DNA of 64,000 nucleotides from Xestospongia bergquistia. Lineage: Eukaryota > Porifera > Demospongiae > Haplosclerida > Petrosiidae. Below the pieces are notes generated by a model, which did no database searches, was not told the DNA's origin, and was given only the letters and a program-made list of their open reading frames with translations. Below are positions 1 through 64,000 of the stretch, one piece after another; position 1 is the first letter of the stretch; every line of letters begins with the position of its first letter. Made by a program: the position numbers and the translations under genes. The stretch is taken from assembly GCA_963965975.1 (NCBI GenBank), contig OZ014423.1, forward strand, positions 1,178,001 to 1,242,000. The letters run 5' to 3'.

Positions 1-3000
1 GCACTAGCTGTATTATTGCAATTGTATTGAAGTGTTCTTTTTGCTCATTAATGAATTGTGTAGAGGCATAATTGTACAAACTAAAACCATTGATAACAGC
101 TAAGTTGGCAAAGACAAGTGTGTCAAGAATATTATGGAATCTTTCTCTATAAGGTTGGAAGACTGCGTGCATTGTTAACATTCCTAACACTATTAGTTCC
201 AATAGTGCATACATAGAAATGGCTGTGGTAGAGAAAGCAAAAGCTGCTGATATTAGCAGACGATAGACAAAGAAAAGTCCAGCAAAAAATCTTGTTTTAT
301 CTTTAAAACATCCACAGAATGCATCAAGGATATGATTTAAAAACAAATTGATTGAGGCAATTTTCATGGAACACCATGTCTGGTTATTACTTGCAGAATG
401 AACTAAGCTATGGTCCATCATCCATCTTTTAACACGATAATAGAGTGGATGACAAGTTAGTAAAAGAGGCACTAGTAATGTGTAACCTACGACAAAAATA
501 GCAGGGATAGCGTACTTCAAATGCTCTTTACTAAAGAAGATCGTAGTCCCAGAGAGAAGGACTACACTTTTATAAGTGTATCCACCATGTTTTTTAAGGC
601 CCACTCTGGTTAAGATTTGAAAAGAGACTTTAGCACACTGTGAATAAGTGATAATTAGAAATGCTGAAAGACCATGGAGAACAGAATAATTATCATTATG
701 TGTACCACAACGAAAACGTTGTATACATCTGCGACAACAGCTGCAATATCTCATGATCACAAACAAGGAACCAATCAAAAACAATCCACAAAAAGTTGTT
801 ATGAATTTAAAAGCAAGGACATCAAGCACTGTGGCTCCTTTCCATAAGCAAAAAGAAAGTTTGTCTAATCTGAAGAACTCCAGATTAAAAAAACCAAACA
901 AAAACCAGTAGATTTCAGTCAGAATACTAACAGGAGTGGACAGATCATAACTACCAAAAGCAGTCACTCCAAAAAAATCTAAAACTTGAGCAAACAAAAT
1001 GAGGCTATTAGCAGCTCCAGATGTTAGACTGATGTCAAGAACAATGACAAAAATAAACAGCAAAGTAAGAGGGAGAACCTCTGAGAGGAAGTAAAATAAA
1101 AATCCTAACTCAGGATAGTTACAATCTCCACATATAAAACGTGATGAATGGTAATACACAGTGTAGTTCTCTTCACATTCCCCACACAACCAACCTTGAC
1201 GATTTTTACTTGAGCATAACATCTTCTCCAAAGAAGAGCAACTATCAGGTAAAGTCACTAAGCCATTAGTCTTATTCAAGCCATTGTAGTCACAATATCC
1301 CAATGGACATTGTGCAGTAAGCAAAGTATTATCAACATCATTAACACAGCCTGCCCAATATCCAATAACCATCATTCCACGACTGTGAGACTCATCACAA
1401 GCAGGTATACCAGGAATGTTTTGAGATAAAACAGAACAGATACAAGTATCATTTTTTGGTATAAAACCAGGTGGGCATTGAAGAAGTGTAACATTAATTT
1501 CCATACCAATAGGTCTGGTATTAATTGTCTGTAGCAACAAAGAGAATGATCTATTTGTGTTACCTTTAAAGATAATAGTTTTATTAGAGACATACTTAAA
1601 AGCACTATCCACACCAGAGGAAGTATCTGTGGATGTAGCAAGTAGCACAGCATCAACAGATTGCTGCAAGTCATCTGTAATATTCATTGGTAGGACATAT
1701 CGTTTACCAGGTGGAACAGAAACAGTCTTATTACTCATTGAAATCTGAGCTGGACTAGTTGAAATAATATGAGGTTTGGTTAGATTGGGAACAAATACAA
1801 ATGACTTCCAATGAAACACTGTTTTTAATTCAAACTCCATTGATCCACTAGCTCTGGCACATGGTTCAAGTGAGGTTGCATAAATAGAGTCACCATAGTT
1901 AGTGGCTGTGTTATTATAGAAATGAAACTTTGCATCCCATTCATCTGGAGGACATACGTCAACATAACGAAGGAAACAGCGTCTGGAATTAACAAAGTCT
2001 AAACTATCAATTGTGAAGTAATATATAGCACCACCGATATCAAGAGCACTATTATTTTGAAATATTATAGTTGTATTCTTGTGTGCTATGATGCTGGCAT
2101 AACCCATTAACATTATTCCTGCACCTTTTGCTGCTTGGTTATCAGAAATTGTGAGAACAGTTGAAGGTAGAACGTTCAAATCTCCAGCTGAGAGGTGTAT
2201 TCCAGAGCCAAAATTCCCAGTAATAGTGATACTAGAAGAAAAACTCAGACAGTATGTATCACTAAATATAATACCTCCATTTAGAAGTTGTTCAGAGTGA
2301 TGGTTTGCAAAAGCTATGTTGTGTTTATTTGACAAAATGCCATTCTTAATGAATTCACAATCTTGGAATAATGGTACTGGTAAATAACCTTTTGATATTG
2401 GTGTCCAATCTTCTGGGAACAAAAGAACAGCAGCCCCAACTACTGCTTCATTCTTTACCCATGCACTATCTCGGAAAGTGATGTAATTTTGTAGAGCACT
2501 ACCATGTGGAGTTCGAGTGGAATAGACGGATGTTCCACCTCCATAGTGAGCTTGGTTTTTAGTAAATTGTACCCCATCAAACAGGATAGTGTTATTAAAA
2601 ACTGATTGAGTGTTAAAGAAACCAAATTGAATACCACCTCCTCCTTTAATAGCAAAGTTGTTTTTTATTTCTGATCTAAAAATCATCACATTGTTATTAC
2701 AAGCTCTATCACTTATTACGACTGCTATTCCACCTCCCACAATAGCATTGTTCATTCTGAAAATGCACTGATCTATAATAACAATGTTAGTGGAAGCCAT
2801 CCCTCTGAAAGTTAGTGACAGACCTCCCCCTTTTCCAAGCTGCCGAACAACAGGACCATTATTAACGATGTGTGTCATTGAGTTATTTGGTAATACAGTA
2901 GCAGAGTTATTTTCAAATGTACAATTGACAATTGTATAATTATTTCCATTAATGTATGAGATGCTTTCTGAATCACAGCCAGTCACTCCTTCCACTACAC

Positions 3001-3652
3001 CTTGAGAACATAATATGAATTCAACATGTACACCACCACCTCCTGAGTATTTCTCAAGTTCCTCTTTAGGTACAGAGTTGTAAGAGAAATTACAATTCTC
3101 AATTAGAACAGGACCTGCAGTGTCAAACAGACTTAAACCAATTCCTATACTATTGTTAATTGCAACATAAGAGAAGAGAATGTTAGTGGAATTGAGAATG
3201 TAGATAGCTGATCGAAATTCGTATGTAATATTGTCAGGTCCAATGTCAGCATATTTGTGCAAAACACCACAGCCAGTAAACATGACACTCTTAATAATCA
3301 GATTAGTCACATTAATAATAGTTAGACCTGCAACACCATTGCTACCATTACATAATATTTCTGTCCTACTATCTCCTCCCTCAATAACTATATCATCAAT
3401 GTGTAAGAGCGTAGCACTAGTTTCCAGATACTGAAATCTATTACTATAGTTGCTAGGTTTTGTGACAGTGATCACCGTGTTGGATTTAACTCCTTCAATA
3501 GCATAATCTAACGTCTTACATGGTACCTTGTTAAACCAGCATGACTCGTTATTGAAACCAGTGTTCCAGTCAACAGATATGTTCGTGTAGATCTGACCAT
3601 TTCCTTGTATTAGAGGTAGCAGTAGTAACACTAAGCTGTTAGTAAGAAGCAT
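1..3652 (-). CDS. Secreted beta-helix / multi-TM cell-surface protein (partial, C-terminus beyond window)
   Basis: One uninterrupted minus-strand reading frame from an ATG at 3652 to the window edge gives about 1,217 residues with no stop. The N-terminus is a classical signal peptide (MLLTNSLVLLLLPLIQG). Residues about 30-560 are Asn-rich with many N-glycosylation sequons and recurring Gly-rich turns (GGGG, GKGGG, VGGGI) spaced like rungs of a right-handed parallel beta-helix, as in polymorphic-outer-membrane-protein-like animal proteins. A Cys-rich EGF-like stretch follows (about 720-845, ending CGECEENYT...CGDC). The rest holds eight or so hydrophobic segments, the first being FLFYFLSEVLPLTLLFIFV. 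It is probably a surface receptor or adhesion protein; ligand and signalling are unknown. No intron is visible, unlike all neighbouring large genes except the alpha-kinases. Confidence 0.75.
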   Translation of the reverse strand, partial: MLLTNSLVLLLLPLIQGNGQIYTNISVDWNTGFNNESCWFNKVPCKTLDYAIEGVKSNTVITVTKPSNYSNRFQYLETSATLLHIDDIVIEGGDSRTEILCNGSNGVAGLTIINVTNLIIKSVMFTGCGVLHKYADIGPDNITYEFRSAIYILNSTNILFSYVAINNSIGIGLSLFDTAGPVLIENCNFSYNSVPKEELEKYSGGGGVHVEFILCSQGVVEGVTGCDSESISYINGNNYTIVNCTFENNSATVLPNNSMTHIVNNGPVVRQLGKGGGLSLTFRGMASTNIVIIDQCIFRMNNAIVGGGIAVVISDRACNNNVMIFRSEIKNNFAIKGGGGIQFGFFNTQSVFNNTILFDGVQFTKNQAHYGGGTSVYSTRTPHGSALQNYITFRDSAWVKNEAVVGAAVLLFPEDWTPISKGYLPVPLFQDCEFIKNGILSNKHNIAFANHHSEQLLNGGIIFSDTYCLSFSSSITITGNFGSGIHLSAGDLNVLPSTVLTISDNQAAKGAGIMLMGYASIIAHKNTTIIFQNNSALDIGGAIYYFTIDSLDFVNSRRCFLRYVDVCPPDEWDAKFHFYNNTATNYGDSIYATSLEPCARASGSMEFELKTVFHWKSFVFVPNLTKPHIISTSPAQISMSNKTVSVPPGKRYVLPMNITDDLQQSVDAVLLATSTDTSSGVDSAFKYVSNKTIIFKGNTNRSFSLLLQTINTRPIGMEINVTLLQCPPGFIPKNDTCICSVLSQNIPGIPACDESHSRGMMVIGYWAGCVNDVDNTLLTAQCPLGYCDYNGLNKTNGLVTLPDSCSSLEKMLCSSKNRQGWLCGECEENYTVYYHSSRFICGDCNYPELGFLFYFLSEVLPLTLLFIFVIVLDISLTSGAANSLILFAQVLDFFGVTAFGSYDLSTPVSILTEIYWFLFGFFNLEFFRLDKLSFCLWKGATVLDVLAFKFITTFCGLFLIGSLFVIMRYCSCCRRCIQRFRCGTHNDNYSVLHGLSAFLIITYSQCAKVSFQILTRVGLKKHGGYTYKSVVLLSGTTIFFSKEHLKYAIPAIFVVGYTLLVPLLLTCHPLYYRVKRWMMDHSLVHSASNNQTWCSMKIASINLFLNHILDAFCGCFKDKTRFFAGLFFVYRLLISAAFAFSTTAISMYALLELIVLGMLTMHAVFQPYRERFHNILDTLVFANLAVINGFSLYNYASTQFINEQKEHFNTIAIIQLV

Positions 3653-4261
3653 CTTTTCATATATCTATTCTAGACCTATAAAAATTGGAACTTGAAGCTA
3701 CTGGGCTTTTGAAATGAACACATACCTTCAGTTACTGCCATGTCAGTTAGTAACAATTGTGACCTGAATCCATGAAAGTGTGTTCACCACCCACCTGACC
3801 TAAAAAGGATGGTTAATATTTGTATTTCAGTACACACTTACAGTTCCTTAACAAAATATGAAGGATTCATCTTTGTAAATAAGTCAATGAATGAACTGAA
3901 ATAATGAATATAACTAAACTAATTAAATGAGAATAGAATATCACAGTATCTATCAGTCAGCAACTGATAACATTTGGTATAGTATGTCAATCTGTTTTTA
4001 TAGGACAGGTAGTTATGAAGAGTCTGTAGTTCAGTGATTCAAACCACCATAATCAAAACAGCCATAATATCAAATAGATTAATTGGTGATAACTAATAGC
4101 AATACAAATGTCACTGACACACCCATACCTTCATTTGATCATGTAATAAAGATTATACATTATAAGAACATAAATATACAATAATAATTAGAAAGAGGGA
4201 TATTTACAGCTGAAAATGATATATTGGATATACAGAAGAGGCACCCTAGACATGATATATT
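3653..4261. other. Intergenic, AT-rich
   Basis: This lies between the start of the beta-helix protein and the stop of the acyltransferase gene, both on the minus strand. It should hold the promoter of the former and the 3' UTR of the latter. I see no coding exon, tRNA or repeat in it. Confidence 0.5.
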
Positions 4262-7200
4262 CTATGTTTTACAAGCAGTGAGAATGTCTATGGTATCAAG
4301 TAGATCTGAATGATTGATACCAGTAATCAATCCTTCAGAATTTGTAACAAGGAGTTCCATGCTTATATAAGAACGTAGAGCATTACGTAATATGTCCATT
4401 GAACAACTTTCAACTGAGTTAGAAGAGAAAGAGAGAGGAATGTTAGTTTATTCAAAATCAACATACCGTGTAACAAGGAACCTTGGTGACATCGTTCTAT
4501 CATAGAGAGCTGTAACTCATGAAGAAAAGAGTTTTCTACACACATAAAGAGCACATTCCATTCCAACAGTTTCATACTACCATTTTTACAGTACCTTTAT
4601 GTAACTCTTCCATATTCTGTTGTTGCTCCCATAACATTCTAAGTTGCACAGCTACACACCAATATCCTTCAATATACGGGGCCAGGATGGACTGGAGAAA
4701 AGACACGTGTTCTCTAGCTTCAGGAGTAGTGTTAACCTGTGCACATAACAGTAGATGAAAAGGTAAGAAAAAAAGATGCATAACAATCATACTATTACAT
4801 AAAAATGGCTCAGCTAAAAACTGCAAATCAATGTACATACTTCCAACAGGAAATCTTTTTCAAGTTCCTCTTCATCTTCCTCCCATCCGTCATTGTCCCA
4901 TGAATCTTTAGGAACTCTGTTTATGTCACTGCGACCATAAGACATGTACCGAGGCTAAACGGGTCAGTATATATTATAACATAATATATAGGATTTGTAG
5001 ATATTACCACTGTTGTTTTGAAGACCTCAGTATTAGTGAGCGATTCAATTCCTTCATATAATGTCATTGACAGATCAACACATGGCTACATTAGAGAAAT
5101 GTTATAAATATGTGATTTGATATGCAGTTAATGCTGACTTACTGGAGCAAAGATAAACTCTCTGGCAAAGATCTTAGTGATGTCCAGTGCATATTCTAAT
5201 AACTAATATACTGTTAATAATTTGAGTGTTTGATAATGAAAATGACATACATCATTTTGTGATACAACAAGGGGTTCAGTTATTAAGTTATCATCAACTG
5301 TTGTGTGTTGTTTATCATCTTGTCTCTCGAGTTCTTTAAACTCTTGAATTACCAAGAGGCTACAAGCTAGAGAGAGGGAGAGAGAGAGAGAGTGAGTGAG
5401 TCATACTAGTTTCTTAACTTACCAATAATCGCTTCCTTTATGAATATTGTTACAACTTGATTTACATGATGTTGTAATTGGAATACATCAGGTAGCTCTA
5501 GCCGAGGATAAACAACTCGAGAGGTTTCTTGAATTATCCCATTAACAATAGGAATATCCTCATAAATTACAAGATGTTGCAAGTAATTAAGACCATAATG
5601 GACAGCCTCTGAGGGAGTACCAGAGAAACCAATAGCTCTGAACAAGAACAAACAAATTTAAAGGAACTCCAATTTTGTTGACTTGCCTCCCTTGGCTAGC
5701 GACACTGTCTAGAACCCATTTATAACTGGAGAAAAGTTCAAATAGTTTGACTCCCTAATATAGTGTACAAAGGGATAATATTAAGTAGTCAAACTTAGAC
5801 TCACGTACATGTCTGTGCTTTGTTAATAAAAGAAAACCCACAATATTGGTTGCCATGACAGCAGTAGATCGAGAAAAGTCTAAGAAAGAAAACAATAAAA
5901 TTCTTTCTTATACCAATATGACAAGCATGTATTACCATATACAATGTGATAACTAAGAGCGGTGACAATACGCCGATCAGATGAAATATGAGCAGGACCA
6001 GGACTGTATAGTGAAGGAGATGTTGGATGAGTTAAATCCAAGAGAGAATAATTTGAGATATGAAAAGTGTCAATGTATTCCTAAATAGACAGAGAAAGTA
6101 ATCACTTGATATCAAGTTCTAAAATGTACCTGCAGAGAGAAAGGTTGTGCAAAATCCACTCTCACACAACCAATATCACTGGTCAACATTCTCCAAATCC
6201 CGCCCAAAGCCTTTAAAAAACTCTCCGGTACTTTATTACCACCCTAATGAGAACCACAAAACTAACACAAATAAACCTTATGTCCTACCATTAGTTCACG
6301 TCTTACAAAATTTCTCTCAATAATCTACAATAACCAGATGATAACAATAATAGATTATTATATTACAAGCTTACTCTGTCATAACTAATACCAACTGGTA
6401 CCATTAATATATCATTGACAGCACCTACAATATGGTAGGTATATTAAACTGGTTATTATTATTGTGACTGACCTTCTCTTATTGCTTCAACTAGAAATGA
6501 AAGGAGTCCAGCTTTGGGAAGAGAAGGTTTACCAGTACGACTTCTACAACCCTCTGAAATAGAAAGAATTAAAAACATTAGTTATCTTTGACATTCACTA
6601 ACCAATATAAAACTCCATGTTCTGATTTGCCTTCAGTAGTTGTTCAACATACTCATGAAGGCACTCTCGATATAAATTATCACGGCCATTACTTGAGTCC
6701 ATTCTTCGTCTTATAAAGAATCCACCAAGACAATGAATTAACCAACTAAAACAAAACATCATGTGATCGTTGTATAAAAGAGACTTACTTGAATACAGGA
6801 ATGTTTAAATTGTCTCCTGCAGCAATATGTGGTACCTGTGAGTGCATTGAAATAGATTGACAGATGGTTAGTGTTTTAAAATTACTTTAATGCCAAGATG
6901 AATGAGAGCTGTTGATATAAGAAGATAGTCAACATGACTCTTATGACAAGGCAAAAAAACTATTGGTACCCCTTTCTATTAAAGGGAAGAGGGAGAGAGA
7001 GAGAAGGGGGGGGGGATAGCATTATAACAACACATATTTTTAAGACAGTTACCTTTTGTGCAGCCCTCAACATTTCTACATGACTTCTCTGAACATAAAA
7101 ATGTCTGAACACTTTACTAAATAAACACATCATAGTATACTGAGCCATTCTAGAGACAAACAAAATAATTGTTAATTTAACTACCTACAAAATTACCTCA

Positions 7201-8933
7201 ATAAAGTGAGAGAGATAGTACCAGACATTGTATTGAGAATAGACTTTGCTCGAGCTTGTTGTTGATTTAGAGCCACCAGTTCACTATCAGGAACTACAAA
7301 ATGAAAACTTAAACGTTGTCTCCTAACATTTATATCATGTAATTACTTTTAAGTTTTACACCAGATTTGATAGGACTAACATCCACTCCAGCCATAACAA
7401 GTTTAGCAGACTGTTCAATGGCAGATTGAACTCTACATATTATATAAGAGTGAGTGTGAGAATATATAAATTCTGTATAGTACAAGTTCAACTATAAAAT
7501 AAATGTACACTTGAAAGGAATAACGAATACAACAATTATAATTTATATTAACTCAAAGGCTAGTAGGTTAATGATAACAATAGTCTTCTGGTATTAGTAA
7601 ATTAGTCGTGTGACGATCATACCACAGCTAATGAATATAATTTAAACAATATCAATAATTATTACCTAAGAGATGACAAAGCCTCTTTCTTAGGAGTCAC
7701 AAGAGGCAAAACGAATGGATTTTGAAATGCCCATCCAAAACCAGGAGCAAGGTACCGTAGGAGTCCTCTAAAAAGTGGACATTATCTTCATATGGTGACA
7801 TAGTGTATGTAAGATACATGTAGTGTTCATCTAGTTACTACAAGATAAGTTGGCAAATCTAAAGACTTACCTTACTAAGGATCTGTCAACAATCAGTAAG
7901 TCTTGTAGTCCAGCTCCGATGTTTTCTTTATTAATAAAGTGTGCCTATTATATCAATAAACTAATTGATATGTGTTTACACAACAAGTTAATTAAGAGTT
8001 ATGTAAAATATGTAGGATTGAAAATTGCAATATTATATTACATGTAAATATAATTATTATTCATAGTAGTAAACATTACTGTACATGTAGTATAACTTTA
8101 TGTCATACTGTTTACATATAAAATAGTATGTATAATTAATTACTCTGCTATTTGGTAGACATTTGGTACAGGTTTGGTGCAGACTAAGACTTTTATGAGC
8201 ATATGTCCCTTGTACCCCTTGTAAATCAAACCCCAACGAGGGGACAAATGAAGGACTAGGTACAGTAACCTATAAGGTGAAAGGTCATGGAGGAAACATA
8301 TACAAAATAAAAGTGGCAATTCAACCAAATTAGTATTAAGTGTTAACAACAATTAAGTATGTATTGTTAAGTTAACACCTGCAATATTAATACCAGGTGA
8401 TAATTATAACAACTCTAGCTACAATACCATGCCCTCCATCCACCTGGAGTGCTATTGTAAAACATTCACATCTGTGCTACAGAACAATCAACTTGTCTAA
8501 ACCATATTTTAATGATCAAAAAAATATCAGTCTAAAGAAATTTCATAGACAATGATTGCATCCAGCTGCAAGAGCTAACCACCTTGATACCTAAACTCTA
8601 CACTATGCACAATACTGCAACCACAATGAGCCAATGTTCCAATATCAAAGTTATATGTACCTGTCCCAGATGATCAGTACGTTCTAATCTTTTCCTATAT
8701 CGAGCAGCTGATGAAACATGCTCTCTAACAGACTCTGGTTGTCTGTATTGATATTGTGTTGACCAGTGTCCATTATTGGTTTGGTTCCCCTTCCTGCCAC
8801 CATTGCATGACCTTCTCCTGTCTGTGTCATTGTTAAAGCTAACTCTCTTCTTGTAATGAGTGCCATTCTGTTCTTGTGACCTTCTTCTGTTTCTTTTTGC
8901 ATGTATTTCTTCACCTTGTCTATAGGGCTCCAT
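4262..8933 (-). CDS. GPAM: Glycerol-3-phosphate acyltransferase, mitochondrial type (GPAT1/2-like), about 20 exons
   Basis: Exons read right to left from ATG 8933 (MEPYRQGEEIH) to the TAG at 4262-4264 (LDTIDILTACKT*). The catalytic core is clear: VPIVFLPCHKSHVDYLLIS (about 6892-6970) carries the HX4D motif, GGFFIRRRMDSSNGRDNLYR lies at about 6640-6745, then an EG..CRSRTGK motif across the exon boundary near 6555-6610, and VPVGISYDR at about 6374-6400. Downstream exons (VRVDFAQPFSLQ; TNIVGFLLLTKHRH; C-terminal acidic and helical exons down to 4262) match the long C-terminal part of animal GPATs. The family esterifies glycerol-3-phosphate with acyl-CoA in the outer mitochondrial membrane, the first step of glycerolipid synthesis. 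Introns are mostly 45-120 bp. The exons near 8149-8272 (PSLGFDLQG) and 8661-8933 are the least certain. It is transcribed divergently from the adducin gene. Confidence 0.85.
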
Positions 8934-9207
8934 GCTGCAACGATAAAATGACCACACCCATATGTTAATAATAATTATTATAGACCACACCTAAGTAAAA
9001 TATTGAATTATACAGAGGTATACGGAAACATTCTGAAATTTCTATAGAAATAATAATGTAAAAGGGTGTATATGACTCCGTATACTTTACTACTGCAAAA
9101 AAATTTGCCTCCTTTTAAGCAGATGATAAAACTTTTGAGTTGTGTAAATTGCTCTGCCGTTTTACAACAAAAACTAGTTTGGTGATAGATCTGACCAGAA
9201 AAGGAGA
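8934..9207. promoter_or_regulatory. Short divergent intergenic region between GPAT and adducin starts
   Basis: Only about 275 bp separate the inferred start codons of the minus-strand acyltransferase (8933) and the plus-strand adducin (9208). The stretch is AT-rich and holds no ORF of note. It is likely to carry both 5' UTRs and a shared or back-to-back promoter. I could not identify a convincing TATA box or initiator. Confidence 0.4.
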
Positions 9208-10952
9208 ATGGACTTGCCTACTGATCTGGAACTGGAACTTGGAGCTCCCTCAACTCTGAGCCACACCCACTCTACAGTTCAATGGAGGACTCCACCAAAG
9301 CTAAAGCAGACAAGAAGACCTTACAGAATTGAGATAGATGTTGAGTCTCTGGAAAAGCAACAACCAGTTACCAAAGTCTTGCAAAGTGGTCGATTTCGAG
9401 GACATTTAGAAAATGTCCTGAAAGGATTTCTAGATGGGAGTGGTCGACCGAGACAAACCAGAGCAATTCATCAACTTCAAAGTCAAATTGTACCTGCTTC
9501 TCAAATTGAGGATGCCCATTGCCTTAATGACTCTTTTACCCAAAATTTCTCTGGAAGAAGAGGGGGCGGTTCCTTGATTATCCCCATTAATGATCTCAGA
9601 GGGTCAGCTGCTGAGAAGTACACATCAGCTGAATGTGAAGCTCGATGTAAACTGGCATCATTGTACCGTCTGATTGACAGAATGGGTTGGACTCAGTTGA
9701 TCTTTAATCATATATCGGTTAGTAGATAATCTGATTGCTATTGTTTATAATGCTCTCTCTCTCTCTCAAGCTAAGATCTCCAGGCAAAGAAGAACACTTT
9801 CTTCTCAATGCATTTGGTCTTCATTATTCCGAAGTTACTGCCTCAAATTTGGTCAAAGTGGATTTAAAGGGTGACATTATTGATCCTGGTACAACTCAGT
9901 TAGGCATCAGTAAGGCTGGATATGTCATTCATTCAGCTATTCATGAAGCAAGGAAAGATATTAGATGTATTGTTCATGTTCATACTTCTCCTGGAGCAGC
10001 TGTGTCTGCTATGAAATGTGGTCTGTTAACAATTTGCCAAGAATCTATGACAGTAAGATTATACATCATTTTGTCTACCTATCAATGACCCATTTCAAAT
10101 TCCATCCATCAATCCATCCCTCCTTTCAATTCATTCAATCATTCATCATTCTTCTTTTCTCTGTAGTCAGGTTCTATCTATCTATTCATCTATTTCATAA
10201 TCCATTCATCTATCCTTTCCTTCCTTTCACACAGCCATTTCCCCATTCATACATTCATCATTTCTCTTTCATTTCCCTGTAGTCAGGTGACATATCTTAC
10301 CACAAATATAAAGGTATTGTTGTTGATGAATCAGAAAAGATTGAATTAATCAAAGACTTGGGTCCCATCAACAAAGCTATGATCCTACGTAATCATGGTC
10401 TTCTGGCAATGGGTAGTACTATTGAAGAAACATTTAGTGTTTGTTATAACCTTATTAAAGCTTGCGAAACACAGGTATTTAATAACTAAATATTAATAAC
10501 TAGTAGGGATAGATTTAATCTACTTATTAAATGCTGTATTTACATACTATTTAGTACATGTATTTCATGTACTATGAATATAATAGTCTCATTTGTTAAT
10601 ATCTCCTATATTTTGTAATGGTGAGTTCTACTTTTATAGTAATACAAATAAGTATATTAATGTTACCATCAAGTATCGAATGAATAGATCCTTGAATCCA
10701 ATTCTTTTTACTTTAGGTGATGGCACTTTCAGCTGGAATTGATAACTTGATAATTGTGAAAGAGGAGATAGCCAAACAGGTCAAGGATGTGTCCTATGAA
10801 AGTGGGGGTGGAGTCAGTTGTCATGATGACTTTGACAGAGGAGAACTGGAATTTGAAGCTATGATGAGAATTCTTGATAACTTAGTAAGTTTTCTTGACT
10901 CATTGCATTAGTTATCTCATTCACCTCTCTCTCTATATATATATTATATATA

Positions 10953-11008
<56 letters not shown>

Positions 11009-13009
11009 CTCTCTCTCTCTCAGGGATACAATACTGGGTATCCTTATAAGTGTCAAAGATTATTGATTCCTCAAGATAGAAGAAACAAGAAAGATGTTAG
11101 AATTGAAGATGATGAAGTTAGTGTTAGAAAAAATGAAAGGAAAAGGAAAAATGACTTGGAAGAGATTGAGTCATTATCAAGACAGATCAGAATGGAAGCT
11201 AGAAGAATACGGAAAGAGAGACAGCAAAGACAACTTAAAGAAAATCAAAAGATGTTCATGGAGAAAGTTAGTTTAATAATCACTTATAAATAACCCTCTA
11301 TGTTAATTTAATTGCAGACTCAACCAATGTCTACAATATCTCCCCTGGCACATGGGCCAGTTCCAGTAACAGGTTCTGGTTTGAGCCCAGCTACAGGTTT
11401 TGGAATGTATTATCCAATGAGCAATGGAAGTTTTCCAGGAGCTCCAACTACAGGTTCTTGGACAACAAGGACTGGATTAAATGTTGGATCATCTTCAGTT
11501 TCAAGTGTTCCAGTTATGCATCCTGCAATTGTACCAACAGTCAGTTACGGTACAGGAAGAGGGATGGGTCTAGGAACAGCTTCAGCGGTACCAGGAATAA
11601 AACCAGGTTTAAACCCCAGTATGGTTGGTTATGGTGCGGGAACAAGAATGAGTCTAGGAACAGCTCCAGCACAACCAGGAATGAGACCAGATTTAGATCC
11701 CAGTATGGTTGATTATGGTGGGGGAACAGGAATGAGTCTAGGAACAGTTTCAGAGGTATCTGGAATAAGACCAGCTTTAGATTTCAGTGTAGTTCCAAAG
11801 ACAAGCTATGGGACAAGTTTTGGAACTGTTCCTGTTGTACATTCTGGAATCAACCAAGGAGTAAAGTCTGGAATGAATACTGCAGTCATACCAGCTACAA
11901 CTACATCATCGAAGGCTGGTATGTGGGATTTCTTAGATAAAAGAATTGCTGAAAGTAGTCCAAGTGGCTTTAAAAAGTCCACTGAACCAAACTCCAATCT
12001 ACACGGATCAAAATTCCATTCACCTGTCACAAAACAACAGGTTCCCTCTGTGCAACATCATCGAATGCCACACCCACATTTCCATGGTGATACTTCATCA
12101 GCAAGTGAGTCACAACTATCGGCAATGCCTCTGTTAGCTCATGCCCAGACACATTCATCACTACAATCACAGCCATTAACATATTCTCCTGATCAGCCAA
12201 ATACCTCAAATCCAGCAGTTCAACTTCCACAAGATTATCGTCGCCATATTGGTCAGCCCTATATTTCTACCAGCCATGCCTTAGACCATTCTTTAGAGTA
12301 TGCTGATTCAACTCCACCCACATCCCTGCCATCAGAAGTTGACATGTCTCAATATAAGTCTCTTCATTTCACTGATCAGCAGCCATCAAGATTACCTGGA
12401 GCAGAATGGCATCCATTGCAAAGTTCCAGAGAGACCACCAAACCAGTTAAAGTCAAATTAGGACCAAATATAAGGGAGACTGTCCCTGATATCAATTCTA
12501 CATCATCATTATCCTCAAGTAATTTACACTCATTGCCGAAACTACAGCCTGTCCAAGAAGATAATGGTCATATGCAAAATGGTGGGCTAGATTTAAGTGC
12601 TTTACAAAGAGCACAGACTACAGCTGAAGCTGTGGCTCTCTCAACAGGTCAAGCTGTTGAGAGATTAGCCTACCATAAACAGCAAGTCAAAAGTCACATA
12701 CAACAAAGAAAGAATTCAAGGAAGACCCAAGGCTCATCTAAGACTGCGCAGTCTCCATCTGCTAGTAACACTAGTTCATCAAGTTCAGGTTCTTTGCAAG
12801 GTTCTCCGGTCATTTCAAAAGTTCATCATTCTGATGGTCCTTCAAGAGCTCAACAAGACAGCACCGGATCACATATCATAGTTTCACACGAAGAACTGAC
12901 TGGCTTAAAGAAAGCTGTTCATGTTGCTGAACAAGTTGCTCAATCAACTGGTGCATCTCTTGAAAAACTGTCGGAATCTCTTCATCACTCACCAAACAAT
13001 ACTGTTTAA
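9208..13009 (+). CDS. Adducin (class II aldolase-like head) with long unique tail; 6 exons, about 1,028 aa
   Basis: Six in-frame exons: 9208-9717, 9771-10052, 10283-10474, 10717-10884, 11024-11266 and 11318-13009. All junctions are phase 0. Exons 1-5 encode the adducin head: RCKLASLYRLIDRMGW, then [54 protein letters not shown] and [19 protein letters not shown]. The HVH and NHG histidines of the class II aldolase fold are kept. Adducins cap and bundle actin and link it to spectrin at the membrane. Exon 5 is strongly charged and probably coiled-coil (the neck). Exon 6 (563 aa) is Ser/Thr/Pro/Gly-rich with three copies of a roughly 32-residue Gly-rich repeat (11545-11800). It ends with two related motifs (AQTTAEAVALSTGQAVERL and AVHVAEQVAQSTGASLEKL). 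The Lys-rich MARCKS-like tail of vertebrate adducins is not visible. Confidence 0.88.
10933..11022. repeat. (TA)n microsatellite plus (CT)n tract in adducin intron 4
   Basis: An almost pure TA tract of about 75 bp is followed by a CT run that ends in the CAG acceptor of exon 5. It fills most of the 139-bp intron and explains spurious IYIYIY reading frames on both strands. Confidence 0.95.
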
Positions 13010-13099
13010 GATACACAATTATCATATATAACAACTATATAACAGGTATGATGTATGTAACTATAATTATTAATAAGTTCCAGCTATATATTTATAATA

Positions 13100-16000
13100 A
13101 TGAATATTTCAAAAGCAAAAATGGCCGGCACGCTGTTTAGACAAGTCACTTTAATCCTCAGAGGTCACAATTTAGTGAAACCTTTAGCTTCCATCAGCTA
13201 TCTCTTCAAACAGGCTACATCAAATAGAGTGTATCCTCAGTTGGCTAAACCCAATTCTCTCCAAATATGGAAACGTTTTGCCTGGGCTACTCCAGGAATG
13301 GCTGGTAATCCGATAATAATACCTGTGAATGACCTTACTGACGATGGGAAGTATTCTGATGAAGAGAGACAAGCTCGATGTAAGCTGGCCGCATTGTATC
13401 GAGTAGTAGATTTAATGGGTTGGAGTCAAGAAATTTATAACCACATCTCTGTAAGCCCAAGTCAAATATCTATAATACCTCATTAAAACTAATTAGAAAG
13501 CAGAACTAATTTAGAGACAGTAGGGCACCTCTATAAAATTACTTAGCAGTCTCGTGCAAATACTTTCTTCAACCTATTGTATAAATTTGTTGTCTACTTT
13601 AAGATTACTGATTTCATCATTGGCATTATGATGATAATTATATATCATATATTAATAATGACATATTAGGTTTTATTTGTAGTTTAAACTACCTGGAGAT
13701 GAAGAACATATCCTTATAAATCCATATGGCCTTCACTACTCAGAAGTAACAGCTGCAAATCTTGTCAAACTAGACTTAGACGGCAAAATTATTGATCCAG
13801 GGAGTACTAATTTGGGAGCAAATATTTCTGGCTATGTGATACATTCTGCTATACATGCTGGTAGAAAAGATATCAAATGTATAATACATGTTCATACTCC
13901 TGCTGGTACAGCTGTGGCTGCTATGAAATGTGGTCTTTTACCAATATCTGGTGAATCTGTAACAGTGAGTATTAATTAAATGTATTAGATAATATGTAAC
14001 AGTGAGTATTAATTAAATGTATTAGATAATATGTAACAGTGAGTATTAATTAAATGTATTAGATAATATGTAATAGTGAGTATTAATTAAATGTATTAGA
14101 TAATATGTAACAGTGAGTATTAATTAAATGTATTAGATAATATGTAACAGTGAGTATTAATTAAATGTATTAGATAATATGTAACAGTGAGTATTAATTA
14201 AATGTATTAGATAATATGTAACAGTGAGTATTAATTAAATGTATTAGATAATATGTAGCAGTGAGTATTAATTAAATGTATTAGATAATATGTAATAGTG
14301 AGTATTAATTAAATGTATTAGATAATATGTAGCAGTGAGTATTAATTAAATGTATTAGATAATATGTAGCAGTGAGTATTAATTAAATGTATTAGATAAT
14401 ATGTAACAGTGAGTATTAATTAAATGTATTAGATAATATGTAACAGTGAGTATTAATTAAATGTATTAGATAATATGTAGCAGTGAGTATTAATTAAATG
14501 TATTAGATAATATGTAATAGTGAGTATTAATTAAATGTATTAGATAATATGTAACAGTGAGTATTAATTAAATGTATTAGATAATATGTAACAGTGAGTA
14601 TTAATTAAATGTATTAGATAATATGTAACAGTGAGTATTAATTAAATGTATTAGATAATATGTAGCAGTGAGTATTAATTAAATGTATTAGATAATATGT
14701 AATAGTGAGTATTAATTAAATGTATTAGATAATATGTAACAGTGAGTATTAATTAAATGTATTAGATAATATGTAACAGTGAGTATTAATTAAATGTATT
14801 AGATAATATGTAACAGTGAGTATTAATTAAATGTATTAGATAATATGTAGCAGTGAGTATTAATTAAATGTATTAGATAATATGTAATAGTGAGTATTAA
14901 TTAAATGTATTAGATAATATGTAATACTGAGTATTAATATATCCATGTTAAAAGAGAGTTGTATCTATAGTATCTTTTTAAAAGTAATCACATGACAATA
15001 TATAAAATCTGATTGGTTGATATATGGTTATACAGGTTGTATGTAATAAAACTACATTTTATACACAAGGTGAAGGTCATATTACTGTTTTGATAGCTAC
15101 AGTATTATAGAATTGATTGTTTATATAGCTAATTACTAGAACTACTATTTTTATTACTAGTATAATAAGATACTGGGCTAGAAATGTTACTTGTAATGTA
15201 TATTCAAAATATCTTTCATAGGTAGTTATAGCAACGAAGCTTTAGCACTGAAGTGCTTTTCATTTTAACAGTGATAAGTAAACATCTGAGAATTGATTAA
15301 AAGTTTCTTTATTAATGTCTTTATTTATAATTACTTTTATAAATGACTCAGGCTAAATTAAATAATGACGTTTTATATAGCTCTCTTATAACCAATGTTA
15401 CATGTGCTATCTCTTTTATAGCATGGTGATATCTCATATTATGATTATCAAGGTATTTCATGTGACGAGAAGGAGAGAAAAGACATACTTGTTGGTCTTG
15501 GTCCTGTCAATAGAGTCATGATATTACGTAATCATGGATTAATGGCTATGGGAGAAACTATAGAAGGAGCGTGTCAAGTGTGTTTTGATATAATGGGTGC
15601 TTGTGAAATTCAGGTATATAAGTAAATAAATTTAATGACTTGATATTAATTACTGGTTGTTTTTAATTTCTTATTTTGCAGTTACAAAAGTCACATTTAT
15701 TTACTCACATTTTGAACATAACAGTTTGAATTTAGGCAGTGTCTAGAGTGAACTATATTTTAATGGAAAATTTATACTCTACACTAGACCCTAAACCTTA
15801 AACATCAGAACCTAAATGTATTAATTTCACATTATAGTATGGTGTTTTGCACTTTAAGCACTTCGTTATATGTAATTATTTTTTAAAATTGGTATTGCTA
15901 ATTTTCTTTGTCCTTTTTAGGTAAAGGCAGTTGGTGCTGGTTTAGAGAATTTAATTTATATGGACAAAAGTATAGCTAATCAAGTATATGAAGTAGCTTA

Positions 16001-16275
16001 TTCATCTGGTGGTGCTGGTTGCACTACTGTTGAGTTAGAGTTAGGTCCAGGTGAAATGGAGTTTGAAGCAATGATGAGAATATTGGATGCAAGGGTAAGC
16101 ATTTGAAGCTAGAATAAATATTATACCTGAAAAAGATCACATTAAATAACATTATCATAATTATTATATCAGTAAAGGAGGTGTGTTATTTTATTGACAA
16201 TGTTTGTTACTCCTCTAGGGTTACAAGACTGGCTATAACTATAAACTGACAAATTTTATTAACCCACAAAATTAA
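13100..16275 (+). CDS. Short adducin-like / class II aldolase-fold protein, 5 exons, 351 aa
   Basis: Exons 13100-13450, 13683-13964, 15422-15613, 15921-16094 and 16219-16275 join in phase 0. Exon lengths match those of the neighbouring adducin (282 and 192 nt for exons 2 and 3), so the two arose by tandem duplication. It contains only the head: [55 protein letters not shown] and [19 protein letters not shown], then stops 8 codons later, with no neck or tail. The HVH and NHG metal-type histidines are present. The first about 74 residues contain no Asp or Glu but many Arg, Lys, Ser and hydrophobic residues, resembling a mitochondrial targeting peptide (inference). A second in-frame Met (MAGTLFRQV) could be the true start. 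It could be a metal-dependent aldolase-fold enzyme rather than a cytoskeletal protein. It converges with the alpha-kinase gene at 16420. Confidence 0.85.
13965..14926. repeat. 37-bp minisatellite, 26 units, starting exactly at a splice donor
   Basis: The unit GTGAGTATTAATTAAATG... (37 bp, ending TGTAACA) is repeated head to tail; 962 bp divided by 37 is exactly 26. The first unit starts at the authentic exon-2 donor. Every unit end regenerates the exon end plus donor context (TGTAACA|GTGAGTATTAA), with variants TGTAGCA and TGTAATA. The 27th junction is degenerate (CTGAGT at 14927). The rest of the intron (14927-15421) is ordinary AT-rich sequence. Confidence 0.97.
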
Positions 16276-16419
16276 ATGTTAAACATTACAACAATAAGTT
16301 TAATAATACACACTATTATTAATTAAAATGATAATACTATTATAATATTAATATCAAAACTTATGAATGTTGAAAATGATATACAATTATGTACATGAGA
16401 ATTTAATTGTTCAAAAAGG

Positions 16420-17202
16420 TTACTGAGCAACTTGTAAAAAAACTCTTGTCACTAATTGTTTGGTGACAGGAGGGAACTTCATTTCAAATGTATATGTAGT
16501 AGCATTATTGACTTGATATTGCATTTGTTGACAAGCACTCAGTGTTGGTTGCGGAATTATTCCTCTGAAATTCTCAAGTGTAGGTCTTTTCCATCCTCTG
16601 CAAATATCATTACACTTGTGGTTGAGAAAGAACATGGCCATTCCTTCTATACCCATATCAGTTACTCCATAGGACCCACTTACAGATAACAATGCAGGAT
16701 CAGTAAGATGGTAGCCATTATGGTCACGTACTCCTTGTAGATCAGCCACCATTTCTTGGCCTTTAGTGTACAACCAACTCCAGTGCATGAAGGCTGGTAC
16801 AGTGATGTTGACAGACTTGGCATCTGGTGATATATATCCATAGTTGTTACACCATTTAGTATAGTTTCCTTGAATGTAATCTTCAACAACTACATATTCA
16901 TTCAATTTAGGATATCCATATGGATTTGGTTGGTGAGTAACTTTAAGTACCACAGCATTTGTAAAAGAAATCGGATATGATGGACTGACAGACCTATTGA
17001 ATTGCCTGGCAAGTACACCTGCACGTTCATATATTTTGATCGTAGTATCCCAATGAGTTGATTCCCACGCATAGCCATCTTTCATTTCTTTTACAACACA
17101 TTGTTGTCCTCGTTTCTCTGGAGGAGCAGTCCATACTCCTTTGTAAGCTCTTCTGAAACGTCCTTCAGCAAAATGTTTGGATTCAAAAGTGGTTGACGTC
17201 AT
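16420..17202 (-). CDS. Alpha-kinase (MHCK/EF2K family), intronless, 260 aa (K1)
   Basis: The whole protein is an atypical alpha-kinase domain. A Gly-rich start FAEGRFRRAYKGVW (residues 11-24) precedes the ATP-binding lysine in CVVKE (K38). VVVEDYIQGNYTKW forms the hinge region, and HWSW...EMVADLQGV and LTDPALLS supply the catalytic and metal-binding aspartates. GVTDMGIEGMAMFFLNHKC followed by NDIC gives the zinc-binding His and Cys residues. Alpha-kinases phosphorylate Ser/Thr, often in helical substrates; examples are EF2 kinase, TRPM6/7 and ALPK1. The ATG at 17202 is preferred over upstream TTG; a TATA-like box lies 31-39 bp above it. No intron, signal peptide or other domain is visible. 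It lies 380 bp downstream of helicase A on the same strand. A near-identical paralogue is K2 at 60077-60856. Substrate and activator are unknown. Confidence 0.88.
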   Translation of the reverse strand: MTSTTFESKHFAEGRFRRAYKGVWTAPPEKRGQQCVVKEMKDGYAWESTHWDTTIKIYERAGVLARQFNRSVSPSYPISFTNAVVLKVTHQPNPYGYPKLNEYVVVEDYIQGNYTKWCNNYGYISPDAKSVNITVPAFMHWSWLYTKGQEMVADLQGVRDHNGYHLTDPALLSVSGSYGVTDMGIEGMAMFFLNHKCNDICRGWKRPTLENFRGIIPQPTLSACQQMQYQVNNATTYTFEMKFPPVTKQLVTRVFLQVAQ

Positions 17203-17232
17203 CTTTGATGATGAAGTGGCCAGCAAAAGAGT

Positions 17233-17241
17233 CTTTATATA
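17233..17241 (-). promoter_or_regulatory. TATA-like box for alpha-kinase K1
   Basis: On the minus strand TATATAAAG lies 31-39 bp upstream of the ATG at 17202. Kinase K2 has TATAAAT at a similar distance, which supports these kinases being separate transcription units rather than a last exon of the helicase. Confidence 0.5.
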
Positions 17242-17580
17242 TTTTCAATTTTGCAGTGTCACTATTAGGGAAATACTATGGGCTTTTCCCTTTCACTATA
17301 CATAATAACCACAAGTGTTATTATGTACTAGACTACACATATATAACAGTATGTTTATACAATGACAATGTATTAGTATTGAACAAGATTGATAAAATAT
17401 GTAGTAATGACATCAGCAAATGTAATGATATAATTATGTCTATTCATATATTATATTGCCGATATCAGTGTTATTGTCAGAATATAGGCACAAGTCTGAC
17501 ATTTAAATACAAAGTGTGTTATATGCTCCAATACACAAAGTTTTATCATTGTATATATTACAAGTACATGTTAATTATTG

Positions 17581-20500
17581 TCACTTGGTGGCCGACTTCT
17601 TTGAAGCTAAATAAGAAGATATAGTCATTATATACTGTAATATGTTATTATCTCAAGTATTATACCTGATTGTTTAACTATGTCAGCAAATGTTCGTTCT
17701 TGTCTTGAAGTCCATACTGACTCCTTAACTGGAGGTTCATCAGACATACCATGAGGTTGTGGCCATACAGAAGATATTGAGTCATATGTGAAACTATGTT
17801 TAGGTTGGCTGCTTTTTACTTTCTTCTTTCTCTTTGATTTGACAGTTGAAGAAGAGCTGATAAGAGTTTCTTCCTCATCTTTAGTTTTCATATAACTTTG
17901 AGTCTGTTGCTTGTCTTTTGAATGTCTTTGCTGTGGAGAATCAACCTGAGTGCTTTCTGGTACTGTTACTACCTCACTTGGAGAAATTAACATTTCGGGA
18001 AATGGCATTGGTTTCCTTACAGAAAATGGTGCAGCTGATATACCTGAAGCTTTATGAACAGAAAAAGCTAACGGAGATGATTTACTGGTATTGCTGGTTG
18101 ATGTGGTATCTAGTGGCTTTGGTTTCTGGATTGTTGATTGTGTTGGTTTACTTAAATCAGAAGCTAGTTGCCGAGGAGTAGGCAATAAACCTGACTTGCC
18201 TGAAATGGTTTTTGAAGATGATGGAATTGATTTGTTAAAAACTGATTGCTCAGAAGATAGTTGTCCCATAGATGCTTGTGGAAAGGCTATACTATCTGAT
18301 GGCGTTTGTTTTGTAGTACCTGATTTCTTTGGAACCATCAACTCCATCTTTCCATCTGCTGGAAGCTTTTGTTGACCTGATGTTCTCTTGGCTGATGGAT
18401 ACGAGTACGAGGTCTGTAAGGGTGGACATGTTGCTACATGCGATGTTGCAGCAGTGGTCTGTGATCTTTGAGGAGGAAATTGTGGTTGTGATACAATAGA
18501 TGCCTTCACTGTGTTACTTATTCCTACTTGCACTCTCAGCATTTCTTTTAATTGATGAAGACGAGGTTGTAAATTTGGAGGGAAAAACACTGCATTCTTC
18601 TCCAGACAAAGTTTTATATACTCTCTCCAACAACCTACAGCATAACCCATTACTTTTTCTGTTCTCAATAGTATAAATGGATTTCCCACGGCTATGACAA
18701 GTTGTCTTGAACGACTAATAGCAGTGTTAAAAATATTAGGATCTACAAGTGTCTTGGTTGGGTTACTGCTCTCTCCATTGTCTTCTAAAGGCTCATATGT
18801 GCTAAGTACTATTGCCTGGAACTCGTGACCTATATATAGAGAAATGGAGTGATTGATAGTGTCTTCATATTTGTTACCTTGAATAGCATATGATGGCAAT
18901 AAAGTGACATGGCGAAAAATTGAATCCTTTAATCTTTTTCGAATGATGTTTAGCTGAAAATAGCAATACATATAAAATAATAATAATATCCAAACAATAC
19001 ATGATTCACTTACCTGTGTTCTAAATGAAGACATAATACATACATCTCTTAGAGTAAAATCTTTCCAGCTATTGGGCCATTTACCAGTGCTAAAGAATTT
19101 CTTTACTTGGCTTACTACAGCATCTGCTTCAATATGCATTGAATGCAATGGATCAAGAATACTGGGATCCTTGGTCACATCAGAACAATAGAAAATACAC
19201 GGGCAATAGTTTGCTTCGGCATGTCCTTTGGATGGGGGGAGACCAGACTGAATTTGATATTTATAGACCACATTAGATAAAAGTGTTGTAATTGCAGGAT
19301 GACAACGATAATTGATGTCTAATTGTACAAGAGGGAACAGTACACTAGATTCAATTTCATAATATCTTTTCTCAAGACGTTCTAATAATGACATTTTTAA
19401 TCCATTCTCCCTTGCCATTTCACCAAGAACAACAACTGAAGGGCCAACCTAACATAAAGAAAGATAAAATTAAATATAACTCCATTTTGTAGGCTTACCT
19501 GTTTGCTATCACCAGCTATGACAATTTTTGTCTTTGAAGTACCCAAACATAAAGCACCAATAGCTTCAGGCTCTCGGACCTGTGCCACTTCATCAAGGAG
19601 GATGTGAGTGAAGTGAAATTTATAAGACCCAATGGCATCAGCAACATGTAACGAAGTTGTGTAAGTTGTAATAATGACAAGAACACGATCACTGACATAA
19701 TGACCATGTCTGACATCTTCACGAAATCCTTTTACACTTCTGTGGATGATATTTGAAGTTCTATAACTATCCTTTCGCATCAACTTAATAATTTTAATTG
19801 TTCGTATTCCCTCAAAAGCTGGGCCGAGATAGTTGATGTAAGTCTCAACTGTGTTGTTGTGATGTGCGCAGATCAAGATACGAGTACGATATTGCTGAGA
19901 GAGTCCACCTGTTACAAATTCATATGTTGCACGAGCTAACACTCTAGTCTTGCCAGAACCAAATGGACCAGATACAATGATTGGAATATTAGGAGGACTT
20001 TGAAGAATAACTTCTAATGCATTAAGTTGTCCATACTCATCAACAGACAATGCCTTCAAAAAACATTTAGAATTAACTCTGCGTGCAGCTGTCTGGAGAG
20101 GTTTTGAAGTGTCTCCTATAGTTGGAAAAAGTTTGTTAATCATGGTCTGTGGAGTATTTATAACAGCCTTGTGTAGAGTGTCAAAATAAGAGTGCTTGAC
20201 TTCAAATTGTACTGACACTTGACAGGATTGTCCTTCTGTTATACCAAATTTTCTCTTGAGATGCTTAATAGATAAGGAAGGTAAAGCTATCAAAAATTTT
20301 TTGTTCACATTCCCAAAATTAGCTGGAAGAATTTCTGCTCGACAAATATCTTCATTTTTTTCTCTGTCAATAATAAACATTGCTTCACTAGCCTGTGTTG
20401 CATATTGTATCTGATCATGAGACATCCCATAAATGTAACCAACATAACATTGCCTTTCTTCTATCATTTCATATCCTTCCAGAAATAATCTATAATCGCC

Positions 20501-23500
20501 ATCACATCTATATTAATAAAGTGACTGTATATTAGTTAAGTATAATAACTTACTTTTCTGAAAGGAGGCAAATGTGTTCAGACTCTTCAAAACACAACAG
20601 GTAATAGAATTTATCTCTGTAGTTAGAAGATGTCAACTTTACTGCAATGTTGTCCTCTAATAATTCTGTATTTTTCAATCGCTCTGTAAACTTGATTTTC
20701 CACATTTCTCTTTCCTTGTAGTTTGTTGTCTGTTCTGCTTTTTTCATATTACCAGGAGACTGTTGCAATTGTATGGAACTCTTCTTAAGTAATGTTTCAT
20801 TCTTGAGACCTTAACAAAATTAAGTCAATAAAATATCAAACATCTTTAATATAATCTCACTTGAAGACTGTTTTGTTACTTTTTCCTCATTTAGTGACTT
20901 TTTAGAAGAAGAAGAAGCTACAGTTTAGAATAAGTCAGAGCTCAAAATGATAATAAATACACACCTGTAAATTTAGTAATGTCTGGCCACTCATCTTGTT
21001 GTTCACATGAACTTTCTGGTTGATCTGTAGTTAGAAATAAAATTATAATTAGATATGTCACAAAATTTACCTGTGATAACTGAAGAGGTTGAATGACCAA
21101 CCCAATCATCAAGTGGTGTGCTTTGAGAAATATCTTGTGAGGTAACAGCAGTTACTAAGTTTTGAGACGTAGCATGAAGCAAAGGAATAACAGGTGGTGT
21201 CTTCCTTTGATCCTCAAGATGGATAGGATATTTAATTTGATGTGAAATCTCAGGAGGTTGTGACGGCAAACCTTGAGACATAAAATGAGGCATCATTCCT
21301 GCAACAATATGATTAAAAGATATCGATAATCATTATTTCATTTATACCTGGTTTTTGATAAACTTGAGGTGCAGATCCTTGCATTGTAGGTACATCCATT
21401 TTTACTATAAGCAACAACAAATTAAATACATGGTGGCTTTTGTAATAGACCTACCACATGACTCCATTGAAGGTAAAAATGGATTAGATGAACTTGATGA
21501 AGGCATACTACTACTCATATGTATTCCTATTAGAAAAATGTAGCCATTTAGAAATCTGTTTACATTAATCAACTAGCACCTGGAAAATAGAAGTATGGAT
21601 TGGGTGGCAGTGAGGGATAGGGCGGGAAAATGTAGGGAGACACTCCACTATGTGGATATAGATTAGCATTATAAGGTGGAAATGAACTAGCTGAGGAAAC
21701 AAATGGTGGAGATTGGTGAGCAAGTTGGAATGGCTGAAGAAACGGTGTTGGTATATCAATCATTCTGGAAAAGCCTAATGTTGCACAGAAAAAAAAATTA
21801 TTAATAAGAATACAAAGTAAATATTATTCTGGAAGAAATTGTACGTATTTGGAAGAGGTTACTTCTCCAGGCTGTTGGTAATGATTCTTTCTTAAGCTTA
21901 AGGTTTCATTTTAGTTTTGTTTAATGTTTAATATTACAGTCAATACATGTACTGAAATTTCTACCAGAAGAATAAACACAACAATTACCCTCTGATTGAG
22001 TTTCTTTGACATCATCTCCAACTTTTTGCTTCTTCTTTTTCTTTCCTTTAATTAGAGAATTTAGAAATTTATAATTTTACTCTCACAACATATTTTTGTA
22101 CCTCCTGAGTGTTTTTTGTTTGGATGGCTTTCTCTATCAGACTCAAAAGATCCCACTGATGATGTGTCAAAAGATTCAACACCTGAATCCTCAGAATCAC
22201 TCAGAGCTATGGAAACTAGTCAAATATTTAATGAATACATCCTAAAATAAGCTACCTTTATTTGTACAGTCGCTATTAAAGCTCTTGAAAGATATTCCAA
22301 TTATTTTCTCCTCTCTTATAGAAGACAGTGGTAATGAAGCCATCATTTCAGGATCAAATTGAACACACTCTGGAACCAAATATTCCAGTTTGTCATCATC
22401 AATTTTAACTTCTTTTAAAAGAAGAGCATAATGTTCTATACTTAATACAGTCGCAACTCTGCCGTGTATTTGTAAAAGGTCTCCTGCAGATAGGCCATGC
22501 AAGCTATTTGGACACAATCTTAGCTCCAATAAATCAGACTGATAACTATCAACATTGTAGAAAGGCTGAATTAATGGAGGCATCTCTACTATTTTGAGTG
22601 CTTCGAAAGAAAGGATATACTCTTTAAGATGTGCTTTTCCTTTGTAGTTGTCAAATTTAATGAACAACTTTTCAAGAAGCTTAAAGTTATAGAAAGACCA
22701 AAATTGATTAAGAAACAGGAAAAGATCTGGTAAAGTAAAAACCTTTTCAATTTGACTAATAGCTTCATGTAGTAGAGGTTTATCTTCTGTTATTCTCAAT
22801 CGTTGAGAATTTAATTGTAAAAGAAATTCTTTCACTCTCTGTAGCTCTATATTATTATTCTTAATACACTTATAAAGTTCAACAATGAGAGAAGCAAACA
22901 TTGTAAAAACATCGGTAAGCCTTGTACTTTCAACTGTGACAACAGATTCTAATTCATCATTTGTAACTTCCTATATTAATATATAAAATTGTAAGTTGTA
23001 TTTTAACTAGTATACTTAGTGAAGTAGGAATTAAGTAGTATACTTAGTCTTACTTTCTTTGGAACAGTTTGTATTTGGTGATCAAACTGTATAGTTTTGA
23101 TGAATAAATCTTTGTAACTCAGTGTAGACAGTGCATTAAGAACTCTGTCAGATAATGGAAATATTTTTTGTAATAAAGCAAGTGGAGCAGCAAATACAAA
23201 TTGAATACATCCCTTTGTATATGAACAAAACTCAAAAGCATCAATAGCAATGCCAAGACTTGATGAAACATGGCTTCTCAAGTGGAGAAGGACATCGGCT
23301 TTCAAAGAATCCTTGAGAGAGTCATCTGTATTGGGAACATCAATTTTTAGGACAAAATGACCTGACCTATGAGGATCATCACTGATGTTACAAGAATCAG
23401 ATGGAACTTCAAACAGAGACCTCCGTAAAAATGGTGTCAGCTGATTATTAATATACTCCAGGTACTCGGTCTCACAAACTTTGAACTTCTTTGTAATTGA

Positions 23501-24416
23501 GTGAAGGAGAGGATAGTTAAACCAGCTAATGTAATTTTCTGTTAATAGAAACATTATTACTGTTTCTACATTAGAGGCACTGCTAAGATCAGACTGGAGC
23601 TTGATGCGTTTCTCTTCAGACAAATAAAAAAACTTCTGCTGTGCCATGAGGAAAATTTTAAGCTCATGAATATCGAAGTCATTTAACTTCTTTAGAGACC
23701 AATAAACACTTGTAGTAAGTGATGCAAACTCCTCAGATATGTCACGAGCATCTTCTGTCAATCGTGAGAGAAGCTTTAACTTTTCTCGACGCCTCATCTT
23801 CTTGATGTTTAGTAGAGGGAAATGTGCATGTTCCCATGGATTAGGGCATCCATTTTGAAGAAAACTGCTTAGAGAACATTGTCCACACCCACAGAGAAAT
23901 CTCATATCTTCATCTTTCAGAGTATCACTGCTGTCAGAGTCTACTCCTTCATCTTGTCTTTTCTTGTCTGAGCAATGAAAAGTACTTGAGAATACAACTT
24001 ATAAACAATTCACTCACCTTCTTCCATTAGTCTTAAGCCCTCATCAATAAGGTCTACTCTGTTGCTGGAATCAAGTGCTTCAAACAGCCTAAGATAAGTG
24101 GCTTCATCTCCACATTTTTTCAACCAATTTTCTAATAAACCCACTTTCTTTGCAGCTTCATCGTTGTTATAATTAGCTTCTATTTCTTTCATCTCTGCTT
24201 CAGAAATGTCAAGATATACTCTAGTAGTTCTCCATTCTGATAAATCTCTTGCTATTTTTATAGCATGAGAATGAGTACATTTCTGTTGTAAATCTTCTAA
24301 AGTGATAGAGTTCTTCTTCAGACGATGGTTGTGTTTCTGCAGGAAACCTATTTAGAAGTATATACATACTATCTAAATTCTAAACTATATATGAGGCAAA
24401 ACGTACTTTCAGCCAT
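17581..24416 (-). CDS. Helicase A: Death domain + CGCG module + UPF1/MOV10/HELZ-like SF1 helicase, about 1,900 aa
   Basis: Tiny exon 1 (MAES, ATG 24416) splices to a death domain (24018-24347: DLSEWRTTRVYLDIS ... LLENWLKKCGDEATYLRLF ... DLIDEGLRLM). Next come an exon opening FLCGCGQCSLSSFLQNGCPN (23054-23967) and a related module (22256-22970). Small Ser/Pro-rich linker exons (20.8-22.2 kb, e.g. PPYPSLPPNPYFYFPG) lead to a beta-barrel-like lead-in (NYRDKFYYLLCFEESEH). The helicase core has GPFGSGKT (Walker A), LLDEVAQ (motif II), IAGDSKQ (III), NYRCHP (IV), GHEFQAIVLSTYE (V) and NTAISRSRQLVIAVGNP (VI). A long Ser/Thr/Lys tail follows. A last mini-exon (17581-17606) adds ASKKSATK and TGA. All helicase motifs look competent. 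The SF1B relatives act on RNA or RNP; the death domain implies a signalling role (inference). Confidence 0.8.
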
Positions 24417-24641
24417 TTATAAAATGTGTTGAAGGAACTGCCCAATTAGCAAATAGTTATTTAGCCAGTATTACACCCATTAGGTGGGGTTAAAGGAGTG
24501 TGGTATAAGTTCAGTATTGTGTATACATACTTGTAAATGAATATGCTCACCTACCATATATGGAAAATTATGTAAACAATAGCCATGAGGGTGTGATCTC
24601 TAATAATACAATTTTAATTTGATTGTATTATGACAATTGTA

Positions 24642-25140
24642 CTACTTGTAAAACAGCTTTAACATCTGGTGATATATATCCATACTTGTTACACCATTTA
24701 ATATGGTTTCCTTTAATGTGATCTTCATATATCCATACTTGTTACACCATTTAATATGGTTTCCTTTAATGTGATCTTCAACAACTACAACTACACACTC
24801 AGGAAGTTCATATGAATTTGCTTGCTTAGTGACTTTATGTACCACATTATTTGTAAAAGAAATGGGATATGATGGAACAACAGACCTGTTAAATTCCCTA
24901 GCAAGTACTCCATATATTCTGATTGTAGTATCCAAATCAGTTGATCCCCATACAGAGCTGTCTCTCACTTCTTTTACAACACATTGCTGTCCTTGTATCT
25001 CTGGAGGAGGAGTCCATTCTTCTTTGTAAGCTTTTCTGATAATGTCCTTCAACAAACAACTCTGATTCAGAAGTGGTTTATGATATAATTGATGAAAACA
25101 ATGACCAAACAAAATTGAAAGGATACTTTTAGACGTTAGC
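24642..25140 (-). pseudogene. Alpha-kinase relic 1
   Basis: The minus strand reads RKAYKEEWTPPPEIQGQQC, VVKEVRDSS and VVVVEDHIKGNHIKWCNKYG, homologous to the N-lobe of K1. The N-terminus is altered and the C-lobe, with the catalytic aspartates and zinc cluster, is missing. A 53-bp direct duplication (24675-24727 and 24728-24780) shifts the frame. It sits between helicase A and helicase B, the position a kinase would hold in an A-type unit. Confidence 0.85.
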
Positions 25141-25895
25141 AGTGCATATTAATTATTCATCATTTTGAGTTGATTTCAGTGAAGAAAACAATTTTCTAGT
25201 GACTGTTTTTCAGGAAAAGAAGACATTAAACCTGATTTGCTGGTAGCAAATGAAACTGATTCACTGGAAGCTGGTTGTTCTGAAGAAATGGTTAATGATT
25301 AGTACATGTAAGTATAAGCGTAAGTGCCTATTAAGTACCTATAAATATTTTGAGAGGTTTATATCTGTTGATTTGAGTGATGTACATGGCATGTAGCTAC
25401 AGGCTGAGGTTTCAACCTCATTAACAATGGATAATGTGTTTGTTTATTGACTGATATAGAATAAATGGTTTGCTTGCTAATAACAGAACCCAACTTCCAA
25501 AGAAATGCACATCATATGTGCACACTATAACTTCTGCATGATGCAATTAAAGAAGACCACTAATATATAACAGCATTGTATATGGAGACTCATTAGGGTC
25601 ATGCATAGAAAATAAAGTATATATACAGTGTTATAGCAAAGCAGCAAAAAACATACAGCATTGTAGCAGAGTAGCAAATAAAGTATATAGCAGAGCAGAA
25701 AATAAGTATAGCATTGTAACAAAGCAGCAAATAAAAAATAGCATTATAGCAAACATGCAGCAAAAAAATATATAGCAAATCAGCAGCAAAACTTATTATA
25801 GGTAAGCAGCTAATAATATAAATGTAAGTAACATTACTAAAAGTAACGTTACAATTGTAATAGCTGTGTGTGATGCATGCACACATGGTGATCTA
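25141..25895. other. Intergenic with AGCAAA-rich low-complexity tract
   Basis: No gene is seen. At about 25615-25800 there is an imperfect minisatellite built from TATAGCA/CAGCAAA words (unit roughly 40 bp, diverged). The same tract recurs at about 50610-50790 downstream of gene C, showing that both belong to a duplicated block. Confidence 0.7.
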
Positions 25896-28800
25896 TTACA
25901 GACTAATTAACACATCTCTCATCTTCATTTTTTCATGTTGAGAGTAGTCTTTAGATGGAAAATAAAATGTTTTATTCGCTAAACAATATTTGATATATGC
26001 TCTCCAACATTTCTTGTCAAATCCCATCTCTTCTTCTGTCTTTAGCAACTTTAGTGGATCACCTACAGCAACTACAAGAGCTCTAGATCGACAAACAGCT
26101 GTATTGAAAACGTGAGGGTTACAAAGACTTTTAGTTTCATCATGAGGCTTTCCATTTTCATCTAATGACTCGTAAGTACTCAAAAACACTGCTTGATATT
26201 CAGATCCTAGATAATAATGCAATTAAAAGAATTTTTAATTTAATTTAATAACCTTGAATAACATAGGAAGGAACATATACAGCACATTGTCTATCCCAAT
26301 CACTCATAGAAAAATCTCTGATTTTATTTAGCTAAAATTAATAGCAGAGTAAAGATAATTTAGAATGTAATGTAGACTTGGTCTTACCTGATTTCGACTG
26401 GCAGAAACTACACATACACTACCTTCCATAGGAATATGTATGTCTTTCCAATCTTTAGGCCACTTTGTAAAATAGTATTTTAGTTGATAGACCACTGCTT
26501 CTGCATCCTTCACAGAGAGGCCAGTATCACTATTTTGTTTTGGTGTTATGTCAGCTTTCTTGGCAAGTGTAGAGCAATCAGAACAGTAAAAAACACAGGG
26601 AAAATGAGCTTTTGGGTGTGGGACTACTTTTTTAGGTGATACAATAACACCTTTGTCATAATAAAGCAAATCAAAGAGAAGCTTTGTAATATCAGGATGG
26701 CATCGATAATTTCTGTAAAGCTCTGCTTTAAAGTGCACCAATGGACCTTTAATTTCTCCATATGTTTTCCAAAGACGCTCCAATAGAGATATATTCAGTC
26801 CACCTTTTCTGGCATCAGTTGCTTGTACAAGATCAGAAGGTCCAACCTATCAATGTAAGAATTTAAATTCTCAAAAAATACACTATTTAGATCTATACCT
26901 GTTGAATATCTCCAGCCATAATTATCTTCGTATCTTTATTTGCTAGGCAAAGTGGAGCGATTGCTTCTGGTTCACGAACTTGTGCTGCTTCATCCAGAAT
27001 GATGTGAGTGAAGTAGAATTTTTCTTTAAATCGATCGACAAGCTTTAGTGAAGTCATGTAAGTTGAAACAAAAAGCACACATTTTGTTTGAATTAAAGTG
27101 TCATTGATTTCAAAGTTGACAAATTCCATGAAATGGATATTAGAGCTTGAGATTCTATTACCATACATTTTTTTTTCTTTTGATTTTCTCATTATTCTTA
27201 CGATTTGAATGTTGTCGTTGTTTTCAAATGCAGGTATTATGTACTTTTCCATATAGTCATTGGCATAATTTGAATGATGGCTGCAAATAAGGATTCTTGT
27301 CACCTTTTCAGAGGACAAACCATATTGAACAAGTTCGTATGCTGCTCTAGCTAGTAGTGTAGTTTTTCCAGTACCAAATGAACCAGATATAATGATAGGA
27401 AAATCAGCAGGATATACTAACATGTGCTGTAGTAATGCAATTTTGTCATCACCATCAATTGATAATTTATTTGGTGTGCATTCCCTAGAGATATTACATG
27501 TAAATTTGGAGTCTTTCTGGAGTAACACTTGTACTGCTTCTGGAGTGGGCAAAATCTTTCGAATCATAAAGTCAGGAATTTGTGCAACAGCATCAGTTAG
27601 AGAAGTGTAGTAGCCTATCTTTGCATCAAAAATAAATTTGATGTTTGTAAATACAATTCCCTCTCCATTCAGACTGTTCTTGTAAGGATACTTCATCAAT
27701 TTCTCCTTGTCTGATGTTGACAATTGTAAGTAGAGTACAGGTTTTGTGTTTCTAAAATTTTGAGAGGCTATCTTCACTTTACATATGTTACTATCATTGA
27801 TAGCATAATGAAGATGAACATATTCACTTTCTTGTAGTGCAAGTTGAAATTTATGATCATCAATGTGAATATATGCAACAAAATCTAAATCTGACTTTGG
27901 TTGAAACCATTTAGGAATCAAATGCAAGACTGTCAGATCATATATACCATTGCACCTGTATAATACAAAAAGCTGAAATTGTAATATGAACTCAAATTAG
28001 GATATTACTTTGATGCTAGTATAACATTTTTGTGTGTTCTCTCTGCATCAAGAGCCTTTCTAAAGGTGTCTTTATAATTACCAATGGTAAGCCCTGCATA
28101 GAATTACCAATTCAGTTATGTACTGAGATTTAAAGCTTACCAATGAAACCTTTTTGTTTTATTTCTTCATGCAAATATCCTGTATCGACCATTGATGTTG
28201 GAATAGATAAAGAGGGTGGTGTGAGCTTAGTAGATGATAATGCACTGGAGTCTTGAAGAGGCAACGATAAAACATGTGAATTTAATTTTTTAATACTTTC
28301 TATTTTTATTCTCAGTGTTTCTTTTAGTTTTTGGAGTTGTTGTTGTGAATTGGGAGCAGACATTAACTGAATTGTGTTTTTCTCCAGACAAAGTTTTATA
28401 TATTCCTTCCAACACCTCTCATCATAACCCATTGCTTCTTCTGTGTTCAATAGTCTATTGGGATTTCCCACTGCAATGACAAGCTGTTTAGAATGACTGA
28501 TAACAGTGTTAAAGATTATAGGATCCACAAGTGTTTTTGTAGGGTTTGTACTCTTTCCATTGTCATCTAAGGGTTCATATGTGCTAACCAGAACTACATC
28601 AAACTCATGACCTTAATTAAATGAAATATAGCATCAATGAAACAGGAAGTGTATTCTATTACCTTGAATGGCATATGATGGCAGTAAAGTTACTTTATTA
28701 AAATTCGAGTCCTTCAATTTTTCTCTAATATAATTCAGCTACAGTATATACAATATTGAATCAAATAGAATTACAAATTTGTGATTTACCTGAGCTATAA

Positions 28801-31800
28801 ATGAAGACACAATACAAACATCTTTTAGACTTGAAGTTTCAGTACATCCACCACTGCCAAAATGTTCTTTTAATTTGCTTACCACAGCATTTGCTTCAAT
28901 CTCCATAAAAAGTTTCATGTCAGTAGGAGAATCATTAGACACATTAGAACAGTAGAAAAAACATGGGTAGCTGCCTGCTCCAGCTTGCTCTTTAATGTCA
29001 GACTGAATTTCATATTTGTAGAGAACATTAGAGAGAAGGCATGTGACTGATGGGTGACAACGATAACTGATTTCTAATTGAATGAAATGAGAGTTAGCTC
29101 CAATTTCTTCATATCTTTTTTCAAGACGCTCCAAAAGGGAGACTTTTAACCCATTTTCTCTTGCCATTTTACCAATAACAGCCACTGAAGGACCAACCTA
29201 ATAACATATGCATTAAATAAACAACAAAAGCTCCTTTATGTTATCTTACCTGTTTGCTATCACCAGCTATGACAACTTTAGTGCTGGAAACACCTAGACA
29301 CAAAGCACAGATAGCCTCCGGTTCTCGAACCTGTGCTACTTCATCAAGGAGAATGTGTGAAAAAGGAACCTTATATGACTCAAGGAGTTGTAGTGAAGTA
29401 GTGTAAGTTGTAACAATGACTAAAACATGTTCGTTGATATGACGTCCATGTTGAACATCTTCACAAAATCCTGTAACACTTTTAGAGATAACATTTGAAA
29501 TTGACCCAAAACTGTCCTTTTGCATTAACTTGATTATCTTGACTCCCTGTTTTCCTTTAAAAGCTGGACCAAGATAGTTGGAGACATAAGTCTCTACTGT
29601 ATTGTAATGATGTGCACATATTAATATACGAGTAGGATCTTGCTGGCAGAGCCCATCTTTCACAAATTCATATGCTGCTCGAGCTAAAACTCTTGTCTTA
29701 CCAGAGCCAAATGGACCAGATACTATGACTGGTATATTAGGAGGACTTTGAAGAATAGACTCCAATGCTTTAAGCTGACTATAATCATCAATGGACAGTA
29801 TCTCCAATTGATCATCACATTTAGAATTAACTCTGTGTGTGCCTGTTGGCAAGGGTTGTGTAGTGTCTCCTTGCTTCGGGAAGATTTTTTTTATCATTGC
29901 CTCGGGAACTTTTACTATTGCTTTATGTAAAGTGTCAAAATAAGAGTGCTTGACTTCAAATTGTACAGACACTTGATAGGATTCTCTTTCTGTTATACCA
30001 AATTTTCTCTTGAGATACTCAATAGATGAGGAAGGTATAATTATCATAAATTCACCATTAACATTTCCAAGATTATCTGGAAAAATTTGTGCTGGACAAT
30101 TGTCTTCATTTTTTCCTTTGTCAAAAATGAATATTCCCTCACTAGCTTGTGTTGCATGCTGCATTTGATCTAGAGACATCCCATAAATGTAACCAACATT
30201 TTGTTCCTGTCCTTCTATTATTTCAGATCCTTTTAGGAATAACTGATACTCACCATCACACCTATTGAAGATAAATAAACACAGTTTCACAAAGAAAAAT
30301 ATATGATAACAACTCATATAAACATAATTAAGAATTAAGAACTAGTTTTTGCCTCACATAATACAAAGAAGTGCATCAATAAGTTCTTGACTTCTTTGTA
30401 TTGTTTGTATGTGTTAGTATATTTTTGTCATATATATCAATGCTTTGTTAATTGCATCACTATCTTAAAATTGCAGTGAATACAGAAAGGTAATAACAGT
30501 TGTTATATGCAAAAATTAACAAACCATAAATACAGGACTTATAGAAACTTAATATTCTTTGTAAGGGTAATAGAACAAAATGACTAATGGGGTAGCCATA
30601 TTGGCTTATTATATAATTTATATATAAATGTGACTGATTTAAGTAATTTAGGCTCATTCATTGTAATCATATGCATTACAGCTTTTGTAAAGTAACTTAC
30701 TTCTCCGAGAGAAGAGTCATATGTTCTGATTCTTCAAAACATAGTAAGTTAAACATTTTGTCTTTGTAGTTATGAGCTGTCAATTCCCCTTTAACGTTTG
30801 TTTCTTGCAAATCTGCATATTGTAATCTTGTTTTGAATTTGAATTTCCATTCTTCATTACTACATTCATATTCTATATAACATAATGTGAAATTGTTTTA
30901 TCAATAAAATTGAAGCACATGTATATATAAGTGACCTGAATTGATTTTAAATTGAGTGGATAAACCCATGGCTTCATGATCATGGTCAAGAGATGGTTTT
31001 GCATGAGGATGTGAAATGCTAACATCACTTTGAGAAGGATTAGTATGATTAGTTGACTGAGGTACAGCCTCTGTAACAAAATGTACTAAAGCTTATGATC
31101 AAACACTGAAAAATTACCATTTGATAAAGCTTTCTTGACAGTTCCAAATTTTGGCTTTTTATTTCTTTTTTCTATAAATGGGCTATGTGATATTTTACAT
31201 AATCAGTCATGAATTACCTTCTTTTGATTCTCTCCTCAAATGACTTTCATTTTCAGATTCACGTAAAGTATCAACACCAGAATCAATGTCAGCAATTCTA
31301 TGAACTAGATGCAAATTTAAATGTAATGAAACTAAAGTAGATTAGTGTAGTTACCTTCATCAACATACTGTTCAAGAATGCCACCATTACTAAAATTCTT
31401 TAAAGAAACTCCAATAACTTTCTCCTCTCCCAGAGAAGACAATAGCAATGAGCCCATCCTTTTAGCATCAAACTGAACACACACTGGGACCAAATATTCA
31501 AGTTTGTCTTCAACTATTTTAATTTCTTTTAAAAGAAGGGCATAATTTTCTATGCTTAATGCAGTGGCAACTCTGTGCTGAATATGCAAGAGCTCATCTG
31601 TTGATAAAGCCTGTAAGCTATTTGGTTGCATTCTTAACTCCAATAAATCAGAATAATAGCAGTCAACATTATAGAAAGGCTGTACAAGTGGTGGTACCTC
31701 GACTACTTTGAGTGCCTCCAAGAAACTTACATAACTTTGAAGTTTTGCTTTGCTATCAAATTCAATGAAAAACCTCTCAAGGAGCTTATAATTAAAGAAT

Positions 31801-32086
31801 GACCAGAACTGGTTTAGAAACAGAAAAAGATCAGCTAATGTAGAAATAGCATCAATTTGAGTAATTGCTTTGTGTAACAGAGGTTTGTCTTCAGGTTTTG
31901 TCAATCGCTGACAATTTAAATGAAAAAGAAACTCTTTTATTTTTTGTAATTCTATTTCATTTTCCTTGATGCTCCTATAAAGCTCAACAATGAGAGAGGC
32001 AAACATTGTAAAAGCATCAGTGAGCTTTGTGCTGAGAGATGTACTAACAACACACTCCAAGTCTTCTTTAACAACAACCTAAATAT

Positions 32087-32147
<61 letters not shown>

Positions 32148-35100
32148 TGAGAGAGAGAATGAATGAGAGAGAGAGAGAAGAAAGAGAAAAGGTAGAACAA
32201 CTTACTTTTTTTGGAACATTTTGTACTTTGTCAAACTGTACTGTTTTGATGTATAAACCTTTATAGTTGAACATTGAAAGTGACTCCAGAACTCTGTCAG
32301 ATAATGGAAAAATTTTCTGTAGTAAACAAAGTGGAGCAGCAAGTACAAACTCAATGCACCCCTTGTGGTAGGAGCAAAATTCAAATGCATCAATAGCTAT
32401 TCCAAAACTATTTATAACATGTTTTCTCAGAAGAAGAAGAACTTCAGCTTTGGGAGTGGCTTCTAGATCAAGAACATCAAGTTTGAGAATGAAATGACCT
32501 GATCCCTGAGGATCATCACTGGCATTAAAAGAATCAGATGGAATTTCAAAGAGAGACCTTTGTAAGAATGGTGTCAGTATCTTGTCAATGTACTCTTGAT
32601 ACTCAACCTCACAGACTTTAAACTGCTTAGTAATAGAGCCAAGAAGGTAATGATTGAACCAAGTTATGTAGTTTTCATTTAGCAGAAACATCATCACAGC
32701 TGATACTTCAGAAACATTACTAATAAAATCAGAATAGAGTTTTGCACGTTTTTCTTCAGACATATAAAAAAACTTTTGCATGGTTAAAAGGAAAATCTTA
32801 AGCATATTAACATCAAAATCATGCAACTCCTTTAGAGAAGAATAAACACTTATAGTAAGTGATGAAAATGATTCACTGATGTCCCAAGCATCTTGTGTCA
32901 ATCGTGAGAGGAGCTTGATCTTTTCTTGACGTCTCATTTCCTTGATATTGAGCAGAGGGAAATGTGCATGTTCCCATGGATTAGGACAACCATTTTCAAG
33001 AAAACTGTTTAAAGAACATCGTCCACATCCACAGAGAAACATCATGTCTTCATCATTTACATTTTCACTGTAGTCAGAATCTGTTTCTTCATCATTTTTT
33101 CTCACTTCTATACAATCTATAAGAACATAAAAGTTGTCACATTAGTCACACAAAAGTCTTTGTTACACAATATCTATGTTAAAATTGACAATTAGTGCAA
33201 GTACATAGTAAGTATACTTTAGACATATTACTAATCTCTAGACCCTAATACTAAGAACCTAACACTATTAACTTCAATTAAAGAATTTCATTTCTCTGCT
33301 GGTTAATTACTTAATTACTGACACTTAAAACTGTATGTAATAAAGCCAAGAAATATGGTATGCAGTTAGCAACAGTATTTATTTAGTAAAGATACTGCTC
33401 ATACTCATATAATTTAGTTTTCGTAGTAAACGTACTCAGCAAACACGTGTTTTTTGTGTGGCGCATAGTGAGTAAGCGCATGCGCAATTAGGTATAATTA
33501 TAATGCGAATATTAGCCAATTAGTACATGCGTTATAGTTAAACATATTCACACCTCGACCTACAAGATCCTATACCGTAAACTCTAATTGTGCACGCCTA
33601 TATATCTATGCGTTTTGCTTATATAGATGTTACTAACAGTGCGCCATAGCTATAAACTATGGCAACAACAATGACTAAATCCTAAACACTAAACTCACCC
33701 TAAACCTAAATTGCACATACATAGTGCTCTCTGCTTAAGATTGCTACTAACGGCACTTCATAAAAGTAACTTATTTATAAATCCGAGATGATATGCACAT
33801 GCATCTTACACAAGAAGTATTTTGGAGTTCAGTTACCATTGCTGTGTTTGCTTTACACAAATGAGCTAACAAATCACTGATTTTTGACTAAATTAATTAG
33901 TTGTGAAGTATACTTTAAGCATACTATATATATATTAATTGCGTGTACTAATTTTAGCTAATTTAACAAGTACTGCTAAAATTTGAAGGCCTCTAAGATT
34001 TTACTTTAGAAAAAATTAACTTAAATGGCATTACTCAGGAAAATTGCTTAAAATAACTGGAAAGTTTTAAATTGTTAAATTTAGAAGACGCAGTAATAGT
34101 AGACGGTACGTTACTATCCACTGTGAAATTAACTGTGTACATCAGAAACAAGCGAGTAATTGATAGAGATAATACGTCAACTGATGTAAACAGTAAATAA
34201 AGCCATTATCCTCACAAACTGCAGTTATTAATCAGCATTAGCAAAACACCATGATATCGTGTAGTATCTATATCTATTTTAGACGTCGAAATGCATGTGG
34301 TGCGCCATAGCAGCGCACCTATGTATATATATATATACCACGAATTTTTTCAGCTACTGCAATATTGGGCACAATTGAGTCCTAGGGTGTCTTTTCGCTG
34401 TACTCCACGAGCTTGTTAAGATACTATATATACGACCATAGGGAGGACACGTCTTTCTAATTATAAAACCTATATTAATATAGTCTAGATTTTGAGACCT
34501 AGCACTATTGATCCTGGACAACGTCAACATTTTACAGTGAAGACCTGTGTAGATAGGACATAGGCTGCAAGTTAATTATCCAACATATTGAAGCAGCACT
34601 AGCCTATCTAGAATTGTTACAAAAGCATTCATAAGCTCTTGTGTAAGGCTAGACATTACCATTCGTGTAATTAATTTCTTGAAGTGCTTTTCCCACACAA
34701 ATTGCTACTGTCGAAAATTACCTGTTATAACTCTGCTTTAATTTGCATGCAAACACCAATACCTTTTTCCAATTGTAGATACTGCAAGCCCTCTTCAATG
34801 AGATCTATTCTTTCAGATTGATCAAGTGCTTCAAAAAGCTTGAGAAAAGTAGCTTTGTTTCCATATGCCGTGAGCCATCCTTCTATAAAGTGCACCCTCT
34901 TTGCAGCCTCATCATTTTTTGGATCAAAATCAATCTTTTTCATGACATCTCCAGAAATTCCCAAAAATGCTCGAGCAATTCTCCATTCTGTTAGGTTTTT
35001 AGCTATTCTCACTGCAATGGACTGGGTACAATTCTGCTTTAAATCATCCAAGGTGATAGAATATTTATGCAAACGGTCTTCATGCTTTTTACAAAAATCT

Positions 35101-35201
35101 ACAAACAGAACTGTATATTAATTTTGATAAAACTTGCATATTCACTGCAAGAGATAACTTAATTAAGGTTACATACCTTCTGAAATGTCTTTGGAGGCCA
35201 T
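25896..35201 (-). CDS. Helicase B: Death domain + two CGCG-type modules + two tandem SF1 helicase cores, about 2,100 aa
   Basis: Exon 1 (MASKDISE, 35201-35177) joins a death-domain exon (ends near 34763: NLTEWRIARAFLGIS ... FIEGWLTAYGNKATFLKLF ... DLIEEGLQYL). After a 1.6-kb intron come FLCGCGRCSLNSFLENGCPN (32.2-33.1 kb) and the second module (31355-32082). Core 1 (28140-30261) has GPFGSGKT, LLDEVAQ, AGDSKQ, SYRCHP and NTVISHSKQLVIAVGNP. A linker exon GLTIGNYKDTFRKALDAERT follows. Core 2 (25896-27957) is diverged: GSFGTGKTTLLARAAYELV, ILDEAAQ, AGDIQQ, NYRCHP and NTAVCRSRALVVAVGDP. The stop is at 25896-25898. Exon phases and acceptors allow one continuous transcript. Two SF1 cores in one chain recalls animal HELZ2. 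Motif VI of core 1 has His where paralogues have Arg, so core 1 may be catalytically weak. Confidence 0.75.
32093..32185. repeat. (GA)n microsatellite in helicase B intron
   Basis: A nearly pure GA run lies just upstream, on the minus strand, of the exon that ends at 32082. On the minus strand it reads as a CT-rich polypyrimidine tract. It produces a false SLSLSLSL extension of the preceding exon. The matching intron of gene C carries (GA)n plus (TA)n. Confidence 0.9.
33120..34762 (-). other. Large second intron of helicase B
   Basis: This 1.6-kb AT-rich intron lies between the death-domain exon and the CGCG exon. It contains a perfect 7-bp stem with 7-nt loop at 34299-34319 (GGTGCGC-CATAGCA-GCGCACC) and several other GCGCCATAG words. 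The counterpart in gene C (about 55250-56770) aligns along most of its length. No exon was recognised inside. Confidence 0.6.
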
Positions 35202-35805
35202 TTTTACCTAGCTAGTTGTAGATCCTGTACCTTATAAAAGTAATTGCAGCATAACTTTTATAATCTACCATGCTTGTCTGTTTATGCATTATTCATACTC
35301 AATTGGAACATACAAAAGTGCAACAGGATATTTATAAGGTATTGTAATACACACAGTACCTTGTAACATGGTTATGCAAATAAAGATATTTCAAATTCAT
35401 TGAACCTTGAAGTTTTAATTATGCACCCAAGAAGGAAAGTATAACAGTATTCATGAACGATATTACTGTAATTATAATTTCAAATATGATAGGATAAATT
35501 CATGACTCCTTTAAAGTTATGGCTATTTCTGTACAATGTATATTAGTTTATAACTTTCAAAATATATGCTGATATACAAATTAGCAAAAAGCATTATAAT
35601 CAGATCTAGTGCGTAAAATAAATAGAGTTAATTGTTGTTCTAATTAATTCAAAAAGGCACCACAAAAATTTATAACTGTAACTATGTGGGTGATGTTCTT
35701 TATAAACTGGAAAATTTGTATATTATGATCATAAAAGTAATAAAAAACAAACTATACTAGTAACAGCAAATATGGAAAACTATGACCATATTCATGCAAG
35801 TGAAG
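35202..35805. other. Upstream region of helicase B
   Basis: AT-rich sequence with no recognisable gene. It presumably holds the helicase B promoter. The 0.8-kb tandem repeats begin at its right end. Confidence 0.4.
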
Positions 35806-38045
35806 TAAGAATTGAATTCATGGCCCTTGTACAATAACACTGAATATGTGTATCTCTCAAGAAACAACATATAAATACAAACTATAACAACATTCATGAC
35901 CACTCCATACAATAAACACAATTGAACATAATTCATAAGTTTTCTTAAAATAACATCTGTACAACCACCCACATTTAACATCCTATGGTGTCACTCCATA
36001 CGACCCACCTGTTCACCATTCTTTGTATTGTTGGAGACAATAGAAAAAAAGAAAGAAAGGGGTTGATTGCTTGCATTGTAACTCTTCAAACAATGACAAG
36101 AGGGTATAAATTTTCTATACACCTAGTAAATTGACTTATGAAGATGTTATTGACTGCATCCTAACATGCTCTTTCATTCTTCTCTCTTGTGTCCATGTGC
36201 ACATACCAATGCAAACCGATATACAATCATATACTTACTCAATTATTTGCACATTAGGAATGAAAGTCTGACAGTGAAGAAGCATTTAAATCTGATTTTA
36301 ACTCTTTAAATTAATCACAGTGACTATCATATGGCATAGGGATTTATACTCTGATATAGAATTAATACATTTAGTTTTTAATATTTAAGGTCTAGGGTAT
36401 AGTATTAATTTCTCATTGAATTCAAAGTATACACTTCATGATTTGTTACAATAACCACTTTCTACTTGAAAAGTTTAGATTGATTGTTGTGGTGGAATAT
36501 CCAATAAGTGTCCATTATTTAATCTAGAAATACCTCTTCTGGACACACACACACACACACACACACATACACATGCAATTACAAAGCATGACAAACAACA
36601 CTCCTAATATGGTAAGAGTTAATTCATGGCCCTTGTACAATAACACTGAATATGTGTATCTCTCAAGAAACAACATATAAATACAAACTATAACAACATT
36701 CATGACCACTCCATACAATAAACACAATTGAACATAATTCATAAGTTTTCTTAAAATAACATCTGTACAACCACCCACATTTAACATCCTATGGTGTCAC
36801 TCCATACGACCCACCTGTTCACCATTCTTTGTATTGTTGGAGACAATAGAAAAAAAGAAAGAAAGGGGTTGATTGCTTGCATTGTAACTCTTCAAACAAT
36901 GACAAGAGGGTATAAATTTTCTATACACCTAGTAAATTGACTTATGAAGATGTTATTGACTGCATCCTAACATGCTCTTTCATTCTTCTCTCTTGTGTCC
37001 ATGTGCACATACCAATGCAAACCGATATACAATCATATACTTACTCAATTATTTGCACATTAGGAATGAAAGTCTGACAGTGAAGAAGCATTTAACTCTG
37101 ATTTTAACTCTTTAAATTAATCACAGTGACTATCATATGGCATAGGGATTTATACTCTGATATAGAATTAATACATTTAGTTTTTAATATTTAAGGTCTA
37201 GGGTATAGTATTAATTTCTCATTGAATTCAAAGTATACACTTCATGATTTGTTACAATAACCACTTTCTACTTGAAAAGTTTAGATTGATTGTTGTGGTA
37301 GAATATCCAATAAGTGTCCATTATTTAATCTAGAAATACCTCTTCTGGACACGGACACACACACACACACACACACATACACATGCAATTACAAAGCATG
37401 ACAAACAACACTCCTAATATGGTAAGAGTTAATTCATGGCCCTTGTACAATAACACTGAATATGTGTATCTCTCAAGAAACAACATATAAATACAAACTA
37501 TAACAACATTCATGACCACTCCATACAATAAACACAATTAAACATAATTCATAATTTTTTTAAAAATAACTAACACAGACTCATATCTGTACAACCACCC
37601 ACATTTAATATCCTATGGTGTCAGTCCATGCACAACACAACCCACCTGTTCAACATTTTTTGTAACTCTCACATTGTTGGAGACAATAGAAAAAGAAAGA
37701 AAGGGGTTGGTTGCTTGGTAAATCTTCAAACAATGATAAGAGGGTATAAATTTCTATACTCCTAGTAAATTGACTTATGAAGATGTTATTGACTGCTTTC
37801 TAACATGCTTTGATTTCTTCTCTCTCTCACTCTCTCTCTTGTGTCCATGTGCATATATACCTATGCAAACTGAACAATAACACTGAATATGTGTATCACC
37901 TAAGAAACAACATATAAATACAAACTATAACAACATTCATGACCACTCCATACAATTAACACAATTGAACATATTTCATAAGTTTTCTTAAAATAACTAA
38001 CACAGACTCATATCTGTACAACCACCCACATTTAACATCATATCC
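35806..38045. repeat. About 0.81-kb tandem repeat array (left part)
   Basis: The landmark CATGGCCCTTGTACAATAAC occurs at 35819, 36625 and 37435, giving periods of 806 and 810 bp. Units 1 and 2 are nearly identical over the full length. Each contains a (CA)n microsatellite near its end (36541-36566, 37350-37376). Unit 3 is internally shortened. Unit 4 begins near 37879 and is cut at 38045 by a transposon. Identical 70-87-codon ORFs recur once per unit and are not believable genes. Confidence 0.95.
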
Positions 38046-38606
38046 CACTACAAAAAAGATTAGTTAAAAAAATTTTTTAATAATTTTTGGGTTAAATCCA
38101 TTGAAACTGAGATGACCTTATTTAAATCATTTAATTTGTTGAAAATTACCTATTTTCAACCGTTTAATTTTAGTTCAAGATATTGGTTAACACAACATAA
38201 GGAGTTAGTTTAATTAACCATTATAGTTACAGTAATTGTAAACTCTACTTAAGTGAAAATTGTTAGTAAATTAATGGTGATAATCTATTAAGAATAGTAG
38301 ATACAATTGTAAGTAAATGTAGAAAATATTTAGCACTTACAAATTATACATGAATTAATAGACTTAAAATTAATAGAATTGGTTAAAATACTAATCTTTA
38401 TAATCATACCAACATAATCGCACATGTCCTATCAACAATTGAAAAAACAACAAAATACTAATCATAACAATGATGTCATACTTCAAGTACAAGCCCTATT
38501 AACAATTGAGAAAATAACAAACGCAAAACCTAACCATATTTGTTTAAATTGATAAGATTGAGTCTTTCAAGTTAAACAATTACAACAAACTCTTTTATGT
38601 CTGTAG

Positions 38607-41280
38607 TCACCATGAGGCATGTAGCATTTTTCTGTTTCTTTCTTCAGCAGTAGCTGGTAGGTTCCAAATAAATTCTTGAAAGAATGAGGCTACTTCTTGA
38701 ATTTGTTTTTCATAGTGTAAGTTGAATATATAGTGAGATATGAACCACAAATTCAACCCTTTAGCAAAACCACCAGTCTGTGTTAAAACAAGGTTCTCCA
38801 CAAAAACAAAATAATCAGCTGAATCTTCATTTTCAAAACTGGCAAACCGTGGAGCTGTTCTCCTTGGACTCCTTGTAGCAATGTCTGAAAGTTCATCAGT
38901 CATCTAGGAAGAGCAAACAGATTATGACCATTAATTAATTACATTAAATTTCTGGTGAATGTCAAGAATAACTAATAGCTGCATTAAAGTTATTTTTATT
39001 CCATTTAATCTCATTAAAGGTAGTACATGTAAGTGTTTTCATAAAACCACATCTTATAACTTACACTCATTTTTCGTTTAAATAAATTACTACATCTTCA
39101 TTTCCTTTTTTTGGCAAAAATTTACATAAGACAGATAGAGCAACCTTCTGTTTCTGGTTATTATCACCTACAATTTAAAAACATCAGACATTAATTTACC
39201 ACTTCACTTCATAATATTAATTAAAAAATCACCATTATATTTGGTTTGCTCTTTAAAAAGAGTTTCAGCTTGTTTTCCAGGTAAACTAGTGTTACAATAT
39301 TCTATAATAGCTAAGACCCACTTATTGTCCAACAGCCAATAGCTGTCAGTGAAAAAGAAAGAATATACAAATGAAATTGTACAAAGCCAATCAGTGTCAT
39401 TTTCCTAGCACGTAAATATTTTTCTATAAACTTAACATCTTTCACAACATATTATGTTACTATAGAGAAAGCATGTAGTTACTATCCAAACTGGTTGATT
39501 AAAATGGCTTATAATGTTGACAATTATTCTTTGTCTCATGTATGATAAAGAAGATCAGCTAAAAAAACATATACTTAGTCTTACCACATAGCTTTCATGT
39601 AGTTCATTATAACTTTGTAATAGACTAGTTGCACTAATTTCATCAGAGTCAAACAAAACATCTCTTTGTGAATGTCTGTCAAGACAAAGACAACACAATC
39701 TCTTTGCGTGGATTGTCTTTTTCCAATTCTTTTTGCAACAATAACATATTTTGAGATACAGTAACACTATCATTAGCAGTGTCCCTGAGTGGAGGATAAC
39801 GAGTTAGAAGTGAAGTCTTTATTCTGAGCCTTCCACGTTTAGATTTTGTAGTTTGATCTCCTTCATTGTGACTATTCTGCATGTGGGCCTTTTTCATGGA
39901 GTACCTCTCACGTTATAGACTCATTCAGTAATTTTTCCCAAGAGCCCCGCAACTAAGTTAAAAATTGTGATTCACAATTAAGAAACATATATAAGCACTT
40001 CAGTCAGTAAACAAAACCACATTAAAACCATAATAAAGTAGAAAACACCTTTTAACCACTAATTACTTCACAGTTTATACATTATTATAACATAACCTCT
40101 GTGAATATATTTATAAGTAGGTTCTAGTTTACAATACATTATAATTATATTTAGGCAACTCAGAAAATGTGTCCAATATCTTTCATAAAATCATATTTCT
40201 TGACTACCCTGGTATCCAGGCATTCACAAAACAAATCAATAGACTGGATTTATATTAATGATGTTTTATTCATTGCATGAGTCCTCCCATTCTTGATCAA
40301 TCACAAACTAGGTCTTTGTTTCAAACAGTCGAGTTTGTCATTTGTGCAGAGATATAGTGTAAGCAAAAGAGCATTACACTTCTTCAATACAATTAGGATC
40401 CAAAATGATTGAGCTTCACGAATAACTGGTTGACTCTTTATTAGAGCTACTAAAGCATTTATTATCAATGCAGAGCAGCTCTTCTCAGTGCCAACAAGAC
40501 CAAGCTTGTGATCCCACATGAATGAGAAAGGGCATGGAAATGTAAGATCTTTCCAAACCCAGTTGGTGACAACACGAACACATCTTTTCCGTCATGTATA
40601 GCTTCAACAAACAAAAGCTCTTTTTTAAGAGATAGATTTAGCCTTTCTAGCTGCTTTAGATTGTCGAGTAGATCAGCAGAGAAGTTACTATGCAATACAT
40701 GTAGTCATCATAGATAGTGGAATATGGTAGTAAACGAAAATATTACATCATAGTTGATGGAGGATCCTAGAGTATACTATTTCCAAGAAATCTGTGGAAA
40801 TTACTCATATTCGCAAGCAGTAGTCACCAGGTGTTCTTTTCTTTCACAAATACCTGAGAATGAGGCTAATTTCTTGACTAGTATTTTTGTAACTTCAGTA
40901 CAAAATTCTTTATTTGGCCTTGGATTAAATTGGTCATCATAACTAAATGACATAGGCAATTATAGCCTATACTTTAGTTTGTAATCTTTGTATTTTTTTA
41001 CCACATCAAGCTCTGACACGAGAGATTTCACTTCATCTTCTGTCAATTCTAAGAACGCTTCGTAATCAATACATCAATTCATTATATTCATATGTTAGTG
41101 TTTCTCAATACTTACTTTCCAATACTTACAGACGTCTGACGGTATGCCATTGTCATGTAAAAATATAGCAAGATTCACGGGGTCGATATTACGGCTGAAC
41201 TCAACCAATTCTCCTTCAGTTGTATCAGCTGTTGTTATTACTAGCAAGCTCTATTGATGGCTTGATCTGTTAGGCTGAAG
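38607..41280 (-). pseudogene. Transposon-borne minus-strand gene fragments (SAM-like, RecQ-like, unknown)
   Basis: From right to left there are four kinds of piece. A SAM-like stretch reads DNGIPSDVCKYW and FLELTEDEVKSLV (41.0-41.2 kb). A RecQ-like piece with a Walker-A-type SPTGFGKILHF lies at 40465-40695, with a frame-shifted continuation at 40301-40519. A basic segment ending LLTRYPPLRD..N..VSQN and LEKDNPRKEIVL is at 39679-39897, then DEISATSLLQSYNELHESY. A last piece is at 38607-38903 (SADYFVFVENLVLTQTGGF; ASFFQEFIWNLP). Frameshifts and stops separate the pieces. Whether they formed one gene is unknown; the RecQ-like part could be a captured host fragment. Confidence 0.5.
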
Positions 41281-41559
41281 TTGGCGCTACTTTCATTAGT
41301 TATATAGAGGAAATTATTCAATAGTTATGAAGAGGAAATTAATGATGGCATCTCTAATTATTGTTGAATACCCTCTGTGTGGTTGACGTTTCATGTAAGT
41401 CATCATTTTTCTTCAATGTATGTAATATCGAAGGAGGTAAACACGTATTTAAGGCATTTACTGCTTACGACATATAGTACAGCCACATAGGGCTATACCG
41501 TCATCACAGAGTAGCACTTGGATTAGACAAACATATCGAGGAGTGAAATATGCAATTAA

Positions 41560-43400
41560 GTACTGCACTACCTTCTGCTACAGCTAATGATCTTGACGTA
41601 TTTCACCTAGTCAGTGATGAAGCTCCTGTTATGTTAGCTCATATGATGATCCTAATTCAACCTTAACAGATTACAGAACCACTCAACAATATGATCACAC
41701 TATTAAAGCTGCTAAGGTCCTTCTTCATCTTCGAGAAAGTCATAACATCTCTCAAGCTGCCTCAATTGATGTAATGGACAGTTGTAGTATTATGTATACC
41801 CAAAAAGTTAATGATTTGAAACTTGAAGTAAGTCAAAGTTGATTCAAGCTAATATTGACATTAGCAGTACTAGTACTAGTGGATTAGAAGATGTTTTAGC
41901 CATCTCATCCATTTGAAGGTATTGATACTATTTATTAATTTATTTGGGAATTGTTGTACAAATCACTTGGGTTGGTAGTAAATGAACAACTATTGCATGA
42001 ATTATATTTATTTGCTCATCAGAATTGTTAGTAAGTTGTCATTGTATATCTATGTTGTGTTATTATTTTTTTATTATAGAAACCTCAAGAAATTTCATTT
42101 AAACAGACAAGTTGGATTGATCAGTTTTGGGGTTACAAATGAAGAAAGGTATTGAAAAAGGATAAATTTTATTGCATTTCTTTGCTTGATTGTCTTACAA
42201 ATATCCTTATACTAGTCAATTTTCAACTGAAGTCTTAAATCCTCACAACAGTCTTGTTGATGAGCAATTAAATGACTTCTGTGATGACACAATATTTCAC
42301 TCACACTCATTATTTAATTTGGATCCACATGCTTTGCAAATAATCACTTATTATCATGAAATAGAGGTGGTGCATGTTATATTTTCTAGCTAATATAAGG
42401 TCACAATATCGTTCCACTCTAAAAACAATACAACTTATCACTGTTGGAAAGTATGAGGACATTCAGAAATATGGAATTGATGAGTTTATGGCACCATTTG
42501 TTGATGACATAAAGACCTTGTACTGTAATGGAATAAAGGTTTCAATAGCTGGCATAGACTGTGTTTTACATGGTGGACTTTTGGCTTTTTTAGCAGATAG
42601 CCTTGCCAGTCAGCATCCCAATTGATGGCTCTCTGTCGTGATTTTCCACTTTTAATTTAAGGCAAGATCCCTGAAAGTGATCCCCACTGGCAATTATTCC
42701 TGCTTCTTCTTAAGTATGCAGTATTGCTATTGCACCAACATGTACTTATGACCTTATAGCTATCTTAGAGTAATTATTGATGAGCACTTAAGTACATTCT
42801 GTGGATATTATCCACATAAGACTTTAATACCAAAACAACACTATATGATTCATTACCCTTCACAAATAGAAAAGTTTGGGTCCTGATTGACAGACTATAC
42901 ATCAAGAGTCTAACTAAGTTTTGTCAAAAGAGCATCTTGTTTTTAGCACTTATAAGAATGTTCCTAAAACAATAGCATGAAAAGACATCAATTTTGGCTT
43001 TGCTATCAAATGTATTATAATTCATGTTTACACCTCAAATGGAAATAAGTCCAAAACAATTTTCTAATACCTTATCATGGAAGATGACTACATTCAGTGT
43101 AAACTGAAACAAATAGTTCCAAGTCTAAGTGATGATTCAGTCCTTTGTCATCCAGAATGGGTGAATCTTCAAAGCTCACATTTTCACAAAGTTTTGTACA
43201 TACTAGTTAAGTGTGATATAATACTCTAGTTTTGGTAAAATTATTGATTAGTTACTACTGACAGCACACTTATTATATGCATGTTAGAGTACTATAGTCA
43301 TTTCTTCAGATTTCACTACAATGCATTTGTAAATAGAACTAAAGGTGTTGTCTCAGCCATTTATATTTATTCATTAGGAGATCATCGTCCTTTCTATGCT
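41560..43400 (+). pseudogene. Decayed plus-strand transposase-like gene
   Basis: Pieces include LNPHNSLVDEQLNDFCDDTI (42190-42393) and YFLANIRSQYRSTLKTIQLI then YGIDEFMAPFVDDIKTLY and FLADSLASQHPN (42374-42625). Farther on, MIHYPSQIEKFG lies in a frame broken by many stops. The style matches transposase-associated proteins of large animal and plant DNA transposons (Tnp2-like). Numerous stops and frameshifts show that it is dead. Confidence 0.5.
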
Positions 43401-43925
43401 TGATTTAATTTTTTTTTTTTAAATAATATATAACACTGCCATACTATTATTAATATTGTTATGTGTTGATAGTTATTTGCTTATTTGTTTCACTTTGAAA
43501 ATTAACATTTTATATTATAATTTGATCATCAACTTAAAAATAAATAAACTCAAAGGTCAGTACTACATTTATAGATGCGGAATACCTTTAAAAATTAACC
43601 TAAAAATTATTAACTAATTATTATAATAATCAAATAAGATTGTTAATCCTACTATAAGTTTTAATTTAAGGAAAATCCAGGTTGTTTAACCTTGATGGTA
43701 TTGAAATAACACTGTTAAGAGGTTGTTATTACTATTTTGTTGAGGAAGATATGACTTGATACCTTCTGATTACTTAAAATTTAACTTTCTCAGTGCTTAT
43801 TATAACCTAGAATATTTATTTTAAATAAAAAGGTTAGAAATAACCTTTGATTAAGACTGGTTATTATACAGCTGAGGAAAATGTAATTAAAAAAAACATA
43901 TAAAGTTATCTTATTTTTTACAGTG

Positions 43926-44360
43926 TGGTGTCACTCCATGCATGACATGACCCACCTGTCAGCATTCTTTGTAACTATCACATTGTTGGAGACAGTAAAA
44001 AAGAAAGAAAGGGGTTGGTAGCTTGCAATGGTAACACTCCAAATATTGACAAGAAGGTATAAATTCCTACACTCCTAGTAAATTGACTTATGAAGATGTT
44101 ATTGACTTCATCCTAGCATGCTCTTTCATTTTTTACTTCTCGCTCTCTCTCGTGTCCATGTGCATATACCTATGCAAGCTAAACATTATGCTTACTCATG
44201 ATCACTTGTTTGTACATTAAGAAGGAAAGTCTGAGGGTAAAGTATATTAACTTTCACTCTTAAAATTAATCACAGCAGCTATAATATGGCAGAGGGTGTT
44301 CATAATCTGTTGTGAAATTAAAACATTTACTTTCTAATGTTTAGGGTTTAGAATTAATTT
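43926..44360. repeat. Remainder of the split 0.8-kb repeat unit
   Basis: Sequence from TGGTGTCACTCCATGC onward resumes the tandem repeat where it stopped at 38045. The same blocks appear (GTTGGAGACA..AAAGAAAGAAAGGGG, AGTAAATTGACTTATGAAG, GAAGGAAAGTCTGA). It is more diverged than units 1 and 2. Confidence 0.85.
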
Positions 44361-44759
44361 TTCTAGCAGCCAGCCAATAATTTTTGGCATATTAAACTAA
44401 TGTCCACGACTTACACCCTAATATTAACTATACATGCTAATGTACTGGTTTCTGCTGGACTAATTAACACTTTTTTCTAAATATTTGGTGATATTATATA
44501 AAGGCTGTGAATTAAGTCTTACCATCATGGGTGTATGTTGTTTGCCATGATTTGCATGTGAATATGTCCAGAAGAGCTATAACGCAATAAAGTTTGCATA
44601 ATGAAATAATGCATACTTAGATAAACATATAGCTATGATAATCATCCTTAAATTTAGGCAGTGAAATTTGACAAGAATGGCTACTGGGAAAGAGGAGAAT
44701 GTTAGTAGGACAGCAACGTTTGTGAAAGGAAAGCAATCTGGTTGTTATTGATGTAACTA

Positions 44760-45452
44760 AAAAGGTCTCTGTCTTCGTTATTGTTGTGTGAAGAGCAGTC
44801 ATTACTCTACGTCCTGTTTACCTATGAAGCTCGGAATATGTTCTAATGTCCAAACCAGCCCCACTGTTGATGGAGCTAGCCTACTACGTGTTTCTGATGA
44901 TTGTGAAGAGGACAATGGCTTGGCCCATCTATCTGCAACTCCTGTTATAATAGATAGTACTATCCAACCGGCTGCTACTCAGTTGCCTGCCTTCAGTCCT
45001 GTCCCTAATCCTAATTTTAAATTGAATGGATTTCCTGGCTTGGACTTCGTTGAAATGATCAATCAGTGCTACTCTGAAGCAGTCCATATTGGATTCTTAA
45101 CTTATGTAAGGTTCCTTTGGGGAAACACAGTAAAGCCTTCATTAAGGAATTGTCATGAATTTTTTGATCATATTCAGAAGACTCAGCTATGGAATCTATT
45201 GCTCTGAAGGCTGCATTTCTTCTACCACTTCTGGTTTTACAAAAACACAGACGGTCAAAATCTAAATATCACGTTTTGGCTCTTGAATGTTGCAGGAAGC
45301 TTTGGCATGAAGGTTCATTTTTTGAACTTTTGAAGGAGGGCAAGGCTATCCAAAAAAAGTTTTGTGGTGGCAGTCGTTTTAATAAGAAGTCTGACTTGGC
45401 TAACTCATTTACTCATTGCATGTTCGGGTATAATGAACAAGGAAGTGCTTAG
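44760..45452 (+). mobile_element. Retroelement-like coding fragment (frameshifted)
   Basis: Two overlapping reading frames (44788-45207 and 45189-45452) together read GLDFVEMINQCYSEAVH..., then MESIALKAAFLLPLLVLQKH and KLWHEGSFFELLKEGKAIQK. This resembles the N-terminal part, ahead of the reverse transcriptase, of proteins common in sponge and cnidarian retroelements. No RT domain remains. A +1 shift joins the two frames, so it is a dead fragment. Class assignment is from memory of style and is uncertain. Confidence 0.4.
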
Positions 45453-45535
45453 TAGTGCTTACTGCTTAGATAGTGCTATATTTCAAACAGTATTATAATT
45501 ATGGTACATTATTGCATCTTACAAACATCAACTGT

Positions 45536-45818
45536 TTAAATGTATACGCATCCATCACTCAGTCTACATCTTTCTGGTGTAAAAATTTTTCCTGTATTGC
45601 TGAATAATCTATCCACTGGTAAGATGAAGAAGGTACTCCAAGATCTTTGGCGAAGTTCGCAAGAGTGGATACTTCTATGATTCTCTTTCCAATACTTGGC
45701 TGGATTTGTGTCTGTAGAGACAGGAGTAGCTACTAAGTAATTATCTGTGTTTGAATGGCTTTGGAAAGGAGTGGTTTCAGTCTCAGGCTCAGGCATGTTC
45801 CTGCATGTCCTTCCTGCA
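45536..45818 (-). mobile_element. hAT-type transposase C-terminal relic
   Basis: The minus strand reads KYWKENHRS, then LPVDRLFSNTGKIFTPERCR and LSDG. This is the pattern of the hAT/ZBED transposase dimerisation region (VERLFS.AGKI..). It directly abuts the helicase pseudogene at about 45819 and shares its reading frame, making a 218-codon chimeric ORF. The 5' part and terminal repeats of the element are missing or not recognised. Confidence 0.7.
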
Positions 45819-48640
45819 GCTAACACTCTAGTCTTGCCAGAACCAAATGGACCAGATACAATGATTGGAAGATTGGGAGGACTTTGAAAAATAACATCTA
45901 ATGCTTTAAGTTGTCCATACTCATCAACAGACAATGCCTTCAAAAAACATTTAAAATTAACTCTGCATGCAGCTGTCTGGAGAGGTTTTGAAGTGTCTTC
46001 TATAGTAGGAAAGAGTTTGTTAATCATGGTCTGAGGAGTATATATAACAGCCTTGTGTAGATTGTCAAAATAAGAATGTTTGACTTCAAATTGTACAGAC
46101 ACTTGACAGCATTCTCTTTCTGTTATACCAAATTTTCTCTTGAGATGCTTGATAGACAAGGAAGGTAAAGATATCAAAAATTTTTTGTTCACATTCCCAA
46201 AATTAGCTGGAAGAATTTCTGCTCGACAAATATCTTCATTTTTTCTCTGTCAATAATGAACATTGCTTCACTAGCCTGTGTTGCATATTGTATCTGATCA
46301 TGAGACATCCCATAAATGTAACCAACATAACATTGCCTTTCTTCTATCATTTCATATCCTTTCAGAAATAATTTATAATCACCATCACATTATTAATAAA
46401 GTGACTGTATATTAATTAAGTATAATAACTTACTTCTCTGAGAGGAGGCAAATGTGTTCAGACTCTTCAAAAAACACAACAGGTAATAGAATTTATCTCT
46501 ATATAGCTAGATTTAGCAACTTTTTAGAAGAAGCTACAGTTTAGAATCAGAGCTCAAAAATTAAAATAAATACACACCTGTAAATTTTGTAATGTTTGGC
46601 CACTCATCTTGTTGTTTACATTAACGTTTGGGTGGATCTGTAGTTAGAAATAAAAATATAATTGGACGTGTCACAAAATTTTATTTGTGATATCTGTAGA
46701 CCAACCCAATCATGAAATGATCTGCTTTGAGAAATATCTTGAGAGATAATAGGAATTAATAAGTTTTAAGGTATAGCAGGAAGCAAAGCAATAGCAGGTG
46801 GTGTCTTCCTTTGATCATGAAGAAAATCAAATGGATATGTAATTTGATTTGAAATTTCAGGAGGTTGTGACGGCAAATCTTGAGACATAAAATGAAGTAT
46901 CATTCCCATAACAAAGGATATTGATAATCATTATTTCATTAATACTTGGTTTTTAATAAACTTGGTGTGCAGATCCTTGCATTGTAGGTACATCCATATT
47001 TACTATAAGCAACAATAAATTAAATGCATGTCAGCTTTTGTAATAGACCTACCACATGACTCCATTGAAGGTAAAAATGGATTAGATGAACTTGACAAAG
47101 GCATACTACTACTCATAGGTATTCCTATATTAAAAGAAGGTAGCCATATAGAAATCTGTTTACATTAATCAACTAGCACCTGGAAAATAGAAGTATGGAT
47201 TAGGTGGCAGTGAGGATGGGTTAATAGGACAGGGTGGGGAAATGTACGGAGACACTCCACTATGTGGATATAGATTAGCATCATAAAGTGGAAACGAGCT
47301 ATTGGAGTTAAAAACAAATAGTGGAGATCAGTGAACACCAAAAAAAGTTGGAATGGCTGAAGAAATGATGTTGGTATATTAACCATTCTGGAAAAGCCTA
47401 ATGTTGTGTAGAAAAAAGTTAAGTTATTAATAAGAATACAGAGTAAATATTATTCTGGAAGAAATTGGTACATATTTGGAAGAAATTGCTACTCTAGGCT
47501 GTTGGTATTGATTCTTTCTTAAGCTTAAGGTTTCATTTTAGTTTTGTTGAAATTCCTACCAGAAGAATAAACACAAAATTACCCACCTAGTGATCTTCTT
47601 TGACATCATCTCTAACATTTTGCTTGTTCCTTTTCTTTCCTTTAATTAGAGAATTTATAAATTTATAAATTTATAATTTTACTCTCACAACCAATTTTTG
47701 TACCTCCTGTGTTTTTTATTTGGATGGCTTTCTCTATCAGACTCAAAAGATGCCACTGAAGATATGTCAAATATTCAACACCTGAATCCTCAGAATCACT
47801 CAGAGCTATGGAAACTAGTCAAACATTTAATGAATGTATCCTAAAATAGTTACCTTTATTTGTACAGTCGCTATTAAAGCTTTTGAAAGAAATTCCAATT
47901 ATTTTCTCCTCTCTTAGAGAAGACAGTGGTAATGAGGCCATCATTTCAGGATGATATTTAAAAACACACTCAAAAACCAAATATTCCAGTTTGTCATCAT
48001 CAATTTTAACTTCTTTTAGAAGAAGAGCATAATGTTCTATGCTCAATACAGTTGCAACTCTGCTGTTTATTTGTAAGAGGTCTCCTGGCGACTTTTGTAT
48101 CAAAATTGAATGTTTTAAATGGTATATAGTTAACAAGTTATAATTTACTTTTGCTTTTTGTTTTTAATTTGTTAAATAACTTGTGATTTACTAAATAATG
48201 CTTGATTCATTAAATATATGATTTACTAAATAATGCATGATTTATTAAATAAACAAGAAGTAAATCAAGAATTATTTAATAAATAATGATTTGTTTAATA
48301 TATCATGGTAATTTTCCAATTTTGATACAAACAGCCCCCCATACTCCTGCAGATAGGCCATCCAAGATATGTGGACACAATCTTAGCTCCAATAAATTGG
48401 ACTGATAATTATGAGCATTGTAGAAAGGCTGAATTAGTGATGGCATCTCTACTACTTTGAGTGCTTCGAAAGAAAGTATATAATCTTAAAGATGTACTTT
48501 TCCTTTGTAGTTGTCAAATTTAATGAATTACTTTTCAAAAAGTTTAAATTATAGAAAAACTTAAATTGATTAAGAAACAATGGTTGTGTTTCTACAGGAA
48601 ACCCATTTAGAAGCATACACATACTATCTGAACTATGTGA
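45819..48640 (-). pseudogene. Helicase A' pseudogene (truncated copy of helicase A)
   Basis: From right to left it matches helicase A exons. A shrunken module piece lies near 48400-48600 (FLNQFKFFYNLNFL). DKLEYLVFECVFKYHPEMMASL follows (47840-48080), then linker exons (46560-47800), a broken lead-in (46430-46500) and the pre-Walker region through GPFGSGKTRVLA (45819-46390). A frameshift by one lost base near 46240 cuts the N-terminal helicase exon. The death domain and most of the first module are absent, and everything after Walker A is replaced by the hAT relic. It is interrupted by a MITE at 48088-48343. It is non-functional as a helicase. Confidence 0.85.
48088..48343. mobile_element. MITE with TTTGTATCAAAATTG terminal inverted repeats
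   Basis: A 256-bp insert lies within an exon of pseudogene A'; helicase A gives the empty site (GGTCTCCTGCAG). CTCCTG flanks both sides (48082-48087 and 48344-48349), so target duplication is up to 6 bp. The ends share a perfect 15-bp inverted TTTGTATCAAAATTG. The interior is AT-rich and partly palindromic, with no coding capacity. Confidence 0.85.
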
Positions 48641-48879
48641 CACAACATACCTTTGACCATTTATAAAATGTGTTGAAGGGACTGCCCAATTAACAAATAG
48701 TTATTTATTATTTAGCCAGTATTACGCCTATTAGGTGGGGGTTAAAGGAGTGTATAAGCTCAGAATTGTGTGTGCATACTTGTAAATGATTATACCATAT
48801 ATGGAAAATTATATAAACAATAGCCACAAGGGTGTGATCTCTAATAATGCATTTTTAATTTGATGGTATTATGACAATT

Positions 48880-49330
48880 GTGCTACTTGGAGACCAGCCA
48901 CCATATCTTGACATCTGCTGTTATATAGTCATAGTTTTAATATGGTTTCCTTTAATGTAATCTTCAACAACTACACTACATGCTCAGGTTGTCCATGTTG
49001 ATTTGGTTGTACCACAGAATCTTTAAAAGAAAAGGGATGTGATGGACAGACCTGTTAAATTTCCTAGTAAGCACTCCAGTTCACTTATATAATCTGATTG
49101 TAGTATACCAACCTGTTAATTCCAATACACAGCTGTCTTTCACTTCTTTTACAACATATTTTTGACCTCATTTCTCTGGAGAAGCAGTCCATACTTCTTT
49201 GTTAGTTCTTCTGATGCATCCTTCTTTGTTAGTTCTTCTGATGCATCCTTCAGCAAACAATTATGATTCAAAAGTGGTTGATGACAACATCATTGATGAA
49301 GACAGTGATCAATGAAAAATGAAAGAAGAC
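48880..49330 (-). pseudogene. Alpha-kinase relic 2
   Basis: The sequence aligns with relic 1 and K1 at DNA level: the ATCTTCAACAACTACA hinge region, CATTTCTTTTACAACA near the Lys motif, and a start region with TATAAGAGTC upstream. It has many frameshifts, a duplicated 27-bp block (about 49195-49250) and no C-lobe. Confidence 0.8.
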
Positions 49331-50899
49331 TCTTATATGTTGGCAGTGTATATTTATTAATTACTGGCAAAGCATACTTTAATATAAAATTATTACTATA
49401 TTTAATTATAAAATATTAAAAATATTACTTATTGTCACTTGGTGACCAACATCTTTGAAGCTAAATAAGAAGACATAGTCACTATAAATTTTAACATATC
49501 ATTATCTGAAGAATTACATCTGGTTGTTTAATTACATCAGCAATGTTTGTAATTCTTTTGGAGACTCTTTAACTGGAGATTCATCAGATGTAGACATGCT
49601 GTAGTTAGCATGTGATAATACAGAGGAAATTGACTCTAAAATGAATGTATGCAGGTTTCACTTTTCATTTCTTTTTTTGATTAAGAGGAACCCCAAACAC
49701 TTCTATCTAAACCTTAGGTTTGATATATTTGTGGGTTGGTTGTTTGTCTTCTAATTGGGTCTCAATTGTTGTGGGTCATACCGAGTGCTTCCAGCTGATA
49801 CTTGATCACCAAATGTTCGAACCTGGGCTGAGGAAGATGGAGGAACTAACATTTTAGATTGTGGTCTTTGGCTTGGTTTCTTTGAAGGAGGCAGTGTCCT
49901 GGTGACTGGTTATCAAGAAGAAAACATTAAACCTGATTTGCTGGTAGCATGATGCACTGTAAAGCTGGTTGCTCTGAAGAAGTTTGCAGAAATGATTAGT
50001 GATTAGTATGTGTAAGTATAAGTGTAAGTGCCTATTAACGATAAGTACCTATTGTGATATACTAGGTAACTTGATAAACATTGAACCTACATGTATAATT
50101 ATATATTCATTATTGTGTATTATTACGTCATGTATCGATATAAATACCGCATGCTTTTAGTATATATTTTGTCAGTTGTCATGAGTTGTCATTAGTTGTA
50201 TTATTTGCTACAATTGTTATAGTTATCATTATTATTACTATTGTCATTGGGTCGGTTGTTAGTTGTACAAGTAGCCGGTTCTATAATTCTTCACTCGGTC
50301 ACCACACCTATATATATATAAATATTTTGAGAGGTTTATATCTGATAGATCTAGAACTTTGGTTTGAGTGATGTACATGGGATGTAGCTACAGCTGAGGT
50401 TTCAACCTCATTAACAATGGATAATGTGTTTTTGTTACTGAATGATATATAAAACAAATGGTTTGCTTACTAATAACAGAGCCCAACTTCCAAGGAAATG
50501 CACATCATATCCACACACTATAAACTTCTGTATGATACAATGAAAGAAGACCACTAATATATAACAGCGTTGTTTATTATGGAGACTCATTAGGGCCATA
50601 GAAAATAAAGTATATATACAGTGTTATAGCAAAGCAGCAAAAACATACAGTATTATAGCAGAGTAGCAAATAAAGTATATAGCAGAGCAGAAAAAAAGTA
50701 TATAGCATTGTAACAAAACAGCAAATAAAAAATAGCATTAAAGCAAACATGCAGCAAATAAATATATAGTAAATCAGCAGCAAAACTTATTATAGGTAAG
50801 CAGCTAATAATATACATGTAAGTAACATTACTAAACAGTAACGTTACAATTGTAATAGCTGTGTGTAATGCATGCACACATGGTGATCTGAGTTAATTA
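49331..50899. other. Intergenic block paralogous to 25141-25895, with helicase-tail debris and a solo LTR
   Basis: Near 49430-49900 the sequence resembles the 3' tail region of helicase A (CACTTGGTGACC, TTTGAAGCTAAATAAGAAG, Ser/Pro-type tail) but is broken. From about 49900 it parallels the spacer downstream of helicase B, including the AGCAAA minisatellite (50610-50790). The solo LTR at 50053-50306 is the main difference. Confidence 0.6.
50053..50306 (+). mobile_element. Solo LTR, 254 bp, with 5-bp target duplication
   Basis: It starts TGTGATATAC and ends GGTCACCACA (TG..CA). CCTAT lies on both sides (50048-50052 and 50307-50311). The paralogous spacer near 25335-25345 reads AAGTACCTATAAATATTTTG with no insert, giving an empty site. 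A TATAAATA box at about 50139-50146 suggests plus orientation. No internal retroelement genes are present, so it is the product of LTR-LTR recombination. Confidence 0.88.
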
Positions 50900-53800
50900 T
50901 TACAGATTAATTAGCACATCTCTCATCTTCATTTTTTCATGTTGAGAGTAGTAGTCTTTAGATGGAAAATAAAATGTTCTATTCCCTAAACAATATTTGA
51001 TATATGCTCTCCAACATTTTTTGCCAAATTCCATCACTTCTTCTGTCTTTAACAACTTTAGTGGATCACCTACAGCAACTACGAGAGGTCTAAATCGACA
51101 AACAGCTGTATTGAAGACATGAGGGTTACAAAGACTTTTAGTTGAATCATGAGGCATTCCATTTTCATCTAATGACTCGTAAGTACTCAAAAACACTGCT
51201 TGATATTCAGATCCTAGATAATAATGCAATTAAAAGAATTTTTAATTTAATTTAATAACCTTGAATAACATAGGAAGGAATATATACAGCACATTGTCTA
51301 TCCCAATCACTCTTAGAAAGATCTGTGATTTTATTTAGCTAAAATTAATAGCAGAGTAAAGATAATTTAGAATGTAATGTAGACTTGGTCTTACCTGATT
51401 TCGACTGGCAGAAACTACACATACACTACCTTTTATAGGAATATGCATGTCTCTCCAAACTTCAGGCCACTTTGGAAAATAGAATTTTAGTTGATAATCC
51501 ACTGCTTCTACATCCTTCATAGAGAGCTCAATATCACTATTTTGTTTTGGTGTTATGTCAGCTGCCTTGGCAAGTGTAGAGCAATCAGAACAGTGAAAAA
51601 CACACAGAAAATGAGCTTTTGGGTGTGTGACTACATTTCTAGGTGATACAATAACACCTTTGTCATGATAAAGCAAATCAAAGAGAAGCTTTGTAATATC
51701 AGGATGACATCGATAATTTCTGTAAAGCTCTGCTTTAAAGTGCAGCAATGGACCTTTAATTTCTTCATATGGCATATTTGGAGTGCTTTGAAGAATAGAT
51801 TCTAATGCTTTAAGCTGACTATAATCATCAATGGACAGTATCTCCAATTGATCATCACATTTAGAATTAACTCTGTGTGTGCCTGTTGGCAAGGGTTGTG
51901 TAGTGTCTCCTTGCTTCGGGAAGAGTTTTTTTATCATTGTCTCGAGAACTTTTACTATTGCTTTATGTAAAGTGTCGAAATAAGAGTGCTTGACTTCAAA
52001 TTGTACAGACACTTGATAGGATTCTCTTTCTGTTATACCAAATTTTCTCTTGAGATACTCAATAGATGAGGAAGGTATGATTATCATAAATTCCTCATTA
52101 ACATTTCCAAAATTATCTGGAAAAATTTGTGCTGGACAATTGTCTTCATTTTTTCCTTTGTCAAAAATGAATATTCCCTCACTAGCTTGTGTTGCATGCT
52201 GCATTTGATCTAGAGACATCCCATAAATGTAACCAACATTTTGTTCCTGTCCTTCTATTATTTCAGATCCTTTTAGGAATAACTGATACTCACCATCACA
52301 CCTATTGAAGATAAATAAACACAGTTTTACAATGAAAAATATATGATAACAACTCATATAAACATAATTAAGAATTAAGAACTAGTTTTTGCCTCACATA
52401 ATACAAAGAAGTGCATCAATAAGTTCTTGACTTCTTTGTATTGTTTGTATGTGTTAGTATATTTTTGTCATATATATCAATGCTTTGTTAATTGCATCAC
52501 TATCTTAAAATTGCAGTGAATACAGAAAGGTAATAACAGTTGTTATATGCAAAAATTAACAAACCATAAATACAGGAGTTATGGAAATTTAATATTCTTT
52601 GCAAGAGTAATAGAACAAAATGACTAATGGGGTAGCCATATTGGCTTATTATATAATTTGCAAAATGTGACTGATTTAAGTTATTTAGGCTCATTCATTG
52701 TAATCATATGCATTACAGCTTTTGTAAAGTAACTTACTTCTCCAAGAGAAGACTGATATGTTCTGATTCTTCAAAACATAGTAAGTTAAACATTTTGACT
52801 TTGTAGTTATGAGCTGTCAATTCCCCTTTAACGTTTGTTTCTTGCAAATCTGCATATTGTAATCTTGTTTTGAATTTGAATTTCCATTCTTCATTACTAC
52901 ATTCATATTCTATATAACATAATGTGAAATTGTTTTATCAATAAAATTGAAGCACATGTATATATAAGTGACCTGAATTGATTTTAAATTGAGTGGATAA
53001 ACTCATGGCTTCATGAACATGGTCAAGAGATGGTCTTGCATGAGGATGTGAAATGCTAACACCAGTTTGAGAAGGATTAGTATGATTAGTTGACTGAGGT
53101 ACAGCCTCTGTAACAAAATGTACTAAAGCTTATGATCAAACACTGAAAAATTACCATTTGATAAAGCTTTCTTGACAGTTCCAAATTTTGGCTTTTTACT
53201 TCTTTTTTCTATAAATGGGCTATGTGATATTTTACATAATCAGTCATGAATTACCTTCTTTTGATTCTCTCCTCAAATGACTTTCATTTTCAGATTCACG
53301 TAAAGTATCAACACCAGAATCAATGTCAGCAATTCTATGAACTAGATGCAAATTTAAATGTAATGAAACTAAAGTAGATTAGTGTAGTTACCTTTATCAA
53401 CATACTGTTCAAGAATGCCAGCACTACTAAAATTCTTTAAAGAAACTCCAATAACTTTCTCCTCTCCCAGAGAAGACAATAGCAATGAGCCCATCCTTTT
53501 AGCATCAAACTGAACACACACTGGGACCAAATATTCAAGTTTGTCTTCAACTATTTTAATTTCTTTTAAAAGAAGGGCATAATTTTCTATGCTTAATGCA
53601 GTGGCAACTCTGTGCTGAATATGCAAGAGCTCATCTGTTGATAAAGCCTGTAAGCTATTTGGTTGCATTCTTAACTCCAATAAATCAGAATAATAGCAGT
53701 CAACATTATAGAAAGGCTGTACAAGTGGTGGTACCTCGACTACTTTGAGTGCCTCCAAGAAACTTACATAACTTTGAAGTTTTGCTTTGCTATCAAATTC

Positions 53801-54119
53801 AATGAAAAACCTCTCAAGGAGCTTATAATTAAAGAATGACCAGAACTGGTTTAGAAACAGAAAAAGATCAGCTAATGTAGAAATAGCATCAATTTGGGTA
53901 ATTGCTTTGTGTAACAGAGGTTTGTCTTCAGATTTTTTCAATCGCTGACAATTTAAATGAAAAAGAAACTCTTTTATTTTTTGTAATTCTATTTCATTTT
54001 CCTTGATGTTCCTATAAAGCTCAACAATGAGAGAGGCAAACATTGTAAAAGCATCAGTGAGCTTTGTGCTAAGAGATGTACTAACAACACACTCCAAGTC
54101 TTCTTTTGCAATGTGCAAC

Positions 54120-54208
<89 letters not shown>

Positions 54209-54211
54209 TAT

Positions 54212-54245
<34 letters not shown>

Positions 54246-54294
54246 TGAGTGAGAGACAGAGAGACAGAGAGAGGGAGAGAGACAGAGAGAGAAT

Positions 54295-54327
<33 letters not shown>

Positions 54328-57300
54328 GGAAGAATAACTTACTTTTTTGGAACATTTTGCATTTTGTCAAACTGTACTGTTTTGATGCATAAACTTTTGT
54401 AGTTGAACATTGAAAGTGACTCCAGAACTCTGTCAGATAATGGAAAAAATTTTTGTAGTAAACAAAGTGGAGCAGCAAGTACAAACTCAATGCACCCCTT
54501 GTGGTAGGAGCAAAATTCAAATGCATCAATAGCTATTCCAAAACTATTTGCAACATGTTTTCTCAAAAGAAGAAGAACTTCAGCTTTGGGAGTGGCTTCT
54601 AGATCACGAACATCAAGTTTGAGAATGAAATGACCTGATCCCTGAGGATCATCACTGGCATTAAAAGAATCAGATGGAATTTCAAAGAGAGACCTTTGTA
54701 AGAATGGTGTCAGTATCTTGTCAATGTACTCTTGATACTCAGTCTCACAGACTTTAAACTGCTTAGTAATAGAGCCAAGAAGGTAATGATTGAACCAAGT
54801 TATGTAGTTTTCATTTAGCAGAAACATCATCACAGCTGATACTTCAGAAACATTACTATTAAAATGAGAATAGAGTTTTGCACATTTTTCTTCAGACATA
54901 TAAAAAAACTTTTGCTGCGTTAAAAGGAAAATCTTAAGCATATTAACATCAAAATCATGCAACTCCTTTAGAGAAGAATAAACACTTATAGTAAGTGATG
55001 AAAATGATTCACTGATGTCCCAAGCATCTTGTGTCAATCGTGAGAGGAGCTTGATCTTTTCTTGATGTCTCATTTCCTTGATATTGAGCAGAGGGAAATG
55101 TGCATGTTCCCATGGATTAGGACAACCATTTTCAAGAAAACTGTTTAAAGAACATCGTCCACATCCACAGAGAAACATCATGTCTTCATCACTTACATTT
55201 TCATTGTAGCCATAATCTGCTTCATCATTTTTTCTCACTTCTACACAATCTATAAGAACATAAAAGTTGTCACATTAGTCACACAAAAGTCTTTGTTGCA
55301 CAGTATCTATGGTAAAATTGTCAATTAGTGCAAGTACATAGTAAGTATACTTTAGACATATTACTGACACTTAAAACTGTATATAATAAAGTCAAGAAAT
55401 ATGGTATGCAGTTAGCAACAGTACTTATTTAGTAAAGATACTGCTCATGTTCATATAATTTAGCTTTCGTAGTAAACATACTCAGCAACACGTGTTTATA
55501 GTTTTGTGTGGTACATAGTATAAGCAGCGAGTAGAACGCATGCGCATTTAGGTATAATTATAATGCAAATACTAGTATTAGCATATGCGTTATAGTTAAA
55601 CATATTCACACAGCTTGACCTATAACCTAGACCTAGACCTTATACCGTAAACTCTAATTGTGCATGCCTAAACCTACATGTACATGCGTTTTGCTTAGAT
55701 GTTACTAACAGTGCGCCACAGTTATAACCTATGGCAGCAACAATGACTAAATCCTAAACAGTAAACTCTCCCTAAACCTAAATGCACATGCATAATGCTC
55801 TCTGCTTAAGATTCCTACTAATGGCACTTCATAGCTAATACAAAAGTAACTCATTTTTAAATCCGAAATGATATGCACATGCATCTTACACAAGAAGTAT
55901 TTGGAGCCCAGTTACCATTGCTATGTTTGCTTTATACATTTGAGTTAACAAATCACTGATTTTTGACTAAATTAATTAATTGTGAAGTATACTTTAAGCA
56001 TGCTATATATTAATTGCATGTACTAATTTTAACAAATTTATCGAGAACTGCTAAATTTTGAAAGTGCTAAAATTTTACTTTAGAAAAAATTAACTTAAAT
56101 GGCATTACTCAGGAAAATCACTTAAAATAATTTAAATTTAGTGGACACAGTAATAGTAGACAGTATGTTACTATCCCTTGTGAAACTGTATACATCAGAA
56201 ACAAGCGAGTAGTTGATAGAGATAATATGTCAACTGATATAAACAGTAAATAAAGCCATTGTCCCCACAATGCAAACTGTAGTTATTATTCAGCGCTAGC
56301 AAAACACCATGATATTGTGTAGTATCTATTATAATTATATTTGTTTTATTGGCACCAAAATGGTGCACCATAGCAGTGCACCTGTGTATATACCACTAAT
56401 TTTTTCAGCTACTGCAATATTGGGCACAATTGAGTCCTAGGATGTCCCTTCACTGTTACTGCACAAGCTTGTAAAGATAAACATGGGGAGGATAACTCTT
56501 TTTAAGAACTATATATAGTCTCTAGATTTTGAGACCTAGCAGCGCAAGACTATTGACCCTGGACAACGTCAACATTTTACAGTGAAGACCTGTGTAGATA
56601 GGACATAGGCTGCAAATTAATTATCCAACATATTGAAGCAGCACTAGTCTATCTAGAATTGTTACAAAAGCATTCATAAGCTCTTGTGTAAGGCTAGACA
56701 TTACCATTCGCGTAATTAATTTCTTGAAGTGCTTTTTCCACACAAATTGCTACTGTCGAAAATTACCTGTTATAACTCTGCTTTAATTTGCATGCAAACA
56801 CCTATACCTTTTTCCAATCGTAGATACTGCAAGCCCTCTTCAATGAGATCTATTCTTTCAGATTGATCAAGTGCTTCAAAAAGCTTGAGAAAAGTAGCTT
56901 TGTTTCCATATGCCGTGAGCCATCCTTCTATAAAATGCACCCTCTTTGCAGCCTCATCATTTTTTGGATCAAAATCAATCTTTTTCATGACATCTCCAGA
57001 AATTCCCAAAAATGCTCGAGCAATTCTCCATTCTGTTAGGTTTTTAGCTATTCTCACTGCAATGAACTGGGTACACTTCTGCTTTAAATCATCCAAGGTG
57101 ATAGAATATTTATGCAAACGGTCTTCGTGCTTTTTACAAAAATCTACAAATTTAACAGAACTGTCTATTAATTTAGATTTGCATAGATATGTAATACACT
57201 AGTCTTTCTATAAAGACTAGTGTATTATCTATTAGAATGAGAATAATAATTATATCATAAAAAATATTTGACTAACCACTTAGGCTCCTTTGTTCCTGTT

Positions 57301-57391
57301 TATTTGATGCATTATCCATTATGATCAAAGATGGAGTGGCCTCTGGGTCACTTTTCAATGTTTTTTCAGCACTTTTTTGTGACTTGTCATT
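50900..57391 (-). CDS. Gene C: death-domain helicase paralogue with collapsed, ATPase-less helicase region
   Basis: It follows helicase B nearly base for base. The death-domain exon (ends near 56808, starts 57146) is followed by the CGCG exon (54345-55248), the second module (53393-54118), linker exons (52.9-53.3 kb) and the lead-in (FNLLCFEESEH, about 52741-52915). The next exon then joins the pre-Walker part of core 1 directly to RecA2 of core 2: ESILQSTPNMP|YEEIKGPL (about 51772), ending NTAVCRFRPLVVAVGDP and a stop at 50900. Both Walker A and both motif II boxes are lost, about 3 kb relative to B, yet the frame stays open. Its 5' exon (57279-57391, ...MDNASNKQEQRSLS) differs from B's MASKDISE and extends upstream without a required start. 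It could be a non-catalytic adaptor or decoy, or an early pseudogene. Confidence 0.65.
54121..54320. repeat. (TA)n and (GA)n microsatellites in gene C intron
   Basis: TA-rich alternation (54121-54210) runs into GA-rich alternation (54211-54320). Together they fill the intron between the two modules. Helicase B has only the GA part at the same intron, so the TA tract expanded after duplication. False IYIYIY/SLSLSL frames cross it. Confidence 0.92.
55250..56807 (-). other. Large intron of gene C, paralogous to helicase B intron 2
   Basis: An AT-rich intron of about 1.5 kb that aligns with 33120-34762. It has a perfect 7-bp stem-loop at 56362-56382 (GGTGCAC-CATAGCA-GTGCACC), the counterpart of the one in B. 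No exon was recognised. Confidence 0.6.
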
Positions 57392-57766
57392 CTGTGCATT
57401 AGAAAAGCATTCTTATAACTAGAAGTAACTGGCATAATCTGCTAAAGTTTTTCTTTAAGAACATTTCATTTTGCAGAATCATTGCTACAAATAATGCATC
57501 CACCTGTATAGCCATATATTGGTAAAGATAATCACTCAAATTTAACAGTGATATAAAAATGCATTCACATTAAATACATTATTGCTAGCACAAAAATCAC
57601 TTTTCTTTTTAAATTACAAGCAACCATGTAAACAGACCTCATTGAGATGAAATAATCAGGGTATTGTTAAACTGAAATCTTGTGCAACAATATTAGGCAT
57701 CCACAATATGCAATGATATAGAGTTGTGCAGTTGTTATTATTAATTATAACAGTTATCATAATTAC

Positions 57767-59077
57767 CATTTTTTCTTTCTTTTCCAGAATAACTATGTCA
57801 CCAATCTGTAACAAGATTACTCCAGCATTATGAAGGTATGGTAGTCTTGTCTTTGCCATTTTTACTAGATTTTCCATTAGTACTTTGGGAGCACACATAC
57901 TAACAAAGATGCAACCAGTACCCACATTACAGATATGGATGTATTGTGAATATTCAAGAAACAAATTTTTGACAACTCTCTCAAATTCTTTAACTGTAAA
58001 ATTATCATTTGAAGACCACTTCAATTTCAAAGCAATGGTACACTCTGGTGTAGGATTACGAATCAATAGTTCAGCTTCATTCTCTAGCTCTTTTGCAAAT
58101 GTAGCACTCAACAACTTCTTACGATAATTCTGTTCATCAGTCTGATACTGTTGAATAGCTATGAGTGCATCAGAAAGTTTAAAATGATCAACAATGTGTA
58201 TAAGGACCTCTATGTTGACTGGTGAACAAAGTTTACGAATAGCAATAAAGACACTTGACAGGTCTTTTGCATTTTGAAGTTCTTCCTCTTCAAATGGATA
58301 AGACAATATAAGTAGCTGTTTGAGGCAATCAATATTAATACCAGCCAATTCAACAATTTTTTGAACATTGAGCACAAGAGAACCTAGCTTTCCTTGCATT
58401 ATAAACAAATCGTTGTATGCACTTTCACCAACAGTAATAGACTCTACACAAACAAATAATATGAGACTAATTATATTAAGACTATTGTATAATTTAACCC
58501 ACTTTGTACATTGTGTTGATATGTAAATTGAGAAGTGGTTGTCATAAGTAACTCTGCAGATTCACTTTGTGGCTGTTCTTGATCCATGATGGTTGTTATG
58601 GAAGATTCTATAGGAGTATAATTACTTTAAAGATAAATAATAGAAAATATTATATTAATATAGTAATATTAAATTATAGTATTAATTGTATTTATATCAT
58701 AGTATACCATAATTTCTTTTCATTTTCTCAGCAACAGCACTAAGTAATGGAGGATGACATTCTAACACTGATAGAATTTTCATAAACTTAGTATGATCTA
58801 AAGCAACCATTAATTCCCCCAGCAGACGATGAACTTTTATTTCACGACTGCTACTCTCAGAAGTAGCTTTTATCAGAGTCCATTCTGAAATGAGCTCAGC
58901 TGAAAATAGATCTGCAGCTAATGTGACTGGACTGGTAATTGAACGAGTTAAGTCCCTATAGGACTTCTGAAACACTTGGTATTCCTTAGAAGGAGGTATA
59001 AAGCAGTCAGTATCCATTGGGATGGACAGACACGCCCTACAGTTTATTAGTCTATTGACACACCCACAGGCAATCAT
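57767..59077 (-). CDS. CARD-like + CGC-type module unit; probable 5' part of gene C
   Basis: ATG 59077 opens MIACGCVNRLINCRACLSIP, then a helical death-fold region resembling a CARD (SPVTLAADLFSAELISEWTL; REIKVHRLLGELMVALDH; FMKILSVLECHPPLLSAVAE), ending at a donor at 58708. A linker exon (58.45-58.60 kb) follows. The exon down to 57767 encodes SPVNIEVLIHIVDHFKLSDA and IALKLKW..., with GCIFVSMCAPKVL, homologous to the GCIEFVLAAPLCLL region of the helicase genes. The donor at 57767 is phase 0 and the exon at 57391-57279 starts phase 0 and ends phase 1. The death-domain exon of gene C needs phase 1, so all junctions fit one transcript. If it is not spliced there, reading through gives a stop at 57656. 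Confidence 0.6.
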
Positions 59078-59164
59078 GACTACCAGAGGGTCATACCAGT
59101 TATATAGTATGATTTATGGAACCCTTAAGAGTCTTAAAGTCAGTGCTACAACTAACTTGACCAT

Positions 59165-59970
59165 GCACCATTTAAAGATCTTGCTGATGATAAGAAGAGA
59201 CAGATTCAATGTGAGCTGGCTACTTTGCTAGTAGGTCTGTGAGCTCAACATTGCATAACTATATAGTCAACAAAGTCAGTAAGATCATTAGAAGTGGACA
59301 GGCAGATCAGAAACTAACATTGTCTTTGGGCAGTTATCAAATTCTTGGACTTTGTGCTTTAGAAAGGGCATTTATGTCAGTTGAGTCCTGATCTGTCTCT
59401 CTAATTATAATAATAGAGTAATCTTTCATATAAGGACAGTCTATAGTAGTATACTAGTGAATTATTAACTACTGTCCTCAATTCTAACAACATTTTTTTC
59501 ATGAATTCCACAATCCCATATTGTCTATTATTGAGAGATTTTGCTGTATTTTGTTTCTATCCTTTTTCTCATCTTGTCAAATTTGATCATGAAATGTAAG
59601 GCACATCAATACACATAATGATTACAACATGTTTTGTGTAACTTTATAGCAGGAGATGCAGAAAATTTCTTATGGTCTTCATAGCTCTGAAATAATGGAT
59701 ACAAATCTCATCAGACGTCAGACTGGATTTGGAAATCTATGAAGTAACGTACTTATCCAGTGGTCCTGTTTTTAGTACCCTCAAATTTAGTCTAGCTTAG
59801 ACAAAATTAAAGCAATGATGAGAACATTGGATACAAGGATGAGTCTTTGAAGAGAATAATTATTAATCTTGAAAAAGGATCATATATAACACTTTCTTAT
59901 TGTTTTTCCTCTAGACTGGTTATATAACTATAAAATGACAAGTTTTATTAACTCACAAATATCTTAAATG
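59165..59970 (+). pseudogene. Decayed fragments of the adducin-2 gene
   Basis: Three stretches align, in order, with exons of the gene at 13100-16275. About 59165-59225 resembles exon 1 (GATCTTGCTGATGATAAG.. matching GACCTTACTGACGATGGGAAG..; GAGCTGGCTACTTTG matching AAGCTGGCCGCATTG). About 59670-59720 resembles exon 2 (TATGGTCTTCATAGCTCTGA). About 59735-59860 matches exon 4 (TATGAAGTAACGTACTTATC; GCAATGATGAGAACATTGGA), followed by exon 5-like sequence at about 59915-59970. Frame and splice signals are gone. It ends 100 bp before kinase K2, exactly as adducin-2 precedes K1. Confidence 0.75.
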
Positions 59971-60076
59971 TTATGATTATAAAGTATTAATTAAAATTCT
60001 AATACAATATTAATATCAATTATGTTAAACCAGAAAATGATATAATTATACATAGCAATTTAATTGTTCAAAAAAA

Positions 60077-60856
60077 CTACTGAGCAACTTGCAGAAAAAC
60101 ATGTGTCACTAATTGTTTGGTGACAGGAGGGAACTTCATTTCAAATGTATATGTAGTAGCATTATTGACTTGATATTGCATTTGTTGACAAGCACTCAGT
60201 GTTGGTTGTGGTATTATTCCTCTGAAATTCTCAAGTCTAGGTCTTTTCCATCCTCTGCAAATATCATTGCACTCATGGTTGAGAAAGAACATGGCCATTC
60301 CTTCTATTCCCATATCAGTTACTCCATAGGACCCACTTATAGATAACAAAGCAGGATCAGTAAGATGGTAACCATTATGGTCACGTACTCCTTGTAGATC
60401 AGCGACCATTTCTTGGCCTTTAGTGTACAACCAACTCCAGTGCATGAAGGCTGATACAGTGATGTTAACAGACTTGGCATCTGGTGATATATATCCATAG
60501 TTGTTACACCATTTAGTATAGTTTCCTTCGATGTAATCTTCAACAACTACATACTCATTCAATTTAGGGTGTCCATGTGGATTTGGTTGTTGAGTAACTA
60601 TACCTAGCTTTGCATCTGTAAAACAAATTGGATATGACGGATGTTTAGACTTGTTAAACTCCCCAGCAAGTATACCAGCTCTTTTATACATATCAATTGT
60701 AGTATCCCAACCAGTTGGTTTCCATACGTAAGTATCTTTCAACTCTTTTACAACACATCGTCTTCCTTGCATTTCTGGAGGAGCAGTCCATACTCCTTTG
60801 TATGCTCTTCGGAAACGTCCTTCAGCAAAGGATTTGGATTCGAAATTAAATGACAT
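60077..60856 (-). CDS. Alpha-kinase (MHCK/EF2K family), intronless, 259 aa (K2)
   Basis: A close paralogue of K1. It has FESKSFAEGRFRRAYKGVW, the lysine motif CVVKE, VVVEDYIEGNYTKW, EMVADLQGV, LTDPALLS, GVTDMGIEGMAMFFLNHEC and NDIC. The C-lobe is almost identical to K1, whereas residues about 40-95 differ more (e.g. TYVWKPTGWDTTIDMYKRAG), a pattern that could reflect gene conversion or selection on the N-lobe. All catalytic and zinc-site residues are present. The ATG at 60856 is chosen by alignment to K1; upstream in-frame codons start with TTG. It lies about 390 bp downstream of helicase D on the same strand. Confidence 0.88.
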   Translation of the reverse strand: MSFNFESKSFAEGRFRRAYKGVWTAPPEMQGRRCVVKELKDTYVWKPTGWDTTIDMYKRAGILAGEFNKSKHPSYPICFTDAKLGIVTQQPNPHGHPKLNEYVVVEDYIEGNYTKWCNNYGYISPDAKSVNITVSAFMHWSWLYTKGQEMVADLQGVRDHNGYHLTDPALLSISGSYGVTDMGIEGMAMFFLNHECNDICRGWKRPRLENFRGIIPQPTLSACQQMQYQVNNATTYTFEMKFPPVTKQLVTHVFLQVAQ

Positions 60857-60895
60857 ATTTGGTTGATACAATAAAGTGGCTGAAATTGTAGGCAA

Positions 60896-60902
60896 ATTTA
60901 TA
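60896..60902 (-). promoter_or_regulatory. TATA-like box for alpha-kinase K2
   Basis: TATAAAT on the minus strand, 40-46 bp upstream of the ATG at 60856. Its position is comparable with that of the K1 box. Confidence 0.45.
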
Positions 60903-61244
60903 CTAGTTTCATTTTGCAGTGTAACTATCAGGGAACTACCATGGGTATTCCCCTTTCACTATACATAATAACCACAAGTGTTATTATGAAAGTAGTACTA
61001 GACTACACATATATAACAGTATGTTTACACAATGACAATGTAATAGCCTTGAATGGCATTGATAAAATATGTAGTAATGACATCAGCAAATGTAATGATA
61101 TAATTATGTCTATTCATATATTATATTGCCGATATCAGTGTTATTGTCAGAATATAGGCACAAATCTGACATTTAAATACAAAATGTGTTATATGCTCCA
61201 ATACACAAAGTTTTATCATTGTGTATATTACAAGTACATGTTAA

Positions 61245-64000
61245 TTATTGTCGCTTGGTGGCCAACTTCTTTGAAGCTAAATAAGAAGATACAGTCATTA
61301 TATTGTAACATATTATTAACTCAAGTATTATACCTGATTGTTTAACTATGTCAGCAAATGTTCGTTCTTGTCTTGAAGTCCATACTGACTCCTTAACTGG
61401 AGGTTCATCAGACATACCACGAGGTTGTGGCCATACAGAAGATATTGAGTCATATGTGAAACTATGTTTAGGTTGGCTGCTTTTTCCTTTCTTCTTTCTC
61501 TTTGATTTGACAGTTGAAAAAGAGCTGATAAGAGTTTCTTCCTCATCTTTAGTTTTCATATAACTTTGAGTCTGTTGCTTGTCTTTGGAATGTCTTTGCT
61601 GTGGAGAATCAACCTGAGTGCTTTCTGGTACTGTTACTACCTCACTTGGAGAAATTAACATTTCGGGAAATGGCATTGGTTTCCTTACAGAAAATGGTGC
61701 AGCTGATATACCTGAAGCTTTATGAACAGAAAAACCTAACAGAGGTGATTTACTGGTATTGCTGGTTAATGTGGTATCTAGTGGGTTTGGTTTATAGATT
61801 GTCGATTGTGTGGGTTTACTTAAATCAGAAGCTAGTTGCCGAGGGGTAGGCAATAAACCTGACTTGCCTGAAATGGTTTTTGAAGATGATGGAATTAATT
61901 TGTTGAAAACTGATTGCTCAGAAGATAGTTGTCCCATAGATGTTTGTGGAAAGGCTATACTATCTGATGGTGTTTGTTTTGTAGTACCTGATTTCTTTGG
62001 AACCATCAACTCCATCTTTCCGTCTGCTGGAAGCTTTTGTTGACCCGACGTTCTCTTGGCTGATGGATACGAGTACGAGGTCTGTAAGGGTGGACATGTT
62101 GCTACATGTGATGTTGCAGCAGTGGTCTGTGATCTTTGAGGAGGAAATCGTGGTTGTGATACAATAGATGGTTTCATTGTGCTACTTATTCCTACTTGCA
62201 CTCTCAGCATTTCTTTTAATTGATGAAGACGAGGTTGTAAATTTGGAGGGAAAAACACTGTATTCTTCTCCAGACAAAGTTTTATATACTCTCTCCAACA
62301 ACCTCCAGCATAACCCATTACTTTTTCTGTTCTCAATAGTATAAATGGATTTCCCACGGCTATGACAAGTTGTCTTGAACGACTAATAGCAGTGTTAAAA
62401 ATATTAGGATCTACAAGTGTCTTGGTTGGGTTACTGCTCTCTCCATTGTCTTCTAAAGGCTCATATGTACTAAGTACTATTGCCTGGAACTCGTGACCTA
62501 TATATAGAGAATGGAGTGATCGATAGTCTCTTCATAATTGTTACCTTGAATAGCATATGATGGCAATAAAGTGACATGGCGAAAAATTGAATCCTTTAAT
62601 CTTTTTCGAATGATGTTTAGCTGAAATAGTAATACATATAAAATAATAATAATATCCAAACAATGAATGATTCACTTACCTGTGTTCTAAATGAAGACAT
62701 AATACATACATCTCTTAGAGTAAAATCTTTCCAGCTATTAGGCCATTTACCAGTGCTAAAGAATTTCTTTACTTGGCTTACTACAGCATCTGCTTCAATA
62801 TCCATTGAATGCAATGGGTCAAGAATACTGGGATCCTTGGTCACATCAGAACAATAGAAAATACACGGGTAATAGTTTGCTTCGGCATGTCCTTTGGAAG
62901 GGGGGAGACCAGACTGAATTTGATATTTATAGACCACATTAGATAAAAGTGTTGTAATTGCAGGATGACAACGATAATTGATGTCCAATTGTACAAGAGG
63001 GAACAGTATACTAGATTCAATTTCATAATATCTTTTCTCAAGGCGTTCCAATAATGACATTTTTAATCCATTCTCTCTTGCCACTTCACCAAGAACAACA
63101 ACTGAAGGGCCAACCTAACATAAAGAAAGATAAAATTAAATATAACTCCATTTGTAGGCTTACCTGTTTGCTATCACCAGCTATGACAATTTTTGTCTTT
63201 GAAGTACCCAGACATAAAGCACCAATAGCTTCAGGCTCTCGGACCTGTGCCACTTCATCAAGGAGAATGTGAGTGAAATGAAATTTATAAGACCCAATGG
63301 CATCAGCAACATGTAACGAAGTTGTGTAAGTTGTAATAATGACAAGAACACGATCACTGACATAATGACCATGTCTGACATCTTCACGAAATCCTTTTAC
63401 ACTTCTGTGGATGATATTTGAAGTTCTATAACTATCCTTTCGCATCAACTTAATAATTTTAATTGTTCGTATTCCCTCAAAAGCTGGGCCGAGATAGTTG
63501 ATGTAAGTCTCAACTGTGTTGTTGTGATGTGCGCAGATCAAGATGCGAGTACGATATTGCTGAGAGAGTCCACCTGTTACAAATTCATATGTTGCACGAG
63601 CTAACACTCTAGTCTTGCCAGAACCAAATGGACCAGATACAATGATTGGAAGATTAGGAGGACTTTGAAGAATAACTTCTAATGCATTAAGTTGTCCATA
63701 CTCATCAACAGACAATGCCTTCAAAAAACATTTAGAATTAACTCTGCATGCAGCTGTCTGGAGAGGTTTTGAAGTGTCTCCTATAGTTGGAAAGAGTTTG
63801 TTAATCATGGTCTGTGGAGTATTTATAACAGCCTTGTGTAAAGTGTCAAAATAAGAGTGTTTGACTTCAAATTGTACTGACACTTGACAGGATTGTCCTT
63901 CTGTTATACCAAATTTTCTCTTGAGATGCTTAATAGATGAGGAAGGTAAAGCTATCAAAAATTTTTTGTTCACATTCCCAAAATTAGCTGGAAGAATTTC
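61245..64000 (-). CDS. Helicase D: near-duplicate of helicase A (3' part only; 5' part beyond window)
   Basis: Exons mirror helicase A. 63.16 kb to the edge covers the pre-Walker region, GPFGSGKTRV, LLDEVAQ and IAGDSKQ. 62680-63115 has INYRCHPAITTLL. A short exon at about 62540-62620 reads RHVTLLPSYAIQG. 61338-62500 carries GHEFQAIVLSTYE and the SRSR-type motif VI, then the Ser/Thr/Lys tail. The terminal mini-exon (61245-61276) gives ASKKLATKRQ and TAA, two codons longer than A. All visible helicase motifs are intact. Protein differences from A are few, and even the introns and the spacer to the kinase are nearly identical, so duplication is recent or conversion is ongoing. The death domain and modules are expected to lie to the right of the window. 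Confidence 0.82.

Follow-up and report, generated by a model that had tools for sequence, protein, structure and literature searches.

Does a cluster of helicase genes in the sponge Xestospongia bergquistia, several with an alpha-kinase gene or relic on their 3' side, encode a helicase and a kinase that work together, or has a separate kinase been copied along with them? The window, by which we mean the whole stretch of 64,000 nucleotides analysed (C13:1178001-1242000), was covered by exon-level searches together with the next 40 kb of contig C13, and the genome searched comprised 146 Mb on 21 contigs; all gene models are predictions from splice-site scoring and comparison of copies. The tandem helicase cluster proposed in a first-pass annotation was borne out, with duplicates in the window that are 94% identical (16315-20335 and 59976-64000) and 98% identical (29730-32069 and 51770-54106). 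Genes A, C+B, D, E, F, G, H and J lie on the minus strand of C13 and only I on the plus strand; A to E are inside the window, F crosses its edge and the array extends beyond. A and F are near copies, with 92-100% identity per 200-base window from the Death exon to the helicase end, while C and E have 98% identical stretches in common and E and B one 93% stretch. The earlier count of at least four helicase loci plus a pseudogene needs two corrections: C and B are read here as one gene, and E is a chimera. The features, with Hel1 and Hel2 denoting first and second helicase modules, are as follows.

16420-17202, minus: unit A alpha-kinase, an intact single-exon gene that has its own ATG at 17202 (PF02816 E 4.9e-48 for ORF 16420-17244; start like unlinked C5 kinases)
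17581-20809, minus: gene A linker and Hel1 helicase (AAA_11, AAA_12; splice-site models; Walker A and DEVAQ motifs), exons 20554-20809, 19499-20507, 19014-19448, 18878-18953, 17666-18829 and 17581-17606 (stop)
21070-21823, minus: gene A proline-rich exons, low-confidence models (ORFs present in F too; ambiguous splice sites)
22256-23967, minus: d2 of gene A, 23054-23967, with a CxCxxC motif, helices and an RRM-like domain, and d3 of gene A, 22256-22970 (splice-site models; d1/d2 family homology; structure model for the alpha/beta portion of one d1 exon)
24018-24351, minus: gene A Death-domain exon, 5' bound approximate (Pfam PF00531 E 5.5e-9 for 24013-24351, above cut-off)
24652-25040, minus: alpha-kinase relic 3' of gene C+B, truncated (E 1.4e-5)
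25899-28093, minus: gene C+B second helicase (Hel2; B, 25899-27955) and linker exon 28009-28093 (AAA_11, weakly AAA_12; open splice join from C)
28141-30855, minus: gene C+B first helicase (Hel1) and its linker (C helicase 28141-30263; AAA_11 E 1.2e-17)
31386-35102, minus: gene C+B N-terminal exons, Death 34773-35102 (below Pfam cut-off), d2 32194-33114, d3 31386-32075
45818-48548, minus: pseudogene D, decayed A-like copy (fragments, frame changes, stops)
48867-49278, minus: alpha-kinase relic 3' of E
50903-57147, minus: chimera E, Death 56821-57147 (below Pfam cut-off), d2 54342-55247, d3 53423-54112, helicase 51338-52336 and 50903-51229
57659-59113, minus: helical exon 58700-59113 (earlier called CARD-like) and d1 exon 57659-58561, candidate parts of gene E
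60077-60856, minus: unit F alpha-kinase, an intact single-exon gene (matched in the genome search at 60257-60826, 1.7e-43)
61299-64000, minus: gene F Hel1 helicase, 3' part (94% identity to A; further exons reach a Death exon about 4 kb beyond the window)

The exon order of gene A is Death, d2, d3, proline-rich, linker, four helicase exons and a short last exon with the stop. As an 85-base linker exon with the same intron phase as in gene A keeps the frame open from C into B, C+B is read as one gene, predicted by the splice model to place two tandem helicase modules in one protein. Exon-level searches of A and F found Hel1 alone upstream of the kinase, with no second helicase module. In E, the N-terminal part of a C-like Hel1 is joined in frame to the C-terminal part of a B-like Hel2 in one open frame, the in-frame deletion having removed ATPase motifs I-III. 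Between A and F, the helN and helC1 exons taken together have 15 changes at 316 synonymous sites against 7 at 1127 nonsynonymous sites (p 4e-6), and A and C gave a dN/dS of 0.26 in the helN exon. Two comparisons count against the explanation that we prefer below: the ratio between A and F is higher (0.44) in the last helicase exon, which is mostly tail, and C and E have no detectable constraint, on few changes (p 0.44). Gene duplication, domain content, exon models and selection are what computation shows for this array.

AAA_11 and AAA_12 were both recognised in the helicase exons, with scores that exceed the Pfam cut-offs in gene A, and the best PDB match of the core is UPF1 (3.8e-17), which places it in the UPF1 group of SF1; the Death, AAA_11/AAA_12 and alpha-kinase domains named in the first-pass annotation all had Pfam matches in the window. 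A genome search with a single helicase exon returned 37 matches, which were combined by hand into at least 33 places (10 on C13, 12 on C3, 10 on C8 and 1 on C14). All 16 modules placed in a tree have Walker A and DExAQ motifs, and the tree set C13 apart from C3 and C8 (99/99) and grouped the C13 Hel2 modules B, H and J (100/100). At one C8 locus, L019, an ORF with OB_HELZ2 (7.9e-8) and RNB (5.6e-42) domains comes after two helicase modules. OB_HELZ2 occurs at eight places, five on C8 and three on C3, one of the latter about 1 kb after a helicase match that itself follows a Death/d2 ORF and another helicase; RNB was seen at L019, and neither of two C8 loci that were read gave a Death or d2 match. 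From order and spacing, Death, helicase and RNB domains on C3 and C8 may belong to one gene. The genome search for OB_HELZ2 had no match on C13, where no protein joining it to RNB is predicted, and we therefore call the window genes HELZ2-like relatives rather than HELZ2. By sequence the family is HELZ2-like, given the helicase pairs followed by OB_HELZ2 on C3 and C8, the RNB at one C8 locus and the upstream Death and RRM-like exons on C3; for the C13 genes, this assignment rests on those C3 and C8 relatives. A CCCH-like spacing, as in zinc fingers, was read by eye in C3 and C8 ORFs and upstream of H, and three such ORFs gave no zinc-finger HMM match when scanned.

The first-pass annotation had also placed death or CARD-like domains ahead of the helicase. 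The Death domain stood for gene A and, below the Pfam cut-off, for two other window exons (E 0.002 and 0.0037; C and E), with three C3 ORFs above it, each followed by a d2-like stretch; the CARD was unsupported. The helical exon once called CARD-like had no Pfam match up to E 1, its 18 relatives gave only scattered weak matches to unrelated families (best E 0.0046), and its profile found nothing in PDB better than E 0.99. This exon has 31 matches in the genome and the d1 exon 132, the closest for both being on other contigs; a d1-type match lies nearby at 16 of the 20 helical-exon places examined (the window's own included). Judged by position, the 30 places outside the window have no helicase match within 100 kb.

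The d1 and d2 families are homologous (hhalign probability 93.5, E 2e-7), with a weak match for the window rows of d2 and d3 alone (probability 31.8). The alpha/beta part of d1 was modelled, at a pLDDT of only 63.7, as beta-alpha-beta-beta-alpha-beta with Gly52-Cys53 in the beta2-beta3 turn, and some relatives of d1 have Gly-Ser in place of Gly-Cys. TRADD-N is described as this same fold with a small-residue-Ser motif, sometimes Cys, in the turn (PMC8195603, Kaur et al. 2021), and the d1 model thus combines, at that pLDDT, an RRM-like fold with the small residue-Ser/Cys turn of TRADD-N. One of nine d1 rows matched PF20694 (TRADD-like_N; E 0.021); scans of three C3 d2 ORFs and of the d1, d2 and d3 exons in the window gave no PF20694 match, nor did a genome search, and structure searches with the d1 model returned common ferredoxin-like folds. 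On this model, the RRM-like domain is a probable TRADD-N.

The kinase genes and relics noted earlier in the window proved to be two intact ORFs and relics at 24652-25040 and 48867-49278. The kinase is a stand-alone ORF of about 260 aa with no other domain seen, and its PDB matches are 4kuj (4.6e-22), eEF2K 7shq (1e-13) and ALPK1 8zd3 (7.6e-10). PF02816 and kept catalytic and zinc motifs make it an alpha-kinase. Searching the genome with kinase F gave 23 matches, merged by hand to at least 19 places (5 on C13, 11 on C5 and 3 on C2). Some C5 kinases are stand-alone ORFs that start like the C13 kinases and adjoin large ORFs, class C receptor-like by eye, and the C2 kinases follow a domain read, also by eye, as von Willebrand A. 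The kinases of A and F are intact and the three others on C13 are truncated, frameshifted or both. The intact pair shows purifying selection, with 37 changes at 163 synonymous sites against 51 at 614 nonsynonymous sites (ratio 0.33, Fisher p 2e-6). Divergence between them is uneven, with dS in windows along the gene of 0.45-0.67 up to codon 110 and 0.07-0.21 from codon 80 on, beside 0-0.08 in the adjoining helicase exons, and this mosaic is most simply explained by gene conversion. The constraint on the kinase exceeds what a mere passenger would need, and a kinase with an independent job would show the same.

Pairing of every helicase locus with a 3' kinase, as first proposed, held only in part. 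A kinase or relic lies 3' of A, C+B, E, F and, beyond the window, G (a relic), which is five of nine C13 genes, but none lies 3' of pseudogene D in the window or of H, I and J beyond it. Genome-wide, a kinase lies within 5 kb of 7 of the 33 helicase places, all of them on C13 (C+B counted as two and D as one), and a helicase within 5 kb of 5 of the 19 kinase places. None of the 23 helicase places off C13 (12 on C3, 10 on C8, 1 on C14) has a kinase within 20 kb, start to start, and C5 and C2, on which the helicase search was blank, together account for 14 of the 19 kinase places; there is no kinase linkage at the other helicase places found in the genome.

That the kinase forms the C-terminal exon of the helicase gene, yielding a fusion protein, is scarcely credible: although the two are on the same strand and in-frame candidate splices exist, the stop in the short last exon of gene A ends at 17581, 378 bases ahead of the kinase ATG at 17202, the same last intron and terminal exon with stop were read by eye in F and G, and the kinase's own ATG resembles those of unlinked C5 kinases. 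A true partner, activated by or phosphorylating the helicase or Death complex and held beside it by co-duplication, is a better case but an improbable one. In its favour are the same strand and order in five copies, constraint and kept alpha-kinase motifs in both intact kinases, and a first-half kinase dS so far above that of the helicase (0.45-0.67 against up to 0.08) that two distinct kinases have persisted. Against it, three of the five C13 kinases are decayed, one of them beside C+B with both helicase modules open, in addition to the kinase-free helicase places off C13 and the kinase places elsewhere. The first-pass suggestion of the kinase as a possible partner is not supported by these data, in which the kinase is a separate mono-exonic gene linked at 7 of 33 places, on C13 only, and a dedicated helicase/kinase pair is unsupported; the kinase is probably a working gene that was copied as part of the duplicated unit. 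Very improbable, too, is an independently assembled animal RNA-sensing system, an SF1/kinase analogue of the RIG-I pathway, in which a Death-fused HELZ2-like SF1 helicase would sense RNA and the co-duplicated alpha-kinase would be its signalling partner.

The explanation that we favour, and consider reasonably likely as a whole, is a birth-and-death array of immune-type genes, of Death/TRADD-N-like/HELZ2-like composition, with a separate kinase gene copied alongside. Of the earlier sensor/effector proposal this keeps the Death domain fused to a HELZ2-like SF1 helicase in a duplicating array, but not the kinase as partner. In a full gene, Death would be combined with a helical plus RRM-like (probably TRADD-N) module and a UPF1-group SF1 helicase module, each present once or twice. 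The helicase may engage foreign, viral or transposon RNA, its ATP-dependent clamping would expose the Death/TRADD-N unit, and Death-Death contacts would then recruit a signalling or cell-death complex. Related genes on C8, and probably C3, add an RNB exonuclease and could destroy the RNA, while the C13 copies seem to retain only the binding and signalling part. An alpha-kinase may have landed once beside an ancestral copy and multiplied with the unit, staying intact in two places and decaying in three; we infer this single origin of the linkage, as we do the RNA target, signalling output and function.

It is less likely, though of some weight, that the helicase genes are RNA-degradation or transposon-restriction factors with Death as a scaffold rather than a cell-death signal. 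Human HELZ2, in which two helicases flank the RNB, restricts LINE-1 and reduces its RNA, with helicase motifs that matter (PMC9839780), and the related loci have HELZ2-type OB domains and, at one, RNB; but the OB_HELZ2 search was blank on C13, and the authors of PMC8195603 read 357 Amphimedon proteins of Death-like/TRADD-N type as immune or apoptotic. HELZ2 has a further annotation as a nuclear co-activator, and by analogy the genes may have a role outside immunity. In Dysidea avara, two HELZ2 genes are reported as lowered in a symbiont treatment at 5 h (PMC11229196) and 128 Death-domain genes are counted in a paper whose main text does not use the term alpha-kinase (PMC12909245).

If the favoured explanation is true, relatives of HELZ2, an interferon-stimulated vertebrate effector, are wired directly to death-domain signalling, and RNA handling and cell-death signalling are joined in one protein family. 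With nuclease-bearing (C8, probably C3) and seemingly nuclease-free (C13) copies in one genome, the two roles could be tested apart.

The earlier statement that no such helicase/kinase pairing had been described stands in so far as our literature search found no paper on an alpha-kinase/SF1 helicase pairing, and the words HELZ and alpha-kinase are absent from the main text of PMC8195603; helicase fusions as such are already published, with TRADD-N joined to Mov10, DDX60 and RLR-like helicases in cnidarians and brachiopods (PMC8195603). The window kinase shares its alpha-kinase domain with eEF2K, TRPM7 and ALPK1 but, unlike them, is a stand-alone ORF of about 260 aa in which no other domain was seen. 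The helicase genes resemble the TRADD-N/Death-like expansions of Amphimedon, cnidarians and brachiopods (PMC8195603) in having Death-like and RRM-like domains, the small residue-Ser/Cys turn, a variable C-terminus and lineage expansion, and differ from those proteins in that the TRADD-N assignment is weak by HMM. With interferon-induced HELZ2 they share paired UPF1-group SF1 modules and related loci with OB_HELZ2 and, at one, RNB, whereas the N-terminal Death and RRM-like domains, and the lack of an OB_HELZ2 match on C13, set them apart; at L019, moreover, both helicases precede the RNB, which in human HELZ2 lies between them (PMC9839780). Their helicase is SF1 rather than SF2 and their death-fold domain Death rather than CARD, so that they are not RIG-I-like receptors, but like those receptors they join a death-fold domain to an RNA helicase and, by analogy, would act alike.

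When the two intact alpha-kinase genes of the array were compared (16423-17202 in unit A and 60080-60856 in unit F), the divergence between them was found to be a mosaic, with the first half old and the second half recent. Alpha-kinase matches also lie on other contigs of the X. bergquistia genome. At two loci on contig C2 (L013 and L014, C2:7630001-7650000), inspection by eye picked out a domain resembling von Willebrand A followed by alpha-kinase ORFs, with Ig/FN3-like exons surrounding these ORFs. Within C5:7084001-7160000, stand-alone alpha-kinases are arranged in tandem (L015-L018), several of them carrying stops, and are adjoined by large receptor-like ORFs of approximately 900 aa.

The genome contains a very large family of the RRM-like, probably TRADD-N, domain encoded by exon d1 (57659-58561), with at least 132 matches (131 of the 458 first-look candidates were scored).

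Directly beyond the last gene of the array is a tandem repeat (13954-14938) with a 37-base unit, a copy number of 26.6 and a 97% match between copies; it lies within a region of low GC with strong GC skew. Direct repeats of approximately 800 bases occupy 35805-37825, with related copies at approximately 43.9-44.4 kb. A short DEAD-like fragment at 40465-40704 (E 0.024, under the cut-off) is perhaps of mobile-element origin. Towards the start of the window, two further coding pieces gave matches slightly under the cut-off: a 1221-aa open frame (2-3664), continuing beyond the window edge, to a beta-helix, with several membrane segments seen by eye, and an exon at 4572-4859 to glycerol-3-phosphate acyltransferase (E 0.00012).
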